From contig NZ_CP026003.1 in NCBI RefSeq assembly GCF_003086795.1, positions 3,150,579 through 3,214,578 on the forward strand: DNA of 64,000 nucleotides. Reading direction: 5' to 3'. Each line of letters starts with the position of its first letter. Position 1 is the stretch's first letter. A model generated the notes under the pieces. It did no database searches. It was not told where the DNA came from and saw nothing but the letters and a program-made list of their open reading frames with translations. Both the position numbers and the translations under genes were made by a program. Source of the stretch: Stenotrophomonas sp. SAU14A_NAIMI4_5 (lineage in GTDB: Bacteria > Pseudomonadota > Gammaproteobacteria > Xanthomonadales > Xanthomonadaceae). Of this stretch, positions 1 to 64,000 are shown piece by piece.

Positions 1-190
1 GTTCAAAACGCACCGGTTGCCCGGCGCGCTCACTCAGCCACGCGGCGATCGCCTCGGGGTGGCGCTCGGCCAGCGGCAGCAGCTGGCTGAGCGTACCCAC
101 CAGCAGCGCAAGCACGACCAGGCCGACCGCGCAGGCAGCAACGAAATGACGGCGGATCCTTCGCAGTCGCAGGCGCGGCGGCGCGCTCAT
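1..190 (-). CDS. yhdP: YhdP family protein, N-terminal fragment (runs off window start)
   Basis: Only the first 63 codons are present; the rest lies before base 1. The ATG at 190 begins MSAPPRLRLRR, followed by one hydrophobic segment (about residues 16-36) and LSERAGQPVRF, which matches the start of the large AsmA-like YhdP/TIGR02099 proteins. In this family the protein is anchored in the inner membrane and is thought to help move phospholipid to the outer membrane. It follows rng on the same strand with a 30-base gap, an order common in gammaproteobacteria (maf-rng-yhdP). The assignment rests on the N-terminus and gene order only. Confidence 0.75.
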   Translation of the reverse strand, partial: MSAPPRLRLRRIRRHFVAACAVGLVVLALLVGTLSQLLPLAERHPEAIAAWLSERAGQPVRFE

Positions 191-220
191 CGGCCCCGAC
201 CGGCGCCCGGTCCGCGCGGC

Positions 221-1700
221 TCAGAGCAGAACGACATCGAACTGCTCCTGCAGGTACTGCTCATCGGCCTGGAAGCGGATGCTCTTGCCGAGGAATTCCT
301 CCAGCTCGGCCACCGCCGCCGATTCCTCGTCGGTGATGCGCGCCACCACCTTGGTCGACGCGATCACCAGCAGCCGCGCCGCCTCGAACTGGCGCACGGC
401 GCGGGTGATCTCGCGGAAGATCTCGTAGGTCACCGTTTCGGTGGTCTTGATCGAGCCACGCCCGCTGCACTGCGGGCAGGTTTCGGACAGCTGCCGCTCC
501 AGGCTTTCCACCGTGCGCTTGCGGGTCATCTCGACCAGGCCCAGCGGCGAGAAGTCATACACCGTGGTCTTTGCGTGGTCGCGGGCCAGGGCTTTCTCAA
601 GCGTGCGCAGCACCTGGCGGCGGTGCTCGGGATCATCCATGTCGATGAAATCGATGATGATGATGCCGCCCAGGTTGCGCAGCCGCAGCTGCCTGGCCAC
701 CGCCTGCGCGGCCTCCAGGTTGGTGCGGAACACGGTTTCTTCCAGGTTGCGCTGGCCGACGAACGAACCGGTGTTCACGTCGATGGTGGTCATCGCCTCG
801 GTCTGGTCGATGACCAGGTAGCCACCGGACTTCAGCGGCACCTGCTTGTCCAGCGCGCGGCCGATCTCGTCCTCCACGCCGAACATGTCGAAGATCGGCC
901 GGTCGCCCGAATACAGCTCCAGCTTCTCGGCCAGCACCGGCATGTACTTGGCCACGAAGGCCTGCAGCTGGGCGAAGGTCTCCTTCGAATCGACCTTCAC
1001 CTTGTCCACGTCCTTGCGGATCAGGTCGCGCACCGAACGCAGCGGCAGGCTCAGGTCTTCATAGATGTTGCTGCACGAGGGGGCTTCGCGGCCGCGGCGC
1101 TCGACCACGTTCCAGACGCGCGACAGGTAGGCCACATCCTCGGCGATGGCTTCGGCCGGCTGGCCTTCGGCATTGGTGCGCACGATGTAGCCGTAGCCGC
1201 CGTGCTGGGCCGACAGCTCGGTCACCAGCGCCTTCAACCGTGCACGCTCGCCTTCATCCTCGATGCGCGCCGACACGCCCACCACCTTGGACTGCGGCAG
1301 CAGCACCATGTAGCGCGAGGGAATGCTGATCTGCGTGGTCAGGCGCGCGCCCTTGGTGCCGATCGGGTCCTTCACCACCTGCACCACGATGTCCTGGCCC
1401 TCGCGCAGCAGCTCGACGATGGGCACGCTGGACGGCGGCGGCAGGGTGGTGTTCTCGGTATCGGCGCTGGCCACCGGGGCCGGCCGGATCACGTCGTTGG
1501 CATGCAGGAACGCCGCGCGCTCCAGGCCGACCTCGACGAAGGCCGCCTGCATGCCGGGCATCACCCGCTGCACCTTGCCCTTGTAGATGTTGCCGACCAC
1601 GCCGCGGCGCCAGCCGCGTTCGATGTGCAGCTCCTGCAGCATGCCGTTCTCGATCACCGCGACCCGGGTCTCGCGCGGGGTCACATTGACCAGGATTTCC

Positions 1701-1708
<8 letters not shown>
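221..1708 (-). CDS. rng: Ribonuclease G
   Basis: A 495-residue endoribonuclease of the RNase E/G family, which matures 16S rRNA 5' ends and takes part in mRNA decay in the cytoplasm. An S1-like RNA-binding region lies near residues 30-130. The metal-binding catalytic aspartates are seen in TTIDVNTG (Asp310) and IIIDFIDM (Asp353), and the zinc-link CPQC is at 411-414, followed by GRGSIKT. The long C-terminal scaffold of RNase E is absent, which separates RNase G from RNase E. The start at 1708 gives [11 protein letters not shown], the usual RNase G start, and overlaps the maf stop codon by 8 bases, so the two are probably translationally coupled. Confidence 0.96.
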
Positions 1709-2309
<601 letters not shown>

Positions 2310-2440
2310 CGGCACAGCATAACCTGAGGGCACTGCCTGAATCGTCGGCAACCCCGCCCGATGCGCGTCCAACCCCGAACGGACTCACAGCGCGTTCATC
2401 GCTACGACACCACCCTCACCGCCACAAACAAGGAGATCCC

Positions 2441-3178
2441 ATGCGCCGCACCGCCACCCCGCTGCTGCTTGCCCTGTCCCTCGCTCTTGGAGCCTCGATG
2501 ACCGCCCACGCCGCCCCGTCGTCGCCGTCGATCGCCGCCCCGGCCGAAGGCACCCTGCTGAACATCTCGGCGAATGCCGAAGCCACCCGCGTGCCGGACG
2601 TGGCCACCCTGTCGGCCGGTGTCGTCACCCAGGCCGCAGACGGCAACAGCGCCATGCGCGAGAACGCCCAGCAGATGGACAAGGTGCTGGCCGCGATCAA
2701 GGCTGCCGGCATCGCCGAGCGCGACGTGCAGACCAGCGGCGTCAGCCTCAACCCGCAGTACCGTTATGCCGACAACGAGGCGCCGAAGATCACCGGCTAC
2801 CAGGCCAGCAACACGGTCAGCCTGAAGGTGCGCGACATCGCCAAGCTGGGCAAGGTGCTCGACGCCCTGGCCGCGCAGGGCGCCAACCAGATCAACGGCC
2901 CGCAGTTCGAGATCGACCAGCCCGAGCCGGTCTATGACGAAGCCCGCCTGGCCGCGCTGAAGAAGGCCCAGGCCCGCGCCCAGACCTATGCGAAGTCGCT
3001 GGGCCTGCAGGTGCGCCGCATCGTCAGCATCTCCGAGAACAGCAATGGCGGCTTCCGCCCGATGCCGATGATGCGGGCCATGGCCGCCGGCGCGGCAATG
3101 GACAAGGCCACCCCGGTGGCGCCGGGTGAATCGACCGTGTCGGTGAACCTGGACGTTGTGTTCGAACTGGGCCAGTAA
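2441..3178 (+). CDS. SIMPL domain (DUF541) periplasmic protein
   Basis: A 245-residue exported protein of the SIMPL/DUF541 family (YggE-like in E. coli, linked to oxidative-stress defence; mechanism poorly known). A Sec signal peptide spans about residues 1-25 (RR, a leucine-rich core, then AHA-AP). The mature part shows typical SIMPL segments: ANAEATRVPDVATLSAGV, IKAAGIAERDVQTSGVSLNPQY and AQTYAKSLGLQVRRIVSISE. An AAGGAG Shine-Dalgarno sits 7-8 bases before the ATG. The gene is monocistronic, with a hairpin terminator at 3226-3249. Confidence 0.9.
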   Translation: MRRTATPLLLALSLALGASMTAHAAPSSPSIAAPAEGTLLNISANAEATRVPDVATLSAGVVTQAADGNSAMRENAQQMDKVLAAIKAAGIAERDVQTSGVSLNPQYRYADNEAPKITGYQASNTVSLKVRDIAKLGKVLDALAAQGANQINGPQFEIDQPEPVYDEARLAALKKAQARAQTYAKSLGLQVRRIVSISENSNGGFRPMPMMRAMAAGAAMDKATPVAPGESTVSVNLDVVFELGQ

Positions 3179-3180
3179 CC

Positions 3181-3214
3181 GGTAGCACGGGGCCATGCCC
3201 CGCGAGCGCAGCGG
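3181..3214. repeat. GTAG REP (SMAG-type)
   Basis: A short palindrome starting GGTAGC with the stem CGGGGCC-at-GCCCCG and ending in GAGCGCAGCGG. It lies 3 bases after the SIMPL-gene stop. It belongs to the GTAG-ended REP class abundant in S. maltophilia. Confidence 0.75.
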
Positions 3215-3225
3215 AAGAACACACG

Positions 3226-3249
3226 CGGCGCCCTTCGGGGCGCCGTTTT
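3226..3249 (+). terminator. Rho-independent terminator after the SIMPL gene
   Basis: Stem CGGCGCCC with loop TTCG and its complement, followed by TTTTC. It is placed 48 bases after the stop codon. Confidence 0.75.
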
Positions 3250-3280
3250 CATTGGCGGGCCGTCGATCACCTGCCGCCCA

Positions 3281-3350
3281 GGTAGCGCGGGGCCGTTCTC
3301 CGCGAGCGCAGCGGCGCGGCCTCTTCCGCCGGGCATGGCCCGGCGCTACC
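3281..3350. repeat. Inverted pair of GTAG REPs (BIME-like)
   Basis: A forward unit beginning GGTAGCGCGGGG (3281) faces a reverse unit GGGCATGGCCCGGCGCTACC ending at 3350, so the pair has GTAG at one outer end and CTAC at the other. Together with 3181-3214 it fills most of the 320-base gap 3179-3498; the remainder (3351-3498) shows no further feature except the tonB Shine-Dalgarno. Confidence 0.75.
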
Positions 3351-3498
3351 GGTTCATGAAGCCCAGCCCAACGGCGTTGCCCCTGCCTCTAGGCAGTGGC
3401 CGGGGGGCGGCGCTAATGATTGACTGCCAGCCGCGTGCGGCAACCCCGATGGCGGCCCTGGTGCGTTGAGGACTTCGTCACTGGCATGGAGGTGGACC

Positions 3499-4158
3499 AT
3501 GGTTCGTACGTATCCCGTTGTACCGCTGCAGTTTGATCCCGCCCGCGTCGCCGCCTGGAGCGCGGCCATCGCCCTGCACCTGCTGGCCTTCCTGTTGCTG
3601 CTGATCCCGGCAACCTACCAGGCCATCACCGCCCTGCCCCGCGACACCACCGAGGTCAGGTTGATCCCCAAGGAACAGCCGAAGCCGCCGGAGCCGCCGC
3701 CCATCGAGCCGCAACCGGTACAGGCCGAGGTCAAGCCCAAGCCGCAGGCCGCGCCGACCGTGGTCCCGCCGCTGCCGGCCCCGACCGCGACGCTGGAGGA
3801 GGCCCAGGGCATCATCCTGCCCGCGGCCGAACCGGCCCCCGTGCAGGCGGCACCAAGCCTGGCGCCGTCCACGCCGATGGCCGGGGTGCAGCTGCAGTAC
3901 CGCAGCGCCCCGCCGCCGGCCTATCCGGTCCCGGCGCTGCGCAACCACGAACAGGGCACCGTCCTGCTGCGGGTCGAGGTGGATACCAGCGGCAAGCCGG
4001 TGAACGTCAGCATCGAGCGCAGCAGCGGCTCGCGCAGCCTGGACCAGGCCGCACGCCAGCAGGTGCTGCGCCAGTGGCGGTTCGTGCCGGCCGAGCGTGA
4101 TGGCGTGGCCGTGCCGGCCATCGGCATGGTGCCGGTGCAGTTCTCCCTGCCCGACTGA
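3499..4158 (+). CDS. TonB-family energy transducer
   Basis: A 219-residue TonB protein. It has one N-terminal membrane anchor (about residues 18-40), a Pro/Lys/Glu-rich periplasmic spacer (about 55-105, with PKPPEPPP and PQPVQAEVKPKP) and a C-terminal TonB domain (about 140-219; YPVPALRNHEQGTVLLRVEV and RQQVLRQWRFVPA). It transmits proton-motive force from ExbB/ExbD to outer-membrane receptors. The ATG at 3499 is preferred over an in-frame TTG at 3466 because GGAGG lies 6 bases before it. No exbBD genes are near, so this is a satellite TonB. It sits directly upstream of a TonB-dependent receptor but is separated from it by a terminator. Confidence 0.92.
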   Translation: MVRTYPVVPLQFDPARVAAWSAAIALHLLAFLLLLIPATYQAITALPRDTTEVRLIPKEQPKPPEPPPIEPQPVQAEVKPKPQAAPTVVPPLPAPTATLEEAQGIILPAAEPAPVQAAPSLAPSTPMAGVQLQYRSAPPPAYPVPALRNHEQGTVLLRVEVDTSGKPVNVSIERSSGSRSLDQAARQQVLRQWRFVPAERDGVAVPAIGMVPVQFSLPD

Positions 4159-4165
4159 AGCCCGT

Positions 4166-4200
4166 GGGCGGCCCGGCACCATGCCGGGCCGCCCTTTTCC
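4166..4200 (+). terminator. Rho-independent terminator after tonB
   Basis: A long stem GGGCGGCCCGGCA with its complement TGCCGGGCCGCCC, followed by TTTTCCCC. Confidence 0.85.
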
Positions 4201-4377
4201 CCGTTTGTCCCGCGTCAATAGCCATTCGCGCCAAAACATTTCGCTCTGGTCGAAAGATCGTTACGAATTCAGTAAAACTTCACAGCTTCGTCACCTGCCA
4301 GAAACCTAGATTGACGCGTCCCGGTACGCACCGGATGACGCCCTCAATGCTCGAGTTTTCCAGTCAGGAGAGAAGCT

Positions 4378-7167
4378 GTGAAACACCCGATCCAACGGCC
4401 CGCCAGCCGCCGCCAAAACCACCTGGCAAATTCCATCACCCATATCCTCGCTGGCGGCACTCTGCTGCTGGCCGGCGCCGCGGTCTCCTCCTCTGCCTTC
4501 GCACAGGAACAGGCCACCAACCTTGACCGCATCACGGTCACCGGTTCCAACATCCCGCGCACCAACACCGAGACCCCGTCTCCGGTGCAGGTGGTGACCC
4601 GCCAGGAAATCGACCGCACCGGCAAGACCACGGTCGCCGAGTACCTGCAGACGCTCACCGCCGATGGCGCCGGCTCCATTCCCAAGACCTTCGGCAACGG
4701 TTTCGCCGGTGGCGGCGCGGGCATTTCGCTGCGCGGCCTCGGTGCCGGTTCGACGCTGGTGCTGTTGAACGGCCGCCGCATGGCGACTTACGGCCTGGCC
4801 GATGACGGCCAGAAGGTGTTCACCGATCTCAGCACCATCCCGCTCGACGCCGTCGAGCGCGTGGAAGTGCTGAAGGACGGCGCGTCGGCCATCTATGGTT
4901 CCGATGCGATCGCCGGCGTGGTCAACATCATCCTGCGCAGCGACTTCCAGGGCGCGATCCTGCGCGGTTCGTACGGCGTGTCCGGCGATGGCGACGGTGA
5001 TGCCAAGAAGGCCACCCTGACCGCCGGTACCGGCGACCTCGCCAGCGACGGCTGGAACGCGTTCTTCAGCCTGGACGTCGGCAAGACCGACCGCATCCAG
5101 ATCAGCGACCGCAAGAACCGCAAGTGGATCGGCACCGGCGATATCCGTCGCTGGGGCTACGACGCCGCTGACGCGCAGTTCCTCGGTGGCGCCTACCTGT
5201 CCGGCGGCACTGCCGGCGGCACCGGCCCGAACGGCTCGGTGTTCAACAACGCCGGCCAGCTGGTTGCGCTGCCGGGTTGCGCGGGCGTGACCACGATTCC
5301 GGGCCAGACCGATGCCACCGCCCAGGCACAGGGCTGCCTGTGGGATCCGGCACAGCTGTACCGTGACCTGACCCCGGAAGAGAAGTACGTCAACGTGTTC
5401 GGCCGTGCCAGCTTCGCCTTCGGTGAAGGCGGCGAGGTCTACACCGAGATCGGCTACTCGAAGAAGGAAACCATCTTCAGCAATACGCCGTCGGGCGTGT
5501 CCGGCGGCTGGGGTTACCCGGGCGGCCCGGTCAACGCCAACAGCGGCGCCGGTGCGACCATGCTCTACGCCGGCCACCCGGACAATCCGCTGCCCTACGC
5601 TGCGCGCCTGCGCTACAGCGCCTGGGACGTCGGCCCGCGCGTGACCAACAACACCAACGAGTTCAACCGCTTCCTGGTGGGCGTCAAGGGCAACTGGGGT
5701 GAGTGGCGCTACGACACCGCCTACCTGCACTCGGGCACCGACCTGGTCAACAAGCGCACCGGCTTCCTGAACTATGACGCCGTGCGCTGCGTGCTGGGCA
5801 ACCCGGCCTGTCCGTATGGCACCTGGCGCATCGGCGACAACGCCTCGCTGACCCCGCAGTCGGTCTACGACGCGATCAGCCCGACCATCAGCGCCCGCGC
5901 CAAGTCCAGCCTGGACATGTTCGACTTCACCATCTCGCGCAGCCTGATGGACCTGAAGGGCGGCCCGCTGGGCCTGGCCTTCGGTACCGAGTGGCGCAAG
6001 ACCAGCAACAGCCTGACCCCGCAGACCTTCACCGACGTCGGCCAGATCATCGGCCTGGGCTACTCGGCCTATGACGGCACCCAGAACGTGTACGCCGGCT
6101 ACGCCGAACTGTCCGCACCGGTGTTGGAATCGTTGGAACTGTCGGGCGCCGTGCGTTACGACAAGTACGAGAGCGGTGAAGGCAAGGCCACGCCGAAGCT
6201 GGGCGTGAAGTGGACCCCGGCCGACTGGATCGCCCTGCGCGCCAGCTACGCCGAAGGCTTCCGCGCGCCGAACCCGGCCGAGAACGGTGACGGTGGCCTG
6301 GCCGCCTTCTCCAACGCCCGCGATCCGGTGCGCTGCGCCATCGATCCGGCCAACGAGTGCACCGCGCGCTCGGTGGCGATCATCACCCGCCCGAACAAGG
6401 ACCTGAAGCCGGAAGAGTCCAAGAGCTACTCGGTGGGTATCGTGCTGCAGCCGACCTCCACCACCTCGCTGACCGTTGACGCCTGGGAAATCAAGCGTAC
6501 CAACGAAATCGCCCAGGGCAGCACCGCCGATGCGATCGCCGCCGGCAACGTCCTGCGCGATTCCAACAACATCGGTGGCGTGGCCAACAGCGGCACGATC
6601 CTGGCGGTCAACACCGCGTACGTGAATGCCAACTCCTCGCGTGTCCGCGGTATCGACACCGACGTGCGCCAGACCTTCGACTTCGGCGCCGGCCAGCTGG
6701 AAATGGACCTGCAGTGGAGCCACATCCTGAAGTTCGAACGTACCGAGGGTGACACCACCGTCGATTACGTCGGCACCCACGGCAACTGCGACGTGACCAA
6801 CTGCATCGGTACGCCGCAGGACAAGATCAACTTCGGCACCACCTGGAAGCAGGGCCCGTGGAGCGTCAGCGGTGTGGTGAACTACATCGACAGCATGGAG
6901 AACAAGGACCGCCGCGGTGGCGACTACCTGGCCTTCTATGAAGACGGTTCGCCGGTGGAGAAGATCTCCTCCTTCACCACCTTCGACCTGTCCGGCCGCT
7001 GGAACATCACCGAAGCCTTCGAACTGAACGCCTCGGTGCAGAACGTGTTCGACCGCATCGCTCCGCTCGACCCCAGCACCTACGGTGCGGTCAACTACAA
7101 CCCGCTGCACTTCAGCGGTGCGATTGGCCGTTACTTCACCGTCGGCGCCAAGTACACCTTCAAGTAA
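4378..7167 (+). CDS. TonB-dependent outer-membrane receptor
   Basis: A 929-residue outer-membrane receptor. The GTG start has a good ribosome site (CAGGAGAGAAGCT). An extended signal peptide (about residues 1-42, ending SSAFAQE) precedes a TonB-box-like stretch (RITVTGSNIPR), a plug domain (about 50-190; VVTRQEIDRTGKTTVAEYLQTL, SLRGLGAGSTLVLLNGRR, LKDGASAIYGSDAIAGVVNI) and a 22-strand-type barrel ending GRYFTVGAKYTFK. There is no FecA-type signalling domain, so ligand-induced sigma signalling is unlikely. The proteins most like it in Xanthomonadaceae take up oligosaccharides or peptides rather than iron, but the substrate cannot be read here. The 219-base leader (4159-4377) should hold its promoter; no operator was recognised. 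Confidence 0.93.
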   Translation: MKHPIQRPASRRQNHLANSITHILAGGTLLLAGAAVSSSAFAQEQATNLDRITVTGSNIPRTNTETPSPVQVVTRQEIDRTGKTTVAEYLQTLTADGAGSIPKTFGNGFAGGGAGISLRGLGAGSTLVLLNGRRMATYGLADDGQKVFTDLSTIPLDAVERVEVLKDGASAIYGSDAIAGVVNIILRSDFQGAILRGSYGVSGDGDGDAKKATLTAGTGDLASDGWNAFFSLDVGKTDRIQISDRKNRKWIGTGDIRRWGYDAADAQFLGGAYLSGGTAGGTGPNGSVFNNAGQLVALPGCAGVTTIPGQTDATAQAQGCLWDPAQLYRDLTPEEKYVNVFGRASFAFGEGGEVYTEIGYSKKETIFSNTPSGVSGGWGYPGGPVNANSGAGATMLYAGHPDNPLPYAARLRYSAWDVGPRVTNNTNEFNRFLVGVKGNWGEWRYDTAYLHSGTDLVNKRTGFLNYDAVRCVLGNPACPYGTWRIGDNASLTPQSVYDAISPTISARAKSSLDMFDFTISRSLMDLKGGPLGLAFGTEWRKTSNSLTPQTFTDVGQIIGLGYSAYDGTQNVYAGYAELSAPVLESLELSGAVRYDKYESGEGKATPKLGVKWTPADWIALRASYAEGFRAPNPAENGDGGLAAFSNARDPVRCAIDPANECTARSVAIITRPNKDLKPEESKSYSVGIVLQPTSTTSLTVDAWEIKRTNEIAQGSTADAIAAGNVLRDSNNIGGVANSGTILAVNTAYVNANSSRVRGIDTDVRQTFDFGAGQLEMDLQWSHILKFERTEGDTTVDYVGTHGNCDVTNCIGTPQDKINFGTTWKQGPWSVSGVVNYIDSMENKDRRGGDYLAFYEDGSPVEKISSFTTFDLSGRWNITEAFELNASVQNVFDRIAPLDPSTYGAVNYNPLHFSGAIGRYFTVGAKYTFK

Positions 7168-7186
7168 TCGAAGGCGCGTCACCTGC

Positions 7187-7220
7187 AAAGGCCCGGGCAT
7201 CTGCCCGGGCCTTTGTTTTT
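7187..7220 (+). terminator. Rho-independent terminator after the TonB-dependent receptor
   Basis: AAAGGCCCGGGCA stem, TC loop, complementary arm, then GTTTTT. It lies between two converging genes and probably serves both. Confidence 0.9.
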
Positions 7221-7286
7221 GCCGGAACGGCAGCGCCGAGCCCATGCCCGGCTGCTTTTCCACTGCGGCCGAACGTGGGATCGGCC

Positions 7287-8246
7287 CTACCTGGACGTGG
7301 GCAGCACGCCGATATCGTGCATCCAGCGCTCGGCCAGGTGCGGCCACTCCGCCACCGGCGCGTCCTTCACCCGCAGGCCGAAGGCGTGGCCACCCCGCGC
7401 GAACAGATGCATTTCCACCGGCACGCCCGCGTCGATCAGCGCGCGGTAATAGGTCAGGGACTCGCGCACGTCATCGGTCGGATCATCGGTGGCCTGCACG
7501 ATGAAGGTCGGCGGCACCGCATCATCAACGGCAATGTCATCGGCCAGCGACAGCCCGTGCTTCGCGCCGGTCCAGAGGTGCCCGGAGTAGATCACCATCG
7601 CGAAATCCGGGCGGCTCGACTGCGCATCCGCAGCATCAACGGCAGCGTAGCTGCGCGTGCGATTCGTGCTCAATCCAGCCACCACGTGGCCGCCGGCGGA
7701 AAAGCCGATCACCCCGATCCGCTTCGGATCGATCTTCCATCGCTGTGCCTGCGAACGCAGCAGGCCCATCGCGCGCTGCGCATCCTGCAGTGCCATGGGC
7801 ACGGCTGGAATGTCGCGGCAGTTGCAGTCGCGATCCCAGTTCGGCCCCGATGCCGGCACACGGTACTTCAGCAGCGCGCAGGTGATGCCCTGCCCGGTCA
7901 ACCAGTCGCAGATCTCGCTGCCTTCCAGGTCCATCGCCAACACGCGGTAACCACCGCCAGGCACGACCATCACCGCAGTACCGTTGCCGCCGTCCTTCGC
8001 GGGAAACATGGTCAGCGTCGGCACGGCCACGTTCTGCAGCATCGCCCAGCGCTCGCCGCTGGCTTTGGAGGTGGCCTGGCTGACCTGTTCGGGGCCTTTC
8101 AGTTTCGGCGGCGCCATCACCGTGCCGGCCGGCCACAGCGGCAACTCCGTGGTGCCCTGCGGCGGCTGCCAGGTCGGTGGTGCTGCCATCGCCGCGCAGG
8201 GCGACAGCCCCAGCAGCACTGCAGTCACAATGGCAGACGCACGCAT
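7287..8246 (-). CDS. Secreted alpha/beta hydrolase (acetyl-esterase/dienelactone-hydrolase-like)
   Basis: A 319-residue exported hydrolase. The start at 8246 (MRASAIVTAVLLGLSPCAAMAA) gives a clean signal peptide cleaved after about residue 22; longer versions would run into the tRNA gene. The alpha/beta-hydrolase features are the oxyanion loop VVPGGGY, the nucleophile elbow GFSAGGH, an Asp-rich segment QATDDPTDD and the catalytic His in GGHAFGL. These fit the family of secreted acetyl-xylan or carbohydrate esterases. It faces the TonB-dependent receptor gene, so a shared carbohydrate role is possible but is inference. The substrate is unknown. Confidence 0.85.
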   Translation of the reverse strand: MRASAIVTAVLLGLSPCAAMAAPPTWQPPQGTTELPLWPAGTVMAPPKLKGPEQVSQATSKASGERWAMLQNVAVPTLTMFPAKDGGNGTAVMVVPGGGYRVLAMDLEGSEICDWLTGQGITCALLKYRVPASGPNWDRDCNCRDIPAVPMALQDAQRAMGLLRSQAQRWKIDPKRIGVIGFSAGGHVVAGLSTNRTRSYAAVDAADAQSSRPDFAMVIYSGHLWTGAKHGLSLADDIAVDDAVPPTFIVQATDDPTDDVRESLTYYRALIDAGVPVEMHLFARGGHAFGLRVKDAPVAEWPHLAERWMHDIGVLPTSR

Positions 8247-8298
8247 ATCCGACCTCCGTATCGATGAAGAAGGATTGTAGGGCCTGACAATCGACGCA

Positions 8299-8330
8299 AA
8301 AAAAACCCGCATCTCGCGATGCGGGTTTTC
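8299..8330 (-). terminator. Terminator downstream of tRNA-Asn
   Basis: Stem AAAACCCGCATC, loop, complementary arm. Read on the minus strand it is followed by a long T run, and on the plus strand by TTTTC, so it can act in both directions. Confidence 0.8.
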
Positions 8331-8335
8331 AAAGG

Positions 8336-8412
8336 TGGCGCCCGAAGTTGGACTCGAACCAACGACCCCCTGATTAACAGTCAAGTGCTCTAACCGGCTG
8401 AGCTATTCGGGC
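8336..8412 (-). tRNA. tRNA-Asn (anticodon GTT)
   Basis: A 77-base tRNA with encoded CCA. The acceptor stem GCCCGAA/TTCGGGC, D-arm TAGCTCAGCCGGTTAGAGC, anticodon loop CTGTTAAT with GTT, and T-arm GTTGGTTCGAGTCCAAC are all visible. It lies between rlmH and the hydrolase gene, and a strong terminator follows. Confidence 0.97.
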
Positions 8413-8420
8413 AGACGACT

Positions 8421-8426
8421 AGTATA
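8421..8426 (-). promoter_or_regulatory. Probable -10 element of the tRNA-Asn promoter
   Basis: TATACT on the minus strand, 8 bases before the tRNA 5' end. No convincing -35 hexamer is seen at the usual distance. Confidence 0.45.
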
Positions 8427-8434
8427 ACCACTCT

Positions 8435-8905
8435 TCACGCGCGATGGTAGGGGTGATTCGCAATCATTGCGGCGGCCCGATACAGCTGCTCGGCGACCAC
8501 CAGCCGCACCAGCATGTGCGGCAGGGTCAGCGGTCCGATCGACCACTTCTCATCGGCCAGCGCGGACACTTCCGGCGAGTGCCCTTCCGGGCCACCGATC
8601 AGGAACGCCAGGTCCCTGCCCTGCCCGCGCCAATGCTCCAGGCGCTGCGCAAGCTGTTCCGAACTGAGCTGGCGGCCCGGCACGTCCAGCGCCACCACGT
8701 AGGCATTCTTCGGCAGCGCAGCGATCACCCGCTTGCCTTCGTCCTCGGTGGCGCGACGCGCATCGCGGCCCTTGCCACGCAGGCCCGGCTCGATTTCCAC
8801 CAGTTCGAACGGCAGCCAGTGCGACAGCCGCTTCTGGTATTCGGCGAAACCCTGCGCAACCCAGCTGGGTGCGCGTTCACCGGTGGCGATCAGGCGGGCT
8901 TTCAT
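8435..8905 (-). CDS. rlmH: 23S rRNA (pseudouridine1915-N3)-methyltransferase
   Basis: A 156-residue SPOUT methyltransferase that methylates pseudouridine 1915 in helix 69 of 23S rRNA on assembled ribosomes. Family features are MKARLIATGER at the start, the knot segment LAFLIGGPEGHS (SAM binding) and the C-terminal WSIGPLTLPHMLVRLVVAEQLYRA with NHPYHRA at the end; the length is typical. It follows rsfS on the same strand with a 66-base gap that holds a GACGGCGCC hairpin. Confidence 0.97.
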   Translation of the reverse strand: MKARLIATGERAPSWVAQGFAEYQKRLSHWLPFELVEIEPGLRGKGRDARRATEDEGKRVIAALPKNAYVVALDVPGRQLSSEQLAQRLEHWRGQGRDLAFLIGGPEGHSPEVSALADEKWSIGPLTLPHMLVRLVVAEQLYRAAAMIANHPYHRA

Positions 8906-8971
8906 CTACGCAGTCTCCAAAACGTCGACGGCGCCATCGGCGCCGTCGAAGGGTTACAGCAACGCCGTGGC

Positions 8972-9385
8972 TCAGGCCACTTCGTCGTCGTCGCTGGGCG
9001 GCGGCTGGTCGCCGACGGTCCACAGGCGCTCGAGGGCGTAGAACTCACGCACGCGCGGCAGCATGACGTGGACGATGATGTCGCCCAGGTCGACCAGCAC
9101 CCACTCGGCTTCGCGCTCGCCTTCCACGCCCAGCGGCATCACGTCGATGTTCTTGGCGAAGCGCACGACTTCATCGGCGATCGACTTGACGTGGCGGGTC
9201 GAGGTGCCCGAAACGACGATCATGTAATCGGCAACGCTGGACCGGCCGCGCACGTCGATCTCGACCAGGTCCTTGGCCTTCAGGTCTTCGGTGGCTTGGC
9301 GGACGCTGGCCAGCAGTTGCGGCACGGAAGGCGGCGGGCTGGGCAGATCGACCTTGATGGTCTGGGGCTGGGTCTGGTTGCTCAA
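8972..9385 (-). CDS. rsfS: Ribosomal silencing factor RsfS
   Basis: A 137-residue RsfS/YbeB/Iojap protein, which binds L14 on the 50S subunit and blocks subunit joining when nutrients are scarce. The core is recognised by DLKAKDLVEIDVRGRSSVADYMIVVSG, GTSTRHVKSIADEV and the HVMLPRVREFYALERLW end. An acidic tail (PSDDDEVA) and a Pro/Ser N-terminal extension of about 25 residues flank it. The nadD-rsfS-rlmH order is conserved in gammaproteobacteria and supports the call. Confidence 0.96.
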   Translation of the reverse strand: MSNQTQPQTIKVDLPSPPPSVPQLLASVRQATEDLKAKDLVEIDVRGRSSVADYMIVVSGTSTRHVKSIADEVVRFAKNIDVMPLGVEGEREAEWVLVDLGDIIVHVMLPRVREFYALERLWTVGDQPPPSDDDEVA

Positions 9386-9455
9386 AGTGGATCGACTCGA
9401 TAAACGTGGGGGCGATTATACGGGCATGGCGCGCTTGCGCCATTCACGCGGGCAT

Positions 9456-10121
9456 TCAGGGTGTGCCGGGGTGGTACAGGCGCTGCCCGGCCACGTAGTC
9501 GGCCACCGCCGGCGGCAGCATCGCCCGCCAGGGTCCGGCCGCGCCGATCTGGGCGCGTACGGCACTGGCCGACTCGCCGCGCAGGGGCTGGTGCAGGCGC
9601 AGCACGCGCCCGGCCGGGCTGGCGAACAGCGACTGCTCGTTGTCGGCCCAGCGCCCTTCCAGGGCCTGGCCGAGCTCGCCGGCCACGGCGTCACGCAACG
9701 GGCTGCCCGGCCGCTCGGCCACGATGAAGTGGGCCAGGCCGAACAGCGCCTGCCATTCGTGCCAGGCCGGCAGGGCCAGCAGGCTGTCGGCACCGACCAG
9801 CCAGGCCAGCGGCCGGCTCGGGCCCAGCTCGGCGCGCAGCTCGCGCAGGGTGTCGACGGTGTAGGACGGCTGGCCCGGGTTGCGTACGGCCCGGTCCAGC
9901 TCGCGCCGGTCGAGCAGCAGGCCCGGCTCGTCGCCGATGGCCAGCGACAGCATCCGGCAGCGCTGTTCGGCGGTCGCCCCCGGGGCGGCGCGGTGCGGCG
10001 GGTCGGCGGCCGGCAACATGCGCACGGCCACCTGCAGTTCGTCGCGTGCGGCGCGCGCGATGGCCAGATGGCCCAGGTGCACCGGATCGAAGGTGCCCCC
10101 GTAATAGATCCGCAGGCTCAT
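9456..10121 (-). CDS. nadD: Nicotinate-nucleotide adenylyltransferase
   Basis: A 221-residue enzyme that adenylates nicotinate mononucleotide to deamido-NAD in NAD biosynthesis. The nucleotidyltransferase motif GGTFDPVHLGHLAIAR is at the N-terminus, LVGADSLLALPAWHEW lies in the middle, and the second ATP-binding motif appears as ESASAVRAQI rather than the common SSTxIR form. The ATG at 10121 is preferred over the GTG one codon upstream. It begins 3 bases after the holA stop, so it is co-transcribed with it. Confidence 0.95.
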   Translation of the reverse strand: MSLRIYYGGTFDPVHLGHLAIARAARDELQVAVRMLPAADPPHRAAPGATAEQRCRMLSLAIGDEPGLLLDRRELDRAVRNPGQPSYTVDTLRELRAELGPSRPLAWLVGADSLLALPAWHEWQALFGLAHFIVAERPGSPLRDAVAGELGQALEGRWADNEQSLFASPAGRVLRLHQPLRGESASAVRAQIGAAGPWRAMLPPAVADYVAGQRLYHPGTP

Positions 10122-10124
10122 CAC

Positions 10125-11162
10125 TCAGGCGCGCGCGAGCAGGCGCACGGCACGGGCCTCGGACACCGCCACCAGCAGGCGCTCCAGCGCCAGCCAGGCG
10201 TCACCGTCGGCCCGCCCCTTGGCGATGCGGTCGACCAGCCCCGCCTCGGCCACGAAGCGCTCCCAGCGCTTGCCTTCCGGGTGCCGCTGCAGCGCGCGCT
10301 TGTACGGCGCCTGCCGCGATTCCCAGATGCCGCGCGATTTCATTTCAGCGGCGAGGTTGCCGCCACGGGCCTGCACCCGCGCCAGGCCGGCACCGGCCAG
10401 CAGTTCGCGGATCACGATCGGCATCAGCGCGGCCACGGCCTCGCCTTCGCCACGCAGGCCGGCCAGCATGCGCAGCACCGCCTGCGGCTGACCCGAGAAG
10501 GTCGCTTCGACCAGACGGAACACGTCGTAGCGGGCGGCGTCGGCCACCAGCGACTCCATGCGCTCCACGTCCAGCGGCTGGCCGTCGGCCAGCAGGGCCA
10601 GCTTGTCGATTTCCTGTGCGGCGGCCAGCAGGTTGCCTTCCACCCGCTCGGCCAGGCGCTGCACCGCAGCGCCATCGGCGCGCAGGCCCTTGCTGCGCAG
10701 GCGGCGCTCGATCCAGTCCGGGAGTTCGTGCGGCTTGATCGCCCAGGCCACCGACAGCACGCCGACGCGGTTGACCGCTTCGGCCCACTTGCCCTGGTGG
10801 GCCTTGCTCCATTCGTTGGCGGTGATCAGCAGCACCACGTCCGGCGCCGGGTCGGCGCAGAACCGGCTGATGACCTCGGCGCCGTCCTTGCCCGGCTTGC
10901 CGCTGGGCAGGCGCACTTCCACCAGGCGCCGCGCACTGAACAGGCTGGGCGCGTTGAAGCTGGCGTCGAGCTGGTTCCAGTCGAAGTCGCGGCCGTCGGC
11001 GTCGAACACCTCGCGTTCGTCGACGCCGCTGGCACGGGCGCGTGCGCGCACCGCATCGGCGGCTTCAAGCACGCGCAGGGTCTCCGGGCCGGCGATCAGG
11101 TATACCGGCGCCAGCGCGGTGTCACCGCCCTGGCTGGCCAGCTGCTCCGGTCGCAGTTCCAT
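10125..11162 (-). CDS. holA: DNA polymerase III subunit delta
   Basis: A 345-residue clamp-loader subunit, which opens the beta sliding clamp. The start at 11162 (MELRPEQLASQ) is chosen; an upstream in-frame start would add an Arg-rich stretch overlapping lptE. Family features are VYLIAGPETLRVLEAADAVR near the N-terminus, PDVVLLITANEWSK in the AAA+-like region, and the collar segment EGNLLAAAQEIDKLALLA. The position between lptE and nadD is the standard gene order. Confidence 0.94.
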   Translation of the reverse strand: MELRPEQLASQGGDTALAPVYLIAGPETLRVLEAADAVRARARASGVDEREVFDADGRDFDWNQLDASFNAPSLFSARRLVEVRLPSGKPGKDGAEVISRFCADPAPDVVLLITANEWSKAHQGKWAEAVNRVGVLSVAWAIKPHELPDWIERRLRSKGLRADGAAVQRLAERVEGNLLAAAQEIDKLALLADGQPLDVERMESLVADAARYDVFRLVEATFSGQPQAVLRMLAGLRGEGEAVAALMPIVIRELLAGAGLARVQARGGNLAAEMKSRGIWESRQAPYKRALQRHPEGKRWERFVAEAGLVDRIAKGRADGDAWLALERLLVAVSEARAVRLLARA

Positions 11163-11175
11163 CGTGGGCGGCAGC

Positions 11176-11760
11176 TCAGGGCTTGACCGGCGCCGGCGTC
11201 GTCGCCGGTTCGCCATCGGTGGTCACGGCCGGCTTCGGCGCGGACAGGCTGCCACCGCGTTCCAGCTCGGCACGCACCACGCTGTCGATGCGGCGGATGA
11301 TCGAGGCGGACATTTCCCGGCGCAGTTCATCGGCCAGGATCTCGCGTTCGGTGGTGGTACCGGTGGCGTCGGTCGGCGGCGACACGTAGTCGCGCGACAG
11401 TTCGATCACCTGCTGCGGCACCAGCTCGCTGCCATCCTCGCGGCGGAAGATGAAGATGACCGCGTAGCGCAGGCTGTATTCCTGCGCACGGCCCTGTGCA
11501 TCGATGGCGATGGGCAGGTCACCCCAGCGCTCGGACAGCACCTGCAGCTGCGCTGCCGGATCCTTGCTGTCCTCGTCGGACAGCTTCGCACCGGATGCCA
11601 GCAGGCTGCGGTTCAACAGCTTGACCAGCTCGCTGTAAGGCGCGGTGGACACCACCTTCACCGGCGCGGTGTCGGTCGGCAGCATCAACTTGTTGCGCAG
11701 GTGGAAGCCACAGCCGGCAAGGCCGAGGGCAAGGACGAGGGCAAGCAGAATTCGGGTCAT
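11176..11760 (-). CDS. lptE: LPS-assembly lipoprotein LptE
   Basis: A 194-residue outer-membrane lipoprotein that plugs the LptD barrel and helps insert LPS in the outer leaflet. The signal peptide ends in a lipobox LAGC (MTRILLALVLALGLAGCGFHLR); FHLR after the Cys is typical of LptE. LKLLNRSLLASG and ILADELRREMSASIIRRID further match the family. A Pro/Ala-rich tail (TTPAPVKP) is unstructured. It sits between leuS and holA as in E. coli. Confidence 0.95.
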   Translation of the reverse strand: MTRILLALVLALGLAGCGFHLRNKLMLPTDTAPVKVVSTAPYSELVKLLNRSLLASGAKLSDEDSKDPAAQLQVLSERWGDLPIAIDAQGRAQEYSLRYAVIFIFRREDGSELVPQQVIELSRDYVSPPTDATGTTTEREILADELRREMSASIIRRIDSVVRAELERGGSLSAPKPAVTTDGEPATTPAPVKP

Positions 11761-11856
11761 GGGAACAGTCTGGCGGAGCCGGGCGATCACGGCAACAGAC
11801 AGCGTGCCCGAGGACGCGTGAACGCAGGGCCATCGGCCGATGGCCGTGGCGACAAC

Positions 11857-11885
11857 GCACCGGCCGCCTGGGCGGCGGCCGGTGC
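11857..11885. terminator. Hairpin downstream of leuS
   Basis: A 12-bp stem GCACCGGCCGCC with its complement and a 5-base loop, starting 9 bases after the leuS stop. There is no clear T run, so it may only attenuate or protect the mRNA 3' end. Confidence 0.4.
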
Positions 11886-11893
11886 CGGGTACA

Positions 11894-14878
<2,985 letters not shown>

Positions 14879-15112
14879 ATGAAACTGCTGCAACAGGCCA
14901 CCCTGGCCATCGCCCTGGCCCTGGGTACCGCGGCCACGGCACAGGCCGCCACCTTCAACTGCGCCTACATCATCACCAGTGAACCCGGCAGCTCCGGCTT
15001 CCACAGCGTGGAAGCCGACACCCAGCAGGACGCGATCAACCAGGCCATCGCCTGGATCCAGGACACCTTCGGCCCTGTCGGGTTCCAGGTGAAGTGCTAC
15101 CAGCAGGCTTGA
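14879..15112 (+). CDS. Small secreted protein of unknown function
   Basis: A 77-residue protein with a Sec signal peptide (MKLLQQATLAIALALGTAATAQA, cut near residue 23) and a mature part of about 54 residues with two cysteines (FNCAYIITSE and VKCYQQA) that could form one disulfide. The middle, EADTQQDAINQAIAWIQDTFG, is predicted helical. A weak GGAGA ribosome site lies 8 bases upstream. I do not recognise the family. The frame is open further upstream, but that part has no start signal or signal peptide. Confidence 0.7.
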   Translation: MKLLQQATLAIALALGTAATAQAATFNCAYIITSEPGSSGFHSVEADTQQDAINQAIAWIQDTFGPVGFQVKCYQQA

Positions 15113-15142
15113 CCTGCCCCGGGCGCGGCTACCGCCGCGCTC

Positions 15143-15742
15143 TCAGCGCGCCCGCGACAGGGGCAGGGCCAGCGCCAGCCAGGCCGCCCAGCAGGCGAAG
15201 GCCAGCCGTTGCGCCATCGGCGCTGGCAGCACGCCCTGCAGGGCGAAGGCGGCCAGGCCAGCCAGCGCGCCGCAGGCCACGGCCAGCCCGGCCATGGCGC
15301 GCCCGTGCCCCGCGCGCAGGCGCGGGATGCCCAACATCAGCGCGCCGACCACGAAGCCCAGCACCCAGACCATCCAGGCGCTGGCGTGCAGCTGGCTGGC
15401 GCCGCCATGCAGGTCTTCCGGGTCCAGCGGCAGCAGGCCCATTGCCGCGAAGGCCAATCCCGCCAGCAGCAGCATCTGGCTGCCGACCCGCGGCGCCCAG
15501 CCGGCCCCCACCGGCAGCTGCCGACGCAGGCGCTCGGCCACCACCACCGCCAGCGCGCCCGGCAGCACCAGGCCCAGCACGTTGAAGGCCAGCGCGTGCG
15601 GCACGCCGTGGGCCCCGAGCAGCGCCACCGGGTGCATGGCCTGGGAGTAGCCGCCCAGTGCTGCGCCGAATCCGACGACCGCCAGCACGAAGCACGCGGC
15701 GGCCAGCAGCCCCAACCAACGATCAAGCCAGAGCACGGACAT
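15143..15742 (-). CDS. DUF998-family integral membrane protein
   Basis: A 199-residue protein with about six hydrophobic segments (for example GLLAAACFVLAVVGFGAALGG and GSQMLLLAGLAFAAMGLLPL). The spacing, and the LPLDPEDLHGGASQLHA loop between helices, resembles DUF998 proteins, whose role is unknown. The ATG at 15742 starts MSVLWLDRWLG. It converges with the small secreted-protein gene (30-base gap) and diverges from the thioredoxin gene. Another DUF998-like gene occurs at 36075-36692. Confidence 0.7.
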   Translation of the reverse strand: MSVLWLDRWLGLLAAACFVLAVVGFGAALGGYSQAMHPVALLGAHGVPHALAFNVLGLVLPGALAVVVAERLRRQLPVGAGWAPRVGSQMLLLAGLAFAAMGLLPLDPEDLHGGASQLHASAWMVWVLGFVVGALMLGIPRLRAGHGRAMAGLAVACGALAGLAAFALQGVLPAPMAQRLAFACWAAWLALALPLSRAR

Positions 15743-15905
15743 CGCGCGGTTCCACCTGTAATGAAAGACCGCTGCATTGTCGCGGCAGGCGCGGCAACCG
15801 CCAAGCCACGACGTGTCTGCCGGTGCCCGGTGTGAGGACAGGGTTGAGACCGACACGGATCGACACCATAGAATCGGTCTCCAGTTGCCAGGCGATACTT
15901 CCCCC

Positions 15906-16766
15906 ATGACCGAGACGACGACCCACGTATTCGACGCCACCACCGCGACCTTCGAGGCCGAGGTGCTGCAGAAATCCCTGCAGACGCCGGTGCTGGTGGA
16001 CTTCTGGGCCACCTGGTGCGGCCCGTGCAAGACCCTGGGCCCGATGCTGGAAAAGCTGGCGGCCGAGTACAACGGCGCGTTCGAGCTGGCCAAGGTCGAT
16101 GTCGACGCCGAACAGCAGATCGCCGCCGCCTTCCAGATCCGTTCGGTGCCGACCGTGTTCCTGGTCAAGGGCGGCCAGCTGGTCGACGGCTTCCCCGGTG
16201 CCATCCCCGAAGGCCAGCTGCGTGAGTTTCTGGCCCAGCACGGCATCGTGCCGGCCGACATCGGCGACACCGTGGCCGAGGACGAAGCGCCGCTGGACCC
16301 GCAGGCACAGGTGGACGTGCTGCGTGCGCAGATCGCCGCCGAGCCGGACAAGGACGAACTGAAGCTGGACCTCGCCCTGGCCCTGCTGCAGGTGGGCGGC
16401 GTGGACGAGGCCGGCACCCTGATCGATGCCCTGCCCGCCAACCTGGCCACCGATGACCGCGCGGTGCGCGGCCGTGCCCGCCTGGCCTTCGCCACCGCGC
16501 TGAAGGATGCGCCCTCGGCCGAAGCCCTCGACGCGCGCATCGCCGCCGACGGCAAGGACCTGCAGGCCCGCCATCTGCGTGGCGTGCAGCTGCTGCTCGG
16601 CGGCCACGACGAAGCCGCGCTGGAACAGTTCCTGGAGATGCTGCGGATCGACCGCAGCTTCGCCGAAGGCCTGCCACGCAAGGTGCTGATCGATGCCTTC
16701 AACGTCATCACCGACGAGGACCTGGTTGGCCGCTACCGCCGGAAGATGGCCTCGCTGCTGTTCTGA
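15906..16766 (+). CDS. CnoX/YbbN-type thioredoxin-TPR chaperedoxin
   Basis: A 286-residue protein with an N-terminal thioredoxin domain (about 1-115; FWATWCGPCK, redox Cys38 and Cys41) and a C-terminal TPR-like helical region (about 125-286; QAQVDVLRAQIAAEPDKDELKLDLA, LRIDRSFAEGLPRKVLIDAFN). This architecture matches YbbN/CnoX, a holdase that protects proteins from oxidation and passes clients to GroEL. E. coli CnoX has lost the first active-site Cys, whereas this protein keeps WCGPC and so should be redox-active. The start is the ATG 6 bases into the segment CCCCCATGACCGAG. Confidence 0.92.
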   Translation: MTETTTHVFDATTATFEAEVLQKSLQTPVLVDFWATWCGPCKTLGPMLEKLAAEYNGAFELAKVDVDAEQQIAAAFQIRSVPTVFLVKGGQLVDGFPGAIPEGQLREFLAQHGIVPADIGDTVAEDEAPLDPQAQVDVLRAQIAAEPDKDELKLDLALALLQVGGVDEAGTLIDALPANLATDDRAVRGRARLAFATALKDAPSAEALDARIAADGKDLQARHLRGVQLLLGGHDEAALEQFLEMLRIDRSFAEGLPRKVLIDAFNVITDEDLVGRYRRKMASLLF

Positions 16767-16873
16767 ACAGAGACGCGTCTCGTTCAGAAATCCTGCACTG
16801 ACCGCGGGCAATAATGTGATCGGTAGCGTCCTTTTGGCCGCTACGATCCATTCGGGGGGATGAGGTCGGGGCC

Positions 16874-18574
16874 ATGGGGTCTTGCAGCTGCGCCCCCGCT
16901 CAGCCGGGACAGCACTCCGTGACCGTTGGCCGTTCGTCGTCTTCCCTCGTCCGCCGCTTCGCCGGACTGTTGTGCGCCCTGCTCCTGCTGCCCGGCCTCG
17001 CCGCCGCACAGGACTGGAACTACCGGGTCCGCCCCGGCGATACCCTCTGGGACCTGGGCGGCCTGTACCTGAAGACGGACGTGCCGTGGCAGCAGCTGCA
17101 GCAGCACAACCGCATCGACAACCCCTACCGCCTGCCACCCGGCGGACTGCTGCGCTTCCCGGTCAGCTGGCTGCGGGTCGAACCGGCCCCGGCCCGCGTG
17201 CTGGCCGTGCGTGGCGCCGTGCAACTGGTGGCCGCCAATGGCAGCGCCACCCGCGCCCTGCTCGCCGGCGAGCTGCTGCACATCGGCGACACCGTGCAGA
17301 CCGATGCCGATGCCAGCGTCACCCTCGAATTCGCCGATGCATCGCGCCTGCAGCTGCGCGAGCACTCGCGGCTGCGCCTGGACCAGCTGAGCCGTTACGG
17401 CCGCACCGGCATGGTCGACACTCGTATGCGCCTGCAGCAGGGCCGGGCCAGCAACCGCGTCACCCCTGCCCGCGGCCCGGCGTCGCGCTACATCATCGAT
17501 GCCCCTGCTGCTACCAGCAGCGTGCGCGGCACGGTGTTCCGGGTCAGCGCCGGCGACAGTACGCAGGTCGGCGCCACCGAAGTGCTGGAAGGCCGCGTGC
17601 AGGTCGGCAACCCGCATGGCCAGCGCCTGGTGCGCCCGGGCCAGGCCAGCCGCAGCGCCAGCGCCGATACCGCACCCGACGCCGTCTCCGCGCTGCTGCC
17701 CGCGCCGCGGCTGCGCAGCGATACCACCGCGCTGGCGCCACTGCCGGCACGCCTGGCCTGGGAGCCGGTGGCTGCTGCCGACCACTACCGGATTGAAGTG
17801 GTGCTGGCCGCCACGCCGGAGATCCTGCTGTTCGCGGCTACCACCCGCGACACCTCGCTGGTCATCGACGACCTTCCGCCCGGCGCCCTGCGCCTGCTGC
17901 TGCGCGCCGTCGATGCGCAGGGCGTGGAGGGCCTGGATGCCAGCGCCGATTTCCTGCTCAGCGACCAGCCGCCACCGCCGCTGACCGTGTCGCCCCTGCA
18001 CGGCCAGTCCGTCAACAGTGACCGGCCGCGCTTCCGCTGGACCCAGGCCCCGGGCGCGGGCAGCAGCGTGCTGCAGATCGCCGCCGAGCCTCGTTTCCTG
18101 CAGCCGCTGCAGCAGCAGGCCAGCACCGGCACCGACCTGCGCCTGGCCACGCCGCTGCCGCCCGGCCAGTATTTCTGGCGCGTGGCCTCGCGCGATGGCC
18201 AGGGCCACCAGGGACCGTTCGGCCAGGCCCTGCCGCTGCAGCTCACCGACGAACCGGTCGACCCGGCCCTGCAGCCGCCCGAAGCTGCGCATGGCGAGCT
18301 GACCCTGCGCTGGCAGGCCGGCAGCGAAGGCCAGCGCTACCGCGTGCAGGTCGACCGCCGCGGTGACTTCAAGGCACCACTGGTGGATGAAACGCTGGCG
18401 CAGCCGCAGGTCAGCTTGAAGCGACCGTTGCGCGGCACCCTGCACGTGCGCGTGCAGTACATCGACGACGACGGCCACGCCGGCCCGTTCTCATCGCCCC
18501 AGCAGGTCACGTTGCCGTGCCGGCTGTGCTACGGCGCTGGCGGCGGTGCCCTGCTGCTGTGGCTGCTGCTGTGA
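16874..18574 (+). CDS. Periplasmic FecR-domain protein with LysM and fibronectin-like repeats
   Basis: A 566-residue exported protein. A hydrophobic signal segment (about 27-46; FAGLLCALLLLPGLAAAQ) precedes a LysM-like domain (about 48-97; YRVRPGDTLWDLGGLYL), which may bind peptidoglycan. Next comes a FecR domain (about 110-260; GDTVQTDADASVTLEFADASRL, SSVRGTVFRVS) and two beta-sandwich regions (about 290-370 and 375-470; FRWTQAPGAGSSVLQIA, PGQYFWRVASRDGQG). A short hydrophobic tail ends ALLLWLLL. It overlaps the next gene by 4 bases (GTGA), so the pair is translationally coupled. It probably relays a cell-wall or envelope signal to the CHASE2 cyclase; that is inference. An alternative start is the GTG at 16919. 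Confidence 0.85.
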   Translation: MGSCSCAPAQPGQHSVTVGRSSSSLVRRFAGLLCALLLLPGLAAAQDWNYRVRPGDTLWDLGGLYLKTDVPWQQLQQHNRIDNPYRLPPGGLLRFPVSWLRVEPAPARVLAVRGAVQLVAANGSATRALLAGELLHIGDTVQTDADASVTLEFADASRLQLREHSRLRLDQLSRYGRTGMVDTRMRLQQGRASNRVTPARGPASRYIIDAPAATSSVRGTVFRVSAGDSTQVGATEVLEGRVQVGNPHGQRLVRPGQASRSASADTAPDAVSALLPAPRLRSDTTALAPLPARLAWEPVAAADHYRIEVVLAATPEILLFAATTRDTSLVIDDLPPGALRLLLRAVDAQGVEGLDASADFLLSDQPPPPLTVSPLHGQSVNSDRPRFRWTQAPGAGSSVLQIAAEPRFLQPLQQQASTGTDLRLATPLPPGQYFWRVASRDGQGHQGPFGQALPLQLTDEPVDPALQPPEAAHGELTLRWQAGSEGQRYRVQVDRRGDFKAPLVDETLAQPQVSLKRPLRGTLHVRVQYIDDDGHAGPFSSPQQVTLPCRLCYGAGGGALLLWLLL

Positions 18575-20196
18575 GGCGCTCGCCGCTGCCCTGGTCGCGG
18601 CGCATCCTGCTGGCCCTGCTGGCCGGCATCGCCACGGCGGTGGTCAGCCACGGGCAGTTCCTGTGGCGGCAGGATGAGGCGGCGTACGACCTGCTGGTGG
18701 GCGACTGGGAGTACCGGCCCGATCCCAGCGTGCTGATCGTCGCCATTGATGAAGACAGCCTGCAGCGCATCGGCCAGTGGCCGTGGCCACGCTCGGTGCA
18801 CGCGCGGCTGCTGGACCGGCTGACCGATGCCGGCGCCGAACGGGTGGTGCTGGACCTGATGCTGGCCGAGCCGGACCGCCACGATGCGCGCCAGGATGCC
18901 GCGCTGGCCGCGGCCATCCGCCGCAATGGCCGGGTGGTACTGCCCGTGTTGGCGGCGCCGGCGGCGGGCGACCGCCTGGCCGAGGAGCTGCTGCCCATCC
19001 CGTTGATCGCGGCCAGCGCCGCGGCGATCGGCCACAGTGATGTCGAAGTCGATGGCGATGGCGTGGCGCGCGGCGTGTACCTGCGCGCCGGCATCGGCCA
19101 GGCGCACTGGCCGTCGCTGGGCATGGCCCTGGCCGGCATTCCGGCCAATCGCGTGCACGGCCTGGCCGACCCCGAGCCCGCGCTCGACTCGCCCTATCAA
19201 TGGCGTCGCGACGACTACGTGCGCGTGCGCTATGCCGGCCCACCCGAGCGCCTGCCGCAGGTCTCCTACGCCGATGTGCTCGATGGCCAGGTTGACGCGT
19301 CGCTGCTGCGCGGCCGGCGCATCGTGGTCGGCATGACCGCCAGCGGCATCGCGCCGCGCCTGCTGACCCCGACCACCCGCGAGTACTGGATGAGCGGCAG
19401 CGAATACCAGGCCAACATCGCCTCGATGCTGCTGCAGCACAAGCAGATCAACGTGCTGCCACGCGCCGTGCAGGACCTGCTGTCCGGGTTGATGGCTGCA
19501 CTGTGCGTGATGCTGCTGGGCCTGCGCCTGCCATGGCTGGCCGCGCTCTGCTCGCTGCCGCTGGCCCCCGTGCTGGCCTGGCTGCTGCTGCGCGTGGGCA
19601 ACCTGTGGTGGGCACCGGCGAGCGCCCAGCTCGGCGTGCTGCTGATCCTGCTGGTGTGGGCCATCTGGCGCATCTCGGCCTGGCACCGCCAGGCCAACCG
19701 CGATGCGCTGACCGGGCTGGGCAACCGCCTGCGTTTCGAACAGGCCCTGCAGGAAGAATGCGATGCCGCGCGGCGCAGCGGCAAGCCGCTGAGCCTGGCC
19801 CTGATCGACGTGGACCATTTCAAGCATCACAACGACCGCCACGGCCACCAGGTGGGTGACGGCGTGCTGCGCGACGTAGCCCGGCTGATCGCCGCACATG
19901 CGCGCCGCCCCCGCGACATGGCCGCGCGCTATGGCGGCGATGAGTTCGCACTGGTGCTGCCGGACACGCCGGCCGACGGCGCGCGCCTGGTGGTGGAAGA
20001 CCTGATCGCCAGCGTGCGCGCATTGCCGCCCCCGGGCGACGGCAGCGGCGCGGGCATCAGCCTCACCATCGGCGTGTACACCCGCGTGCCCGACGGCAGC
20101 CTGCACCCCCATCATTTTGTTGAAGGCGCCGATGCCGCGCTGTACCGCGCCAAGGACAATGGCCGCGACGGCTATGCGATGAGTGGCGACCCGTAA
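18571..20196 (+). CDS. CHASE2-domain diguanylate cyclase (GGDEF)
   Basis: A 541-residue inner-membrane protein. A GTG start overlaps the stop of the FecR gene. An N-terminal membrane helix (about 9-28) is followed by a periplasmic CHASE2 sensor (about 40-300; VLIVAIDEDSLQRIGQWPWPR, VVLDLMLAEPDRHD), then three membrane helices (about 305-375), and a C-terminal GGDEF domain (about 385-541). Catalytic signature GGDEF is at 455-459, with DALTGLGNR and DVDHFKHHNDRHGH. An intact I-site RPRD at 446-449 lies five residues before it, so c-di-GMP feedback inhibition is expected. There is no EAL domain. It should make c-di-GMP in response to a periplasmic cue. Confidence 0.93.
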   Translation: MRRSPLPWSRRILLALLAGIATAVVSHGQFLWRQDEAAYDLLVGDWEYRPDPSVLIVAIDEDSLQRIGQWPWPRSVHARLLDRLTDAGAERVVLDLMLAEPDRHDARQDAALAAAIRRNGRVVLPVLAAPAAGDRLAEELLPIPLIAASAAAIGHSDVEVDGDGVARGVYLRAGIGQAHWPSLGMALAGIPANRVHGLADPEPALDSPYQWRRDDYVRVRYAGPPERLPQVSYADVLDGQVDASLLRGRRIVVGMTASGIAPRLLTPTTREYWMSGSEYQANIASMLLQHKQINVLPRAVQDLLSGLMAALCVMLLGLRLPWLAALCSLPLAPVLAWLLLRVGNLWWAPASAQLGVLLILLVWAIWRISAWHRQANRDALTGLGNRLRFEQALQEECDAARRSGKPLSLALIDVDHFKHHNDRHGHQVGDGVLRDVARLIAAHARRPRDMAARYGGDEFALVLPDTPADGARLVVEDLIASVRALPPPGDGSGAGISLTIGVYTRVPDGSLHPHHFVEGADAALYRAKDNGRDGYAMSGDP

Positions 20197-20284
20197 CGTC
20201 GAGCGTGCTCGACTGGCCGTGCCGTGACGCCCGTAGAGTCGAGCTTGCTCGACTGGCCGTAGAGTCGAACTTGCTCGACTCTAC
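20197..20284. repeat. Three REP units at the 3' side of the RAYT gene
   Basis: Three near-copies of a palindrome with core GTCGAGCNTGCTCGAC: 20197-20216 (partial), 20232-20256 (starting GTAGAG) and 20259-20284 (GTAGAG...CTCTAC, full palindrome). The last unit contains the stop codon of the RAYT gene. Confidence 0.85.
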
Positions 20285-20733
20285 GAAAGCGGCCAGCGAC
20301 ACCAAGCGTATGGAAAATCGCCTAAGCTCATCGCCAGGCCTGCGCGTACGGGATTGTCCATCACGTACAGAACCTGCTGACGGACATCACGCTCGTCCCG
20401 TATCCAGTGGTCGTAGTAGCCACGTTGCCAGACCGTCGCACTCCCGCCAAGTTTCGCGTTGATGGCAATGGCAGACCGCGATTTCAGGGACTGCACACAG
20501 CGCCCCAACCCACCTTCGCGCAACTGCATCACCCAGTGGAAGTGGTCAGGCATGACCACCCAGGCGAATGACCGGGTCAATCCACGCCTGTCGCTGTCCT
20601 TGAGGTGTTCCATCAAGACGGCCGCGCATTCCGGGACAGCAAACAAGGGGCGGCGACCGGCCACTACGCTGGTAATTACGTAGAAGTGTCCAACCGCTGA
20701 AGTACGGCAGCGCAGGAGGGCGGGACTGGGCAT
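20281..20733 (-). CDS. REP-associated tyrosine transposase (RAYT, Y1/HUH family)
   Basis: A 150-residue TnpA_REP protein, related to IS200/IS605 transposases and thought to mobilise REP sequences by single-strand cutting. The HUH pair is in MPDHFHWVMQL (His64, His66), and the catalytic Tyr is in WQRGYYDHW (Tyr106 or 107). TSVVAGRRPLF and VMDNPVRAGL are typical RAYT segments. The frame looks intact, so the protein may be active. REP units of one kind flank it on both sides in opposite orientation (20197-20284 and 20795-20832). The stop codon TAG is the TAG of a REP's GTAG end. Confidence 0.92.
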   Translation of the reverse strand: MPSPALLRCRTSAVGHFYVITSVVAGRRPLFAVPECAAVLMEHLKDSDRRGLTRSFAWVVMPDHFHWVMQLREGGLGRCVQSLKSRSAIAINAKLGGSATVWQRGYYDHWIRDERDVRQQVLYVMDNPVRAGLAMSLGDFPYAWCRWPLS

Positions 20734-20794
20734 GGCCCAGAGTGGCGCATCGTGTTGGCAGTTGCCGTAGGGAAAGGCGGAATCTGCTGTCGGA

Positions 20795-20832
20795 GTAGTC
20801 GAGCAGAGCAGTCGAGCAAGCTCGACTCTACG
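20795..20832. repeat. REP unit at the 5' side of the RAYT gene
   Basis: Contains AGTCGAGCAAGCTCGACTCTAC, the same core as the 20197-20284 REPs but inverted, preceded by a partial unit GTAGTCGAGC. It lies about 60 bases upstream of the RAYT start, between the RAYT and DUF4442 genes. Confidence 0.8.
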
Positions 20833-20905
20833 AACGGCTGCCGGGGTTCAACATACGCATGCGAATGGTTAGACTCGGGTTTTCGCCCCCGCGCCCCGTC
20901 CGCAC

Positions 20906-21370
20906 ATGAAAGCCAGCACGTTCCGCCTCGGTATCAACCTGTGGCCGCCGTTCCTGTTCACCGGCATCCATGTCACCCGCATCACCCCGGACTACCGGCA
21001 GATCGAGGTCGAGCTGCGGATGCGCCCCTGGAACCGCAACTACGTCGGCACCCATTTCGGCGGCAGCCTGTTCGCGATGACCGATCCGTTCTGGATGCTC
21101 GGCCTGATGCATACCCTCGGCCGCGACTACTACGTGTGGGACCGGGCCGGCGCCGTCGACTTCCTCAAGCCCGGGCGCGGCACCGTGCGCACCGCCTTCC
21201 ATATCGACGAGTCGCTGCTCGATGAGCTGCGCGCCGAGGCCGCCAACGGCGAAAAGGTCCTGCGCTGGTTCAGCAACGACGTGGTCGATGCCTCCGGCGA
21301 CGTCGTCGCCCGCGTGCGCAAGCAGGTCTACGTGCGCCTGAAGCCGCAGGCGCGCGGCAGCGCTGCCTGA
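20906..21370 (+). CDS. DUF4442 hot-dog-fold protein (thioesterase-like)
   Basis: A 154-residue cytoplasmic protein of the DUF4442 family, which has the hot-dog fold of acyl-CoA thioesterases. Recognised by INLWPPFLFTGIHVTRI, RPWNRNYVGTHFGGSLFAMTDPF and KVLRWFSNDVVDASGDVVARVRKQVYVR. A catalytic role on acyl-CoA is likely from the fold but not shown. It stands alone between a RAYT locus and a converging unknown gene, with stop codons 2 bases apart. Confidence 0.85.
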   Translation: MKASTFRLGINLWPPFLFTGIHVTRITPDYRQIEVELRMRPWNRNYVGTHFGGSLFAMTDPFWMLGLMHTLGRDYYVWDRAGAVDFLKPGRGTVRTAFHIDESLLDELRAEAANGEKVLRWFSNDVVDASGDVVARVRKQVYVRLKPQARGSAA

Positions 21371-21371
21371 C

Positions 21372-22649
21372 CTACAACGACACCGACAGCATCGCATCAC
21401 CCTTGCCGCCTGCATCACGCGCGCGGCGCTGCACCTGCAGGCGCGTGCCATCGGCCGACAGCACCGGCACGCGCGTGGATGAGCGCCATTGCGCCGGCAG
21501 GCGCTGCAGGGCCTGCTGCGGGCCCTCCGGCTGCTGCCGCAGCCAGCGCTGTGCGCCCAGCAGGCGCAGCAGGGCCGCCACGTCCTGGCTGCGTGCGGCG
21601 TAATCCTGGTAGGCCGGGCCGGAGATGTCACTCAGCGTGCAGCCCACGACGTTGGCCAGGCAGCGCATATCCCAATCCGGGCCCGCAACCACTTCGACCG
21701 GCCGGTCGGCCTGCAGCGCCGCCTCCGAGCCCGAACCACAGGCCCAGCCGAAGTTGGCGGCGAAGCGGCCCAGGGTGTGTTCGCGATCCAGCATCAGCAC
21801 GGTGCCGGTCTGCTGCAGCGATGCATCAATGGCGGCCCGGCTCATCGCGAACTCGCCCTGCATCGGCCGGCACAGGCTCTGCTCGGCAGCGTCCATCGGC
21901 TGCAACGCGCTCTCGCAGGCCGCCGGCATCACCTGGTCCGGCGGCAGTTCCGCCAGCATCTCCGCCAGCAGGTGCACGTTGGCGCGCACCATCGCGGCGC
22001 CGATCATGCTGTCGATGAGGGTGTTGCCACCGTGCATCAGGCGCCGTCCCACCTGCACCGAACGGCAGCTGCCAGCCAGCGCCGCGGGAACATCGCCCCG
22101 CACGAAGGCCAGCGCATGCACGCCGCTGGCATCCATCAGGGTCTGGTAGCGCGGCCAGGGGTAGATCCCGGGGGAGCCCGAGGGCAGGAACGGCGTATCG
22201 AAGCGGTCGGCATCGGCCAGCGCGTCGAGGCGTTCATGCAGGCCCTCGTGCCCGGCGTGGACGGCACGGAACTGCGCGGTATCGGCGCGCACCTTGGCCA
22301 GGCAGCTTTCACCCGTGGACCGGCAATAGCCCTGGCTGTCGACCTTCACCTCCGGATGCGTGGCCGCCAGCACCGAATCGGTCCGGTCCGGCGCCGGGTC
22401 CACCTGCCAGTGCCGCACATCCTCGGCCAGCGCGGCCTCGCGCTGGGCCCGGTCCAGGCCATCGAAGGGCAGCGTCCATAACAAGGCGAAGCCGTCCTTC
22501 CCCGGTAGCGGCCGCACGTCCTCCAGCCAGCGCACCTGCTCACGCTGGGCGGCCGGCAGCGGCCAGAACCGCGACATCGTCCACAGCAGCACCGCCAGCA
22601 CCAGCAGCCCCAACAAGGCCCAGCCCACTCCGCGCAGAATCCTCAACAC
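21372..22649 (-). CDS. Membrane-anchored protein of unknown function
   Basis: A 425-residue protein with one N-terminal membrane helix (about 6-27; GVGWALLGLLVLAVLLWTMSRF) and a large, probably periplasmic, part. That part includes KVDSQGYCRSTGESCLAKVR (paired cysteines), HLLAEMLAELPPDQVMPAACESALQPMD and CGSGSEAALQADRP. I do not recognise the family. The GTG start at 22649 is chosen because the frame before the anchor has no homology and a GGGAAGGG ribosome site precedes this GTG. It diverges from the DUF502 gene, sharing a 75-base promoter region. Confidence 0.75.
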   Translation of the reverse strand: MLRILRGVGWALLGLLVLAVLLWTMSRFWPLPAAQREQVRWLEDVRPLPGKDGFALLWTLPFDGLDRAQREAALAEDVRHWQVDPAPDRTDSVLAATHPEVKVDSQGYCRSTGESCLAKVRADTAQFRAVHAGHEGLHERLDALADADRFDTPFLPSGSPGIYPWPRYQTLMDASGVHALAFVRGDVPAALAGSCRSVQVGRRLMHGGNTLIDSMIGAAMVRANVHLLAEMLAELPPDQVMPAACESALQPMDAAEQSLCRPMQGEFAMSRAAIDASLQQTGTVLMLDREHTLGRFAANFGWACGSGSEAALQADRPVEVVAGPDWDMRCLANVVGCTLSDISGPAYQDYAARSQDVAALLRLLGAQRWLRQQPEGPQQALQRLPAQWRSSTRVPVLSADGTRLQVQRRARDAGGKGDAMLSVSL

Positions 22650-22724
22650 AGCATCCCTTCCCTGTCTGGCTCCCGCCCCTGGGTTCCAGCGTAATCCAGC
22701 GCCGCCGGCCGCTACAATGCGCAC

Positions 22725-23408
22725 ATGTCGCTCGAAGCCCCCGCCCTGGTCCCCCGTCCTTCCCTGCAACGCCTGTTCCTGACCGGCCTGCTGACCCTGC
22801 TGCCGATCTGGCTGACCTGGGTCGTGGTGAAGTTTGTCTTCGTGTTGCTGTCGGGTATTTCCAGCCCGCTGGTGGTGCCGCTGTCCGAGCAGATCGCGAC
22901 CAGCTTCCCGCACTACCTGGGCTGGGTCCATGCCGAATGGATCCAGGACACCATCGCCCTGCTGGCCACCCTGCTGGTCATCCTGGCGGTCGGCGTGGCC
23001 AGCCGTCGCGTGGTCGGCCAGCGCCTGCTGCGCTGGGTCGGCGCCATCATCAAGCGCATCCCGCTGGCCAGCATCATCTACGACAGCGCCAAGAAGCTGC
23101 TGGACATGCTGCAGACCGAACCGGGCAGCACCCAGCGCGTGGTCCTCATCGATTTCCCGCACCGTGACATGAAGTCGGTCGGCCTGGTCACACGGGTCAT
23201 CAAGGAACAGGGCACCGACCGCGAACTGGCGGCGGTGTACGTGCCGACCACGCCCAACCCGACCTCGGGCTACCTGGAAATCGTGCCGGTGGAACTGCTC
23301 ACCCCGACCGACTGGACCGTGGACCAGGCGATGAGCTTCATCATTTCCGGCGGTGCCGTGGCCCCGGCCAGCGTGCCGTTCACCCGCGCCGGCGAACGCC
23401 CCGAGTGA
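22725..23408 (+). CDS. DUF502 integral membrane protein
   Basis: A 227-residue inner-membrane protein. It has two long hydrophobic segments (about 14-48 and 75-98) and a soluble part with KRIPLASIIYDSAKKLLDML, VVLIDFPHRDMKSVGLVTR and VYVPTTPNPTSGYLEIVP, all characteristic of DUF502. The function is unknown in bacteria. Its stop overlaps the GTG start of the queuosine-precursor transporter by 4 bases. Confidence 0.9.
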   Translation: MSLEAPALVPRPSLQRLFLTGLLTLLPIWLTWVVVKFVFVLLSGISSPLVVPLSEQIATSFPHYLGWVHAEWIQDTIALLATLLVILAVGVASRRVVGQRLLRWVGAIIKRIPLASIIYDSAKKLLDMLQTEPGSTQRVVLIDFPHRDMKSVGLVTRVIKEQGTDRELAAVYVPTTPNPTSGYLEIVPVELLTPTDWTVDQAMSFIISGGAVAPASVPFTRAGERPE

Positions 23409-24202
23409 GCACCGCGCCCAGCGACGCGCCCTACGCGCGCCCCCTGCAGGACCGTGCGGTCCTGCTGTTCATCATCCTGGCCACGTTCTTCTGCGGCAAC
23501 GCAGTGCTGGCCGAGCTGATCGGGGTCAAGATCTTCGCACTGGAAGACACGCTGGGCATCGATGCGCTGAACTGGAACCTGTTCGGCCAGACCGGCTCGT
23601 TGAGCTTCACCGCCGGCACGCTGCTGTGGCCGGTGGTGTTCATCATGACCGACACCATCAACGAGTTCTTCGGCAAGCGCGGCGTGCGCTTCATCTCGTG
23701 GCTGGCGGTGGTGCTGATCGCCTACGGCTTCCTGTTCGCGTTCGCGGCGATCTCGCTGGCCCCGGCCAGCTGGTGGGTCACCTCGATGGATGCGCACGGC
23801 GTGCCGGATTACCAGGCGGCGTTCGCCGCGGTGTTCGGCCAGGGCATGTGGACCATCGCCGGTTCGCTGGTGGCCTTCCTGGTCGGCCAGCTGATCGACG
23901 TGGCGGTGTTCCATCGCATCCGCCAGGCCACCGGCGAGCGCCATGTGTGGCTGCGCGCCACCGGCTCGACCGCCGTCTCGCAGCTGGTGGACAGTTTCGT
24001 GGTGATCTGGATCGCCTTCGTGCTGGGCCCGCAGAAGTGGCCGACCTCGCTGTTCCTGGCCGTCAGCAGCGTCAACTACGTCTACAAGATGGGCTTTGCG
24101 ATCGCCCTGATCCCGTTGCTGTACCTGATACGACGCGCGATCACCCGCTATCTGGGCGAACAACGCGCCGCGCAGCTGCGCGCCGCCGCCGCGGCTGACT
24201 GA
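23405..24202 (+). CDS. Queuosine-precursor transporter (YhhQ/VUT family)
   Basis: A 265-residue membrane protein with six to seven helices. Family motifs are NAVLAELIGVKIF, FIMTDTINEFFGKRGVRFIS, GQLIDVAVFHRIRQ and WLRATGSTAVSQLVDSFVVIWIAF. YhhQ in E. coli imports preQ0/preQ1 for synthesis of the tRNA base queuosine. No que genes lie nearby and no preQ1 riboswitch was seen upstream, as expected for a gene coupled to its upstream neighbour. The start is GTG, overlapping DUF502. Confidence 0.9.
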   Translation: MSTAPSDAPYARPLQDRAVLLFIILATFFCGNAVLAELIGVKIFALEDTLGIDALNWNLFGQTGSLSFTAGTLLWPVVFIMTDTINEFFGKRGVRFISWLAVVLIAYGFLFAFAAISLAPASWWVTSMDAHGVPDYQAAFAAVFGQGMWTIAGSLVAFLVGQLIDVAVFHRIRQATGERHVWLRATGSTAVSQLVDSFVVIWIAFVLGPQKWPTSLFLAVSSVNYVYKMGFAIALIPLLYLIRRAITRYLGEQRAAQLRAAAAAD

Positions 24203-24296
24203 AGCCCCAGCGACGGCAAGCTGACTGCGCCTTCACGCTGGCCGTACGCGCGCGGATCGTGCAAGCTCCACGGTCTGTGTTCCACGGAAGCTCCTG

Positions 24297-26231
24297 ATGC
24301 CGTATCCCACCCGCGCCCTGGCCGCCGCCATCGCCGCGTTGTTCCTGTTCAGTGCCGTGCCGTCGGCAGAGGCAGCGAAGAAGAAGGCCAGCCGCCCCGC
24401 CGCCGCGCAGACCCGGCAGGCCGCCAAGCCGAAGGCCAAGCCCGCACGTGCCACTCCGGCCCGCGGCAGCAGCACGCGCCGCGCCGCAGCGCGCCCGGTC
24501 GCACCGGCCCGCGCCGTACCCAAGCAGGTGCAGCTGGAGCGCCTGTACGACGAATACTGGGAAGCCTCGATGCGGCTGAACCCGCTGCAGGCCACCTTCC
24601 AGGGCGACGCGCGCTACAACGACCAGCTGCCCAACATCCTCTCCGCCGCATGGCGCCAGCAGTCGCACGACTTCACCACCGAATGGCTGGGCAAGGTCGA
24701 GAAGGTCGGCAGTGACGGCCTGCAGGGCCAGGACCTGCTCAGCTACGAGATCTTCGTGCGCGATGCGCGCGCCTCGCTGGCCGCCGAGCGCTACCCGAGC
24801 TGGATGATGCCGATCAGCCAGTACTACAACATCGGCAGCATCATGGCGATCCTTGGCGCCGGTGCCGGCGCGCAGCCGTTCAACACGGTCAAGGATTACG
24901 ACACCTGGTCGCGCCGCTCGCTGGGCATCCCCGACCTGTTCAACCAGGCCATCGACAACATGCGCCAGGGCATGAAGGCCGGCGTGGTGCAGCCGCGCGA
25001 CCTGATGGAAAAGGTGCTGCCGCAGCTGGACGCGGTGATCACCCCGACCGCCGAGGAAAGCATCTTCTGGTCGCCGATCAGGACCATGCCGGGCGATATC
25101 CCCGCCGAGGAAAAAGCGCGCATCAGCGCCGAGTACAAGCGCATGATCGAGCTGCGCATCCTGCCGTCCTACCGCGCCCTGCGCGGCTTCATCGCCACCG
25201 AATACCTGCCGGCCACCCGCAGCAGCAGCGGCCTGGGCGCCCTGCCCGACGGCCAGGGCTGGTACGCCAACCTGATCGTGCAGACCACTGCCAGCGACCA
25301 GACCGCTGCCCAGCTGCATGCCCTGGGCGAGCAGCGCGTGCAGGAACTGGGCGCGCAGATCGCCACGGTGATGAAGGACAACAAGCTGCGCGGTTCGCAG
25401 GCCAAGCTGCTGAAGAGCATGCGCAGCGACCGCCAGTTCCAGTACGGCGATGCCAACGCACTGATCAACCGCTACCGCCAGCTGCAGCAGCAGGTGGATG
25501 CGCGCCTGCCGCAGATCCTGGACACCCTGCCGAAGGATCGCCTGGAAGTGCGTGCGGTCGAGCCGGAGCGCGCGATGACCGCTGCCGCTGCGGCCTACCA
25601 GCCTGGCCAGCCGGGGCAACCCGGCGTGCTCTACATCAACACCCGCGACCTGCCCAGCCGCAAGCGCTGGAGCGTGCCGGTGCAGTACCTGCATGAAGCC
25701 ATCCCCGGCCACCACGTGCAGCTGGGCCTGCAGCAGGAACTGGCCAAGCTGCCGCGCTTCCGCCGCCTGGGCGGCGACCTTGCCTTCGTCGAAGGCTGGG
25801 GCCTGTATGCCGAAACGCTGGGCGACGACCTGGGCGTCTACAGCGATCCCTACGACCGCATCGGTTATCTGTATTCGCGCCTGCTGCGCGCGGCCCGCGT
25901 CGTTGCCGACACCGGCGTGCATGCGCAGGGCTGGAGCAAGCAGCAGGCGGTGAACTATCTGCAGAAGACCGTGGACATGAGCGAGGACGACGCCAGCGCG
26001 GAAGTGGAACGGATCATGGCCCAGCCGGGCCAGGCACTGTCGAACGTGGCGGGCCTGAGCCGCATCCTGGCCCTGCGTGACAAGGCCAAGGCCCGCCAGG
26101 GCGCGGCCTTCGACCTGCGCCGCTTCCATGCCGAAGTGCTGAAGGACGGCTCGATGCCGCTGGACGTGCTGGAGCGCAAGGTCGACCGCTGGCTCGAACA
26201 GCCCGCCGCAGCGGCACCGGCCACGCCATGA
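24297..26231 (+). CDS. Secreted DUF885 metallopeptidase-like protein
   Basis: A 644-residue exported protein. A signal peptide (about 1-22, AVPSAEA) is followed by a Lys/Ala/Arg-rich linker (about 23-75), then the DUF885 domain to the end. The zinc-binding HEAIPGHHVQ is near residue 465, and the downstream glutamate is in FVEGWGLYAETLGDDLG. Proteins of this family resemble carboxypeptidases acting on peptides in the periplasm. The start ATG has no strong ribosome site. It overlaps the VOC gene by 4 bases (ATGA). Confidence 0.9.
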   Translation: MPYPTRALAAAIAALFLFSAVPSAEAAKKKASRPAAAQTRQAAKPKAKPARATPARGSSTRRAAARPVAPARAVPKQVQLERLYDEYWEASMRLNPLQATFQGDARYNDQLPNILSAAWRQQSHDFTTEWLGKVEKVGSDGLQGQDLLSYEIFVRDARASLAAERYPSWMMPISQYYNIGSIMAILGAGAGAQPFNTVKDYDTWSRRSLGIPDLFNQAIDNMRQGMKAGVVQPRDLMEKVLPQLDAVITPTAEESIFWSPIRTMPGDIPAEEKARISAEYKRMIELRILPSYRALRGFIATEYLPATRSSSGLGALPDGQGWYANLIVQTTASDQTAAQLHALGEQRVQELGAQIATVMKDNKLRGSQAKLLKSMRSDRQFQYGDANALINRYRQLQQQVDARLPQILDTLPKDRLEVRAVEPERAMTAAAAAYQPGQPGQPGVLYINTRDLPSRKRWSVPVQYLHEAIPGHHVQLGLQQELAKLPRFRRLGGDLAFVEGWGLYAETLGDDLGVYSDPYDRIGYLYSRLLRAARVVADTGVHAQGWSKQQAVNYLQKTVDMSEDDASAEVERIMAQPGQALSNVAGLSRILALRDKAKARQGAAFDLRRFHAEVLKDGSMPLDVLERKVDRWLEQPAAAAPATP

Positions 26232-26635
26232 CCGGCGCAGCGACCGGCGGCCTGCTGGGCATCCACCATGCCGCGGTGATCTGCAGCGATTACGCACGAT
26301 CGAAGGATTTCTACGTGCGCATCCTTGGCCTGCGCGTGCTGGCCGAGAACCACCGTGCCGCGCGCGACTCGTGGAAGCTGGACCTGGCCCTGCCCGACGG
26401 GGGCCAGCTGGAGCTGTTCTCCTTCCCCGCCCCACCGCCGCGCCCGAGCCGCCCCGAGGCCCAGGGCCTGCGCCACCTGGCCTTCCGCGTGGCCGCGCTG
26501 GAACCGATCATCCAGCGCCTGGCCGACCACGGCGTTGCCTGCGAACCGATCCGCGTGGACGAATACACCGGCGCCCGCTTCACCTTCTTCGCCGACCCCG
26601 ACGACCTGCCGCTGGAACTGTACGAAGTCGGTTGA
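26228..26635 (+). CDS. VOC-family metalloprotein (YaeR/glyoxalase-like)
   Basis: A 135-residue single-unit vicinal-oxygen-chelate protein. The probable metal ligands are in GIHHAAVICSDYARSKDFY (His), GLRHLAFRV (His) and LPLELYEVG (Glu), with ARDSWKLDLALPDGGQLELFSFP typical of the YaeR/SMU1112c subgroup. The substrate is unknown. It is translationally coupled to the DUF885 gene. Confidence 0.88.
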   Translation: MTGAATGGLLGIHHAAVICSDYARSKDFYVRILGLRVLAENHRAARDSWKLDLALPDGGQLELFSFPAPPPRPSRPEAQGLRHLAFRVAALEPIIQRLADHGVACEPIRVDEYTGARFTFFADPDDLPLELYEVG

Positions 26636-26644
26636 TCCGGTCCC

Positions 26645-26667
26645 GTGCCGACCAACGGTCGGCACCC
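26645..26667. repeat. GTGCCGACC palindrome
   Basis: GTGCCGACC-aac-GGTCGGCAC, 10 bases after the VOC gene stop. The same palindrome occurs at 45104-45124 and 45194-45214. Confidence 0.75.
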
Positions 26668-26719
26668 ACCATCAGCTTCGTGAATCAGCACTCACCATCA
26701 GCCGCGTGAACCTGTCAGA

Positions 26720-26823
26720 GGTGGGGCGGTGTGGGCTTGCAGGACCGCAGGCGCCATGGATGGCGCCTACGAGCCCCCATGGATGGGTTTACGGCGTGTC
26801 CTGCAAGCCCACACCGCCCCGCC
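26720..26823 (+). repeat. Core-conserved palindromic element, copy 1 (104 bp)
   Basis: Outer arms 26720-26745 and 26798-26823 are 26 bp long with one mismatch (inner ends GCAGGAC / GTCCTGC). The core between them holds hairpin 1 (AGGCGCCAT-gg-ATGGCGCCT) and hairpin 2 (CCCAT-gg-ATGGG), then TTTACGGCGT. An associated tail continues to about 26895: CATCCCACGGAATGCCGCTC, a TGCAGGGC/GCCCTGCA hairpin at 26863-26883 and a run of nine C at 26887-26895. With 26645-26667 it occupies most of the 336-base gap between the VOC and DUF2147 genes. See the findings for the comparison of copies. Confidence 0.85.
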
Positions 26824-26971
26824 ATCCCACGGAATGCCGCTCTTGCCGTTGCATCCAGCAGGTGCAGGGCTGCAAGCCCTGCAAAGCCCCCCCCCTTCCC
26901 CATACCCCGCCGAATGGGTATACAGTCGCCCTGTACCGGCAACGTGCCGGAATGAACCCTGGGAGGGGACC

Positions 26972-27421
26972 ATGCGCAAGACCTTCAAGACCCTGTTGCT
27001 GGCACTGCCGCTGTGCCTGGCCGCCCTGTCGGCCCAGGCCGCCGACAGCGCCGCCGGCCGCTGGAAGACCATCGACGACAAGACCGGCAAGGTGAAGTCG
27101 ATCGTCGAGATCAGCCAGACCGCCAACGGCGCGCTGACCGGCAAGGTGGTCGAGATCCTGCAGTCGGACAAGGGTCCCAACCCGGTCTGCGACGGCTGCG
27201 AAGGCGCCAACAAGAACAAGCCGGTGAAGGGCATGACCATCCTCTGGAACCTGTCGCAGGACAAGGGCAGCCACAGCAAGTGGTCCGGCGGCACCATCCT
27301 CGACCCGGCCAACGGCAAGACCTACAAGTCCAAGCTGGAACTGCAGCCGGGCGGCGGCAAGCTGGACGTATCCGGCTGCATCGCCTTCATCTGCCGCACC
27401 CAGACCTGGGTCCGCGAGTAA
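26972..27421 (+). CDS. Exported DUF2147 protein
   Basis: A 149-residue protein with a Sec signal peptide (about 1-23; LLLALPLCLAALSAQA-AD) and a DUF2147 domain: AAGRWKTIDDKTGKVKSIVEI, GMTILWNLSQDKGSHSKWSGGTILDPANGKTYKSKLEL and GCIAFICRTQTW. The cysteine pair CDGC lies in the middle and further cysteines near the end. DUF2147 proteins are lipocalin-like beta barrels of unknown ligand. The ATG at 26972 has GGGAGGGG 6 bases upstream. Confidence 0.9.
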   Translation: MRKTFKTLLLALPLCLAALSAQAADSAAGRWKTIDDKTGKVKSIVEISQTANGALTGKVVEILQSDKGPNPVCDGCEGANKNKPVKGMTILWNLSQDKGSHSKWSGGTILDPANGKTYKSKLELQPGGGKLDVSGCIAFICRTQTWVRE

Positions 27422-27446
27422 GGCCTCCGGCCCGCGCAGCACCCCC

Positions 27447-27470
27447 GTGACCCGGCCCCGGCCGGGTCAC
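27447..27470. terminator. Possible terminator hairpin between the DUF2147 gene and metG
   Basis: Stem GTGACCCGGC, CCCG loop, complementary arm, ending 54 bases before the metG start. No T run follows. Confidence 0.4.
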
Positions 27471-27523
27471 CTCGTTGCAGGCATGCGATAATCTGCGGTT
27501 CCCCTCGGCTGCACCCCGCGACC

Positions 27524-29605
27524 ATGACCCGTACCGCGCTCGTCACCACCGCCCTGCCCTACGCCAACGGCCCCCTGCACCTGGGCCATCTGGTCGGCTA
27601 CATCCAGGCTGACATCTGGGTGCGCGCGCGGCGAATGAGCGGCGGCAAGGCCTGGTTCGTCTGCGCCGACGACACCCACGGCACGCCGATCATGCTGGCC
27701 GCGGAAAAGGCCGGGGTCACCCCGGAAGCCTTCATCGCCAACATCCAGGCCGGCCATGAGCGCGATTTCGCCGCCTTCGGCGTGGCCTTCGACCACTACG
27801 ACTCGACCAACTCGGCGGCCAACAAGGCGCTGACCGAGCAGTTCTACCTGAAGCTGGAAGCGGCCGGCCACATCAGCCGTCGCTCGGTGGCGCAGTTCTA
27901 CGACCCGGCCAAGGGCATGTTCCTGCCCGACCGCTACATCAAGGGCATCTGCCCGAACTGCGGCAGCGCCGACCAGTACGGCGACAACTGCGAAGTCTGC
28001 GGCGCCACCTACAACCCGACCGACCTGAAGGATCCGAAGTCGGTGATCTCCGGCGCCACGCCGGAAATCCGTGATTCGGAACACTTCTTCTTCGAGGTCG
28101 GCCGTTTCGAAGGCTTCCTGCGCACCTGGCTGGCCGGCGACGTCGCCCTGCCCGGGGTGAAGGCCAAGCTGATGGAATGGCTGGACGCTGAAGGCGGCCT
28201 GCGCGCGTGGGACATCTCGCGCGATGCGCCGTACTTCGGTTTCGAGATCCCCGGCCAGCCGGGCAAGTACTTCTACGTCTGGCTGGACGCGCCGATCGGC
28301 TACCTGTCGAGCTTCCAGACCCTGTGCGGCAAGCTCGGCGAAGACTTCGAATCGCACCTGCGCGAAGGCACCAGCACCGAACTGCACCACTTCATCGGCA
28401 AGGACATCGTCAACTTCCACGGCCTGTTCTGGCCGGCGGTGCTGAACGGTACCGGCCACCGCGCGCCGACCCGCCTGCACGTCAACGGCTACCTGATGGT
28501 CGACGGCGCGAAGATGAGCAAGTCGCGCGGCACCTTCGTGATGGCGCGCACCTTCCTCGACGCCGGCCTGGAACCGGAAGCCCTGCGTTACTACTACGCG
28601 GCCAAGACCAGCGGCGGCGTCGACGACCTCGACCTGAACCTGGGCGATTTCGTGGCGCGCGTGAACGCCGATCTGGTCGGCAAGTTCGTCAACCTGGCCA
28701 GCCGCTGCGCCGGCTTCATCAGCAAGCGCTTCGACGGCCTGCTGGCCGCGCAGCTGCCCGATGCGGCGCAGTACCAGCGCTTCGTCGATGGCCTGGCGCC
28801 GATCCGTGAAGCGTACGAGCGCAACGACCCGGCCGCCGCCATCCGCCTGACCATGACCCTGGCCGACGAAGCCAACCGCTACATCGACGAGGTCAAGCCG
28901 TGGGTCATCGCCAAGCAGGAAGGCGCCGACGCGCAGCTGCAGGCGGTGTGCAGCCAGGGCCTGAACCTGTTCCGCGTGCTGGTCACCGCCCTGAAGCCGG
29001 TGCTGCCGGCCACCGCTGCGCAGGCCGAGGCCTTCCTGGCCGCGCCGGTGAACGACTGGACCGCACTGGCACAGCCGCTGCTGGGCCACCGCATTGCTGA
29101 GTACACCCCGCTGTTCACCCGTATCGACCCGAAGAAGATTGACGCCATGATCGACGCCTCCAAGGACACCCTGCAGCCGGCCGCCGCTGCCGCCCCCGCC
29201 GCCAAGACCGAAGCCGTGAAGCCGGCTGCCCCGGCCCCGGCCAAGGACGAAGCGAAGAGCGCCGACGCACCGGCCTACATCGGCATCGATGATTTCGCCA
29301 AGCTCGACCTGCGCATCGGCAAGGTGCTGGTGTGCGAATTCGTGGAAGGCTCGGACAAGCTGCTGCGCTTCGAACTGGATGCGGGCGACCTGGGCAAGCG
29401 CCAGATCTTCTCCGGCATCCGCGCCAGCTACGGCGAGCCGGAAGCGCTGGTCGGCCGCAACGTGGTGTTCATCGCCAACCTGGCCCCGCGCAAGATGCGC
29501 TTCGGCCTGAGCGAAGGCATGATCCTGTCGGCCGGTTTCGACGGTGGCGCGCTGGCCCTGCTGGATGCCGACAGCGGCGCGCAGCCGGGCATGCCGGTCC
29601 GCTGA
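27524..29605 (+). CDS. metG: Methionyl-tRNA synthetase
   Basis: A 693-residue class I synthetase of the long, dimeric type. The HIGH motif is in PYANGPLHLGHLVGY, the zinc knuckle is CPNCGSADQYGDNCEVCG, and the KMSKS motif is GAKMSKSRGT. A Pro/Ala/Lys linker (about residues 548-580) leads to a C-terminal tRNA-binding domain (KLDLRIGKVLVCEFVEGSDK, RNVVFIANLAPRKMRFG). It charges initiator and elongator tRNA-Met. The HAD phosphatase gene follows after 55 bases. Confidence 0.97.
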   Translation: MTRTALVTTALPYANGPLHLGHLVGYIQADIWVRARRMSGGKAWFVCADDTHGTPIMLAAEKAGVTPEAFIANIQAGHERDFAAFGVAFDHYDSTNSAANKALTEQFYLKLEAAGHISRRSVAQFYDPAKGMFLPDRYIKGICPNCGSADQYGDNCEVCGATYNPTDLKDPKSVISGATPEIRDSEHFFFEVGRFEGFLRTWLAGDVALPGVKAKLMEWLDAEGGLRAWDISRDAPYFGFEIPGQPGKYFYVWLDAPIGYLSSFQTLCGKLGEDFESHLREGTSTELHHFIGKDIVNFHGLFWPAVLNGTGHRAPTRLHVNGYLMVDGAKMSKSRGTFVMARTFLDAGLEPEALRYYYAAKTSGGVDDLDLNLGDFVARVNADLVGKFVNLASRCAGFISKRFDGLLAAQLPDAAQYQRFVDGLAPIREAYERNDPAAAIRLTMTLADEANRYIDEVKPWVIAKQEGADAQLQAVCSQGLNLFRVLVTALKPVLPATAAQAEAFLAAPVNDWTALAQPLLGHRIAEYTPLFTRIDPKKIDAMIDASKDTLQPAAAAAPAAKTEAVKPAAPAPAKDEAKSADAPAYIGIDDFAKLDLRIGKVLVCEFVEGSDKLLRFELDAGDLGKRQIFSGIRASYGEPEALVGRNVVFIANLAPRKMRFGLSEGMILSAGFDGGALALLDADSGAQPGMPVR

Positions 29606-29660
29606 TGCCCTGTGGGCGCGGCCCTCGCCGCGCCCCTCCACGCAGACCGCCACGGAAGGC

Positions 29661-30272
29661 ATGGCCATGGGAGAGAGCAGGATGGAGCTGGCGCTGTTCG
29701 ATTTCGACCACACCGTCACCACCTGCGATACCTATGGCCGCTTCCTGCGCCGCGTGGCCACGCCCGAGCAGCTGGCGCGCGCATGGTGGAAGGTCGGCCC
29801 CTGGCTGCTGGCCTACCGCCTGCGCATCATTTCCGCCGCGCGCATCCGCGCCCGCGTCACCCGCCTCACCTTCAGCGAACGCCACGCCGATGACATCGCC
29901 ACGCTGGCGGCCGGTTTCGCCCGCGAGGTGCTGCCCGAGGTGATGCGTCCGGAAATGCTGGAGCAGATCCGCTGGCACAAGGAACAGCAGCACACCGTGG
30001 TGATCGTGTCCGGTTCGCTGGACCTGTACCTGCGGCCGTGGTGCGAACAGCTGGGCCTGCAGCTGATCTGCAACCGGCTGGAAAGCCAGGATGGACGCCT
30101 GACCGGGCGTTACGCGGGCGGTGACTGTGGCCCGCGCAAGGTCGAGCACATCCGTCGCCAGTTCGATCTGTCGCGCTACCTGCGCATCCACGCCTATGGC
30201 GACAGCTACGAAGACCGCCCGATGCTGGCCCTCGCCCACGAGCGCTGGTACCGCGGCAGACCCCTGAAGTGA
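29661..30272 (+). CDS. HAD-IB family phosphatase
   Basis: A cytoplasmic HAD hydrolase of about 203 residues. Motif [12 protein letters not shown] gives the nucleophile Asp and the acid/base Asp position as His-Thr (DxDxT form: D-F-D-H-T). Motif II is [11 protein letters not shown], and motif III/IV is [10 protein letters not shown] with the lysine in GPRKVEHI. SerB-like and CDP-glycerol-phosphatase-like members share this form. The substrate is unknown. Starts at 29661, 29667 and 29682 are all possible; 29661 has GGAAGG upstream. It lies between metG and an RnfB-like gene. Confidence 0.85.
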
Positions 30273-30297
30273 TTTTGACGCGCAGCCTTCGCCACGC

Positions 30298-30711
30298 ATG
30301 AGCCTGATCCCGCCCCTGACCGAACGCCTCGACCGCTTGCTGCCGCAGACCCAATGCGGGCAGTGCGGCTACGACGGCTGCCGCCCGTATGCACAGGCGA
30401 TGGCACGCGGCGAAGCGGGCGTGGACCGCTGCCCGCCCGGTGGCGATGCCGGTGCACGCGCACTGGCACAGGTATTGGATGTGCCCGCCGTGCCCTTCGA
30501 CCGCACGCGCGGCGAGCACAAGGCGCCGCAGGTCGCCCTGATCGTCGAAGCCGACTGCATCGGCTGCACCAAGTGCATCCAGGCCTGCCCGGTGGACGCC
30601 ATCGTCGGCGGCGCCAAGTACATGCACACGGTGATTGCCGACCTCTGCACCGGCTGCGAGCTGTGCATCCCGCCGTGCCCGGTGGACTGCATCGACCTGG
30701 TGCAACTGTAG
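30298..30711 (+). CDS. RnfB/RsxB-like iron-sulfur protein, short form
   Basis: A 137-residue ferredoxin-like protein. The N-terminal part is the RnfB-type four-Cys domain ([17 protein letters not shown] ... RCPPGG), followed by two 4Fe-4S ferredoxin motifs ([16 protein letters not shown] and [16 protein letters not shown]). True RnfB has an N-terminal membrane helix, which is missing here, and no rnfACDGE genes are nearby. It is therefore probably a soluble electron carrier; the partners are unknown. It begins 25 bases after the HAD gene and probably shares its transcript. Confidence 0.88.
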
Positions 30712-30722
30712 CGGCCGCCGCC

Positions 30723-30761
30723 GGGGTCGGATCCCTTTCCAGCGGAAAGGGCTCTGACCCC
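30723..30761. repeat. GGGGTC-ended hairpin element, copy 1
   Basis: GGGGTCGGATCCCTTTCC, loop AGCG, then GAAAGGGCTCTGACCCC. It lies 11 bases after the rnfB-like stop and could act as a hairpin at the transcript end. The rest of the 301-base gap 30712-31012 shows only a CCGCCAC/GTGGCGG hairpin near 30965-30985 and the ribosome site CGGAG of the next gene. Confidence 0.8.
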
Positions 30762-31012
30762 ACTTCACCAGACATTCGTCGCAATCACCGCGTCCTGCAC
30801 GCCGCGCGCCCACACGGAACAGGACGCACATCGCAGATTGCCCCACTGCTCGCGGCACATGCGCCAGCCCACTGCGGCCTCTTTCAACCGCATGCCAGAC
30901 TTCCGCAAACGTCCTGTGACGGGCCACCCCAAGCGGCTGGCCGGTTTTCAAGCCACGTTCCGCCCGCCACCGTGCCGTGGCGGCTACCGATTGACCTGAA
31001 CGGAGCTGTGCC

Positions 31013-31369
31013 ATGACCCCTTCGGACCTTACCGACGACTGCACCTGCGACATCACCGATGCAGCGGACGAGATCGAGCGCCATCCCGACAGGATGATGG
31101 CCCTGCTGCGGAAGATCAGCGCGGCTGCCGCCGTCGATGGATTCCCGTGGCCGGAAGGCTACCTGCTGCCCGGCGGCCATCTCGGCCTGACCGACGCAGA
31201 CCGCACCCTGGTCGGCCTGCGCGTGGTGCAGGAAATCATGCTGGCCGCCGAACGCAGCCGGCATCATGACGACGCCGCCGAATACGTCGGCGACCACGTC
31301 ATGGATGGCCTGATGCAGGCCTGCATCGCGCTGTCGGAACACGCCGCCAGCAGGATCGGCCTGCAGTAA
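31013..31369 (+). CDS. Hypothetical protein
   Basis: A 118-residue acidic, soluble protein with no signal peptide or membrane segment. It has several short helical stretches (DAADEIERHPDRMMALLRKIS, VQEIMLAAERSRHHDDAAEYVGDHVMDGLMQAC) and a histidine-rich middle. The N-terminus carries CTCDIT. I do not recognise the family; proteins of this size and look occur as lineage-specific genes in Stenotrophomonas. GGAGCTG precedes the ATG. It is flanked on both sides by GGGGTC-ended hairpins. Confidence 0.65.
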   Translation: MTPSDLTDDCTCDITDAADEIERHPDRMMALLRKISAAAAVDGFPWPEGYLLPGGHLGLTDADRTLVGLRVVQEIMLAAERSRHHDDAAEYVGDHVMDGLMQACIALSEHAASRIGLQ

Positions 31370-31376
31370 CGACAAC

Positions 31377-31415
31377 GGGGTCAGAGCCCTCTCCTTCGGA
31401 GAGGGATCCGACCCC
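31377..31415. repeat. GGGGTC-ended hairpin element, copy 2
   Basis: GGGGTCAGAGCCCTCTCC, loop TTCG, then GAGAGGGATCCGACCCC. It lies 8 bases after the stop of the preceding gene, between converging genes. Confidence 0.8.
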
Positions 31416-31433
31416 GCTTCACGCAATCCCGGA

Positions 31434-31781
31434 TTACGGCACGGCCGCCGTGATCACGATCTCGACCTTCCACTCGGCATGCGCCAGCTTCGCTTCGAAC
31501 GTTGCACGCGCCGGGGTCGCACCTTCGACCACCCACTCATCCCACGCCTTGTTCATGCCGTCGAAATCGGCGATGTCGGCCAGGAACACTTCCGCGCGCA
31601 GCACGTGCTGGCGATCACTGGCGACCAGCGCCAGCAGCTTGTCGATCTCCGCCAGCACCTGCCGGGTCTGCCCGGTGATGTCCTGGCTGGTGTCTTCCGG
31701 AATCTGGCCGGAAAGGTAGGCGACCTTGTTGTGCACGGTCATCTCGGACATGCGCGGTCCGACGTCGTAACGCTCCATCAT
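31434..31781 (-). CDS. RidA (YjgF/YER057c) family protein
   Basis: A 115-residue protein of the RidA superfamily, whose archetype hydrolyses reactive enamines and imines from amino-acid catabolism. The core VHNKVAYLSGQIPEDTSQDITGQTRQVLAEIDKLL and the C-terminal VEGATPARATFEAKLAHAEWKVEIVITA match. The Arg in TPARATFEA, needed for imine hydrolysis in RidA proper, is present. There are two in-frame ATG codons in tandem at the start (31781 and 31778). It diverges from mprF. Confidence 0.9.
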   Translation of the reverse strand: MMERYDVGPRMSEMTVHNKVAYLSGQIPEDTSQDITGQTRQVLAEIDKLLALVASDRQHVLRAEVFLADIADFDGMNKAWDEWVVEGATPARATFEAKLAHAEWKVEIVITAAVP

Positions 31782-31975
31782 GGGCGTGGCTCCTGCGGGG
31801 TGGACTGAACCCCATTCTCACCCAGCCGGGCGGTGAAATGTGGCCTCCCGCACGCACATTCGTTGCCGCCAATCGCCGCACAGTGCCGGTGCTGGTCAAA
31901 CGCCACCGACAGGCGCACGATGCGCCACGTTCACGTTGACACCCCTCTTCCCCCTGCTGTCGCATTCTTGCGCCG

Positions 31976-34540
31976 ATGACCCCAGCCAACGACCCCACCA
32001 CCGCTTCGCACACCCCGGCATGGAAGCGGGTCCTGACCATCGTCGTCCCGCTGCTGATCCTGTCGCTGGCCCTGCACGGGCTGGCCAACGAGTTCGACGA
32101 GCACGGCTACCGTGCCATCCGCGAGGCCTTCCACAAGCTGACCGGCACGCAGATCGCGCTGACCGTGCTGCTGGGCCTGGCCAGCTACGCCTGCCTGATC
32201 GGCTTCGATGCCATCGGTCTGCGCCGCAGCGGTATCCGCGTGCATCCGGCGCGCGTGGGCATCACCGCCTTCCTCGCCCACACCCTGGGGCAGACGGTGG
32301 GCTTTGCGGCACTGACCGGCGGCGCGGTGCGTCTGCGCGGCTACCGCAGCGCCGGACTCGACCTGGCGCAGATCGGCCAGGTGGTGCTGATGAGCACGCT
32401 GGGCTTCGTCTTCGGTGCCTGGCTGCTGATCGGTGTGGCGCTGTGCATGGAACCGGCCGCCGCCGCGCTGGCCCTGCCGCTGGACCCGGCCGCAGTGCGC
32501 GTGGTCGGCATCCTCGCCCTGCTCGCCTACGCCACCACCGTGCTGCTGGTCGGCCGCAACGGGCGCCAGTTCCGCATCTTCGGCCATGGCCTGTGGCTGC
32601 CGGATCGCCGCACCATGCTCGGCGTCACCGTGCTCAGCGTGATCGAGCTGGTGCTGGCCAGCGCCGCGTTCTACGTGCTGCTGCCCGACTCGACGCCCAC
32701 CGGCCTGCCCGGCTTCGTCGGCCTGTACCTGGTGGCTGTGCTGGCCGGCCTGGTGTCCACGGTCCCGGCCGGCCTGGGCGTGTTCGAGTGGAGCCTGCTG
32801 AAACTGCTGCCGCAGGTCGCCCCGGCCGCGGTGCTGGCGGCCGCGCTGATCTATCGCGTCACCTACTACGTGCTGCCGCTGCTGCTGGCCACCCTGCTCG
32901 CCTTCGCCCCGGCGCTGCGCCAGCCGCTGCAGGCCAGCGCCGGGGCCACCCGCGCCGGCTGGCATGCGCTGCGCCCGTGGCTGCCGCAGATCATCGCGCT
33001 GGCTGCCTTCAGCATCGGCGCCGCGCTGGTCATCGATGGCACGCTGCCGACGCCACGCCGCCATCTGCTCAACGCCTCGCTGCCGATCCTGGAAACCTCG
33101 CACCTGATCGGCAGCCTCGGCGGCGTCGCGCTGCTGCTGATCGGCCAGGGCCTGGCCCGGCGCAGCCATGCGGCGTGGATGCTGGCGATGGCGGTGTGCG
33201 TGATCACGCCGCTGCCGCTGTGGCTGCGCGGCGGCCAGCCGCTCATCGCCGTGTCCGCGCTGCTGGTGGCGATGGCGCTGTGGGCCGCGCGCCGCGAGTT
33301 CTACCGCCAGGGCGCGCTGCTGGATGAAGCGTGGTCGTGGCCGTGGCTGCGCAACCTGGGCCTGGTGCTGGTCGCGGTCACCTGGCTGCTGTTCTTCACC
33401 TACAGCCATGTCGAATACCAGAACGAGCTGTGGTGGCAGTTCGCGGTGTCGGGCAATGCGCCGCGTGCGCTGCGCGCGCTGCTGGTGGTGGCCATCGCGC
33501 TGGTGATGTTCGGCCTGGCGCGCCTGCTGCACAGCACGCGCACGCCGCTGCCGGCCGCCGACGATGCCACCCTGCAGGCGCTGGCGCCGGTACTGGCCAA
33601 CGCCACCGATACCCAGGCCTGCCTGGTGCTGACCGCCGACAAGGCGGTACTGCGCGACGAGGCGAAACAGGGCTTCGTGATGATGCAGCGCTATGGCGGC
33701 TCGCTGATCGCGATGGGCGATCCGGTCGGCCCGCCCGAGGTCGCCCGTGCGCTGATCTGGCGCTTCCGCGAGGAGGCCGACCGACTCGGCCTGCGCCCGG
33801 TGTTCTACCAGGTGGGCGAGGCCTACTGGCAGACCTATCTGGATCTCGGCCTGGGCCTGGTCAAGCTGGGCGAGGAAGCCATCGTGCCGCTGCACGATTT
33901 CGGCCTGGAAGGCCGCGAGCGCGCCGACCTGCGCCAGGCCTGGAACCGCGGCAAGCGCGGCGGCCTGTCGTTCCGCGTGGCGCCGGTGGAAGAACTTCCC
34001 GAGCTGCTGCCGCGCCTGCACGCCATTTCCAACGCCTGGCTGGACGACAAGGCCGGTGACGAAAAGGGCTTTTCGCTGGGCAGCTTCGATCCGCAGTACC
34101 TGGTGCGTTTCCCGGTGGCGCTGGTCGAGGCCGAGGGCGAGATCGTGGCCTTCGCCAACCTCTGGCAGGCACCGGCCGGTGCCGAGTTGTCGGTGGACCT
34201 GATGCGCCACGTCAACGAGGCACCGAAGGGCACGATGGATTTCCTGTTCATCGAGCTGTTCCTGTGGGGCCGCGCGCAGGGCTATGCGCGTTTCTCGCTG
34301 GGCATGGCGCCGCTGTCCGGATTGGCCCAGCACCGCCTGGCGGGCCGCTGGAACCGCTTGGCCGGCCTGCTGGCGCGGCATGGCGAACGCTTCTACGGCT
34401 TCAGCGGCCTGCGCCGGTTCAAGTCGAAGTTCGCCCCGCAGTGGCGCCCGCGCTACCTCGCCGCACCCGGCGGCATGCACCTGCCGGCGGCGCTGCTGGA
34501 TGCCACGCGGTTGATTTCGCTGGACCCGCGCCGCGGGTGA
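31976..34540 (+). CDS. mprF: Bifunctional lysylphosphatidylglycerol synthetase/flippase
   Basis: An 854-residue inner-membrane protein. The N-terminal part (about 1-530) holds some 14 hydrophobic segments in the flippase and junction regions, including TAFLAHTLGQTVGFAALTGGAVRLRGY and GFVGLYLVAVLAGLVSTVPAGLGVFEWS. The C-terminal cytosolic domain (about 540-850, DUF2156; FVMMQRYGGSLIAMGDPVGP, FRAVPVEEL-like, RFSLGMAPLSGLA) transfers lysine or alanine from charged tRNA to phosphatidylglycerol. The lipid lowers net membrane charge and reduces sensitivity to cationic peptides. The stop is followed by tandem 20-base repeats. It faces virJ, which encodes a probable hydrolase of the same lipid. Confidence 0.94.
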   Translation: MTPANDPTTASHTPAWKRVLTIVVPLLILSLALHGLANEFDEHGYRAIREAFHKLTGTQIALTVLLGLASYACLIGFDAIGLRRSGIRVHPARVGITAFLAHTLGQTVGFAALTGGAVRLRGYRSAGLDLAQIGQVVLMSTLGFVFGAWLLIGVALCMEPAAAALALPLDPAAVRVVGILALLAYATTVLLVGRNGRQFRIFGHGLWLPDRRTMLGVTVLSVIELVLASAAFYVLLPDSTPTGLPGFVGLYLVAVLAGLVSTVPAGLGVFEWSLLKLLPQVAPAAVLAAALIYRVTYYVLPLLLATLLAFAPALRQPLQASAGATRAGWHALRPWLPQIIALAAFSIGAALVIDGTLPTPRRHLLNASLPILETSHLIGSLGGVALLLIGQGLARRSHAAWMLAMAVCVITPLPLWLRGGQPLIAVSALLVAMALWAARREFYRQGALLDEAWSWPWLRNLGLVLVAVTWLLFFTYSHVEYQNELWWQFAVSGNAPRALRALLVVAIALVMFGLARLLHSTRTPLPAADDATLQALAPVLANATDTQACLVLTADKAVLRDEAKQGFVMMQRYGGSLIAMGDPVGPPEVARALIWRFREEADRLGLRPVFYQVGEAYWQTYLDLGLGLVKLGEEAIVPLHDFGLEGRERADLRQAWNRGKRGGLSFRVAPVEELPELLPRLHAISNAWLDDKAGDEKGFSLGSFDPQYLVRFPVALVEAEGEIVAFANLWQAPAGAELSVDLMRHVNEAPKGTMDFLFIELFLWGRAQGYARFSLGMAPLSGLAQHRLAGRWNRLAGLLARHGERFYGFSGLRRFKSKFAPQWRPRYLAAPGGMHLPAALLDATRLISLDPRRG

Positions 34541-34546
34541 TCCGGG

Positions 34547-34607
34547 GTGCGAACTCCCCCCGGTGGGTGCGAACTCCCCCCGGTGGGTGCGAACCGTTGG
34601 TTCGCAC
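34547..34607. repeat. Tandem 20-bp repeat ending in a hairpin
   Basis: Two perfect copies of GTGCGAACTCCCCCCGGTGG (34547-34566 and 34567-34586) are followed by a partial third that forms the hairpin GTGCGAACC-gtt-GGTTCGCAC (34587-34607). It lies just after the mprF stop. Confidence 0.85.
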
Positions 34608-34612
34608 GCTTT

Positions 34613-34637
34613 CCGCCGGGCATGGCCCGGCGCTACC
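34613..34637. repeat. GTAG REP (SMAG-type), between mprF and virJ
   Basis: Ends CGGCGCTACC (CTAC end) with the stem GCCGGGC-at-GGCCCGGC. It ends 12 bases before the virJ stop, between converging genes. Confidence 0.8.
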
Positions 34638-34649
34638 GGTGGGGGCGGC

Positions 34650-35996
34650 CTACGCGCCGCCCTTGAGGATCACCTCCGCCAGGCGGTCGTAATCACCACT
34701 AAAGTGATGGTCGCCCGGCAGCTTCACCTTCTGCACCGCCTCGCCGGCGGGCAGATCCGGACACAGCGCATCCTCATCCTTTTCGCCGTACACGCACAGC
34801 GTCTTGCCCGCCGGCAGCCGGGCCACTTCCGGTGCGATCGGCAGGCCATCGCCACCACCGCCCAGCCAGTTGCTGACGTGGAATTCGAAATCGGCCTTGC
34901 GCCCCACCGACAGCAGGGCGATGCGCTCCACACTCTCGCGGGTGCCTGCATCAAGCTGGTTGATGGTGGCCGGCAGCACGTCGGCGCCCTGCGAGAAGCC
35001 GACCAGCATCACCTTGTCGCGGTGCCACTGCTGCCGGTAGTGGGCGATGATCTTCTGCAGGTCGGCGGCAAAGCCCTTGGGCGTGCGCTCGCTCCAGAAA
35101 TAACGCAGTGAATCGATGCCGACCACGGCCACGCCATGCTCGCTCAGCGAGGCGGCAACGTTCTTGTCCAGGCCGGCCCAACCGCCGTCGCCCGACACGA
35201 AGATGGCCAGGGTGTCACCGTTGCCGGTGGCCGGCACTTCCACCACCGGCAATCCCTTCAACGCATCCGGCGGCGGTGCCAGGCTTACGCCGGCCTGCGC
35301 GCCCACCACCCGTGCCGCAGCCACCAGGCCGGGCGAGGCATCGCCGCGCGCGGTGCGCTTGAACTCACGCGCCATTGCCACCTGCTGCACGAACGGGCTG
35401 GCCTGGCCGGCCTGGCAGGCGTTGCCGCCAGCCGCGCTCAGCCACGGGAAATTCAGTTCGGCCGGCTGCAGCCGGTTGTGCTTCACGCCATCGCCGCAGA
35501 CCATGCGCTCGTGGCTGTGGCCAGGGCAGAAGCCGGTGGTCAGCAGGCCGGCAAAGACCTGCGTATCGGCCTGCGCAGCCAGCGTGTAGGCCATCTCCGC
35601 ACCCTCGCCATCACCGCCAACCAGTGGCAGGTGATAACCCGGCAGGTGCAGCGAGGCCTGCAGCCAGCGCGAGAAATTCTCGACGTCGCCGGCACCGAAC
35701 GAACAGGTCGGATTGCCTTCACGCTTCAGCACGCCACGCAGGTGGCTGATGTCCACGGCGGCAACGAGAGCGCCATCGGCACGCAGGGCCTCGATCGGCA
35801 GGCGGCTGGTATCGCCACCGGCGGTCGGCTCATGGAACCAGATCACCACCCGCTGCGGGGTTCCCGCCGGCATGTGCACCGGTATCTGGTCGAAGCGCCC
35901 GTGGCTGAACTGCTGCACGTTCGCCGCCGCCATGGCCGGCAACGCGGCCAGCGCCAGCACCACACCCATTGCCCTGCCCAGCCCTGCACGCTTCAT
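34650..35996 (-). CDS. virJ: VirJ/AcvB-family lysyl-phosphatidylglycerol hydrolase-like protein
   Basis: A 448-residue exported alpha/beta-hydrolase protein. A signal peptide (about 1-24; LALAALPAMAAA) precedes an N-terminal VirJ-like repeat (about 28-220) and a C-terminal VirJ domain (about 240-448). That domain has SGDGGWAGLDKNVAASL at 268-284, the nucleophile elbow GFSQG at 333-337 (Ser335) and the catalytic His in GDHHFSGDYD (about 430). AcvB of Agrobacterium and Rhizobium is encoded with the MprF homologue LpiA and hydrolyses lysyl-phosphatidylglycerol. Here the gene faces mprF, which supports the same role. The start at 35996 gives the signal peptide. Confidence 0.88.
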   Translation of the reverse strand: MKRAGLGRAMGVVLALAALPAMAAANVQQFSHGRFDQIPVHMPAGTPQRVVIWFHEPTAGGDTSRLPIEALRADGALVAAVDISHLRGVLKREGNPTCSFGAGDVENFSRWLQASLHLPGYHLPLVGGDGEGAEMAYTLAAQADTQVFAGLLTTGFCPGHSHERMVCGDGVKHNRLQPAELNFPWLSAAGGNACQAGQASPFVQQVAMAREFKRTARGDASPGLVAAARVVGAQAGVSLAPPPDALKGLPVVEVPATGNGDTLAIFVSGDGGWAGLDKNVAASLSEHGVAVVGIDSLRYFWSERTPKGFAADLQKIIAHYRQQWHRDKVMLVGFSQGADVLPATINQLDAGTRESVERIALLSVGRKADFEFHVSNWLGGGGDGLPIAPEVARLPAGKTLCVYGEKDEDALCPDLPAGEAVQKVKLPGDHHFSGDYDRLAEVILKGGA

Positions 35997-36074
35997 ATCG
36001 CATCCCCGGTGGAATGCGCACACGATACGCCGCCACCGCGTGCACGGCACGTACCCGTGCAGGCCGTTGGCGGC

Positions 36075-36692
36075 TCAGCGGGACGCGCTGCGGCTACCCC
36101 GCCGGTACATCGCCACCGCCAGCCACAGCAGCCAGCCGACGATCACCACGATCACCGTTTTCTGGCCCAGCCCACGCGGCGGGCCCGCCCGCCACAGCAC
36201 GTGCAGCCACAACAATGCGAAGGCCAGCCACGCCCAGCCCCACAGCAGGGCCGCACTGCGCTGCCAGCCCGGCTCGCGGCGCAGGTACCACGCCTGCAGC
36301 AGCATGCCGACACTGGCGCACAGGAAGGCGGTGTTCGCAGCCACGCCATGCACCAGCGGCGCCAGCAGTGGCGTCGCCTCGGGCAGCCAGCTGTCGCCGA
36401 TGGACACGGTGGCCAGGCCGAGAGCGGCCACAGTGAACAGCAGCGGTGCGGCGGCACTGCGGCGCGGCCCCGTGCTGTGCCGGTACAGCGCGATGCCGAG
36501 CACGGCGATGGCCAGCGCCAGCAGGCAATAGGCACTGCGCAGGGCCAGCCCCCAGGGGCCGTGCAGGTAGATGCTCAGGGTGGTCTGCACCCAGTCCAGG
36601 TCGGTGCGCGCGAACTGGGTCCACAGCGCCGTGGCGATGAACAGCAGCAACGCGACCATGGCCAGCAATGCCGCCGGCCGCGCGCGCGTCAT
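36075..36692 (-). CDS. DUF998-like integral membrane protein
   Basis: A 205-residue protein with about six hydrophobic helices (ALLAMVALLLFIATALW, YCLLALAIAVLGIALY, PLLFTVAALGLATVSIGDSWLP, TVIVVIVGWLLWLAVAM). The helix pattern resembles DUF998; the function is unknown. The ATG overlaps the stop of the upstream oxidoreductase-like gene by 4 bases (ATGA), so both are translated from one message. Confidence 0.75.
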   Translation of the reverse strand: MTRARPAALLAMVALLLFIATALWTQFARTDLDWVQTTLSIYLHGPWGLALRSAYCLLALAIAVLGIALYRHSTGPRRSAAAPLLFTVAALGLATVSIGDSWLPEATPLLAPLVHGVAANTAFLCASVGMLLQAWYLRREPGWQRSAALLWGWAWLAFALLWLHVLWRAGPPRGLGQKTVIVVIVGWLLWLAVAMYRRGSRSASR

Positions 36693-36874
36693 GATGCCTC
36701 CTGCGGATGCCGCGCCTTCCATTCGGCCAGCGCCTTGCGGTAGCGCTGCAGCTCGTCGGAATACAGGTCGAGCACGCACAGCGGGCAGCCGCTGCCGCAG
36801 CACTCGTTGGGCCCGGGCTCTTCCGGCGGTAGCGGACGCGGATCGGGATCAGGCGCAGATACGGGGTCGGTCAC
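36689..36874 (-). CDS. Oxidoreductase-like domain protein (small, Cys-rich)
   Basis: A 61-residue protein matching the oxidoreductase-like N-terminal domain: PPEEPGPNECCGSGCPLCVLDLYSDELQRYRKALAEW. Four cysteines in CCGSGCPLC could bind a metal or cluster. The GTG start at 36874 (VTDPVSAPDPDPRPLPP) fits the size of bacterial members, though no strong ribosome site is seen. The function is unknown. It is coupled by a 4-base overlap to the DUF998-like gene. Confidence 0.8.
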   Translation of the reverse strand: MTDPVSAPDPDPRPLPPEEPGPNECCGSGCPLCVLDLYSDELQRYRKALAEWKARHPQEAS

Positions 36875-36920
36875 GGGCAGGCACGACGTTGCAGACAGGC
36901 GCCCAGTGTAACGGCCCGGC

Positions 36921-37523
36921 TCACGCGTCCAGCTGCTGCTGCAGGTTGGCGCGCGCGGCCGCATCCAGCCGCTGGTGGAAGAAGTCGCTGAGGAAGATGC
37001 GCGGCGCACGCAGCAGGCCCTGCAGGAAACGGCGGCGGCCGGCGCGGTACAGGAAGCCCGGCACCACGCCCTTGTACTCCTCGGCCACGCCGCGGTCGTA
37101 GGCGGCAAACACCGCTTCGGGCGCGGCGAGGATGGCCATGTCGCAGTCCAGGAACAGCGCCGCCTCGGCATCCACGTCGTCCGGTCCCAGTTCACCGTGG
37201 CGCGCGGTCAGCAGGATCAGCTGTTCCACCCGCGCGGCATCGATGCCCGACAGCTCCGGCGCATGCGCGATGGCCCTGAGCGCCAGCTCGGCCGAGCGCG
37301 CTTCGTTGTCCTTGCGCCCCGCCTGGTAGATGGCGTCGTGGTACAGCACCGCCAGATACACCTCGGCGGGCTGCTGCCAGCCCGGCCCGGCCGCGACGTC
37401 CTGGCAGTGCTGCAGCACCGCGCGCACGTGGCCGAAGTGGTGGTAGGCACGCGGCGGCGTGGCGTAGGCATCCTGCAGCGTCTGCCACTGCGCCGGTGCA
37501 AGCGGGATCGGGGCGAAGTCCAT
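36921..37523 (-). CDS. HD-superfamily metal-dependent phosphohydrolase
   Basis: A 200-residue cytoplasmic protein. Metal-binding residues of the HD fold are seen in RAYHHFGHV (His), LAVLYHDAIYQ (HD) and FLDCDMAIL (Asp), the pattern of the predicted HD-superfamily hydrolases of this length. The substrate is unknown. The start at 37523 (MDFAPIPLAPAQW) is chosen; a start four codons upstream is possible. It diverges from the transglutaminase-like gene. Confidence 0.85.
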   Translation of the reverse strand: MDFAPIPLAPAQWQTLQDAYATPPRAYHHFGHVRAVLQHCQDVAAGPGWQQPAEVYLAVLYHDAIYQAGRKDNEARSAELALRAIAHAPELSGIDAARVEQLILLTARHGELGPDDVDAEAALFLDCDMAILAAPEAVFAAYDRGVAEEYKGVVPGFLYRAGRRRFLQGLLRAPRIFLSDFFHQRLDAAARANLQQQLDA

Positions 37524-37754
37524 GCAGGGGATCATCCCGCCGGCAGGCGCCGCGGGCAAGCTGGACAATTTTTCACCAGCCGCTCACATCGCTTGCCGGG
37601 CAAGGCTGGCAAGGGCTTGTCCACAGCTTTGTCGCGGGCTGGTCCACACCGCATGTGGATGAACGCGGGCGGCCGACCAATGGTTGATGCCGGCCCACCC
37701 GCGCGGGTCTACACTGCCGGCAGGCGGGCCTACCCGCCGCCGCAGGAAACTGCC

Positions 37755-38906
37755 ATGCGCCGTCTTGCCGCTTGTTGCCTTGCACCTTTGCTGGCTGCCT
37801 CGGGCGTGTCAGCCGCCCCGGCCCAGGATCCTCCACCACCCGCCCCCCAGGTGGCGCCGGCCGCACCGGCTGCGGTGGACAGCGTGCCGACACCGGAGCA
37901 GGTGCTGGCCATTCCCGCACCGCTGCGGCAGATGCTGCAGACGCGGGTGATCGCCCGCCACAGCTCGCGCGAGCAGCGCCTGCAGGCGCTGGCCGAAATG
38001 ATCTTCGGTGCGCAGGCGCTGGACCTGCAGTACGACCCGACGGCGACCTACACGCTCACGGAAATCTGGCAGAAGCGCCAGGCCAACTGCCTGGCGTTCA
38101 CCCTGCTGTTCGCCACCCTGGCGCGCGAAGCCGGCATCCAGGCGCGCGTGCAGGAGGTGGATCGCGTGGTGTCCTGGTACCAGGACCAGGAACAGGGCGT
38201 GGTCTACAGCGTGGGGCACGTCAACGTGGGGATCATGGTGGACGGGCGCGGCGGGACCGTCGACCTCGACCGCAACATCCTCTACGACCGCCGCGGCCCG
38301 CACCCGATCTCGCTGGACCGCGCACTGGCGCACTTCTACAACAACCGTGGCGCCGAGCGCATGACCGCGGGCGACAAGGTGGGGGCGCGCGCGTTCTTCA
38401 CTGCGGCACTGGCGCGCGCACCGGATTTCGCGCCGACCTGGAACAACCTCGGCGTCCTCGACAGCCGCGAAGGTGATCTCGCGGGCGCGCGCGCCGCACT
38501 CGAGAATGCGCTGCGGCTGGATGGCCGCGAGGATTCGGCGCTGATCAACGCCAGCGTGCTGTACCGCCGCCTGGGCCTTGTGACGCAGGCGCAGGCGCTG
38601 GAGCAGCGTTTGAAGGCGGTGCAGCGCGACGACCCGTTCGCGCAGTACATGGCCGGTGCTGCCGCCGAGCGCAACGGTGACCTGGCCACGGCGATCCGCT
38701 ATTACCGGCGCGCGGTGCAGCTGTACGACAACGCGCACCAGTTCCATTTCGGGCTGGCGCGCGCGTATTTCCTCTCGGGCCAGCTGGCCCGTGCCGACCG
38801 CGAACTGACGCGGGCACGGTCGCTGGGGGGCAGCGTCAACCAGCAGCGCTACCAGGCCAAGCTGGAGGGCCTGTCGCGCCTGCGCACGCAGCAGGCGCGA
38901 CGCTGA
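37755..38906 (+). CDS. Exported transglutaminase-like protein with TPR repeats
   Basis: A 383-residue protein with a signal peptide (about 1-21) and a Pro-rich linker. Next is a transglutaminase/papain-like domain (about 55-190) with a possible catalytic triad: Cys112 in RQANCLAF, His155 in VGHVNVGI and Asp169-171 in TVDLDRNILYD. Three to four TPR repeats follow (about 185-370; NNRGAERMTAGDKVGARAFFTAAL, APTWNNLGVLDSREGDLAGARAALENAL). The domain order suggests a periplasmic peptidase or cross-link enzyme with a protein-binding module. The ATG has AGGAAAC upstream. Confidence 0.85.
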   Translation: MRRLAACCLAPLLAASGVSAAPAQDPPPPAPQVAPAAPAAVDSVPTPEQVLAIPAPLRQMLQTRVIARHSSREQRLQALAEMIFGAQALDLQYDPTATYTLTEIWQKRQANCLAFTLLFATLAREAGIQARVQEVDRVVSWYQDQEQGVVYSVGHVNVGIMVDGRGGTVDLDRNILYDRRGPHPISLDRALAHFYNNRGAERMTAGDKVGARAFFTAALARAPDFAPTWNNLGVLDSREGDLAGARAALENALRLDGREDSALINASVLYRRLGLVTQAQALEQRLKAVQRDDPFAQYMAGAAAERNGDLATAIRYYRRAVQLYDNAHQFHFGLARAYFLSGQLARADRELTRARSLGGSVNQQRYQAKLEGLSRLRTQQARR

Positions 38907-38913
38907 GGGTGCC

Positions 38914-39249
38914 TCAGGCCTTCTTGAGGAAGCAGGTCTTCAGCACCAGGCCCTTGATCTTGTCCGAGTTGCCTTCGATGTGTTCGGCATCGTCCTCGAC
39001 CAGGCGGATGTTGCGGATGACGGTGCCCTGCTTGAGCGGGATGGACGAGCCCTTGACCTTCAGGTCCTTGATGACGGTGACCGTGTCGCCGGCCTGCAGG
39101 GTGTTGCCGTTGCTGTCACGCACGACGAGAGAGGTGCCGGCGCCCTCCTCGGCGGTCCACTCGAAACCGCAGTCGGCGCAGATCCACAGCGCGCCATCGG
39201 CATAGGTGTTTTCCAGGGTGCACTGCGGGCAAGCGGGAGCGGAAGACAT
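38914..39249 (-). CDS. yjdM: YjdM (PhnA-like) zinc-ribbon protein
   Basis: A 111-residue protein with an N-terminal zinc ribbon (CPQC ... CADC, PACPQCTLENTYADGALWICADCGFEW) and a C-terminal SH3-like domain (DSNGNTLQAGDTVTVIKDLKVKGSS, LVLKTCFLKKA). It was once named PhnA for alkylphosphonate use, but the role is not established. The start at 39249 is used because the residues before it do not match the family. It converges with the TPR gene and diverges from the Hsp70 gene across a 505-base gap. Confidence 0.92.
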   Translation of the reverse strand: MSSAPACPQCTLENTYADGALWICADCGFEWTAEEGAGTSLVVRDSNGNTLQAGDTVTVIKDLKVKGSSIPLKQGTVIRNIRLVEDDAEHIEGNSDKIKGLVLKTCFLKKA

Positions 39250-39347
39250 CAGCAAGTACCTCAAAATGAATCAACAACCGCCATTGTAACCGGCGGGTCC
39301 GTGCTTCCATTTTTTCCCGCGTACGGCGCCCTGATTGATATCGCATG

Positions 39348-39452
39348 GGCGGGACGGAGAGGGGCCGCCGGGACACGCGGTAAATACGTCCATGTAGCTC
39401 GTAGGCGCCATCCGTGGCGCCTACGGTCCCGACGGCCCCTCTCCGTCCCGCC
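39348..39452 (-). repeat. Core-conserved palindromic element, copy 6 (105 bp)
   Basis: Outer arms 39348-39374 and 39426-39452 are 27 bp with one mismatch and have a sequence unlike the other copies (GGCGGGACGGAGAGGGGCCG). The core, on the minus strand, has hairpin 1 (TAGGCGCCA-cgg-ATGGCGCCTA) and a variant hairpin 2 (CTACATGGACGTA) followed by TTTACCGCGT. It lies in the yjdM-Hsp70 gap (39250-39754), which also holds 39455-39540 and 39543-39646. Confidence 0.8.
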
Positions 39453-39454
39453 TT

Positions 39455-39540
39455 GGACAGTTTCCCGCGCCGGCGGCCGGGACAATCAAAAGCGTGGGTT
39501 GCTGCTTTGCCGTTTGTTGCCGCGCTCCGGGAAACTGTCC
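39455..39540. repeat. Inverted repeat spacer between two palindromic elements
   Basis: GGACAGTTTCCCG (39455-39467) and its perfect complement CGGGAAACTGTCC (39528-39540) enclose 60 bases without an evident gene. The unit fills the space between element copies 6 and 2 exactly. Confidence 0.7.
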
Positions 39541-39542
39541 AG

Positions 39543-39646
39543 AGCCGAGGGGGCGGCCGGAGCAGGACCGCAGGCGCCATGGACGGCGCCTACGAGCCCC
39601 CATGGATGGGTTTACGGCGTGTCCTGCTCCGGCCGCCCCCTCGGCT
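39543..39646 (+). repeat. Core-conserved palindromic element, copy 2 (104 bp)
   Basis: Perfect 26-bp arms at 39543-39568 and 39621-39646 (inner end GCAGGAC / GTCCTGC; outer part AGCCGAGGGGGCGGCCGG). The core is nearly identical to copy 1, with hairpin 1 GGCGCC-atggac-GGCGCC and hairpin 2 CCCAT-gg-ATGGG. No tail follows. Confidence 0.85.
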
Positions 39647-39754
39647 GAACACGGAGCAGGGAGGCGCTGAACCCATCCGAAGCAGAGGGGGAACTTGCAG
39701 GAAGACCCGAACTGCAGCAGAGTGCGCGGCCCCCGCCCGCCCCCGGACCTCCCC

Positions 39755-41116
39755 ATGCGCCTTGGCATCGACTTCGGTACCAGCAACTCCGCCGCCGCCA
39801 TCGTCCGTGATGGACAGCTGCTGCCGATCCGCTTCGGCGAAGCGGAACAGTTCCGCACCAGCGTGTATTTCCCCGGCGTGGTGCCCGATCCGGACGACTT
39901 CCAGCTCGATGCCGGCCAGGAACACGAACTGCAGCAGATGATCGACAGCGCAGCGCGTGCCGCCCGCGCCGCCGGCCAGGAACGCACCCCGCAGGCACTG
40001 CGCCGCGAAGCCCTGCGCGCCCTGCGCCGCGAATGGATGGAAGCCCGCGCCGGCAAGGAACGCAGCGCCAGCGACCTGCTGCAGAACGCCATCTACGGCG
40101 ATGACGCCCTGGAAGCCTATTTCGAGGAACACGAAGGCAACCTGGTGCAGAGCCCGAAGTCGATGCTCGGCTACAACCTGCACCCGCGCGCGCGGCAGAC
40201 CATCACCGGCATCGCCGCGCACATCCTCGAACACATCCGCCTGACCGCCAGCGCCCAGCTCGGCCAGCCGCTGCGCGCGGCCCTGCTCGGCCGTCCGGTG
40301 CAGTTCCGCAGCTCGATCGGCGCCGCCGGCAACGACCAGGCACTGGACATCCTGCGCGAGGCCGCCACCCAGGCCGGCTTCGACCAGATCGATTTCCTCG
40401 AGGAACCAGCCGCAGCGGCCATGCACTACCACGCCGAAAGCCGTGAGCGGCACCAGGCAGTCATCGTCGACATCGGCGGTGGTACCACCGACATCGCCCA
40501 CGCCGAAGTGGGTGGCGATGCCGCCCCGCGCATCCATCGCGCCTGGGGTATCGCCCGCGGCGGTACCGATATCGACCTGTCGCTGAGCCTGTCCAGCTAC
40601 ATGCCGCTGTTCGGCCGTGGCGTCACCCGCGTGCCCGCCCACCACTACGTGGAAGCGGCCACCGTGCAGGACATGACCCGCCAGCGCGATTTCCGCCAGC
40701 ACAAGTACGACCATGTCGACGACCCGTGGGGTTCGCGCCTGCAGGCGCTGCAGGACACCGGCAACACCGCGCGCCTGTACCGCGACGTCGAACGCGCCAA
40801 GATCGCCCTGAGCAGCAGCCCCAGCCACCGCAGCACGCTGGACTACATCGCCCGCGACCTGCACGCCGACAGCAGCACCGAAGGCCTGGCCACGGCCGCC
40901 TCGGGTTACCTGACCCAGATCCGCGAGCTGCTGGCCCAGGTCCGCACCGACATCGGCGGCGACCCGGATGCGGTGTTCCTGACCGGCGGCATGTCCCGCG
41001 CCGGCTACCTGCGGCAGGCCGCGGCCGAGGCCTTCCCGGGCGCCCGCATGGTCCACGGCGAGCCCTCGCTGGGCGTCGTCCAGGGCCTGGCGCTCGCGGC
41101 AGCCAGCCGGGATTAA
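39755..41116 (+). CDS. Hsp70-family protein (YegD-like)
   Basis: A 453-residue protein with the actin/Hsp70 ATPase fold but no substrate-binding domain, as in E. coli YegD. The phosphate-1 loop is RLGIDFGTSNSAAAIV, phosphate-2 is AVIVDIGGGTTDIAHAE, the connect and adenosine motifs include FLEEPAAAAMHY and AVFLTGGMSRAGYLRQA. The role is unknown; a chaperone-like activity is inferred from the fold. The ATG at 39755 gives the standard N-terminus; an earlier TTG adds a Pro-rich stretch. No dnaJ or grpE lies nearby. Confidence 0.9.
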   Translation: MRLGIDFGTSNSAAAIVRDGQLLPIRFGEAEQFRTSVYFPGVVPDPDDFQLDAGQEHELQQMIDSAARAARAAGQERTPQALRREALRALRREWMEARAGKERSASDLLQNAIYGDDALEAYFEEHEGNLVQSPKSMLGYNLHPRARQTITGIAAHILEHIRLTASAQLGQPLRAALLGRPVQFRSSIGAAGNDQALDILREAATQAGFDQIDFLEEPAAAAMHYHAESRERHQAVIVDIGGGTTDIAHAEVGGDAAPRIHRAWGIARGGTDIDLSLSLSSYMPLFGRGVTRVPAHHYVEAATVQDMTRQRDFRQHKYDHVDDPWGSRLQALQDTGNTARLYRDVERAKIALSSSPSHRSTLDYIARDLHADSSTEGLATAASGYLTQIRELLAQVRTDIGGDPDAVFLTGGMSRAGYLRQAAAEAFPGARMVHGEPSLGVVQGLALAAASRD

Positions 41117-41233
41117 CAAAACGTTACGCGGAGTTTGCTACCCTCGGTAGGCTTGATAGGGCTCTACCTTCCGCCGGCTGCGCCGGTGTGTGTACCCGGG
41201 TAGGGCCCGGCCCGCCTCGCGGGCCTTGCGGCC

Positions 41234-41638
41234 ATGCCTTCTGGCTCGTTCATGGTCCGCGTACTACCCGAGCCGCCATCGAGACCCGCTTTGGGCACCC
41301 GCCTGGCCCCTGTGGCCGCACAACCTGAAGAAGCACCTGCACCCATCGACTGCCGCCGTTGTGACGCGGTCTGTTGCCGGTTGCCCGTGCTGCTGCAGGC
41401 CGGCGACGACGTGCCCCGCCAGTATACCTCGCGCGACAGGCACGGCCGTGCCGTGATGGCGCGTAACGACGAGGGCTGGTGCGCGGCGATCGATCCCTAT
41501 CACCTGCGCTGCACGATCTATTCGCAGCGCCCGGCGATCTGCCGCCAGTTTTCGATGGGTGGCGACGACTGCCGCCGCGAGCGGCAGGATTACCTGCGCC
41601 AGGCCGATGCCTGGTCGCTTTCCTCCCCTTCCACCTGA
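41234..41638 (+). CDS. YkgJ-family cysteine-cluster protein
   Basis: A protein of up to 134 residues with the YkgJ pattern of conserved cysteines: CRRCDAVCCRLPV, then GWCAAIDPYHLRCTIYSQRPAICRQF and a final GDDCRRE. These bind zinc or an iron-sulfur cluster in related proteins; the function is unknown. The start is uncertain (41234 or 41252), as neither ATG has a clear ribosome site and the first 30 residues are poorly conserved. It ends 11 bases before the next small gene. Confidence 0.8.
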   Translation: MPSGSFMVRVLPEPPSRPALGTRLAPVAAQPEEAPAPIDCRRCDAVCCRLPVLLQAGDDVPRQYTSRDRHGRAVMARNDEGWCAAIDPYHLRCTIYSQRPAICRQFSMGGDDCRRERQDYLRQADAWSLSSPST

Positions 41639-41649
41639 CAGGAGCAACC

Positions 41650-41832
41650 ATGCCCCGCAAGGCAAAGACCCCCGCGAAGGCTACCAACGGCATCCGCAGC
41701 GAACGCAAGGGCGCGGCCGCCAGCACCACGGTCAGCAGCGATTCGATTGCGTCCGATCTGGCCGCGTTCCGCAAGAGCGGTGGCAAGATCGAAGTGCTTG
41801 GCACCACCTGGGCGCTGAAGAAAGCCAGCTGA
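41650..41832 (+). CDS. Small basic protein of unknown function
   Basis: A 60-residue protein with a Lys/Ala/Arg-rich N-terminus (MPRKAKTPAKATNGIRSERK) and a predicted folded end (SIASDLAAFRKSGGKIEVLGTTWALKK). CAGGAGCAACC provides a good ribosome site. It probably forms an operon with the YkgJ gene. I do not recognise the family; the basic start could bind nucleic acid, which is only inference. Confidence 0.7.
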   Translation: MPRKAKTPAKATNGIRSERKGAAASTTVSSDSIASDLAAFRKSGGKIEVLGTTWALKKAS

Positions 41833-41842
41833 CCCACCCTGA

Positions 41843-41865
41843 CCGCGGCGGCGCTGCCGCCGCGG
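41843..41865. terminator. Hairpin between converging genes
   Basis: CCGCGGCGGC-gct-GCCGCCGCGG, 10 bases after the small basic-protein gene and 16 before the DUF4097 stop. No T run. Confidence 0.4.
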
Positions 41866-41880
41866 CCTGCCGGGCCGCGC

Positions 41881-42759
41881 TCAGCGGTCCAGGCTGACCC
41901 GCACGCTGCCCGAATGCGACTGGATGCGGATGTCACCATCACCGCCACCCAGCTTCGTGTCCAGGCTGCTGCCCGGCCCATAGCGCGGCCGCTCCACCGT
42001 GCCGGCATCACTGTTGATCGAGCCGGCGAAGCTGTTCACCGACAGCTGTGCCGAGACCTTGACCGGCAACCGCAGGTTCACCGACGCACTGACCGATTCG
42101 ACGTTGATGCGGCCCCCCGGCGCCAGGCCGGAAGTGGACAGATCGATGCTGCCCGAGACCGTCTCCACCGCCAGGCGCTGGACGCGGCCGGCATCCACGC
42201 CGACCCGACCAGACACCGTCTGCGCACCAATATCCCCAGACACGCCGCCACCGGCCTCGATGCGACCGCTGACCGTGTTCACATCCAGGCGCGGCGTCTG
42301 CAGCTTGGCGATGACGTTGCCACTGACCGTATTGAGCTTGCTGTCGCCACTGCGTCCGGCCGCGGTCAGGCTGCCACTGACCGTATCGGCCTGCAGCCGG
42401 CGCACGTCGATGCCACTGATGTCCTGGTCGGCACTGACCGTGCTCAGCAGCAGTTCCGACGCGCGCGGGACATTCAGCACCAGCGTCGCCGTGCCGCTGG
42501 TGTGGCGGCGCGGATACTCCACTTCCCAGCGCACGCGGTTGGCGCTCTTTTCCTGGCGCAGCTGCAGGCCATCGCCAAGGCTGCCGGTCAGCTGCACCTC
42601 GTTGCGGTCCCAGCCGCGCACGGTGACCTTGCCGGCCACGTTGCTCAGCTCGATGCGGCCACCACTGGCCAGGGTATGGCGCTCATCGACGCGGGTGTCG
42701 GCCAGGGCCAGCGAGGGCAACAGCAGCAACGCAGCGCAGAGCGGAAAAAGGGATCGCAT
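41881..42759 (-). CDS. Exported DUF4097 beta-repeat protein
   Basis: A 292-residue protein with a signal peptide (about 1-20; ALLLLPSLALA) and a DUF4097 domain made of short beta repeats of the form TVSGxLxA / TVSGRVGV / TVSGSIDLS (about 115-230). This repeat builds a right-handed beta helix. ECF sigma operons often carry such genes as a target or accessory output. It is the last gene of the sigma, anti-sigma and DUF4097 set; 11 bases separate it from the gene before it. Function unknown. Confidence 0.88.
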   Translation of the reverse strand: MRSLFPLCAALLLLPSLALADTRVDERHTLASGGRIELSNVAGKVTVRGWDRNEVQLTGSLGDGLQLRQEKSANRVRWEVEYPRRHTSGTATLVLNVPRASELLLSTVSADQDISGIDVRRLQADTVSGSLTAAGRSGDSKLNTVSGNVIAKLQTPRLDVNTVSGRIEAGGGVSGDIGAQTVSGRVGVDAGRVQRLAVETVSGSIDLSTSGLAPGGRINVESVSASVNLRLPVKVSAQLSVNSFAGSINSDAGTVERPRYGPGSSLDTKLGGGDGDIRIQSHSGSVRVSLDR

Positions 42760-42770
42760 GGGGTGTCTCC

Positions 42771-43313
42771 TCAGGTTGTCATTCCGGCCGCGGCGGCCTG
42801 CGCCGCCTGCCGGGTCAATTCCAGCCGCAGCGCGTAGGTACGCTTGAGCTGTCCAAGCAGGTGCGGTGCGCGCGGATCCTGCGCCAGCGCGGCACGGATC
42901 TGTGCCGCGCTTTCATCCAGTTCGTGCAGGGCCGGCTGCCAGGCCGCCGCGCGCCCACCGGGCAGCGATGCCACGGCCTGCTGGTACTGCTCGGTCATGG
43001 CCGCCGCCTGCAGCTGCAGGGTCGATGGCGCCGGTGCCTGCAGCGGCGCCTGTCGCCACGGTGCCACGGCATAGACGGCCAGGCTGGCGGCGAGCGCCGC
43101 GCCCAGCGGCAGCCACGCGCGCAGACGGCGGCGCTGCGGGAGGGCGACGACGTTATCCGCGTGCTCCACCGCGACGGGCGCGGTCTCGCGTGGTGGCAGC
43201 TGCGCCGCCAGGCGTGCCCAGCCATCGGCGGGGGGCGTGCGCTGGTCGGGCAGCGCGCGCAGCCGCGCCTGCAGATCGGGGTCGTGGTCGTGATCGGTTT
43301 CGTGGGTACTCAT
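42771..43313 (-). CDS. Putative anti-sigma factor (membrane protein)
   Basis: A 180-residue protein with a cytosolic N-terminal part rich in His/Asp (MSTHETDHDHDPDLQARLRALPD), one membrane helix (about 67-84; AWLPLGAALAASLAVYAVAPW) and a periplasmic helical part (about 100-180). The position directly after an ECF sigma gene, with a 4-base overlap, makes an anti-sigma role likely. It lacks the HxxxCxxC zinc anti-sigma motif, so recognition rests on context and topology. Confidence 0.65.
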   Translation of the reverse strand: MSTHETDHDHDPDLQARLRALPDQRTPPADGWARLAAQLPPRETAPVAVEHADNVVALPQRRRLRAWLPLGAALAASLAVYAVAPWRQAPLQAPAPSTLQLQAAAMTEQYQQAVASLPGGRAAAWQPALHELDESAAQIRAALAQDPRAPHLLGQLKRTYALRLELTRQAAQAAAAGMTT

Positions 43314-43888
43314 GTCATGTCTCCCAGACGCGCGCGCAACAGGCCACGCGCGCGGTGCAGCTGTGCCTTGGAACTGCCGACGGCCATCTGCAGCTGTTCG
43401 GCGATCTCCTGGTGTTTCCAGCCCTCGATGTCGTGCAGCACCAGCACCGCACGGGCCCGGGGTGGCAGCGTCGCCAGCGCGCGCTCCAGGTCGCGCTCGG
43501 TGCCGGCGCAGCGATCGTGCACGGCCAGCTCCTGCAGGCCGCCGTCGACATCATCGAGGCTGTCGTGGTCCTGCCCGGCGGCGCGCCCGCGCAGTTCCAT
43601 CAGCGCCGCGTTCACCCCCAACCGGTGCAGCCAGGTGGCCAGGCTGCTTTCAAAGCGGAACCCCGGCAGCGCCTTCCAGGCCTGCAGGAAGGCTTCCTGC
43701 AGCGCATCCTCGGCGCGCGCCTGCTGGCCGCCACACAGCCGCCACAGCACGGCGAACACACGCGGCGAATGGCGCCGGTAGAGCTGTTCATAGGCCGCCA
43801 TGTCTCCGGCGGCCGCGGCCCGCACCAGGGCGGGATCGTCGACGGCGTCGTTGGCGGCAGGCAGCGCGGGCATGGTGGTGTCGAGCAT
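43310..43888 (-). CDS. ECF-type RNA polymerase sigma factor
   Basis: A 192-residue sigma-70 family protein. Region 2 is AAYEQLYRRHSPRVFAVLWRLCGG ... AEDALQEAFLQAWKALPGFR ... SSLATWLHRLGVNAAL, and region 4 is LERALATLPPRARAVLVLHDIEGWKHQEIAEQLQMAVGSSKAQLHRARGLLR (RpoE-like helix-turn-helix). It should direct transcription of its own operon under a membrane signal sensed by the downstream gene. The start is the ATG at 43888 or 43873; the frame is open further upstream without homology. Confidence 0.93.
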   Translation of the reverse strand: MLDTTMPALPAANDAVDDPALVRAAAAGDMAAYEQLYRRHSPRVFAVLWRLCGGQQARAEDALQEAFLQAWKALPGFRFESSLATWLHRLGVNAALMELRGRAAGQDHDSLDDVDGGLQELAVHDRCAGTERDLERALATLPPRARAVLVLHDIEGWKHQEIAEQLQMAVGSSKAQLHRARGLLRARLGDMT

Positions 43889-44010
43889 ATCGCTTGGATG
43901 CGGCGACCCGGAAAAAGGTTTAAGCCCGATTGACGGCAGCCGCATTGCAACCTTTTCGGTGCTGGCTGCATCCATGCAGGGTCCTTGGTGAAAATTCCCG
44001 GAGTCCTGCC

Positions 44011-44190
44011 ATGTCCAGCCCCTCCTGCGCCGCCCTGCTGGTGATCGTCGCCTGCGTCGTGCTGCAGGCCCTGGACCTGTCGCTGCAGCTGCGCGCGGAC
44101 AGCGGCCAGGCCTGCGTACATCAGCATCGCCAGGCCTTGGTCTGCGTGGCCTGGTCCGGATCGGTCGAAACCCCGGCACGCGCCGGGTAA
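44011..44190 (+). CDS. Possible small membrane or secreted protein
   Basis: A 59-residue open frame. One hydrophobic segment (about 7-26; CAALLVIVACVVLQALDLSL) is followed by a polar tail with two cysteines (GQACVHQHRQALVCVAW). A weak GGAG lies 9 bases before the ATG. It sits between the divergent ECF sigma gene and the mechanosensitive-channel gene. It could equally be non-coding. Confidence 0.4.
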   Translation: MSSPSCAALLVIVACVVLQALDLSLQLRADSGQACVHQHRQALVCVAWSGSVETPARAG

Positions 44191-44225
44191 CATCAAGGGT
44201 CGTTAACGCCAGATGCTGTCGCCCC

Positions 44226-44819
44226 ATGATGTTGTCGCTGAAAGACCACCTGCCCGCCTGGAGCCACCCGTGGCTGCACTACATCGGCATCGCCCTGCAG
44301 ATCGTGCTGGTACTGGTGGTCGCCTGGCTGCTGCGGGTGCTTGCCCGCCGCCTGATCCGCCGCTTCGCCGAGCACTACACGCTGCCGCCGGAGATGGCGA
44401 TGGGCGCGCGCCGGATCACCAGCTTCGTGGTCTATTTCAGCGCGCTGCTGTACATCCTCAGCCTGCTGGGTGCTTCGCCCTCGGTGCTGTGGACGGCCTT
44501 CACCGGTTTTGCCGCGGTGGGTGCTGTGGCGTTCTTCGCGGCGTGGAGCGTGTTGTCCAACATCTTCTGCACGCTGCTGATCTTCACCACGCGCCCGTTC
44601 CGCCTGCATGACTACATCGAGGTGCTGGAGAACGGCGAGAAGCCGGGCCTGAAGGGCCGGGTGATCGACGTGAACCTGATCTACACGACACTGCAGGAAA
44701 CCGGCAACGGCCACGAGGGCACGGTGCTGCAGCTGCCGAACAACCTGTTCTTCCAGCGCACGGTGCGGCGCTGGCGCGATCCCTCGCACGTGCCGGGTGG
44801 CATCCAGGGCGACGGCTGA
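44226..44819 (+). CDS. Small MscS-family mechanosensitive channel protein
   Basis: A 197-residue protein with an N-terminal helix (about 18-42), two more helices (about 65-90 and 93-120; the pore-lining TM3 GFAAVGAVAFFAAWSVLSNIFCTLLIF) and a beta domain (about 125-190; RPFRLHDYIEV, GLKGRVIDVNLIYTTLQ, LPNNLFFQRTVRR). This matches the short MscS homologues and lacks the C-terminal cage domain. It should open under membrane tension to release solutes. Confidence 0.88.
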   Translation: MMLSLKDHLPAWSHPWLHYIGIALQIVLVLVVAWLLRVLARRLIRRFAEHYTLPPEMAMGARRITSFVVYFSALLYILSLLGASPSVLWTAFTGFAAVGAVAFFAAWSVLSNIFCTLLIFTTRPFRLHDYIEVLENGEKPGLKGRVIDVNLIYTTLQETGNGHEGTVLQLPNNLFFQRTVRRWRDPSHVPGGIQGDG

Positions 44820-44834
44820 GGGAAGGTTTTTCTT

Positions 44835-45012
44835 TGCAGGGCTGCGCCCTGCACCTGCCGAAGCCGAAGCCGAAGCCGAAGCAACAGCAACAGCGGGCTA
44901 TCCGTGGGTTGGCGGGGTGGGGCCGGTTGAGGGGGACGCCGTGAACCCATCCATGGGGGCTTGGTCGCGGCATCCATGCCGCTCACACCCCCTCAACCGG
45001 ACCCACCCCGCC
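44835..45012 (-). repeat. Core-conserved palindromic element, copy 3 (inverted, with tail)
   Basis: Main element 44911-45012 on the minus strand. Arms GGCGGGGTGGGKCCGGTTGA (left, 44911-44934) and the complementary right end at 45012 differ from those of other copies. Hairpin 1 has GCGGCAT-gg-ATGCCGC instead of GCGCCAT-gg-ATGGCGC, a paired change; hairpin 2 is CCCCCATGGATGGG. The tail runs toward 44835, with a TGCAGGGC/GCCCTGCA hairpin (44835-44853) and four GCCGAA units (44857-44880), close behind the MscS-gene stop. Confidence 0.8.
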
Positions 45013-45040
45013 TTCGACAGACCTCCGCGATCTGTCGGAG

Positions 45041-45078
45041 CACGGGGATCCCGTTGCTGCGCAACGGGCTCTGACCCC
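45041..45078. repeat. GGGGTC-ended hairpin element, copy 3 (one end decayed)
   Basis: CACGGGGATCCCGTTGC, loop TGC, then GCAACGGGCTCTGACCCC. The left end has lost the GGGGTC start, but the inner stem CCCGTTGC/GCAACGGG is complete. Confidence 0.65.
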
Positions 45079-45087
45079 AGAAGAATT

Positions 45088-45228
45088 TCGATATGTGACA
45101 GATGTGCCGACCAACGGTCGGCACCTACCAACAGCCGCCCGTCCCAGTAGATCCACGCCATGCGTGGATGAATTCATTCGATATCTGACAATTGTGCCGA
45201 CCAACGGTCGGCACCCACCAACAGCTGC
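45088..45228. repeat. Direct repeat of two GTGCCGACC palindromes with a GTAG REP between
   Basis: Two near-identical stretches of about 51 bases (45088-45138 and 45178-45228; TTCGATAT.TGACA...GTGCCGACC-aac-GGTCGGCAC...ACCAACAGC) lie 90 bases apart. Between them is a GTAGATCCACGC/GCGTGGAT REP at 45147-45170. Confidence 0.75.
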
Positions 45229-45258
45229 ATTTGCCAGCAGCGCACGGAATCTGTCAGA

Positions 45259-45438
45259 GGCGGGGCGGTGTGGGTGGGCAGGACCGCAGGCGCCATGGAT
45301 GGCGCCTACGAGCCCCCAGGGATGGGTTTACGGCGTGTCCTGACCACCCACACCGCCCCGCCATCCCACGGAATGCCGCTCTTGATCTTGCTTCGGCTTC
45401 GGCAGGTGCAGGGCGCAGCCCTGCAATACCCCCCCCCT
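45259..45438 (+). repeat. Core-conserved palindromic element, copy 4 (with tail)
   Basis: Arms 45259-45284 and 45337-45362 are 26 bp with one mismatch (GGCGGGGCGGTGTGGGTGG.CAGGAC). The core carries hairpin 1 GGCGCCAT-gg-ATGGCGCC and hairpin 2 CCCCCAGGGATGGG. The tail (to 45438) has CATCCCACGGAATGCCGCTC, two TTCGGC units, the TGCAGGGC/GCCCTGCA hairpin (45407-45425) and nine C (45429-45437), ending 1 base before the TraR/DksA stop codon. Copies 3 and 4, with 45041-45228, fill the 619-base gap 44820-45438. Confidence 0.85.
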
Positions 45439-45705
45439 TTACCTCAGCTGGCTGTCCTTGCTGCCGCGCCGGTTGTAGCCGGCATGCGCCTGCTCATCGT
45501 CGTCCAGTGCCTGCTGGCAGGCCACGCACAGCCGTACGCCGGGCACGGCCTCGCGCCGCGCCAACGGAATCGGCGCGTCGCATTCCTCGCAGTGTTCCAG
45601 ACCCGGGCCCTGCCGCAGCTGGCGCCGCGCGCGAGCAATCGCATCGTCGACGGTGGCGTCGATCTGGTCCTGGACCGCGCCGTCTCCCGCCCATCCGGTG
45701 GCCAT
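45439..45705 (-). CDS. TraR/DksA-family zinc-finger protein
   Basis: An 88-residue short member of the TraR/DksA family. The zinc finger is CEECDAPIPLARREAVPGVRLCVAC, and the N-terminal helix ATVDDAIARARRQLRQGPGLEHCE is shorter than the DksA coiled coil, as in YbiI-type proteins. Such proteins can act on RNA polymerase or remain of unknown target. The ATG at 45705 is preferred over 45711 because GGAGG lies 6 bases before it. Confidence 0.9.
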   Translation of the reverse strand: MATGWAGDGAVQDQIDATVDDAIARARRQLRQGPGLEHCEECDAPIPLARREAVPGVRLCVACQQALDDDEQAHAGYNRRGSKDSQLR

Positions 45706-45770
45706 GGCCATCCTCCACAGGTGTGTCGCCTGATATGGGGACGATACACGCCGCCGCAAACGGCAGCGCG

Positions 45771-45836
45771 AAAAGGGGACGGAGGGGATCAAGTCGTTTG
45801 TGCCACAAACGACTTGATCCCCCTCCGTCCCCTTTT
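45771..45836. repeat. Long perfect palindrome (32-33 bp arms), likely terminator
   Basis: AAAAGGGGACGGAGGGGATC...GTTTGTG faces its complement across a 1-base spacer, with a single-base bulge. It ends in TTTTT 4 bases before the DUF2058 stop codon. The A and T runs at the ends let it terminate transcription in either direction. Confidence 0.75.
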
Positions 45837-45839
45837 TGA

Positions 45840-46397
45840 TTACCAGACCAGGTCGTCGGGGACCTGGAACTGGGCGTAGTACGCGTCGTCCTCGGCGTTG
45901 CCGGTGGAGATCTCGGCGGTCGAGCCCGGCTGGCCGTGGTCGACGATGATTGCTTCCGGGGCGCGCTCACGCACCTTCTCGGCGGCGGCACGCGGCAGCA
46001 GCGCATAACCCTCGCCCTGGGCGACGATCACCAGCACGCCCACCGACAGCGCCTTGCGCAGCTTGGGGTCGATCAGCAGGGTGCGGATCGCCGCGCCGTC
46101 GCTGAAGCGGTACTCGTCATCGCCCTTGTGGGGCACGGCATGGGCGGTGATGATCTGCTTCGCCTGCGCCTTCTGTTCAGCCAGCTTGGCCTGCGCATTT
46201 CGCTCGGCGGCCAGCGCACGGTCGCGCTCGACCTTCTCGGCGCGGGCGCGTTCAGCTTCGCGCTGGACCTCGGCGGAGGTCGATTCCGCCTTGCCCTGGC
46301 GGGCCTTGGCCTGGGCGCTCGCGGCGGCGCTGGCCTGCGACTTCTTGGCCAGGCCGGCCTTGAGCAATTGTTCCTGCAGCGCGTTGGGCTTTGCCAT
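45840..46397 (-). CDS. DUF2058 family protein
   Basis: A 185-residue cytoplasmic protein. The N-terminus MAKPNALQEQLLKAGLAKKSQ matches DUF2058 (YaiL in E. coli). A long charged coiled coil (about 25-100; Ala/Lys/Glu/Arg-rich) follows, then a C-terminal domain with HAVPHKGDDEYRFSDGAAIRTLLIDPKLRKAL and GYALLPRAAAEKVRERAPEAIIV. It is called a nucleoprotein or polynucleotide-associated enzyme in some annotations; the function is unproven. It diverges from the metallopeptidase gene. Confidence 0.9.
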   Translation of the reverse strand: MAKPNALQEQLLKAGLAKKSQASAAASAQAKARQGKAESTSAEVQREAERARAEKVERDRALAAERNAQAKLAEQKAQAKQIITAHAVPHKGDDEYRFSDGAAIRTLLIDPKLRKALSVGVLVIVAQGEGYALLPRAAAEKVRERAPEAIIVDHGQPGSTAEISTGNAEDDAYYAQFQVPDDLVW

Positions 46398-46459
46398 GGT
46401 CGTTGCGTACCGCGTGTAATCTTGGATGCCCCATTCTACCGACGCCCCGCCGCCCCTGC

Positions 46460-46960
46460 ATGGCTGTCCTGAAGTACCTCACCGGCTATCCCGAACCCCT
46501 GGTCGCCCAGGTCAGCGAACTGCTGGCCCAGGGCAAGCTCGGCCCCTGGCTGCAGCAGCGCTACCCCGACCCGCACGAGGTACGCAGCGACCGCCAGCTG
46601 TACGACTACACGCAGGACCTGAAGGACCGCTACCTGCGCAAGTCGGTACCGCTGAACAAGGTCTGCTACGACAACACGCTGGAAGTCATCAAGCACGCGC
46701 TGGGCACCCATACCGCCATTTCCCGCGTGCACGGTGGCCGCCTCAAGGCCAGCCGCGAGATCCGCATCGCCACGGTGTTCCGCCAGGCGCCGGCGGCCTT
46801 CCTGCGCATGATCGTGGTGCATGAACTGGCCCACCTGAAGGAGGCCGACCACAACAAGGCCTTCTACCAGCTGTGCCAGCACATGGAACCGGAGTACCTG
46901 CAGCTCGAGTTCGATACCCGCCTGTACCTGACCGAACTGGCCAACCGCAGCCAGCGCTGA
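46460..46960 (+). CDS. YgjP-like (DUF45) metallopeptidase
   Basis: A 166-residue protein with the zinc-peptidase motif HELAH at 121-125 and a third ligand His131 in EADHNKAFYQLCQ, preceded by LRMIVV. The conserved N-terminal part includes GYPEPLVAQVSELLAQGKLGPWLQQRYP. These proteins resemble the SprT/M48-type fold and their substrates are unknown. The start at 46460 gives MAVLKYLTGY. The pseudouridine synthase gene follows after 47 bases. Confidence 0.88.
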   Translation: MAVLKYLTGYPEPLVAQVSELLAQGKLGPWLQQRYPDPHEVRSDRQLYDYTQDLKDRYLRKSVPLNKVCYDNTLEVIKHALGTHTAISRVHGGRLKASREIRIATVFRQAPAAFLRMIVVHELAHLKEADHNKAFYQLCQHMEPEYLQLEFDTRLYLTELANRSQR

Positions 46961-47007
46961 CCGCCCGCAGCAGCTACACTGCGCGCCCCCTGACCGACCT
47001 GCCCGCC

Positions 47008-47706
47008 ATGGAACCGACCCGCCTCGACAAACACCTGGCCGCCCTGCTCGGCATCCCGCGCGGCGAAGCGCGCCGCTACATCGAGGGCGGCTGGGTGACG
47101 GTCAATGGCGAAGTCGTCGAACAGCCCCAGCGCCAGGTCGATGAGAGCGCGGTGATCGTGATGGCCGAACAGGCCGAAGACACCAAGGCCGAGCGGGTCA
47201 CCATGCTGCTGCACAAGCCGGCCGACGTCGCCGCCGAAACGCTGTGCGCAATGGTGAGCAGCGCCACCCGCAGCGAGCTCGATGCCAGCGACATCCGTCC
47301 GCTGCAGCGTCATTTCCATGGGCTGCAGCTGGCGGCATCGCTGCCGGCGGCCGACAGCGGCCTGGTGGTGGTCAGCCAGGACCCGGCCACCCTCGCCCAT
47401 CTGCAGCGCAACCTGGGCCGCACCGAACAGGAATACCTGGTGGAAGTGGCCGAGGGTGGGCCCGAGCGCGGGCCGTGGCTGATGGCGCGCCTGCAGCACG
47501 AATCCGGTGGCGCCAAGGTCAGCTGGCAGAACGAGCAGCGCCTGCGCTTTGCCGGCAAGGGCCTGACCGCCAAGGGCTTGCGCACGGCAGTGGGCAACGC
47601 CGGGCTGCAGGTGGCCGCGGTTCGCCGCCTGCGCATCGGCCGCGTGGCGTTGGGGCCGCTGCCGCCGGCGCAGTGGCGCTACCTGGGCAGCGACGAGCGG
47701 TTCTGA
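47008..47706 (+). CDS. S4-domain pseudouridine synthase homologue, probably inactive
   Basis: A 232-residue protein with an S4 RNA-binding domain (about 1-60; RLDKHLAALLGIPRGEARRYIEGGWVTVNG) and a RsuA/RluB/RluF-type fold (about 64-232; LLHKPADVAA, RTEQEYLVEVAEG, GLRTAVGNAGLQVAAVRRLRIGRVALG, LPPAQWRYL). The usual catalytic motif GRLDxDTxGL aligns with ASLPAADSGL at 110-119, so the position of the nucleophilic aspartate is Pro113. The KPxG motif before it is also changed (KPAD). RNA modification by the standard mechanism is thus unlikely; it may only bind RNA. See findings. Confidence 0.85.
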   Translation: MEPTRLDKHLAALLGIPRGEARRYIEGGWVTVNGEVVEQPQRQVDESAVIVMAEQAEDTKAERVTMLLHKPADVAAETLCAMVSSATRSELDASDIRPLQRHFHGLQLAASLPAADSGLVVVSQDPATLAHLQRNLGRTEQEYLVEVAEGGPERGPWLMARLQHESGGAKVSWQNEQRLRFAGKGLTAKGLRTAVGNAGLQVAAVRRLRIGRVALGPLPPAQWRYLGSDERF

Positions 47707-47712
47707 GCTTCC

Positions 47713-47751
47713 GGGGTCAGAGCCCTTGCCTGTGGCAAGGGATCCGACCCC
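47713..47751. repeat. GGGGTC-ended hairpin element, copy 4
   Basis: GGGGTCAGAGCCCTTGCC, loop TGT, then GGCAAGGGATCCGACCCC. It begins 7 bases after the S4-protein stop. Confidence 0.8.
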
Positions 47752-47781
47752 ATCCGGGGCCGCAGGCACGGGCGCGGGTGG

Positions 47782-47805
47782 CATCCACGCACGGCGTGGA
47801 TCTAC
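47782..47805. repeat. GTAG-type REP immediately before the phospholipase D gene
   Basis: CATCCACGC-ac-GGCGTGGATCTAC, the same sort as 45147-45170. It ends 10 bases before the ATG at 47816, taking the place of an evident ribosome site. Confidence 0.7.
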
Positions 47806-47815
47806 CATCGATGGC

Positions 47816-49384
47816 ATGAGCCCGTCCCTGCCGCCCTGGCGACGCGTGCTGCGCGTCGTTGCGATCATCATCGCCGCCCTGCTGTTGCTGGTGCTGTCCG
47901 GCCTGCTGCTGGCCGACCACCTGACGCCACAGGCACACGGGCCGGTCTCGCACGTGCTGCCGCTGCAGCCGGCACAGACCGCCATCGACCGCCAGCTGCT
48001 GCCCGAGCAGGAGGCCCACCCCGGCCAATCCGGCGTGGCCTTCCTCAGCGATGGCATGGACGCGTTCGCGGCACGCGCGAAGATCACCGAACAGGCCGGG
48101 CGCAGCCTGGACCTGCAGTACTACATCTGGCACGACGACCTGGTCGGCCACCTGATGGCCAAGGCCCTGTACGACGCCGCGGAACGTGGCGTGCGCGTGC
48201 GCATCCTGCTTGACGACATGAACGCCAAGGACAAGGACGCGCTGATGATGGCGCTCGATGCGCACCCCAACATCGAGATCCGCCTGTACAACCCGTTCCG
48301 CAACCGCAGCGGCATCGCGCGCACGCTGGAAATGATCCAGCGCGCTTTCAGCGTCAACCACCGCATGCACAACAAGAGCTGGATCGCCGACGGCCGCGTG
48401 GCCATCGTCGGTGGCCGCAACATCGGCGAGGAATATTTCAGCGCGCGCAACGACGTGAATTTCCAGGATCTGGACCTGGTGGTGGCCGGGCCGGCGGTGC
48501 AACAGGCCAACCGCATCTTCGACGACTACTGGAACAGCGACACCGCCATTCCCATCGCCGCGCTGGCCACCTACACCGATGCCCAGCTGCGCGCGCTGGT
48601 GCGCCAGTCCGATCGGGATGCGCTGCACGCCAAGGCACGGCCCTACCTGCAGCGGGTCGCTGATTCGCGTGCGCAGCGCCAGCCGGGCCCGGACCCGCTG
48701 CACTGGAGCGCCAACGTTCGCATCCTTTCCGACCCGCCGATGAAGCACCGCAACGATGCGCGTGATGACTGGCTGGTCAGCGCGCTGGTCGAAGAGCTGC
48801 AGTCCACCCGCCATACCGCGTTGCTGGTGTCGCCCTACTTCGTGCCTGGCGCGGATGGCCTGCAGGGCCTGTCGGCGATGGCCGCGCGTGGCGCCCAGGT
48901 GGGCGTGGTGACCAATTCGCTGGCCGCCACCGATGTGGCGGCCGTGCACGGTGGCTACATGGGCTACCGGGAGCCGCTGCTGAAGGCCGGCGTGCAGCTG
49001 TACGAACTGAAGGCGCACGGTGAGCCCGGCGAATCCAGCCTGTTCGGCAGCAGCGGCGCCAGCCTGCACACCAAGGCCTTCGTCATCGACGACCACCGCG
49101 GCTTCGTCGGCTCGTTCAACCTCGACCCACGCTCGGCCTACCTCAACACCGAAATGGGCGTGCTGTTCGATGACCCGGTGCTGGGAGCGCGGCTGCGCGA
49201 GGAATATCTGCGCCTGGCCGACCCGCTGCACAGCTGGTGGCTGGCGCTGGGTCCCGACGATGACCTGCGCTGGCTGGAACGGCAGCCACCGCCACATTGG
49301 GTGGGCCGCGAACCCGGCAGCACGCTGCGCGCGCGTGCGACCGCCCGCATCATCAGCTGGCTGCCGGTGGAATCGCAGCTGTAG
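47816..49384 (+). CDS. Phospholipase D-family protein (cardiolipin synthase-like)
   Basis: A 522-residue membrane-anchored protein with one N-terminal helix (about 10-33). It carries two PLD catalytic HKD motifs: HNKSWIAD (His185, Lys187, Asp192) followed by GGRNIGEEYF, and HTKAFVIDD (His418, Lys420, Asp425) followed by GSFNLDPRS. This arrangement matches ClsC-like cardiolipin synthases and other periplasm-facing phosphatidyltransferases. The start at 47816 is the first ATG before the anchor. Its stop lies 3 bases from the converging HDOD gene. Confidence 0.9.
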   Translation: MSPSLPPWRRVLRVVAIIIAALLLLVLSGLLLADHLTPQAHGPVSHVLPLQPAQTAIDRQLLPEQEAHPGQSGVAFLSDGMDAFAARAKITEQAGRSLDLQYYIWHDDLVGHLMAKALYDAAERGVRVRILLDDMNAKDKDALMMALDAHPNIEIRLYNPFRNRSGIARTLEMIQRAFSVNHRMHNKSWIADGRVAIVGGRNIGEEYFSARNDVNFQDLDLVVAGPAVQQANRIFDDYWNSDTAIPIAALATYTDAQLRALVRQSDRDALHAKARPYLQRVADSRAQRQPGPDPLHWSANVRILSDPPMKHRNDARDDWLVSALVEELQSTRHTALLVSPYFVPGADGLQGLSAMAARGAQVGVVTNSLAATDVAAVHGGYMGYREPLLKAGVQLYELKAHGEPGESSLFGSSGASLHTKAFVIDDHRGFVGSFNLDPRSAYLNTEMGVLFDDPVLGARLREEYLRLADPLHSWWLALGPDDDLRWLERQPPPHWVGREPGSTLRARATARIISWLPVESQL

Positions 49385-49387
49385 CGC

Positions 49388-50467
49388 TTACGCGCCGCCC
49401 TCGCCGTGGGCGTCGTGCATGGCTTCGTCGAGGGTTTCCACGTTGCGCCCGTGCAGGCGCCGCCAGATCCAGCGCAGTGCGTGCGGCGGCGCCGAGGGCA
49501 GCTGCTCCAGCAGCGCCAGCATGCGTGCCTGGGTGCCGTGGCCATGCCGGCACAGCAGGCTGGCGGCCGCGGCCGCGCTGCCCAGGCGCAGGCTGTCGGC
49601 CAGCGCGCCTTCGGCATCGGCGGCCAGCGCCTGGTGCACCGGTTCGGGCAGGTCCCAGGCCGCCGCCACGCGCTGGGCCAGCGGCAGCGACCAGCGCTGC
49701 AGCAGGTCCAGGGCCAACGCCGGCGTCACCGTCTCGTTGCGTGCCTGTGCTTCCTGCAGCAGCTGGCGCATCACCAGCGCCGCGCCCAGCCCCTGCACCA
49801 GGCCGAGCCACTGCGCGGCGAAGGCATCGCCGAAGGTGACCGTGCGCGCATGGTCCGCCGCCGCGCGCGAAGCCAGCAGCGCGTGCTCCCAGATGATCGC
49901 GCTGAACTGCGGAAACACCTCGCACTGCACCTGCATGACCGGCTGCACCAGCACGGCACTGATGATCTGCCGCACGCCTTCGGTGCCGACCAGGGTCACC
50001 GCCCGCTGCAGGCTGTCCACCGGCCGTTCGTGCACCTTGTAGGCCGGGCTGTTGGCGATGCGCAGCAGGTTGCCGGTCAGCACCGGGTCCTGGCCGATGA
50101 TCGCGGCCATCACCCGTGCCGAGGCCACCTCGTCATTGACGGTCTGGATCAGCTGCGGCAGCAGCTGCGGGCGCCGCGGCAGCTGCCGGGTCGCCCAGTC
50201 GCGGTCCTGCAGCGCGCGGTCCACTGCGTCGGCCAGCGCGGACGGGCCGGGCGTGGCCGGCTCACCTGCCAGATGCGGGTACAGCGCCAGGGCATGCAGG
50301 CCACGCTGCAGGTGCGCGGCGACCTCCGCCGGCGGCAGCGCCTCGCCCTGCAGGCTGGCTGCAGCGGCGGCCACGGCCTGCCGTGGTGCCGTCGCCAGGC
50401 GCACCGGGTCCGTACCGGACAGCCGGGACACCCATCCCACCAGCGTTTGCCACCAGGCCGGCCTCAT
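49388..50467 (-). CDS. HDOD-domain protein
   Basis: A 359-residue cytoplasmic protein with an HDOD domain (about 100-300; RRPQLLPQLIQTVNDEVASARVMAAIIGQDPVLTGNLLRIANSPAY, SLQRAVTLVGTEGVRQII, FWEH-like IIWEHALLASRAAADHA). HDOD proteins relate to HD phosphohydrolases but usually lack the metal residues, and they act in signalling, often with c-di-GMP or in stress responses. The start at 50467 (MRPAWWQTLVGW) is favoured; the frame is open to a GTG at 50599 with a Ser/Ala-rich extension. Confidence 0.85.
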   Translation of the reverse strand: MRPAWWQTLVGWVSRLSGTDPVRLATAPRQAVAAAAASLQGEALPPAEVAAHLQRGLHALALYPHLAGEPATPGPSALADAVDRALQDRDWATRQLPRRPQLLPQLIQTVNDEVASARVMAAIIGQDPVLTGNLLRIANSPAYKVHERPVDSLQRAVTLVGTEGVRQIISAVLVQPVMQVQCEVFPQFSAIIWEHALLASRAAADHARTVTFGDAFAAQWLGLVQGLGAALVMRQLLQEAQARNETVTPALALDLLQRWSLPLAQRVAAAWDLPEPVHQALAADAEGALADSLRLGSAAAAASLLCRHGHGTQARMLALLEQLPSAPPHALRWIWRRLHGRNVETLDEAMHDAHGEGGA

Positions 50468-50741
50468 CCGGATCGGCCCTGTCGTTGCACTGCTGCTGCC
50501 ACTGACTGCCCCTGCGCGTTCTTCACATCGGCCACCTGCCGTCGACGCTGCATCGGCCGCACTTTCATCTTCTTTAACCCGGACCGCTCGGATCTGCACG
50601 GCAGATGCCGGGGGAATGGACTAGAATGGCGCCGCGCGACCCGTCCCCCAGCCATGACGACGTCGCTTTTTTTGTTTTGGGACCCTACCGTTCACTGGCA
50701 GTTCGCTGCAGTTCGCCGCTGATCGCGCCATCGGAGACGCC

Positions 50742-51839
50742 ATGCTATTCGAAACCCTCGCCACCACCGGCCACGAACAGGTTGTGTTCTGCCACAACCA
50801 GGATGCCGGCCTGCAGGCGATCATCGCCATCCACAACACCACCCTGGGCCCGGCCCTGGGCGGCGTGCGCATGCGCCCCTACGCCAGCACCGACGAGGCG
50901 CTGGCCGACGTGCTGCGGTTGAGCCGGACGATGACCTACAAGAATGCGCTGGCGGGCCTCAATGTCGGTGGCGGCAAGGCGGTCATCATCGGTGACCCGA
51001 AGGTGGACAAGACCGAAGTGCTGTTCCGCGCCTTCGGCCGCTACGTCGATTCGCTGGGCGGCCGCTACATCACCGCCGAAGACGTCGGCACCGACGTCAA
51101 CGACATGGAAAACATCTACCTGGAAAGCCAGTTCGTGACCGGCGTGCACCAGGTCCACGGCGGCTCCGGCGACCCGGCGCCGTTCACCGCCTATGGCGCG
51201 CTGCAGGCGCTGATGGCGTCGCTGCGCTTCAAGTTCGGCCACGAGGAAGTGGGCAAGACCAGCATCGCCGTGCAGGGCCTGGGCCATATCGGCATGGAGC
51301 TGGTCAAGCTGCTGCGCGACCGCGGCGCCAAGCTGTACGTGACCGACCTGGACAGCAGCCTGGTCGATCGTGCGGTCAGCGATTTCGGTGCCGAGGCGGT
51401 CAAGCCGGACGAGATCCACGAGGTCAACGCCGACGTGTTCGCACCGTGCGCGCTGGAAAGCGCGATCAATGCCGACACCCTGCCGCGCATCAAGGCCAAG
51501 ATCATCTGCGGCACCGCCAACAACCAGCTGTCCAGCCTGGAAATCGGCGATGAACTGCATGCGCGCGGCATCCTCTACGCGCCCGACTATGCGGTCAACG
51601 CCGGTGGCGTGATGAACGTGTCGCTGGAGATCGACGGCTACAACCGTGAACGCGCGATGCGCCTGATCCGCAGCATCTACCACAACCTCACGCGCATCTT
51701 CGAGCTGTCCCAGCGCGAGAACATCGCGCCGCAGCGTGCGGCCGACCGCATCGCCGAAGCGCGCATCCTGTCCATCGGCAAGCTGAAGATGCCGCTGGGC
51801 CGCAGCACCCCGCGCCTGGGCAACCTGCGCGGCGGTTGA
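50742..51839 (+). CDS. Leucine dehydrogenase
   Basis: A 365-residue Glu/Leu/Phe/Val-dehydrogenase family enzyme. It oxidatively deaminates branched-chain amino acids to 2-oxoacids with NAD. The catalytic lysines are in MTYKNALAGLNVGGGKAVI (Lys67 and Lys79), and the Rossmann nucleotide site is GLGHIGMELVKLLRDRGAKLYVTDLD. CGTANNQLS and YAPDYAVNAGGVMN complete the fold. The 2-oxoacids can feed branched-chain fatty-acid synthesis, important in Xanthomonadaceae (inference). The 274-base gap 50468-50741 between it and the HDOD gene holds both promoters; no repeat is seen there. Confidence 0.93.
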   Translation: MLFETLATTGHEQVVFCHNQDAGLQAIIAIHNTTLGPALGGVRMRPYASTDEALADVLRLSRTMTYKNALAGLNVGGGKAVIIGDPKVDKTEVLFRAFGRYVDSLGGRYITAEDVGTDVNDMENIYLESQFVTGVHQVHGGSGDPAPFTAYGALQALMASLRFKFGHEEVGKTSIAVQGLGHIGMELVKLLRDRGAKLYVTDLDSSLVDRAVSDFGAEAVKPDEIHEVNADVFAPCALESAINADTLPRIKAKIICGTANNQLSSLEIGDELHARGILYAPDYAVNAGGVMNVSLEIDGYNRERAMRLIRSIYHNLTRIFELSQRENIAPQRAADRIAEARILSIGKLKMPLGRSTPRLGNLRGG

Positions 51840-51865
51840 TCCGCCCCACCGCGGGACACGGGGAA

Positions 51866-51889
51866 TGCCGGCCAGCGGCCGGCACTACC
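51866..51889. repeat. GTAG REP (SMAG-type), after leucine dehydrogenase
   Basis: TGCCGGCC-ag-CGGCCGGCACTACC, with the CTAC end, between two converging genes. Confidence 0.85.
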
Positions 51890-51901
51890 GGGTAACCCCG
51901 A

Positions 51902-54748
51902 TCAGAAAGCGGCGCTGTAACGCAGCGCCACCTGGCGCAGATCCCCACGCGGACCGAAGCGCTGGTCGTAGCCGAAGCCCAGCCGCGTGTTGCGGCTCAA
52001 CCACGATTCCACCGATACGCCGAACAGGCCGCCGGAACGCGTCGGCTGCAGGCCGGCCATCGGTGCCCATGCGTCGACGCCGACGAAGCTCGCATCCGCA
52101 TCCAGGCCCTGGCTGGACAGCAGCTGCTGCCACTCGGCATAACCGCGCAGCGACCAGCCGCGCCACTCGCGCTCGGCGCGCACACCGGCCAAGGCCTGGC
52201 TGCGGCTGCTGATCCCGCCCTGCGTGCGCAGGCCGAAGCCCAGCCCGCCCTGTTCGCTGAAGCGATCGTTGTCGACCCGCGCGTAGTCGGCGCCCACGTA
52301 GGGGGTCAGCGCTGCATGCGCCGACCCGAAGCGGTAGCCGGTCTCCACGCTGGCCATGCTGAAGCTGCCGCCGTAGCGCGCATTGACGCCGTACTGGCCG
52401 GCTCCCAGCAGCAGCTGGCGATCGATCTGGCGGGTGAACTGGCCGGCGCCCACCTGGCCCAGCGCGTAGGCACCACCACTGCTCCAGCCCGCATACAGCT
52501 GCGCCTGCGACTGCCGGTCACGCCCGCGGTCGCCGCCCCAGCTGCTGTTGCTGTAGCTGCGCAGTTCGCCGAAGGCGAAGCCGAGCACGCCGTTGCCGCC
52601 CATCGCCACGTCCTGGCCCATCATCCAGCCGCGGGTGTCGGTGCCGCTGGCCGAGAAGCTGCCCTGGCCGGCATCGCCCAGCGCGTTCTGCCAGGTGCCG
52701 CCCAGCCGCGGAGCGGCCTGGACCTGGCCGAAGCGGGCCGACAATGCACGGCGGCCCAGGTCGATGCTGTCGAACGTGGCCGCCGCGGCCAGCGCATGCG
52801 CCTTGCCGGACAGGCTGTCGAGGCTGGCCTGCAGGGCCTGGTTGCCTTCCACCCGCTGCAGCGCGGCCGCGCCATCGGCGAAGGAGGCCGAGCCGGCGCC
52901 GAGATCGAGGCGCTCGAACGCTGATTCCACCCGCAGCGCCGAGGCCAGCGCGGCGTTGGAGGCGCGCGCCACGCTGGCGGCCTGGGTGACGTTGATGCGG
53001 TCGGTGACCAGCACCACGTTGTCGCTGCCGTAGGTCAACGAACTCTGCAGCAGGGTGCCCTGCGGCAGGCTGTTGCTGACCGCGTCGAAGCGGCCGGTGA
53101 CGCCCTGGCCGGCATGCAGCACGGTCTGGGTGCGGCCATCGGCGGCCACGTAGCCGCTGACGATGCTGGCCACGTGCACGTCGCCGCCCTGCAGGGTGGC
53201 CGTGCCGGTGATCTCCAGCGGGTTGGAACCCAGCGAAATGCTCAGCCGTGCACCGGCACGATGCAGGTAGTTGCCCTCGATGGTGGCGCTGGTATTGGCA
53301 TTGCGCAGGATGACGGTGGCGCCGTTGTCGACGTTGCCGCGGATCCGGCTGGTGCCGGTCATGAACTGCAGCGCGGCGCCCTCGGGCACGCCGGCCTGCG
53401 GCACCACGACCACGTTGGAGGTGATCGACCCGCCATCGCGCAGCGCCAGCGTGCCCTGCTCGATGCGGGTTTCGCCGGTGTAGGTGTTGGTGCCCGACAG
53501 CCCCAGCGCGCCGACGCCCTGCTTGACCAGGCCACCGCTGCCGCTGATGTCGTTGCTCCAGACCGAATCCAGGCCGGTCTGCGAGACGTTGACCACGGCA
53601 TTGCCCCAGTCGAACTTCGCCGGCCCGTTGATGGCCTTGGCGATGTTCAGCAGGCCATAGCCGAAGGTGCTGTCCACGCCGGGCGCACCCAGGTCGGTGG
53701 CGGTGCCGAGCAGGGTCTGCCGTACCAGGTCGTTGCTGAAGTACGGGTATTTCTGCCAGACCACGGCCGCCGCACCGGACACCAGCGGCGCGGCGAACGA
53801 GGTGCCGTAGTTCCACAGCAGGGTGGAGCCGGTCGGGTAATTCGGATTGACGAAGATCGCCGCACCGGGTGCCGCCAGGCAGTAGCTGGCCGCCACGCCG
53901 CAGGCGTTGGCATAGCCGGCCAGCTTGCTGGGGTCGGTGGAATCGACCGCGGTCACCGCCAGCCAGCCACGCTCCAGGTCGGCGGCCGGGCGCGAATTGT
54001 TCGGGCCGGCCTGGCTGGGCAGAGCCGCCATGTCCGACGGGTTGGCCTTGGATTCATTGCCGGTGGCGAACACCACCAGGCCGTTGTTGCCGATGATGAA
54101 GGGACGGTACTCGGCCGCGATCGGGGCGGTGGCCGCGGCATTGGTCCAGTACAGCCCGCCCCATGAGTTGTTCATGATCTTCACGCCCTGGTTGATCAGG
54201 TCCTGGTGGACCCCCGCCAGGCCAAGCGCGCCATCGACCTCGTTGCCGTTGCCCGACCCATCGTCGGTCGGCCGCGTGTCGGAAATGATCCGCGCCGAGA
54301 CGATCTGCGCGTTCGGCGCGATGCCTCCCGGCCACGACCCGAAGGCCTTGCCCGCCGCCAGTTCAGCCACCGCCGTACCGTGGCCGACCACGTCATCGTT
54401 GTTGAGGTTGTTGCTGCGCGGATCCACGTAGCTGTAGTTGGCCAGCACCCGCCCGCTCAGGGTGGGATGGTTGCGCTGCACGCCCGAATCGACGATGCCG
54501 ATGCGCACGCCGCTGCCATCCAGCCCCGCGCTGCGCGCTGCGTCGGCCTTGGTGATGGACAGGTGCGCGTTGATCGCCGGTTCGGCCGGCTGGGTGGGCG
54601 TGGTCGGCGGAGGCGTGGTGGGCGGCGGCGGGGTGGTCGGTGGGGGATCGACGCGCACGTTGCTGCCGCCGCCTCCGCCGCCACATGCCGTCAATGCAAC
54701 CACCAATGCCGATCCCAGGACCGACCGTGCCATCGTCTTGCGTTCCAT
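51902..54748 (-). CDS. Subtilisin-like serine protease autotransporter
   Basis: A 948-residue type V secreted protein. The signal peptide ends in a lipobox-like LTAC (Cys22) followed by six glycines. A Pro/Thr linker (about 35-55) leads to an S8 subtilase domain (about 60-385) with the triad Asp87 (IVDSG), His123 (GHGTAV) and Ser317 (GTSFAAP). A PATR-type beta repeat (SGTNTYTGETRIEQGTLAL), a passenger stalk and a C-terminal autotransporter barrel (about 690-948) ending in RYSAAF follow. Such proteases degrade extracellular or host proteins. The gene is monocistronic and faces leucine dehydrogenase. Confidence 0.93.
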   Translation of the reverse strand: MERKTMARSVLGSALVVALTACGGGGGGSNVRVDPPPTTPPPPTTPPPTTPTQPAEPAINAHLSITKADAARSAGLDGSGVRIGIVDSGVQRNHPTLSGRVLANYSYVDPRSNNLNNDDVVGHGTAVAELAAGKAFGSWPGGIAPNAQIVSARIISDTRPTDDGSGNGNEVDGALGLAGVHQDLINQGVKIMNNSWGGLYWTNAAATAPIAAEYRPFIIGNNGLVVFATGNESKANPSDMAALPSQAGPNNSRPAADLERGWLAVTAVDSTDPSKLAGYANACGVAASYCLAAPGAAIFVNPNYPTGSTLLWNYGTSFAAPLVSGAAAVVWQKYPYFSNDLVRQTLLGTATDLGAPGVDSTFGYGLLNIAKAINGPAKFDWGNAVVNVSQTGLDSVWSNDISGSGGLVKQGVGALGLSGTNTYTGETRIEQGTLALRDGGSITSNVVVVPQAGVPEGAALQFMTGTSRIRGNVDNGATVILRNANTSATIEGNYLHRAGARLSISLGSNPLEITGTATLQGGDVHVASIVSGYVAADGRTQTVLHAGQGVTGRFDAVSNSLPQGTLLQSSLTYGSDNVVLVTDRINVTQAASVARASNAALASALRVESAFERLDLGAGSASFADGAAALQRVEGNQALQASLDSLSGKAHALAAAATFDSIDLGRRALSARFGQVQAAPRLGGTWQNALGDAGQGSFSASGTDTRGWMMGQDVAMGGNGVLGFAFGELRSYSNSSWGGDRGRDRQSQAQLYAGWSSGGAYALGQVGAGQFTRQIDRQLLLGAGQYGVNARYGGSFSMASVETGYRFGSAHAALTPYVGADYARVDNDRFSEQGGLGFGLRTQGGISSRSQALAGVRAEREWRGWSLRGYAEWQQLLSSQGLDADASFVGVDAWAPMAGLQPTRSGGLFGVSVESWLSRNTRLGFGYDQRFGPRGDLRQVALRYSAAF

Positions 54749-54930
54749 CGATTCCTTCCCATGAACGTTGGCCTGCCAAGCTCCCTGCAGGCATCAAGGG
54801 CTGCCCGGCGGCAGCCATCCCCGACCCTCTATACTTGGGCCGACCCCCACGCAGTCTGCCGGGAAACAGCGCTGCATCCAACAGCCGCCGTCTCCTTTCC
54901 GAACATTGCTTACGCATCAACGAGATTGCC

Positions 54931-56106
54931 ATGTCCAACATCGTCATCGCCGCCGCCAAGCGCACCGCCATCGGCTCCTTCCTCGGCCAGTTCAACGGCG
55001 TGCCCACCCCGACCCTCGGCGCGGCCGCCATCGCCGCTGCCCTTGAACAGTCCGGGGTTCCGGCCAGCGACGTCTCCGAGGTCCTGATGGGCTGCGTGCT
55101 GCCGGCCAACCTCGGCCAGGCGCCGGCCCGCCAGGCCGCCATCGCCGCGGGCATCCCGCTGTCGGCCGGTGCCACCACGCTGAACAAGGTGTGCGGCTCG
55201 GGCATGAAGACCATCATGCTCGGCCATGACCTGATCAAGGCCGGTTCGGCCACGGTCGTGGTCGCCGGCGGCATGGAATCGATGTCCAACGCCCCGCACA
55301 TGCTGCCCAATTCGCGCACCGGCAACCGCTTCGGCAACTTCCAGGCGGTGGACCACATGGCCCACGACGGCCTGGTCAACGCCTACGACGGCAAGGCCAT
55401 GGGCGAGTTCGCCGAATGCGCGGTGGACAAGTACCAGTTCACCCGCGAGGAGCAGGACGCCTACGCCATCGAATCGGTGCGCCGTGCCCAGGCCGCGCAG
55501 GCCAATGGCGCATTCGCCGACGAGATCGTCGCGGTGAAGGTCGCCACCCGCAAGGGTGAGGTCGAGTTCGCCACCGACGAGCAGCCGGGCCGTTCGGACA
55601 TCGCCAAGATCCCGACCCTGCGCCCCGCATTCAAGAAGGACGGCAGCGTCACCGCCGCCAGCTCGTCCAGCATTTCCGACGGCGCCGCTGCCGTGGTCCT
55701 GCTGACCGAGGATGACGCCACCGCGCGCGGCATCACCCCGCTGGCGCGCATCGTCGGCCATGCCACCCATTCGCAGGAACCGGAGTGGTTCACCACCGCC
55801 CCGATCGGCGCGATCCACAGCCTGCTGCAGAAGACCGGCTGGACGCTGGACCAGGTGGACCTGTTCGAGATCAACGAAGCCTTCGCCGTCGTCGCCATGG
55901 CGCCGATGCGTGAACTGGGCATCCCGCATGCGAAGATCAACGTGAATGGCGGTGCCTGCGCGCTGGGCCATCCGATCGGTGCGTCCGGTGCGCGTCTGGT
56001 GGTAACCCTGGTCAACGCCTTGCGCACGCACGGCGGCAAGCGCGGCATTGCCACGCTGTGCATCGGTGGTGGCGAAGCAACGGCCATCGCCATCGAATTG
56101 ATCTAA
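54931..56106 (+). CDS. Acetyl-CoA C-acetyltransferase (thiolase)
   Basis: A 391-residue thiolase that condenses two acetyl-CoA to acetoacetyl-CoA or cleaves it. Catalytic residues are Cys88 (NKVCGSGMK), His in NGGACALGHPIGASGAR and the final Cys in ATLCIGGGEATAIAIE; EINEAFAVV is also characteristic. It stands alone, with no adjacent CoA-transferase or PHA genes, so whether it serves degradation or synthesis is open. The start at 54931 is the normal thiolase N-terminus (MSNIVIAAAKRT). Confidence 0.94.
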   Translation: MSNIVIAAAKRTAIGSFLGQFNGVPTPTLGAAAIAAALEQSGVPASDVSEVLMGCVLPANLGQAPARQAAIAAGIPLSAGATTLNKVCGSGMKTIMLGHDLIKAGSATVVVAGGMESMSNAPHMLPNSRTGNRFGNFQAVDHMAHDGLVNAYDGKAMGEFAECAVDKYQFTREEQDAYAIESVRRAQAAQANGAFADEIVAVKVATRKGEVEFATDEQPGRSDIAKIPTLRPAFKKDGSVTAASSSSISDGAAAVVLLTEDDATARGITPLARIVGHATHSQEPEWFTTAPIGAIHSLLQKTGWTLDQVDLFEINEAFAVVAMAPMRELGIPHAKINVNGGACALGHPIGASGARLVVTLVNALRTHGGKRGIATLCIGGGEATAIAIELI

Positions 56107-56148
56107 AAGGGATTAACGCTGATTTCGCAAAAATGAATGCGGGATCGC

Positions 56149-56176
56149 TTGACAGCCAAACGTGGCTTGTCATCAT
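56149..56176 (+). promoter_or_regulatory. Probable sigma-70 promoter of the first Ala-rich lipoprotein gene
   Basis: TTGACA (56149-56154) is a perfect -35, followed after 16 bases by CATCAT (56171-56176) as a 4/6 -10. The start codon lies 53 bases after the -10. Confidence 0.6.
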
Positions 56177-56228
56177 GTTGTCGGCGCGCAGTTGCGCGTT
56201 GCCTAATTCAACGACGAGGATTCACACA

Positions 56229-56570
56229 ATGAGCATCAACAAGCTGCTGGTCGCTATGTCCCTGGCCCTGGCCCTGGCCGCCTGCTCGAAGCAGGAAGCT
56301 GCCCAGGACGCCGCTGCTTCGGCCAACGAAGCCGCCACCGAAGCCCAGGCTGCTGCCGACCAGGCCGCCGCTGCTGGCGCCCAGACCGCCGACGCTGCCC
56401 AGCAGGCTGCTGACACCGCCGCCACCGCTGCCGACGCTGCGACCGACGCTGCTGCCCAGACCGGCGCTGCTGCTACCGACGCTGCTGCTGAACAGGCCAA
56501 GGACGCTGCCAAGGCTGCCGAAGGCACCGCCGAGCAGGCCAAGGACGCCGCTGAAGAAGCCAAGAAGTAA
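56229..56570 (+). CDS. Alanine-rich lipoprotein 1
   Basis: A 113-residue lipoprotein. The signal peptide ends with the lipobox LAAC (Cys19, in LALALAACSKQEA). The mature part is almost wholly Ala, Asp, Gln, Thr and Glu in heptad-like order (AADQAAAAGAQTADAAQQAADTA) and should form a long amphipathic helix or coiled coil, similar in style to Lpp or to helical envelope spacers. It has its own promoter and a strong terminator. A paralogue follows. Confidence 0.88.
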   Translation: MSINKLLVAMSLALALAACSKQEAAQDAAASANEAATEAQAAADQAAAAGAQTADAAQQAADTAATAADAATDAAAQTGAAATDAAAEQAKDAAKAAEGTAEQAKDAAEEAKK

Positions 56571-56596
56571 TAACTTCTTTCTTCACGCTGTTCTGG

Positions 56597-56629
56597 AAAA
56601 GCCGCTGGTTCGCCAGCGGCTTTTTCTTT
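56597..56629 (+). terminator. Rho-independent terminator between the two lipoprotein genes
   Basis: AAAAGCCGCTGG-ttcg-CCAGCGGCTTTTTCTTT. Confidence 0.92.
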
Positions 56630-56718
56630 GCCTGAAGGGCGCCGCCGCACCACCACCGGGCCTTCACGACGGCATGAATAGGCTGGCGTCCCCATCCATT
56701 GCAGCACTGGAGACCGCC

Positions 56719-57129
56719 ATGAAGATCCGTCCGCTGACCACCCCCCTGCTGGCCGCCTCCCTGCTGCTGGCCCTGGCCGCCTGCAAGGGCCCGGAGGCCG
56801 AACAGGCCAGGCAGGACGCTGCACAGGCCGCCGACAGCGCTGGCGCCGCCGCCCGCGAAGCCGTGGACAAGGCCGCCGCCGCCACCCGCGAAGCCGCCGA
56901 CAAGACTGCCGAAGCGTCCGAGCACGCCGCCGCCGACACCCAGCAGGCGCTGGACAATGCCGCCGACGCGACCGCCAACGCCGCCGACCAGGCCAAGGCC
57001 GCCGCCACCGATGCCGCCGCCCACGCCAGCGACGCCACCGCGACCGCCGCGCAGAAGGTCGCCGACAAGGCCCGCGACGTCGCCGCCGACGCCAAGGCCA
57101 ACGCCGCCAAGGAAGAAGCCAAGCACTGA
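56719..57129 (+). CDS. Alanine-rich lipoprotein 2
   Basis: A 136-residue paralogue of the preceding lipoprotein. The signal peptide ends with LAAC (Cys22, LLALAACKGPEA). The helix-forming mature part (AADSAGAAAREAVDKAAAATREAADKTAE ... KVADKARDVAADAKANAAKEEAK) has more Lys and Arg than its neighbour. GGAGACC is a plausible ribosome site. It probably arose by duplication and divergence from lipoprotein 1, and ends in a basic Lys-rich tail. Confidence 0.88.
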   Translation: MKIRPLTTPLLAASLLLALAACKGPEAEQARQDAAQAADSAGAAAREAVDKAAAATREAADKTAEASEHAAADTQQALDNAADATANAADQAKAAATDAAAHASDATATAAQKVADKARDVAADAKANAAKEEAKH

Positions 57130-57134
57130 CCCAC

Positions 57135-57203
57135 CGCTGCGCTCGCCGGCATGGCCCGGCGCTACCGGGCATTAACGCTCGCCGGGCATGGCCCGGCGCT
57201 ACC
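57135..57203. repeat. Two direct GTAG REPs (SMAG-type)
   Basis: Two direct units, each with GCCGGGCATGGCCCGGCGCTACC or a near match, end at 57165 and 57203. They follow the lipoprotein 2 stop. Confidence 0.85.
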
Positions 57204-57211
57204 GCATACAG

Positions 57212-57245
57212 GAAAAGCCGCGGCATTGCCGCGGCTTTTCTGCTT
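57212..57245 (+). terminator. Rho-independent terminator after lipoprotein 2
   Basis: AAAAGCCGCGGCA-t-TGCCGCGGCTTTTC, then TGCTTCTG. Confidence 0.85.
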
Positions 57246-57290
57246 CTGCTCTTCCGTTGATTCCGTGGTGGACGCGCCCGGAAACCGTCC

Positions 57291-57398
57291 GGGGCCGCGC
57301 GGGTGGGTTGCGCAGGGGCGTAAGCGCCATGGATGGCGCGCTCGAGCCTACAAGGACGTATTCACGGCGTCCCCTGCGCACCCCACCCGCGCGGCCCC
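57291..57398 (+). repeat. Core-conserved palindromic element, copy 5 (108 bp)
   Basis: Arms 57291-57318 and 57371-57398 are 28 bp with one mismatch (GGGGCCGCGCGGGTGGG.TGCGCAGGGG), again unlike those of other copies. The core has hairpin 1 GCGCCAT-gg-ATGGCGC and the variant hairpin 2 CCTACAAGGACGTA, like copy 6. With 57135-57245 it fills the 320-base gap between lipoprotein 2 and the acyl-CoA dehydrogenase gene; 57246-57290 shows nothing else. Confidence 0.82.
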
Positions 57399-57449
57399 AA
57401 GCGATCCAGATGCCGCACGACCACCACGAGGGGCTCCGCCGTTGGCCGC

Positions 57450-59090
57450 CTACTGCGGCAGCGCCCGCGCCATCATTGCCCCCACATCCACCCCCGCCGG
57501 CAGCGTCCCGAACACCAACCCATGCTCACCCTGCAGCCGGCTGCGCACGAACACCCCGGCCATCGGGCTGCGCGCCCGCAACAGCAGCGCCGCCTGCAGC
57601 AGCAGCACCGTGCGCTCGCAGAACAACCGCGCCTGCGATTCATCCGGCGCCGGCGCCGACGCCCAGCGCTGCAGTGCCGCCGCATAACCGGTGTCGCGAT
57701 CGGCGACCGCTTCCAGCTCCGCACGAAGCGCCAGCAGCACCTCCGGCTCACGCCCCAGCGCGCGCAGCACGTCCAGGCACTGCACGTTGCCGCTGCCTTC
57801 CCAGATCGAATTCAACGGCGCCTGCCGGTACAGCCGCGGCAGCATCGACTCCTCCACGTAGCCGGCACCGCCCAGGCATTCCTGCGCCTCGTTGACGAAC
57901 GCGGCCGCGCGCTTGCACACCCAGTACTTGCCCAGCGCCGTGCCCAGCCGCGCCAGCGCGGCCTCCTGCGGGTCGCTGCCGGCGCAGTCGACCGCGCGCG
58001 CGATGCGCATGGCCAGCACCGTCGCCGCTTCCGATTCCAGCGCCAGGTCTGCCAGCACGTTCGCCATCAGCGCGTGTTCCACCAGCGGCTTGCCGAATGT
58101 GCGGCGGTGGCGCGCGTGGTGCAGCGCCTGCGCCAGGGCCATGCGCATTTCGGCGGCCGCACCGAGCATGCAGTCCAGCCGCGTCATCATCACCATGCCG
58201 ATGATGGTGGCCACGCCCCTGCCCTCCTCGCCCACGCGCCACGCCTGCGCGCCGCAGAACTCCACTTCGCTGGACGCGTTGGACCAGTCGCCCAGCTTGT
58301 CCTTCAGGCGCATCAGGTGGAAGGCATTGCGATCGCCATCGGCCAGCCGCCGCGGCATCAGCAGGCAGGTCAGCCCACCCGGCGCCTGCGCCAGCACCAG
58401 GAAGCCATCGGACATCGGCGCCGAGAAGAACCACTTGTGCCCGACCAGGCGGTAGCGTTCGCCATCGATGGGCTCAGCCCGCGTGCTGTTGGCGCGCACG
58501 TCCGAACCGCCCTGCTTTTCGGTCATGCCCATGCCCAGGGTGATGCCGGCCTTGTCGGCCACCGGCACGTCGCGTGCGTCGTACACGGGTGAGGCCGCCT
58601 TGCGCGCCCACTCGGCCAGGTGCGGCTGCGCCTGCAGCACTGCCACCGCGGCATGGGTCATGGTCAGCGGGCAGCTGGTGCCGGCTTCCGCCTGGTGGTG
58701 CAGGTAGCTCAATGCCGCCCGCGCGACGTGCACGCCGGGCTGTGGCTCATGCCAGGACAGCCCGGACACGCCATGCTGCTTGGCCGCGTGCATCAACTGG
58801 TGGTACGCCGGGTGGAAGTCCACGGTATCGATGCGGTGGCCCTGCGCATCGTGCGTGCGCAGCCGTGGCCGGTCGCGGTTGGCATCGAAGCCCAGCTGGT
58901 AAAGCTGGTTGCCGGCCAGCCCGCCATATATCCCCAGCCGCGGCGCGAAAGCGGCCGCGCCCTCGCGCTGCACCGCTTCCATCAGCGCCACGTCGTCGGT
59001 CCACAGCTGGCGGCCCGCAAACGGCGGCGGCTGGTTCAGCACCACGTGGGTTTCAAAGGGCGCGCTGCTGCTGAAGCTCGGTCCGTTCAT
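57450..59090 (-). CDS. AidB-like acyl-CoA dehydrogenase
   Basis: A 546-residue flavoprotein of the acyl-CoA dehydrogenase family, AidB branch. FAD-binding and family motifs are GITLGMGMTEKQGGSDVRANSTRA, GHKWFFSAPMSDGFLVLAQ, LDCMLGAAAEMRMALAQALHHARHRRTFGKPL and LGGAGYVEESMLPRLYRQAPLNSIWEGSGNVQCLDVLRAL. AidB in E. coli is induced by alkylating agents and binds DNA; its substrate is uncertain. Whether the protein acts on acyl-CoA or in alkylation defence cannot be decided here. The ATG at 59090 has AGGA upstream; 59099 is an alternative. It diverges from the DNA repair operon at 59204. Confidence 0.92.
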   Translation of the reverse strand: MNGPSFSSSAPFETHVVLNQPPPFAGRQLWTDDVALMEAVQREGAAAFAPRLGIYGGLAGNQLYQLGFDANRDRPRLRTHDAQGHRIDTVDFHPAYHQLMHAAKQHGVSGLSWHEPQPGVHVARAALSYLHHQAEAGTSCPLTMTHAAVAVLQAQPHLAEWARKAASPVYDARDVPVADKAGITLGMGMTEKQGGSDVRANSTRAEPIDGERYRLVGHKWFFSAPMSDGFLVLAQAPGGLTCLLMPRRLADGDRNAFHLMRLKDKLGDWSNASSEVEFCGAQAWRVGEEGRGVATIIGMVMMTRLDCMLGAAAEMRMALAQALHHARHRRTFGKPLVEHALMANVLADLALESEAATVLAMRIARAVDCAGSDPQEAALARLGTALGKYWVCKRAAAFVNEAQECLGGAGYVEESMLPRLYRQAPLNSIWEGSGNVQCLDVLRALGREPEVLLALRAELEAVADRDTGYAAALQRWASAPAPDESQARLFCERTVLLLQAALLLRARSPMAGVFVRSRLQGEHGLVFGTLPAGVDVGAMMARALPQ

Positions 59091-59203
59091 CGGTTCCATC
59101 CTGCGGGCGAGAAGGCTGCGCGCCGATTGTGCAGCATCGTCCGGCAACCCCGCGTTCAGGCCGGTTCTCGCCCCGTGCACGAGCACCGCGCGACAGTGCA
59201 GGC

Positions 59204-60202
59204 ATGGCAGTCAAAGACGATCTGGTGGTACTTCGCCCCGAAGGGCTCTACTGCGCCGCGGGCGATTTCCACATCGACCCGTGGCGGCCGGTGCCGCGCG
59301 CGGTCATCACCCACGGCCACGGCGACCACGCCCGGCCCGGCATGGGCGAATACCACTGCAGCCCCGGCAGCGCGCCGATCCTGCGCTGGCGGCTGGGCGA
59401 CGTACCGCTGCAGGTCCATGCCGAAGGCCAACCGTTCACCCTGGGCAAGGTGCAGGTATCGCTGCATCCGGCCGGCCACGTGCTGGGTTCCTCGCAGGTG
59501 CGCATCGACGACGGCCGCCAGGTCTGGGTCGCCTCCGGCGACTACAAGCGCCAGCCCGATCCCACCTGCGCGCCGTTCGAAGTGGTGCCCTGCGATACCT
59601 TCATCACCGAAGCGACCTTCGCACTGCCGATCTACCGCTGGCCCGATACCGCCGCGGTGGCCGCCGAGATCGTGGCGTGGCGCAGGGAATGCGCGCAGCG
59701 CGGCGAAGCGGCCGTGCTGCTCTGCTACTCGCTGGGCAAGGCGCAACGCGTGCTCGGCGAACTGCTGCCGCTGGATGACACGCCGGCGTGGCTGCACGGT
59801 GCGGTGGCCAACGGCGTTGCGGTGTACCGCGAGGCGGGCATCCCGATGCTGGAAACGCTGACCGTGGCCGAACAGGGCCGCCAGCCGGAGGCGGCCGGCA
59901 AGCTGATCATCGCCCCGCCCTCGGCCGCCGGCACGCCCTGGCTGCGCCGTTTCGGCCGCCATCAGCTCGGTTTCGCCTCGGGCTGGATGCAGCTGCGCGG
60001 CAACCGCCGCCGGCGCAACGTCGATCGCGGCTTCGTGGTGTCCGACCATGCCGACTGGCCCGCTCTGCTGCAGACCATCGAGCAGACCGGCGCATCGCGG
60101 GTGATCGCTACCCATGGCAATACCGATGCGCTGATCCCGTTCCTGCGCGAACGCGGGGTGGCCGCGGAGGCCTTCCGCACCGATTTCGGGAGCGAGGAAT
60201 GA
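59204..60202 (+). CDS. Ligase-associated DNA exonuclease (metallo-beta-lactamase fold)
   Basis: A 332-residue protein of the mRNA 3'-end-processing-factor-like branch of the metallo-beta-lactamase superfamily. Metal ligands are in THGHGDHARPG (HxHxDH, His37, His39, Asp41, His42), HPAGHVLGSSQV, VASGDYKRQPD and VVSDHADW. This protein type is encoded with an ATP-dependent ligase and an Lhr-type helicase in a conserved repair cluster and acts as a metal-dependent DNA nuclease. It overlaps the ligase gene by 4 bases (ATGA). Confidence 0.93.
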   Translation: MAVKDDLVVLRPEGLYCAAGDFHIDPWRPVPRAVITHGHGDHARPGMGEYHCSPGSAPILRWRLGDVPLQVHAEGQPFTLGKVQVSLHPAGHVLGSSQVRIDDGRQVWVASGDYKRQPDPTCAPFEVVPCDTFITEATFALPIYRWPDTAAVAAEIVAWRRECAQRGEAAVLLCYSLGKAQRVLGELLPLDDTPAWLHGAVANGVAVYREAGIPMLETLTVAEQGRQPEAAGKLIIAPPSAAGTPWLRRFGRHQLGFASGWMQLRGNRRRRNVDRGFVVSDHADWPALLQTIEQTGASRVIATHGNTDALIPFLRERGVAAEAFRTDFGSEE

Positions 60203-61806
60203 AGGCCTTCGCCGCGCTCTACCAGCGGCTGGACCGCAGCACAGCCACGCTGGACAAGCGCGCGGCCCTGGTCGACTACTTCGCCCACGCCGGCGCGCAC
60301 GACGCGGCCTGGGCGCTGTTCCTGCTCAGTGGCGGCAAGGTCGGCGGCGCACGCCGGAAGATCGCTGCCAGCGGCGAGCTGCGCGCCTGGGTGAGCGAGG
60401 AGTCGGGGCTGCCGGCGTGGCTGGTCGAAGACAGCTACGCGCAGGTCGGCGACCTCGCCGAAACACTGACCCTGCTGCTGGATGATCCGGCGCAGCCCGC
60501 CCCCGACCGCGCACTGGCCGACTGGATCGAACAGCATCTGCTGGCCGTGGCCAACCAGCCCGAGGACGTGCGCCGTGCCGCCGTGGTGGCCGGCTGGCGG
60601 CAGCTGCCGGCCAGCGAACGCCTGGTGTTCAACAAGCTGCTGACCGGCGCGCTGCGCGTCGGTGTTTCGCAGCGGCTGGTGCAGCAGGCACTGGCCGAAT
60701 GGTCGGGACTGGACATTGCCCGCATCGCCCAGCGCATGCTCGGTGAGTGGGTGCCCACGCCGGGCCTGCTGGCACAACTGCTGTCACCGGAGGAGCTGCC
60801 GCTGGACCGCCAGCAGCCCTACCCGTTCTTCCTCGCCTCACCGCTGGAAGGCGAGCCGCAGGAACGCCTGGGCGCGATCGACGACTGGCTGCTGGAATGG
60901 AAGTGGGATGGCATCCGCCTGCAGCTGCTGCGCCGCCAAGGTGAAGTGGCGTTGTGGTCGCGCGGCGAGGAGCGGCTGGACGGACGCTTCCCCGAGATCG
61001 AACAGGCGGCAGCGGCGCTGCCCGATGGCTGCGTGATCGATGGCGAGCTGCTGGCCTGGGATGAGGCCGACGACGCGCCACGCGCATTCACCGCGCTGCA
61101 GACGCGCATCCAGCGCCGCAAGCCAGGTGCGGCAACGCTGCGCAACACGCCGGTGCGCGTGCTCGCCTACGACCTGCTGGAACGCGATGGCCAGGACCTG
61201 CGCGAACTGCCGCTGCAGCAGCGGCGCGCACAACTGGCCGAACTGGTCGGCGCGCTCGGCGATGCACGTATCCAGCTGTCGCCCGATGTGCACGCCGACG
61301 ATTGGGCGCATGCCGCGGACCTGCGCGAAGCATCGCGCGAGCGCGGTGTCGAAGGGCTGATGCTCAAGCGCCGTGATTCGATCTACCAGGCCGGGCGCCG
61401 CCGCGGCGATTGGTGGAAGTGGAAGGTCGACCCGCTGACCATCGACGCGGTGCTGCTGTATGCGCAGGCCGGCCACGGCAGGCGCAGCACGCTGTACACC
61501 GATTACACCTTCGGCGTCTGGGACGGCGACACCCTGGTACCGGTGGCCAAGGCCTATTCCGGGCTGGACGACAAAGAGATCCTGGCGCTGGACCGCTGGA
61601 TCCGCGCCAATACCCGCGAACGCTTCGGGCCGGTGCGCAGCGTGCGCGGCGAGCAGGTATTCGAGCTCGGCTTCGAAGCGGTCAACCGCAGCGCGCGGCA
61701 CAAATCCGGCATCGCCGTGCGCTTCCCGCGCATCCTGCGCTGGCGCCAGGACAAGCCGGCCAGCGAAGCCGACCAGCTGGCGACCCTGCAGGCCCTGGCG
61801 CGATGA
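60199..61806 (+). CDS. ATP-dependent DNA ligase
   Basis: A 535-residue ligase of the archaeal/eukaryotic (ligase I-like) architecture, in addition to the NAD-dependent ligase all such bacteria have. An N-terminal helical DNA-binding domain (about 1-200) precedes the nucleotidyltransferase domain (about 205-415) with the adenylated lysine in EWKWDGIR (Lys235), VIDGELLAWD and EGLMLKRRDS; WWKWKVD is motif V. The OB-fold domain (about 420-535) follows. It seals nicks in repair. It is coupled to the exonuclease upstream and the helicase downstream by 4-base overlaps. Confidence 0.95.
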   Translation: MKAFAALYQRLDRSTATLDKRAALVDYFAHAGAHDAAWALFLLSGGKVGGARRKIAASGELRAWVSEESGLPAWLVEDSYAQVGDLAETLTLLLDDPAQPAPDRALADWIEQHLLAVANQPEDVRRAAVVAGWRQLPASERLVFNKLLTGALRVGVSQRLVQQALAEWSGLDIARIAQRMLGEWVPTPGLLAQLLSPEELPLDRQQPYPFFLASPLEGEPQERLGAIDDWLLEWKWDGIRLQLLRRQGEVALWSRGEERLDGRFPEIEQAAAALPDGCVIDGELLAWDEADDAPRAFTALQTRIQRRKPGAATLRNTPVRVLAYDLLERDGQDLRELPLQQRRAQLAELVGALGDARIQLSPDVHADDWAHAADLREASRERGVEGLMLKRRDSIYQAGRRRGDWWKWKVDPLTIDAVLLYAQAGHGRRSTLYTDYTFGVWDGDTLVPVAKAYSGLDDKEILALDRWIRANTRERFGPVRSVRGEQVFELGFEAVNRSARHKSGIAVRFPRILRWRQDKPASEADQLATLQALAR

Positions 61807-64000
61807 AGCGCAGCGATGCGCTGCAGCGGCTGCAGGCCTGGTTCGGCAGCCGTGGCTGGAAACCCCTGCCGTTCCAGCGCGCGATGTGGCGCCATTACCT
61901 GGCGGGCAGCTCGGGCCTGCTGCACACCCCGACCGGCAGCGGCAAGACGCTGGCCATGTTCGGCGGACCGCTGCTGCAGGCGATGATCGATCCGCTGCCG
62001 GCGCCGCCGCGGGCCAATGCGGTGCGCCCGCTGCAGGTGCTGTGGGTGACGCCGCTGCGGGCGCTGGCCAGCGACACTGCACGCGCCCTGCAGGCGCCGA
62101 TCGAGGGCCTGGGTCTGGGCTGGAAGGTCGGCCTGCGCAGTGGCGACGCCAGCAGCCGCGACCGTCGCCTCGCACGCGAAGGCCGCATCGATGTGCTGGT
62201 GACCACGCCCGAGTCGTTGGCCCTGCTGCTCAGCTACCCCGACACGCTGGAGCGCATGCGCCAGCTGCGCTGCGTGGTGGTGGACGAGTGGCACGAACTG
62301 ATGGGCAACAAGCGCGGCGTGCTGCTGCAGCTGAATCTCGCGCTGCTGCGCGATACGGCACCGGCGATGCAGCTGTGGGGCCTGTCGGCCACGCTGGGCA
62401 ACCTGCCGCAGGCGCGCGACGTGCTGCTGCCCGGCATGCCCGACACGGTGCAGGTGGAAGGCGCACGACAGCGACCGGTGGCGATCAGCAGCCTGCTGCC
62501 CGCCAGCGGTGAGCGCTTCCCGTGGGCCGGGCATCTCGGCCTGGGCCAGCTGTCGCGCGTGCTCGATGCGCTGATGTCCGCGCGCAGCAGCCTGCTGTTC
62601 ACCAACACGCGCGCGCAGGCCGAACTATGGCACCAGGCGCTGGCGGCGGTCTGGCCGGAAGACGCGCAGACGCTGGCCCTGCACCACGGCTCGCTCGACG
62701 CGGGCCTGCGCCAGCAGGTGGAAGACGGCCTGCGCGCGGGCACGCTGCGCTGCGTGGTGGCCACCTCCAGCCTCGACCTCGGCGTGGACTTCCCCGAAGT
62801 GGACCAGGTGCTGCAGCTGGGCAGCCCGAAGGGCGTGGCGCGCCTGCGCCAGCGTGCGGGGCGCGCGCGACATCGGCCCGGGGCAAGCGGCAGCGTGCTG
62901 TGCGTGCCCACCCATGCCCTGGAGCTGGCCGAGTACGCCGCCGTGCGGCGCGCCCTGCGCGAAGGCATCACCGAACCGCGCACGCCACCCACGCTGTCAC
63001 TTGACGTGCTGGCCCAGCATGCGGTCAGCCGTGCGCTGGCCGGTGGCTTCAACGCCGATGCGCTGCTTGCGCAGGTACGACGCACGCATGCGTTCGCCGA
63101 GCTGCAGGACACGCAGTGGCAGGACGTGCTCGCGTTCATCGTGCAGGGTGGCCGCGCTTTGGCGCAGTACCCCGAGTACCACAAGGTCGTGCTGGACGAG
63201 GATGGCCGCTACCGCATGCATGATCGCCGCCAGGCACTGCGCCACCGGCTGTCGATCGGCACCATCAGCAGCGATGGCAGCGTGCGCGTGCAGTTCCTGC
63301 GCGGCGGTGGTCTCGGCGCGGTGGAGGAACAGTTCGCCAGCCGCCTGCGCCGCGGCGATCGCTTCCAGTTCGCCGGCCGCCTGCTGGAGCTGGTGCAGCT
63401 GCGCGACATGACCGCCTACGTGCGGCTGGCACGTGGCAGCGGCAGCGGCGTGGTGCCACGTTGGCAAGGCGGCCAGCTGCCGTTGTCGCTGGCCCTGGGG
63501 CGCGAGCTGGAAGCGGTGCTGTCCGGTGCCGACAACAGCGCCGAGGCGCGCTGGCTGGCGCCACTGCTTGGCCTGCAGGATGACCTGTCGGAACGACCCG
63601 CGCCTTCGCGGCTGCTGGTGGAAGACGTGCGCCGTCGCGAAGGGCAGTTCCTGTTCGTCTATCCCTTTGCGGGGCGCCACGTGCACGAGGCGCTGGCGGC
63701 ACTGCTGTCGCTGCGCCTCACGCGCCTGCAGCGCAACAGCATCGGCTATGCGGTGAATGATCACGGCCTGGTGCTGGCGCCGGCAGAGCCGATCGAACGC
63801 GATGCAGCGGCGTGGCAGGCGCTGTTCGATCCGACCGACCTGCTCGACGATCTGCGCGCTGCAGTGAACCTTGGCGAGCTGGCACGCCGGCAGTTCCGTG
63901 GCATCGCCCGCGTCGCCGGCCTGCTGGTGCCGAGCCTGCCCGGCGGCATGCCGCGCTCGCTGCGCCAGCTGCAGGCCTCGGCGGGCCTGCTGTACGACGT
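61803..64000 (+). CDS. Lhr-type DEXH-box DNA helicase, ligase-associated (runs off window end)
   Basis: The reading frame from the ATG at 61803 stays open to base 64000 (732 codons seen), so the gene is truncated by the window. Walker A is TPTGSGKT at 42-49, motif II is the Lhr-typical DEWH (VVVDEWHELMGNKRG), motif III GLSATLG, and motifs V-VI ATSSLDLGVDFP and QRAGRARHRPG. The second part (about 390 on) matches the Lhr core winged-helix region. In the related Pseudomonas cluster the helicase translocates on single-stranded DNA and unwinds RNA:DNA hybrids. A fourth gene for a phosphoesterase often follows; it would lie beyond the window. Confidence 0.93.
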   Translation, partial: MKRSDALQRLQAWFGSRGWKPLPFQRAMWRHYLAGSSGLLHTPTGSGKTLAMFGGPLLQAMIDPLPAPPRANAVRPLQVLWVTPLRALASDTARALQAPIEGLGLGWKVGLRSGDASSRDRRLAREGRIDVLVTTPESLALLLSYPDTLERMRQLRCVVVDEWHELMGNKRGVLLQLNLALLRDTAPAMQLWGLSATLGNLPQARDVLLPGMPDTVQVEGARQRPVAISSLLPASGERFPWAGHLGLGQLSRVLDALMSARSSLLFTNTRAQAELWHQALAAVWPEDAQTLALHHGSLDAGLRQQVEDGLRAGTLRCVVATSSLDLGVDFPEVDQVLQLGSPKGVARLRQRAGRARHRPGASGSVLCVPTHALELAEYAAVRRALREGITEPRTPPTLSLDVLAQHAVSRALAGGFNADALLAQVRRTHAFAELQDTQWQDVLAFIVQGGRALAQYPEYHKVVLDEDGRYRMHDRRQALRHRLSIGTISSDGSVRVQFLRGGGLGAVEEQFASRLRRGDRFQFAGRLLELVQLRDMTAYVRLARGSGSGVVPRWQGGQLPLSLALGRELEAVLSGADNSAEARWLAPLLGLQDDLSERPAPSRLLVEDVRRREGQFLFVYPFAGRHVHEALAALLSLRLTRLQRNSIGYAVNDHGLVLAPAEPIERDAAAWQALFDPTDLLDDLRAAVNLGELARRQFRGIARVAGLLVPSLPGGMPRSLRQLQASAGLLYD

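Follow-up and report, generated by a model that had tools for sequence, protein, structure and literature searches.

The 64,000-nucleotide stretch of Stenotrophomonas sp. SAU14A_NAIMI4_5 analysed here (the window; contig NZ_CP026003.1, positions 3,150,579 to 3,214,578) contains six dispersed repeats with a similar core and with outer arms that differ between copies while remaining complementary within each copy. The questions raised by this locus are what these repeats are, and why arms of such different sequence stay paired.

Six repeat copies in the window

All six copies were confirmed at the coordinates and orientations of the original prediction, each measuring 102-108 bp between arm ends (Table 1). 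The outer arms, claimed to be near-complementary, had 24-26 Watson-Crick pairs per 26 outer positions (26720, 25; 39348, 25; 39543, 26; 44911, 24; 45259, 25; 57291, 25), with one extra G.U arm pair each in the copies at 26720 and 39348.

Table 1. Coordinates, loop motifs and gene context of the repeat copies in the window
Copy	Position	Strand	Loop motifs	Features	Gene context
1	26720..26823	+	ATGGA 26756-26760, ATGGA 26779-26783	5' arm 26720-26745, 3' arm 26798-26823	glyoxalase-family gene on one side, DUF2147 gene on the other, both same strand
2	39348..39452	-	ACGGA 39415-39411, ATGGA 39393-39389	left half of first head-to-head doublet	divergent genes: yjdM-type (minus), Hsp70-like (plus)
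3	39543..39646	+	ATGGA 39579-39583, ATGGA 39602-39606	right half of first doublet; 26 bp arms perfect	as copy 2
4	44911..45012	-	ATGGA 44977-44973, ATGGA 44954-44950	left half of second head-to-head doublet; hairpin 1 stem GCGGC/GCCGC	convergent genes: mechanosensitive-channel-like (plus), DUF2058 (minus)
5	45259..45362	+	ATGGA 45295-45299, AGGGA 45318-45322	right half of second doublet	as copy 4
6	57291..57398	+	ATGGA 57329-57333, AAGGA 57352-57356	core 48/55 identical to YPAL/RU-2	convergent genes: one without Pfam match, one AidB-like acyl-CoA dehydrogenase

Folding energies of the six copies were -74.3 to -90.9 kcal/mol, 6.2 to 11.5 sd under dinucleotide shuffles, and 0 of 200 shuffles folded as well as any window copy. 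The proposed three-way junction held for 26720, 39543 and 45259, where both hairpins were present in the minimum-energy fold; in 39348, 44911 and 57291 the hairpin 2 segment was paired differently. The core had been called nearly constant and always bounded by GCAGGAC/GTCCTGC or near variants. This needs correction: the word TTTACGGCGT varies, reading TTTACCGCGT at 39348 and TTCACGGCGT at 44911 and 57291, and the bounding words are AGGGGG/CCCCCT at 44911 and GCAGGGG/CCCCTGC at 57291.

The core word GGCGCCATGGATGGCGCC, at up to 3 mismatches, matched the window 10 times (expected 0.77, maximum 5 in 100 shuffles). Nine of these matches were both strands of five copies and the other, at 63545, was not a copy; the copy at 44911 was unmatched by this word at that threshold. 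A covariance model generated from 43 copies of the same genome returned exactly the six window places, on both strands. Chance or artefact as the source of the six copies was ruled out by the core-word shuffles, the fold shuffles and the arm-pairing controls.

Genes were called with a simple script. By this crude call the six window copies all lie between genes, as claimed; across the family the claim is too broad, with 14 of 139 classified copies inside called ORFs. An ORF overlaps the copy at 26720, and the DUF2147 domain of that ORF begins only at residue 110 of 230.

Named relatives and distribution

YPAL, or RU-2, is reportedly the Yersinia palindromic sequence of De Gregorio from 2006. 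The core of copy 6 was identical to YPAL/RU-2 at 48 of 55 positions with a score of 40, the maximum in 500 shuffles being 15. Both have A.GGA in each of the two loops, the same hairpin order and junction words, paired arms and dispersed intergenic copies. YPAL differs in its unit of ∼168 bp with less perfect arms and in its host, Yersinia, whereas the window copies differ in arms and flanks and come from another order of bacteria. Judged by sequence, the window copies and YPAL/RU-2, the latter also treated by Delihas 2007 (PMC2759123), are members of a common family, in which the window copies form a separate subfamily.

TwoAYGGAY (RF01731) likewise has two hairpins with AYGGAY-type loops on the same strand and an outer stem of poorly conserved sequence (PMC2864571, PMC4333381). 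This agrees with the window and family copies, in which an outer stem bears two hairpins whose loops show A-N-GGA; the TwoAYGGAY loops have Y, whereas many family copies have A.GGA with other bases. One family relative (L108) matched TwoAYGGAY end to end at 44.0 bits, above the cut-off of 43. Of 13 fetched TwoAYGGAY hits, 11 were recovered by the family model on the same strand; L366 and L368 were not. The TwoAYGGAY cut-off was exceeded in 4 of 67 element genomes, a count that misses the genome of L108 under its stricter filters. Within the window only a partial match of the copy at 39543 was obtained (20.4 bits against a cut-off of 43, with E = 1.2 for a search of 401 bases), and the genome as a whole had no TwoAYGGAY match at E ≤ 0.001.

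The Ysr224 (Rfam RF02770) consensus is, by eye, the reverse complement of YPAL, and corresponds to a Yersinia transcript from the strand without GGA. At E ≤ 0.001 it matched 36 of 67 element genomes and 29 places in the genome of the window; comparable scores came from plant and animal microRNA models, so that E-values of this size can arise from long stems alone. The cut-off of 70 bits was passed by 0 of 67 element genomes (best in the genome of the window, 39.0), and the window copies lie below both Rfam cut-offs. The original prediction knew of no named family of this description. That view did not survive, a new unnamed family being ruled out by the YPAL core match and the TwoAYGGAY overlap; the comparisons place the window copies in one Gammaproteobacteria sequence family with YPAL/RU-2 and TwoAYGGAY.

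Two other systems share some features. SMAG of S. maltophilia (REP/BIME) also has many intergenic palindromic copies, in pairs, but is a short GTAG-tagged single hairpin where the family has Y structures with GGA loops (PMC3733652, PMC2613905). No REP-type terminal GTAG or CGTC tag was seen, by eye, at the ends of the copies read. SMAG-like palindromes adjoin family copies. The CsrB/RsmX/Y/Z sponge RNAs also present GGA in hairpin loops, in pairs (PMC4333381); they are dedicated single genes, whereas the family consists of dispersed repeats of one two-loop unit.

Of 369 Gammaproteobacteria sampled, 67 carried the family, and the genome of the window has no fewer than 49 copies; counts of 90 matches per genome are lower bounds and may include both strands. 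In a phylum sample of 299 genomes, an unstated part of them outside the class, the 19 matching genomes were all of the same class. Copy 6 had no match in plasmids and E. coli at blastn sensitivity. GGA loops, head-to-head doublets and insert modules are family features additional to those originally described.

Arm pairing and change at single sites

The claim that arms vary freely yet stay paired was upheld far beyond six copies. A core pattern with the arms unconstrained gave 116 places. At least 17 Watson-Crick pairs out of 22 in the arms were seen in 84 of these places and in 8 of 2298 controls with swapped arms; in both groups the best register out of several was counted. These 84 copies had 83 distinct arms. 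In 64 copies picked by core words alone, likewise with no condition on the arms, 90.8% of arm cells were paired (46.7% in shuffles, 38-49% with slid partners), and the hairpin 1 stem was paired at 91.1% (control 63.2%). For A1, hairpin 1 had been among the selection criteria; it was left free in the 116-place set, where 74 of the 84 hairpin 1 regions contained A.GGA (control 54 of 675) and 8 of the other 10 contained GGA. The best reading is that arm sequence would matter only for pairing.

Non-Watson-Crick arm contexts were compared on the GGA strand. Among 96 copies selected by their core and having 15 or more of 22 pairs, G.U was found in 95 contexts and A.C in 29 (p = 2e-9). Further copies were found by arm pairing, and their pairing rate is therefore no evidence: a first set, with a too narrow pattern, comprised 52 copies (G.U 15, A.C 7), and a later one gave G.U 56 and A.C 22 (p = 1.5e-4). 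Since G.U exceeds A.C on the GGA strand, arm pairing looks selected at the RNA level; strand-specific C-to-T damage could mimic this excess.

Between close relatives the arms at one site may differ at many positions with pairing kept. Several adjacent positions were changed in both arms at L030, L039, 26720, A1 and A2; at 26720, the arms and those of a relative had 19 and 20 of 26 letters in common in a gapped alignment. L028 was without counterpart in this comparison, L032 was set aside owing to uncertain flank pairing, and several flanks were missing in G009. The joint change of both arms is observed directly, and would most simply come from recombination or gene conversion with another copy. 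Arms always derived from the insertion site were not supported, because many copies in the genome of the window have arms in common and because, at site B, 17 of the 18 intact copies still have recognisable arms (counts for site B and for replaced loops were by eye); genomes such as G347 may be an exception.

Template switching in replication, copying one arm from the other as quasi-palindrome correction without selection on pairing, would account for the near-perfect arms and for the adjacent changes in both arms. Two copies in G009 were lost by imprecise deletion starting inside an arm, which shows instability and also fits such copying. It would, however, erase G.U as readily as A.C, whereas G.U is the one favoured, and the hairpin 1 stem covaries too while both loops are fixed; we consider it improbable as the source of the pairing. 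Of the two explanations originally offered, selection on folding and arm-copying, each keeps some support, the former from the G.U excess and the latter from joint two-arm change at one site.

Recent mobility with filled and empty sites, as in YPAL, was observed. Site A was long in 4 of 30 genomes and measured 188-263 bp between anchors in the other 26 (12 sequences read), and near-identical copies with common flanks were present in G288 and G191. Close neighbours were head to head in 12 of 12, 13 of 16 and, by eye, 15 of 16 cases; inspection by eye of 20 gaps showed no promoter shared by the two partners of a doublet. Mobility has also been reported for YPAL, together with target duplications of 3-26 bp (PMC2229807). 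The filled and empty sites, the near-identical copies, the doublets and the YPAL precedent would suit a mobile element of single-stranded DNA, like REP or IS200/IS605, in which a transposase would read the hairpins and loops, pairing would serve mobility and the doublet would move as one unit. A one-strand excess of G.U over A.C is not expected from DNA pairing, and we hold this explanation to be unlikely, while giving it some weight.

Gene context and putative CsrA/RsmA binding

A-N-GGA, the CsrA/RsmA motif, is kept in both loops of the family; long-form copies have lost the A.GGA of hairpin 2. The GGA sequences stand in hairpin loops, in pairs, as in a CsrA/RsmA-binding RNA. CsrA has the sequence CANGGANG, and the genome of the window gave one CsrA match. 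CsrA was encoded in 54 of 55 good-quality element genomes and in 226 of 259 without the element (two-sided p = 0.015); the association was weak over all 369 genomes (62 of 67 with the element, one-sided p = 0.03) and may follow genome size. The rule that CsrA recognises GGA in hairpin loops, and the proposal by Gardner and Eldai that CsrA binds TwoAYGGAY, are both given in PMC4333381.

We are inclined, with moderate confidence, to regard the repeat as a dispersed CsrA/RsmA-binding RNA element with a stem free in sequence and arms that change jointly. The GGA strand would act as RNA, in which a stem of ∼20-50 bp (mostly 23-35) of any sequence would carry the three-way junction. Each of the two hairpins would present A-N-GGA in its loop; the fold, the loop conservation and the G.U tolerance are observed. 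One RsmA/CsrA dimer would sit on the two loops, and transcripts at gene ends would bind or titrate RsmA. Apart from single changes, the arms undergo joint ones at many positions of one site, probably via recombination or gene conversion.

Gene context was determined for 125 copies; omitted were 14 from L001-L168 that lay within called ORFs and, among all loci, 30 that lacked a neighbour. The GGA strand did not preferentially follow a gene on its own strand (68 of 125, p = 0.37). The gene at the 3' side opposed the copy in 85 of 125 cases, at a median distance of 93 bp, and convergent sites (43) outnumbered divergent ones (15). As the 3'-side gene is mostly opposed, read-through from the nearest gene would carry the strand without GGA. 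This orientation counts against CsrA/RsmA binding, as do Ysr224 on the strand without GGA and the long forms losing the hairpin 2 A.GGA. It would agree with a role as terminator, insulator or stabiliser of 3' ends, exerted chiefly in the transcript of the 3'-side gene; YPAL reportedly shares transcripts with the genes upstream of it, whose RNA stability it may influence (PMC2229807). No T run follows the arms in the copies read, and such a role leaves loop conservation and the G.U tolerance of the GGA strand unexplained, so that we give it a low probability.

More tentatively, the CsrA/RsmA reading might extend to a class-wide mobile RNA family comprising YPAL and TwoAYGGAY, with dozens of CsrA/RsmA-binding Y structures at gene ends, often head to head, having a free, co-changing stem and fixed loops. 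Two separately named families, one under a DNA-repeat name (YPAL) and one under an RNA name (TwoAYGGAY), are joined here, with strong covariation in an almost sequence-free stem. The joint arm change at one site offers an accessible example of concerted evolution in palindromes, and the unproved idea that TwoAYGGAY binds CsrA becomes testable across many genera. Should RsmA bind the copies, a global regulator would be tuned by repeat content, which would vary from strain to strain, and such repeats would constitute a distributed, fast-changing sink for that regulator.

Copies in the window and in its own genome

Rechecking of the coordinates placed the six copies (26720, 39348, 39543, 44911, 45259 and 57291, named by their start) where the original prediction had put them, and the pairing of their arms was confirmed, with 24-26 Watson-Crick pairs in the outer 26 positions. 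Folding energies of the window copies were 6.2-11.5 standard deviations below those of shuffles. A covariance model (R1) was constructed from 43 own-genome copies (alignment A1), and a search of the window with it returned the six copies and nothing else. The core word occurs exactly 38 times in the own genome, and 49 copies were listed there from the exact word, near variants and copy 44911. The contig minus strand carries 33 of the 49.

Six own-genome copies are long forms with ∼80 extra bases in place of hairpin 2; in five the insert is followed by a 10-base arm match, L038 being the exception. Hairpin 1 of copies in the related genomes G420, G009 and G011 holds another ∼80-base insert, so modules can enter either hairpin. 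The hairpin 1 module has hairpins of its own, with loops AGGAC or AGGACA.

Locations of a tRNA gene in the window and of insert modules among the loci (L-numbers)
Feature	Location	Strand
tRNA-Asn gene	window 8336-8412	minus
Insert modules of ∼80 bases, in either of the two hairpins	L010, L035, L037, L038, L042, L044, L170, L171, L193, L202	

GGAAACTGTC or a variant adjoins the 5' arm in most of the Stenotrophomonas copies listed (e.g. window 39530-39542) and is inverted between many doublet partners. Short palindromes resembling the SMAG repeats of S. maltophilia adjoin elements at window 26660-26680, 45100-45230 and 57180-57235 and in the flanks of many copies. The end of one query (735-770) matches many places in the genus. 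In the open reading frame at window 26729-27421 the DUF2147 domain is found only from residue 110 onward; the longest reading frame overlaps the element, and the frame probably starts downstream of it.

Arm pairing and arm sequence

The arms had been predicted to vary yet stay paired, and this held beyond the six copies. For a fair test of the arms, places were located from the core, with a search pattern that spans hairpin 2 plus the 3' junction, and 116 usable places resulted. At least 17 of 22 arm pairs were Watson-Crick in 84 of these, against 8/2298 when arms were swapped between loci, and 83 of the 84 have distinct arms. In the 64 places that share the most frequent spacing, selected by core words only, standard pairs filled 90.8% of arm cells (shuffles 46.7%, sd 1.1) despite column entropies of 1.3-2.0 bits; sliding the partners by 1-2 columns left 38-49% paired. 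Within each of four genomes (G347, G278, G225, G217) cores were 83-91% identical and arms 56-58%, with shuffled arms at 44-49%. Within-genome arm likeness was 71% in G123 and 85-91% in G191, G075 and G141.

Sites were then compared between related genomes. At site A (39348/39543), where 12 sequences were read, the anchors lie 570 bp apart in the own genome, 646 in G420, 725 in G009 and 506 in G011, and 188-263 bp apart in the other 26 of 30 genomes. The own genome and G420 have site A arms in common. G009 has flanks 94-96% identical and carries copies at both of these places, and its arms agree with those of the own genome at 18/33 and 19/28 aligned letters, no better than shuffles (mean 59%); its second copy has arms in common with the more distant G011. 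At site B (57291), judged by eye, the copy is intact in 18 of 30 genomes, decayed in 5 and absent from 7. The arms are recognisably the same in 17 of the 18 intact copies, with differing hairpin cassettes, and G437 has its own (18/26 and 19/27 letters).

Between the own genome and G420, 9 of 13 sites compared are alike but for single changes. At 26720, L030 and L039 at least 7 of 26-27 positions differ in the 5' arm and almost that number in the 3' arm, and 24-25 of 25-27 positions are paired despite this; at L029 the difference is a block of three. Most of the 13 sites have flanks of 92-97% identity, with lower values (86-90% on one side) at L029, L039, L040 and L044. The two arms thus change jointly and blockwise, at a higher rate than the flanks, for which conversion from another copy would be the simplest cause. 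In G009, two copies were lost through deletions starting inside an arm.

Strand, gene context and hairpin loops

Pairing in a DNA hairpin should leave G.T and A.C mismatches at equal frequency, while an RNA of one strand tolerates only G.U. On the strand with GGA in both loops, 56 G.U and 22 A.C contexts were counted in 187 copies (p=1.5e-4). In 96 core-selected copies from the named records described below the counts were 95 and 29 (p=2e-9), or 64 and 18 where both neighbours are paired. This excess speaks for selection acting on RNA of the GGA strand, unless a special C-to-T change on that strand produced it. RNA-level selection on the element is well supported.

Among 125 copies with two called neighbour genes, 43 lie between convergent and 15 between divergent genes; in co-directional pairs 42 are antisense and 25 sense. 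The 3'-side gene opposes the copy in 85/125 (p=7e-5). Neighbouring copies within 500 bp (doublets) are head to head at two places in the window, in 12/12 pairs in 400 kb of G420 and G009, in 13/16 class-wide and in 15/16 of a further set of loci (in which L287 is probably the L087 doublet). No tail-to-tail pair occurs in the pair sets counted. Gene context and doublets together count against the element being simply a sense part of the 3' untranslated region of the nearest gene. Unlike these doublets, L369 (G617:C1:94413-95646) is a tandem array of six model matches on one strand at ∼228 bp spacing.

The A, G, G and A columns of both loops are invariant in A1, whose selection took in hairpin 1 and not hairpin 2, and the base between A and GGA varies. 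With hairpin 1 left free in a core-selected set, A.GGA (A, any base, GGA) was present in 74/84 places, compared with 54/675 control stretches, and 8 of the 10 remaining hairpin 1 regions contain GGA. The hairpin 1 stem varies in sequence and is 91.1% paired (shuffles 63.2%; 64 places). Paired sites for the GGA-binding regulator CsrA/RsmA would look like this. CsrA was found in 54/55 good-quality genomes with the element and 226/259 without (two-sided p=0.015), its absence from G235 being taken from the lack of a match row. The element is a plausible candidate for binding by RsmA.

Distribution and named relatives

R1 matched 23 of 41 genomes searched along with the own genome, and 67 of 369 genomes (59 of 271 genera) of the class. 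In a phylum sample 19 of 299 genomes matched, all of the same class. An exact core-half search of named records gave at least 120 stretches, 80 of them listed; the matches listed include Marinobacter, Halopseudomonas, Rheinheimera, Microbulbifer, Sedimenticola, Aquisalimonas, Zobellella and Stenotrophomonas. The element is present in the S. maltophilia E301 record, and copy 6 (57291) gave no blastn match in E. coli genomes. It also occurs in records whose titles name Klebsiella pneumoniae metagenome bins (L267, L268, L269, L308), though these titles may be wrong.

The view that no named family fits was overturned by the Yersinia repeat YPAL/RU-2, as printed in Delihas 2007 (PMC2759123), whose core is identical to that of copy 6 at 48/55 positions. 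A review (PMC2229807) describes YPAL as recently mobile, at or beside dyad symmetry, with target duplications of 3-26 bp. The Rfam RNA Ysr224 reads as the reverse strand of YPAL. At E<=0.001 it matched 36/67 element genomes, with no match exceeding the cut-off, and on a window stretch it reached E=1.8e-5; because microRNA models score equally well there, weight was placed on the YPAL alignment.

A second Rfam RNA, TwoAYGGAY, for which Gardner and Eldai (PMC4333381) proposed CsrA binding and described a poorly conserved external stem, matched L108 end to end over the cut-off. It matched 8/67 element genomes at E<=0.001, four over the cut-off (stricter filters), and 11 of 13 fetched hits were R1 hits on the same strand. 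The papers listed for YPAL and for TwoAYGGAY (5 of 7 for the latter) had none in common, and among the publications listed in wider searches none was recognised, by title and abstract, as joining both. The element family is real, strongly structured, widely spread and already known in parts.
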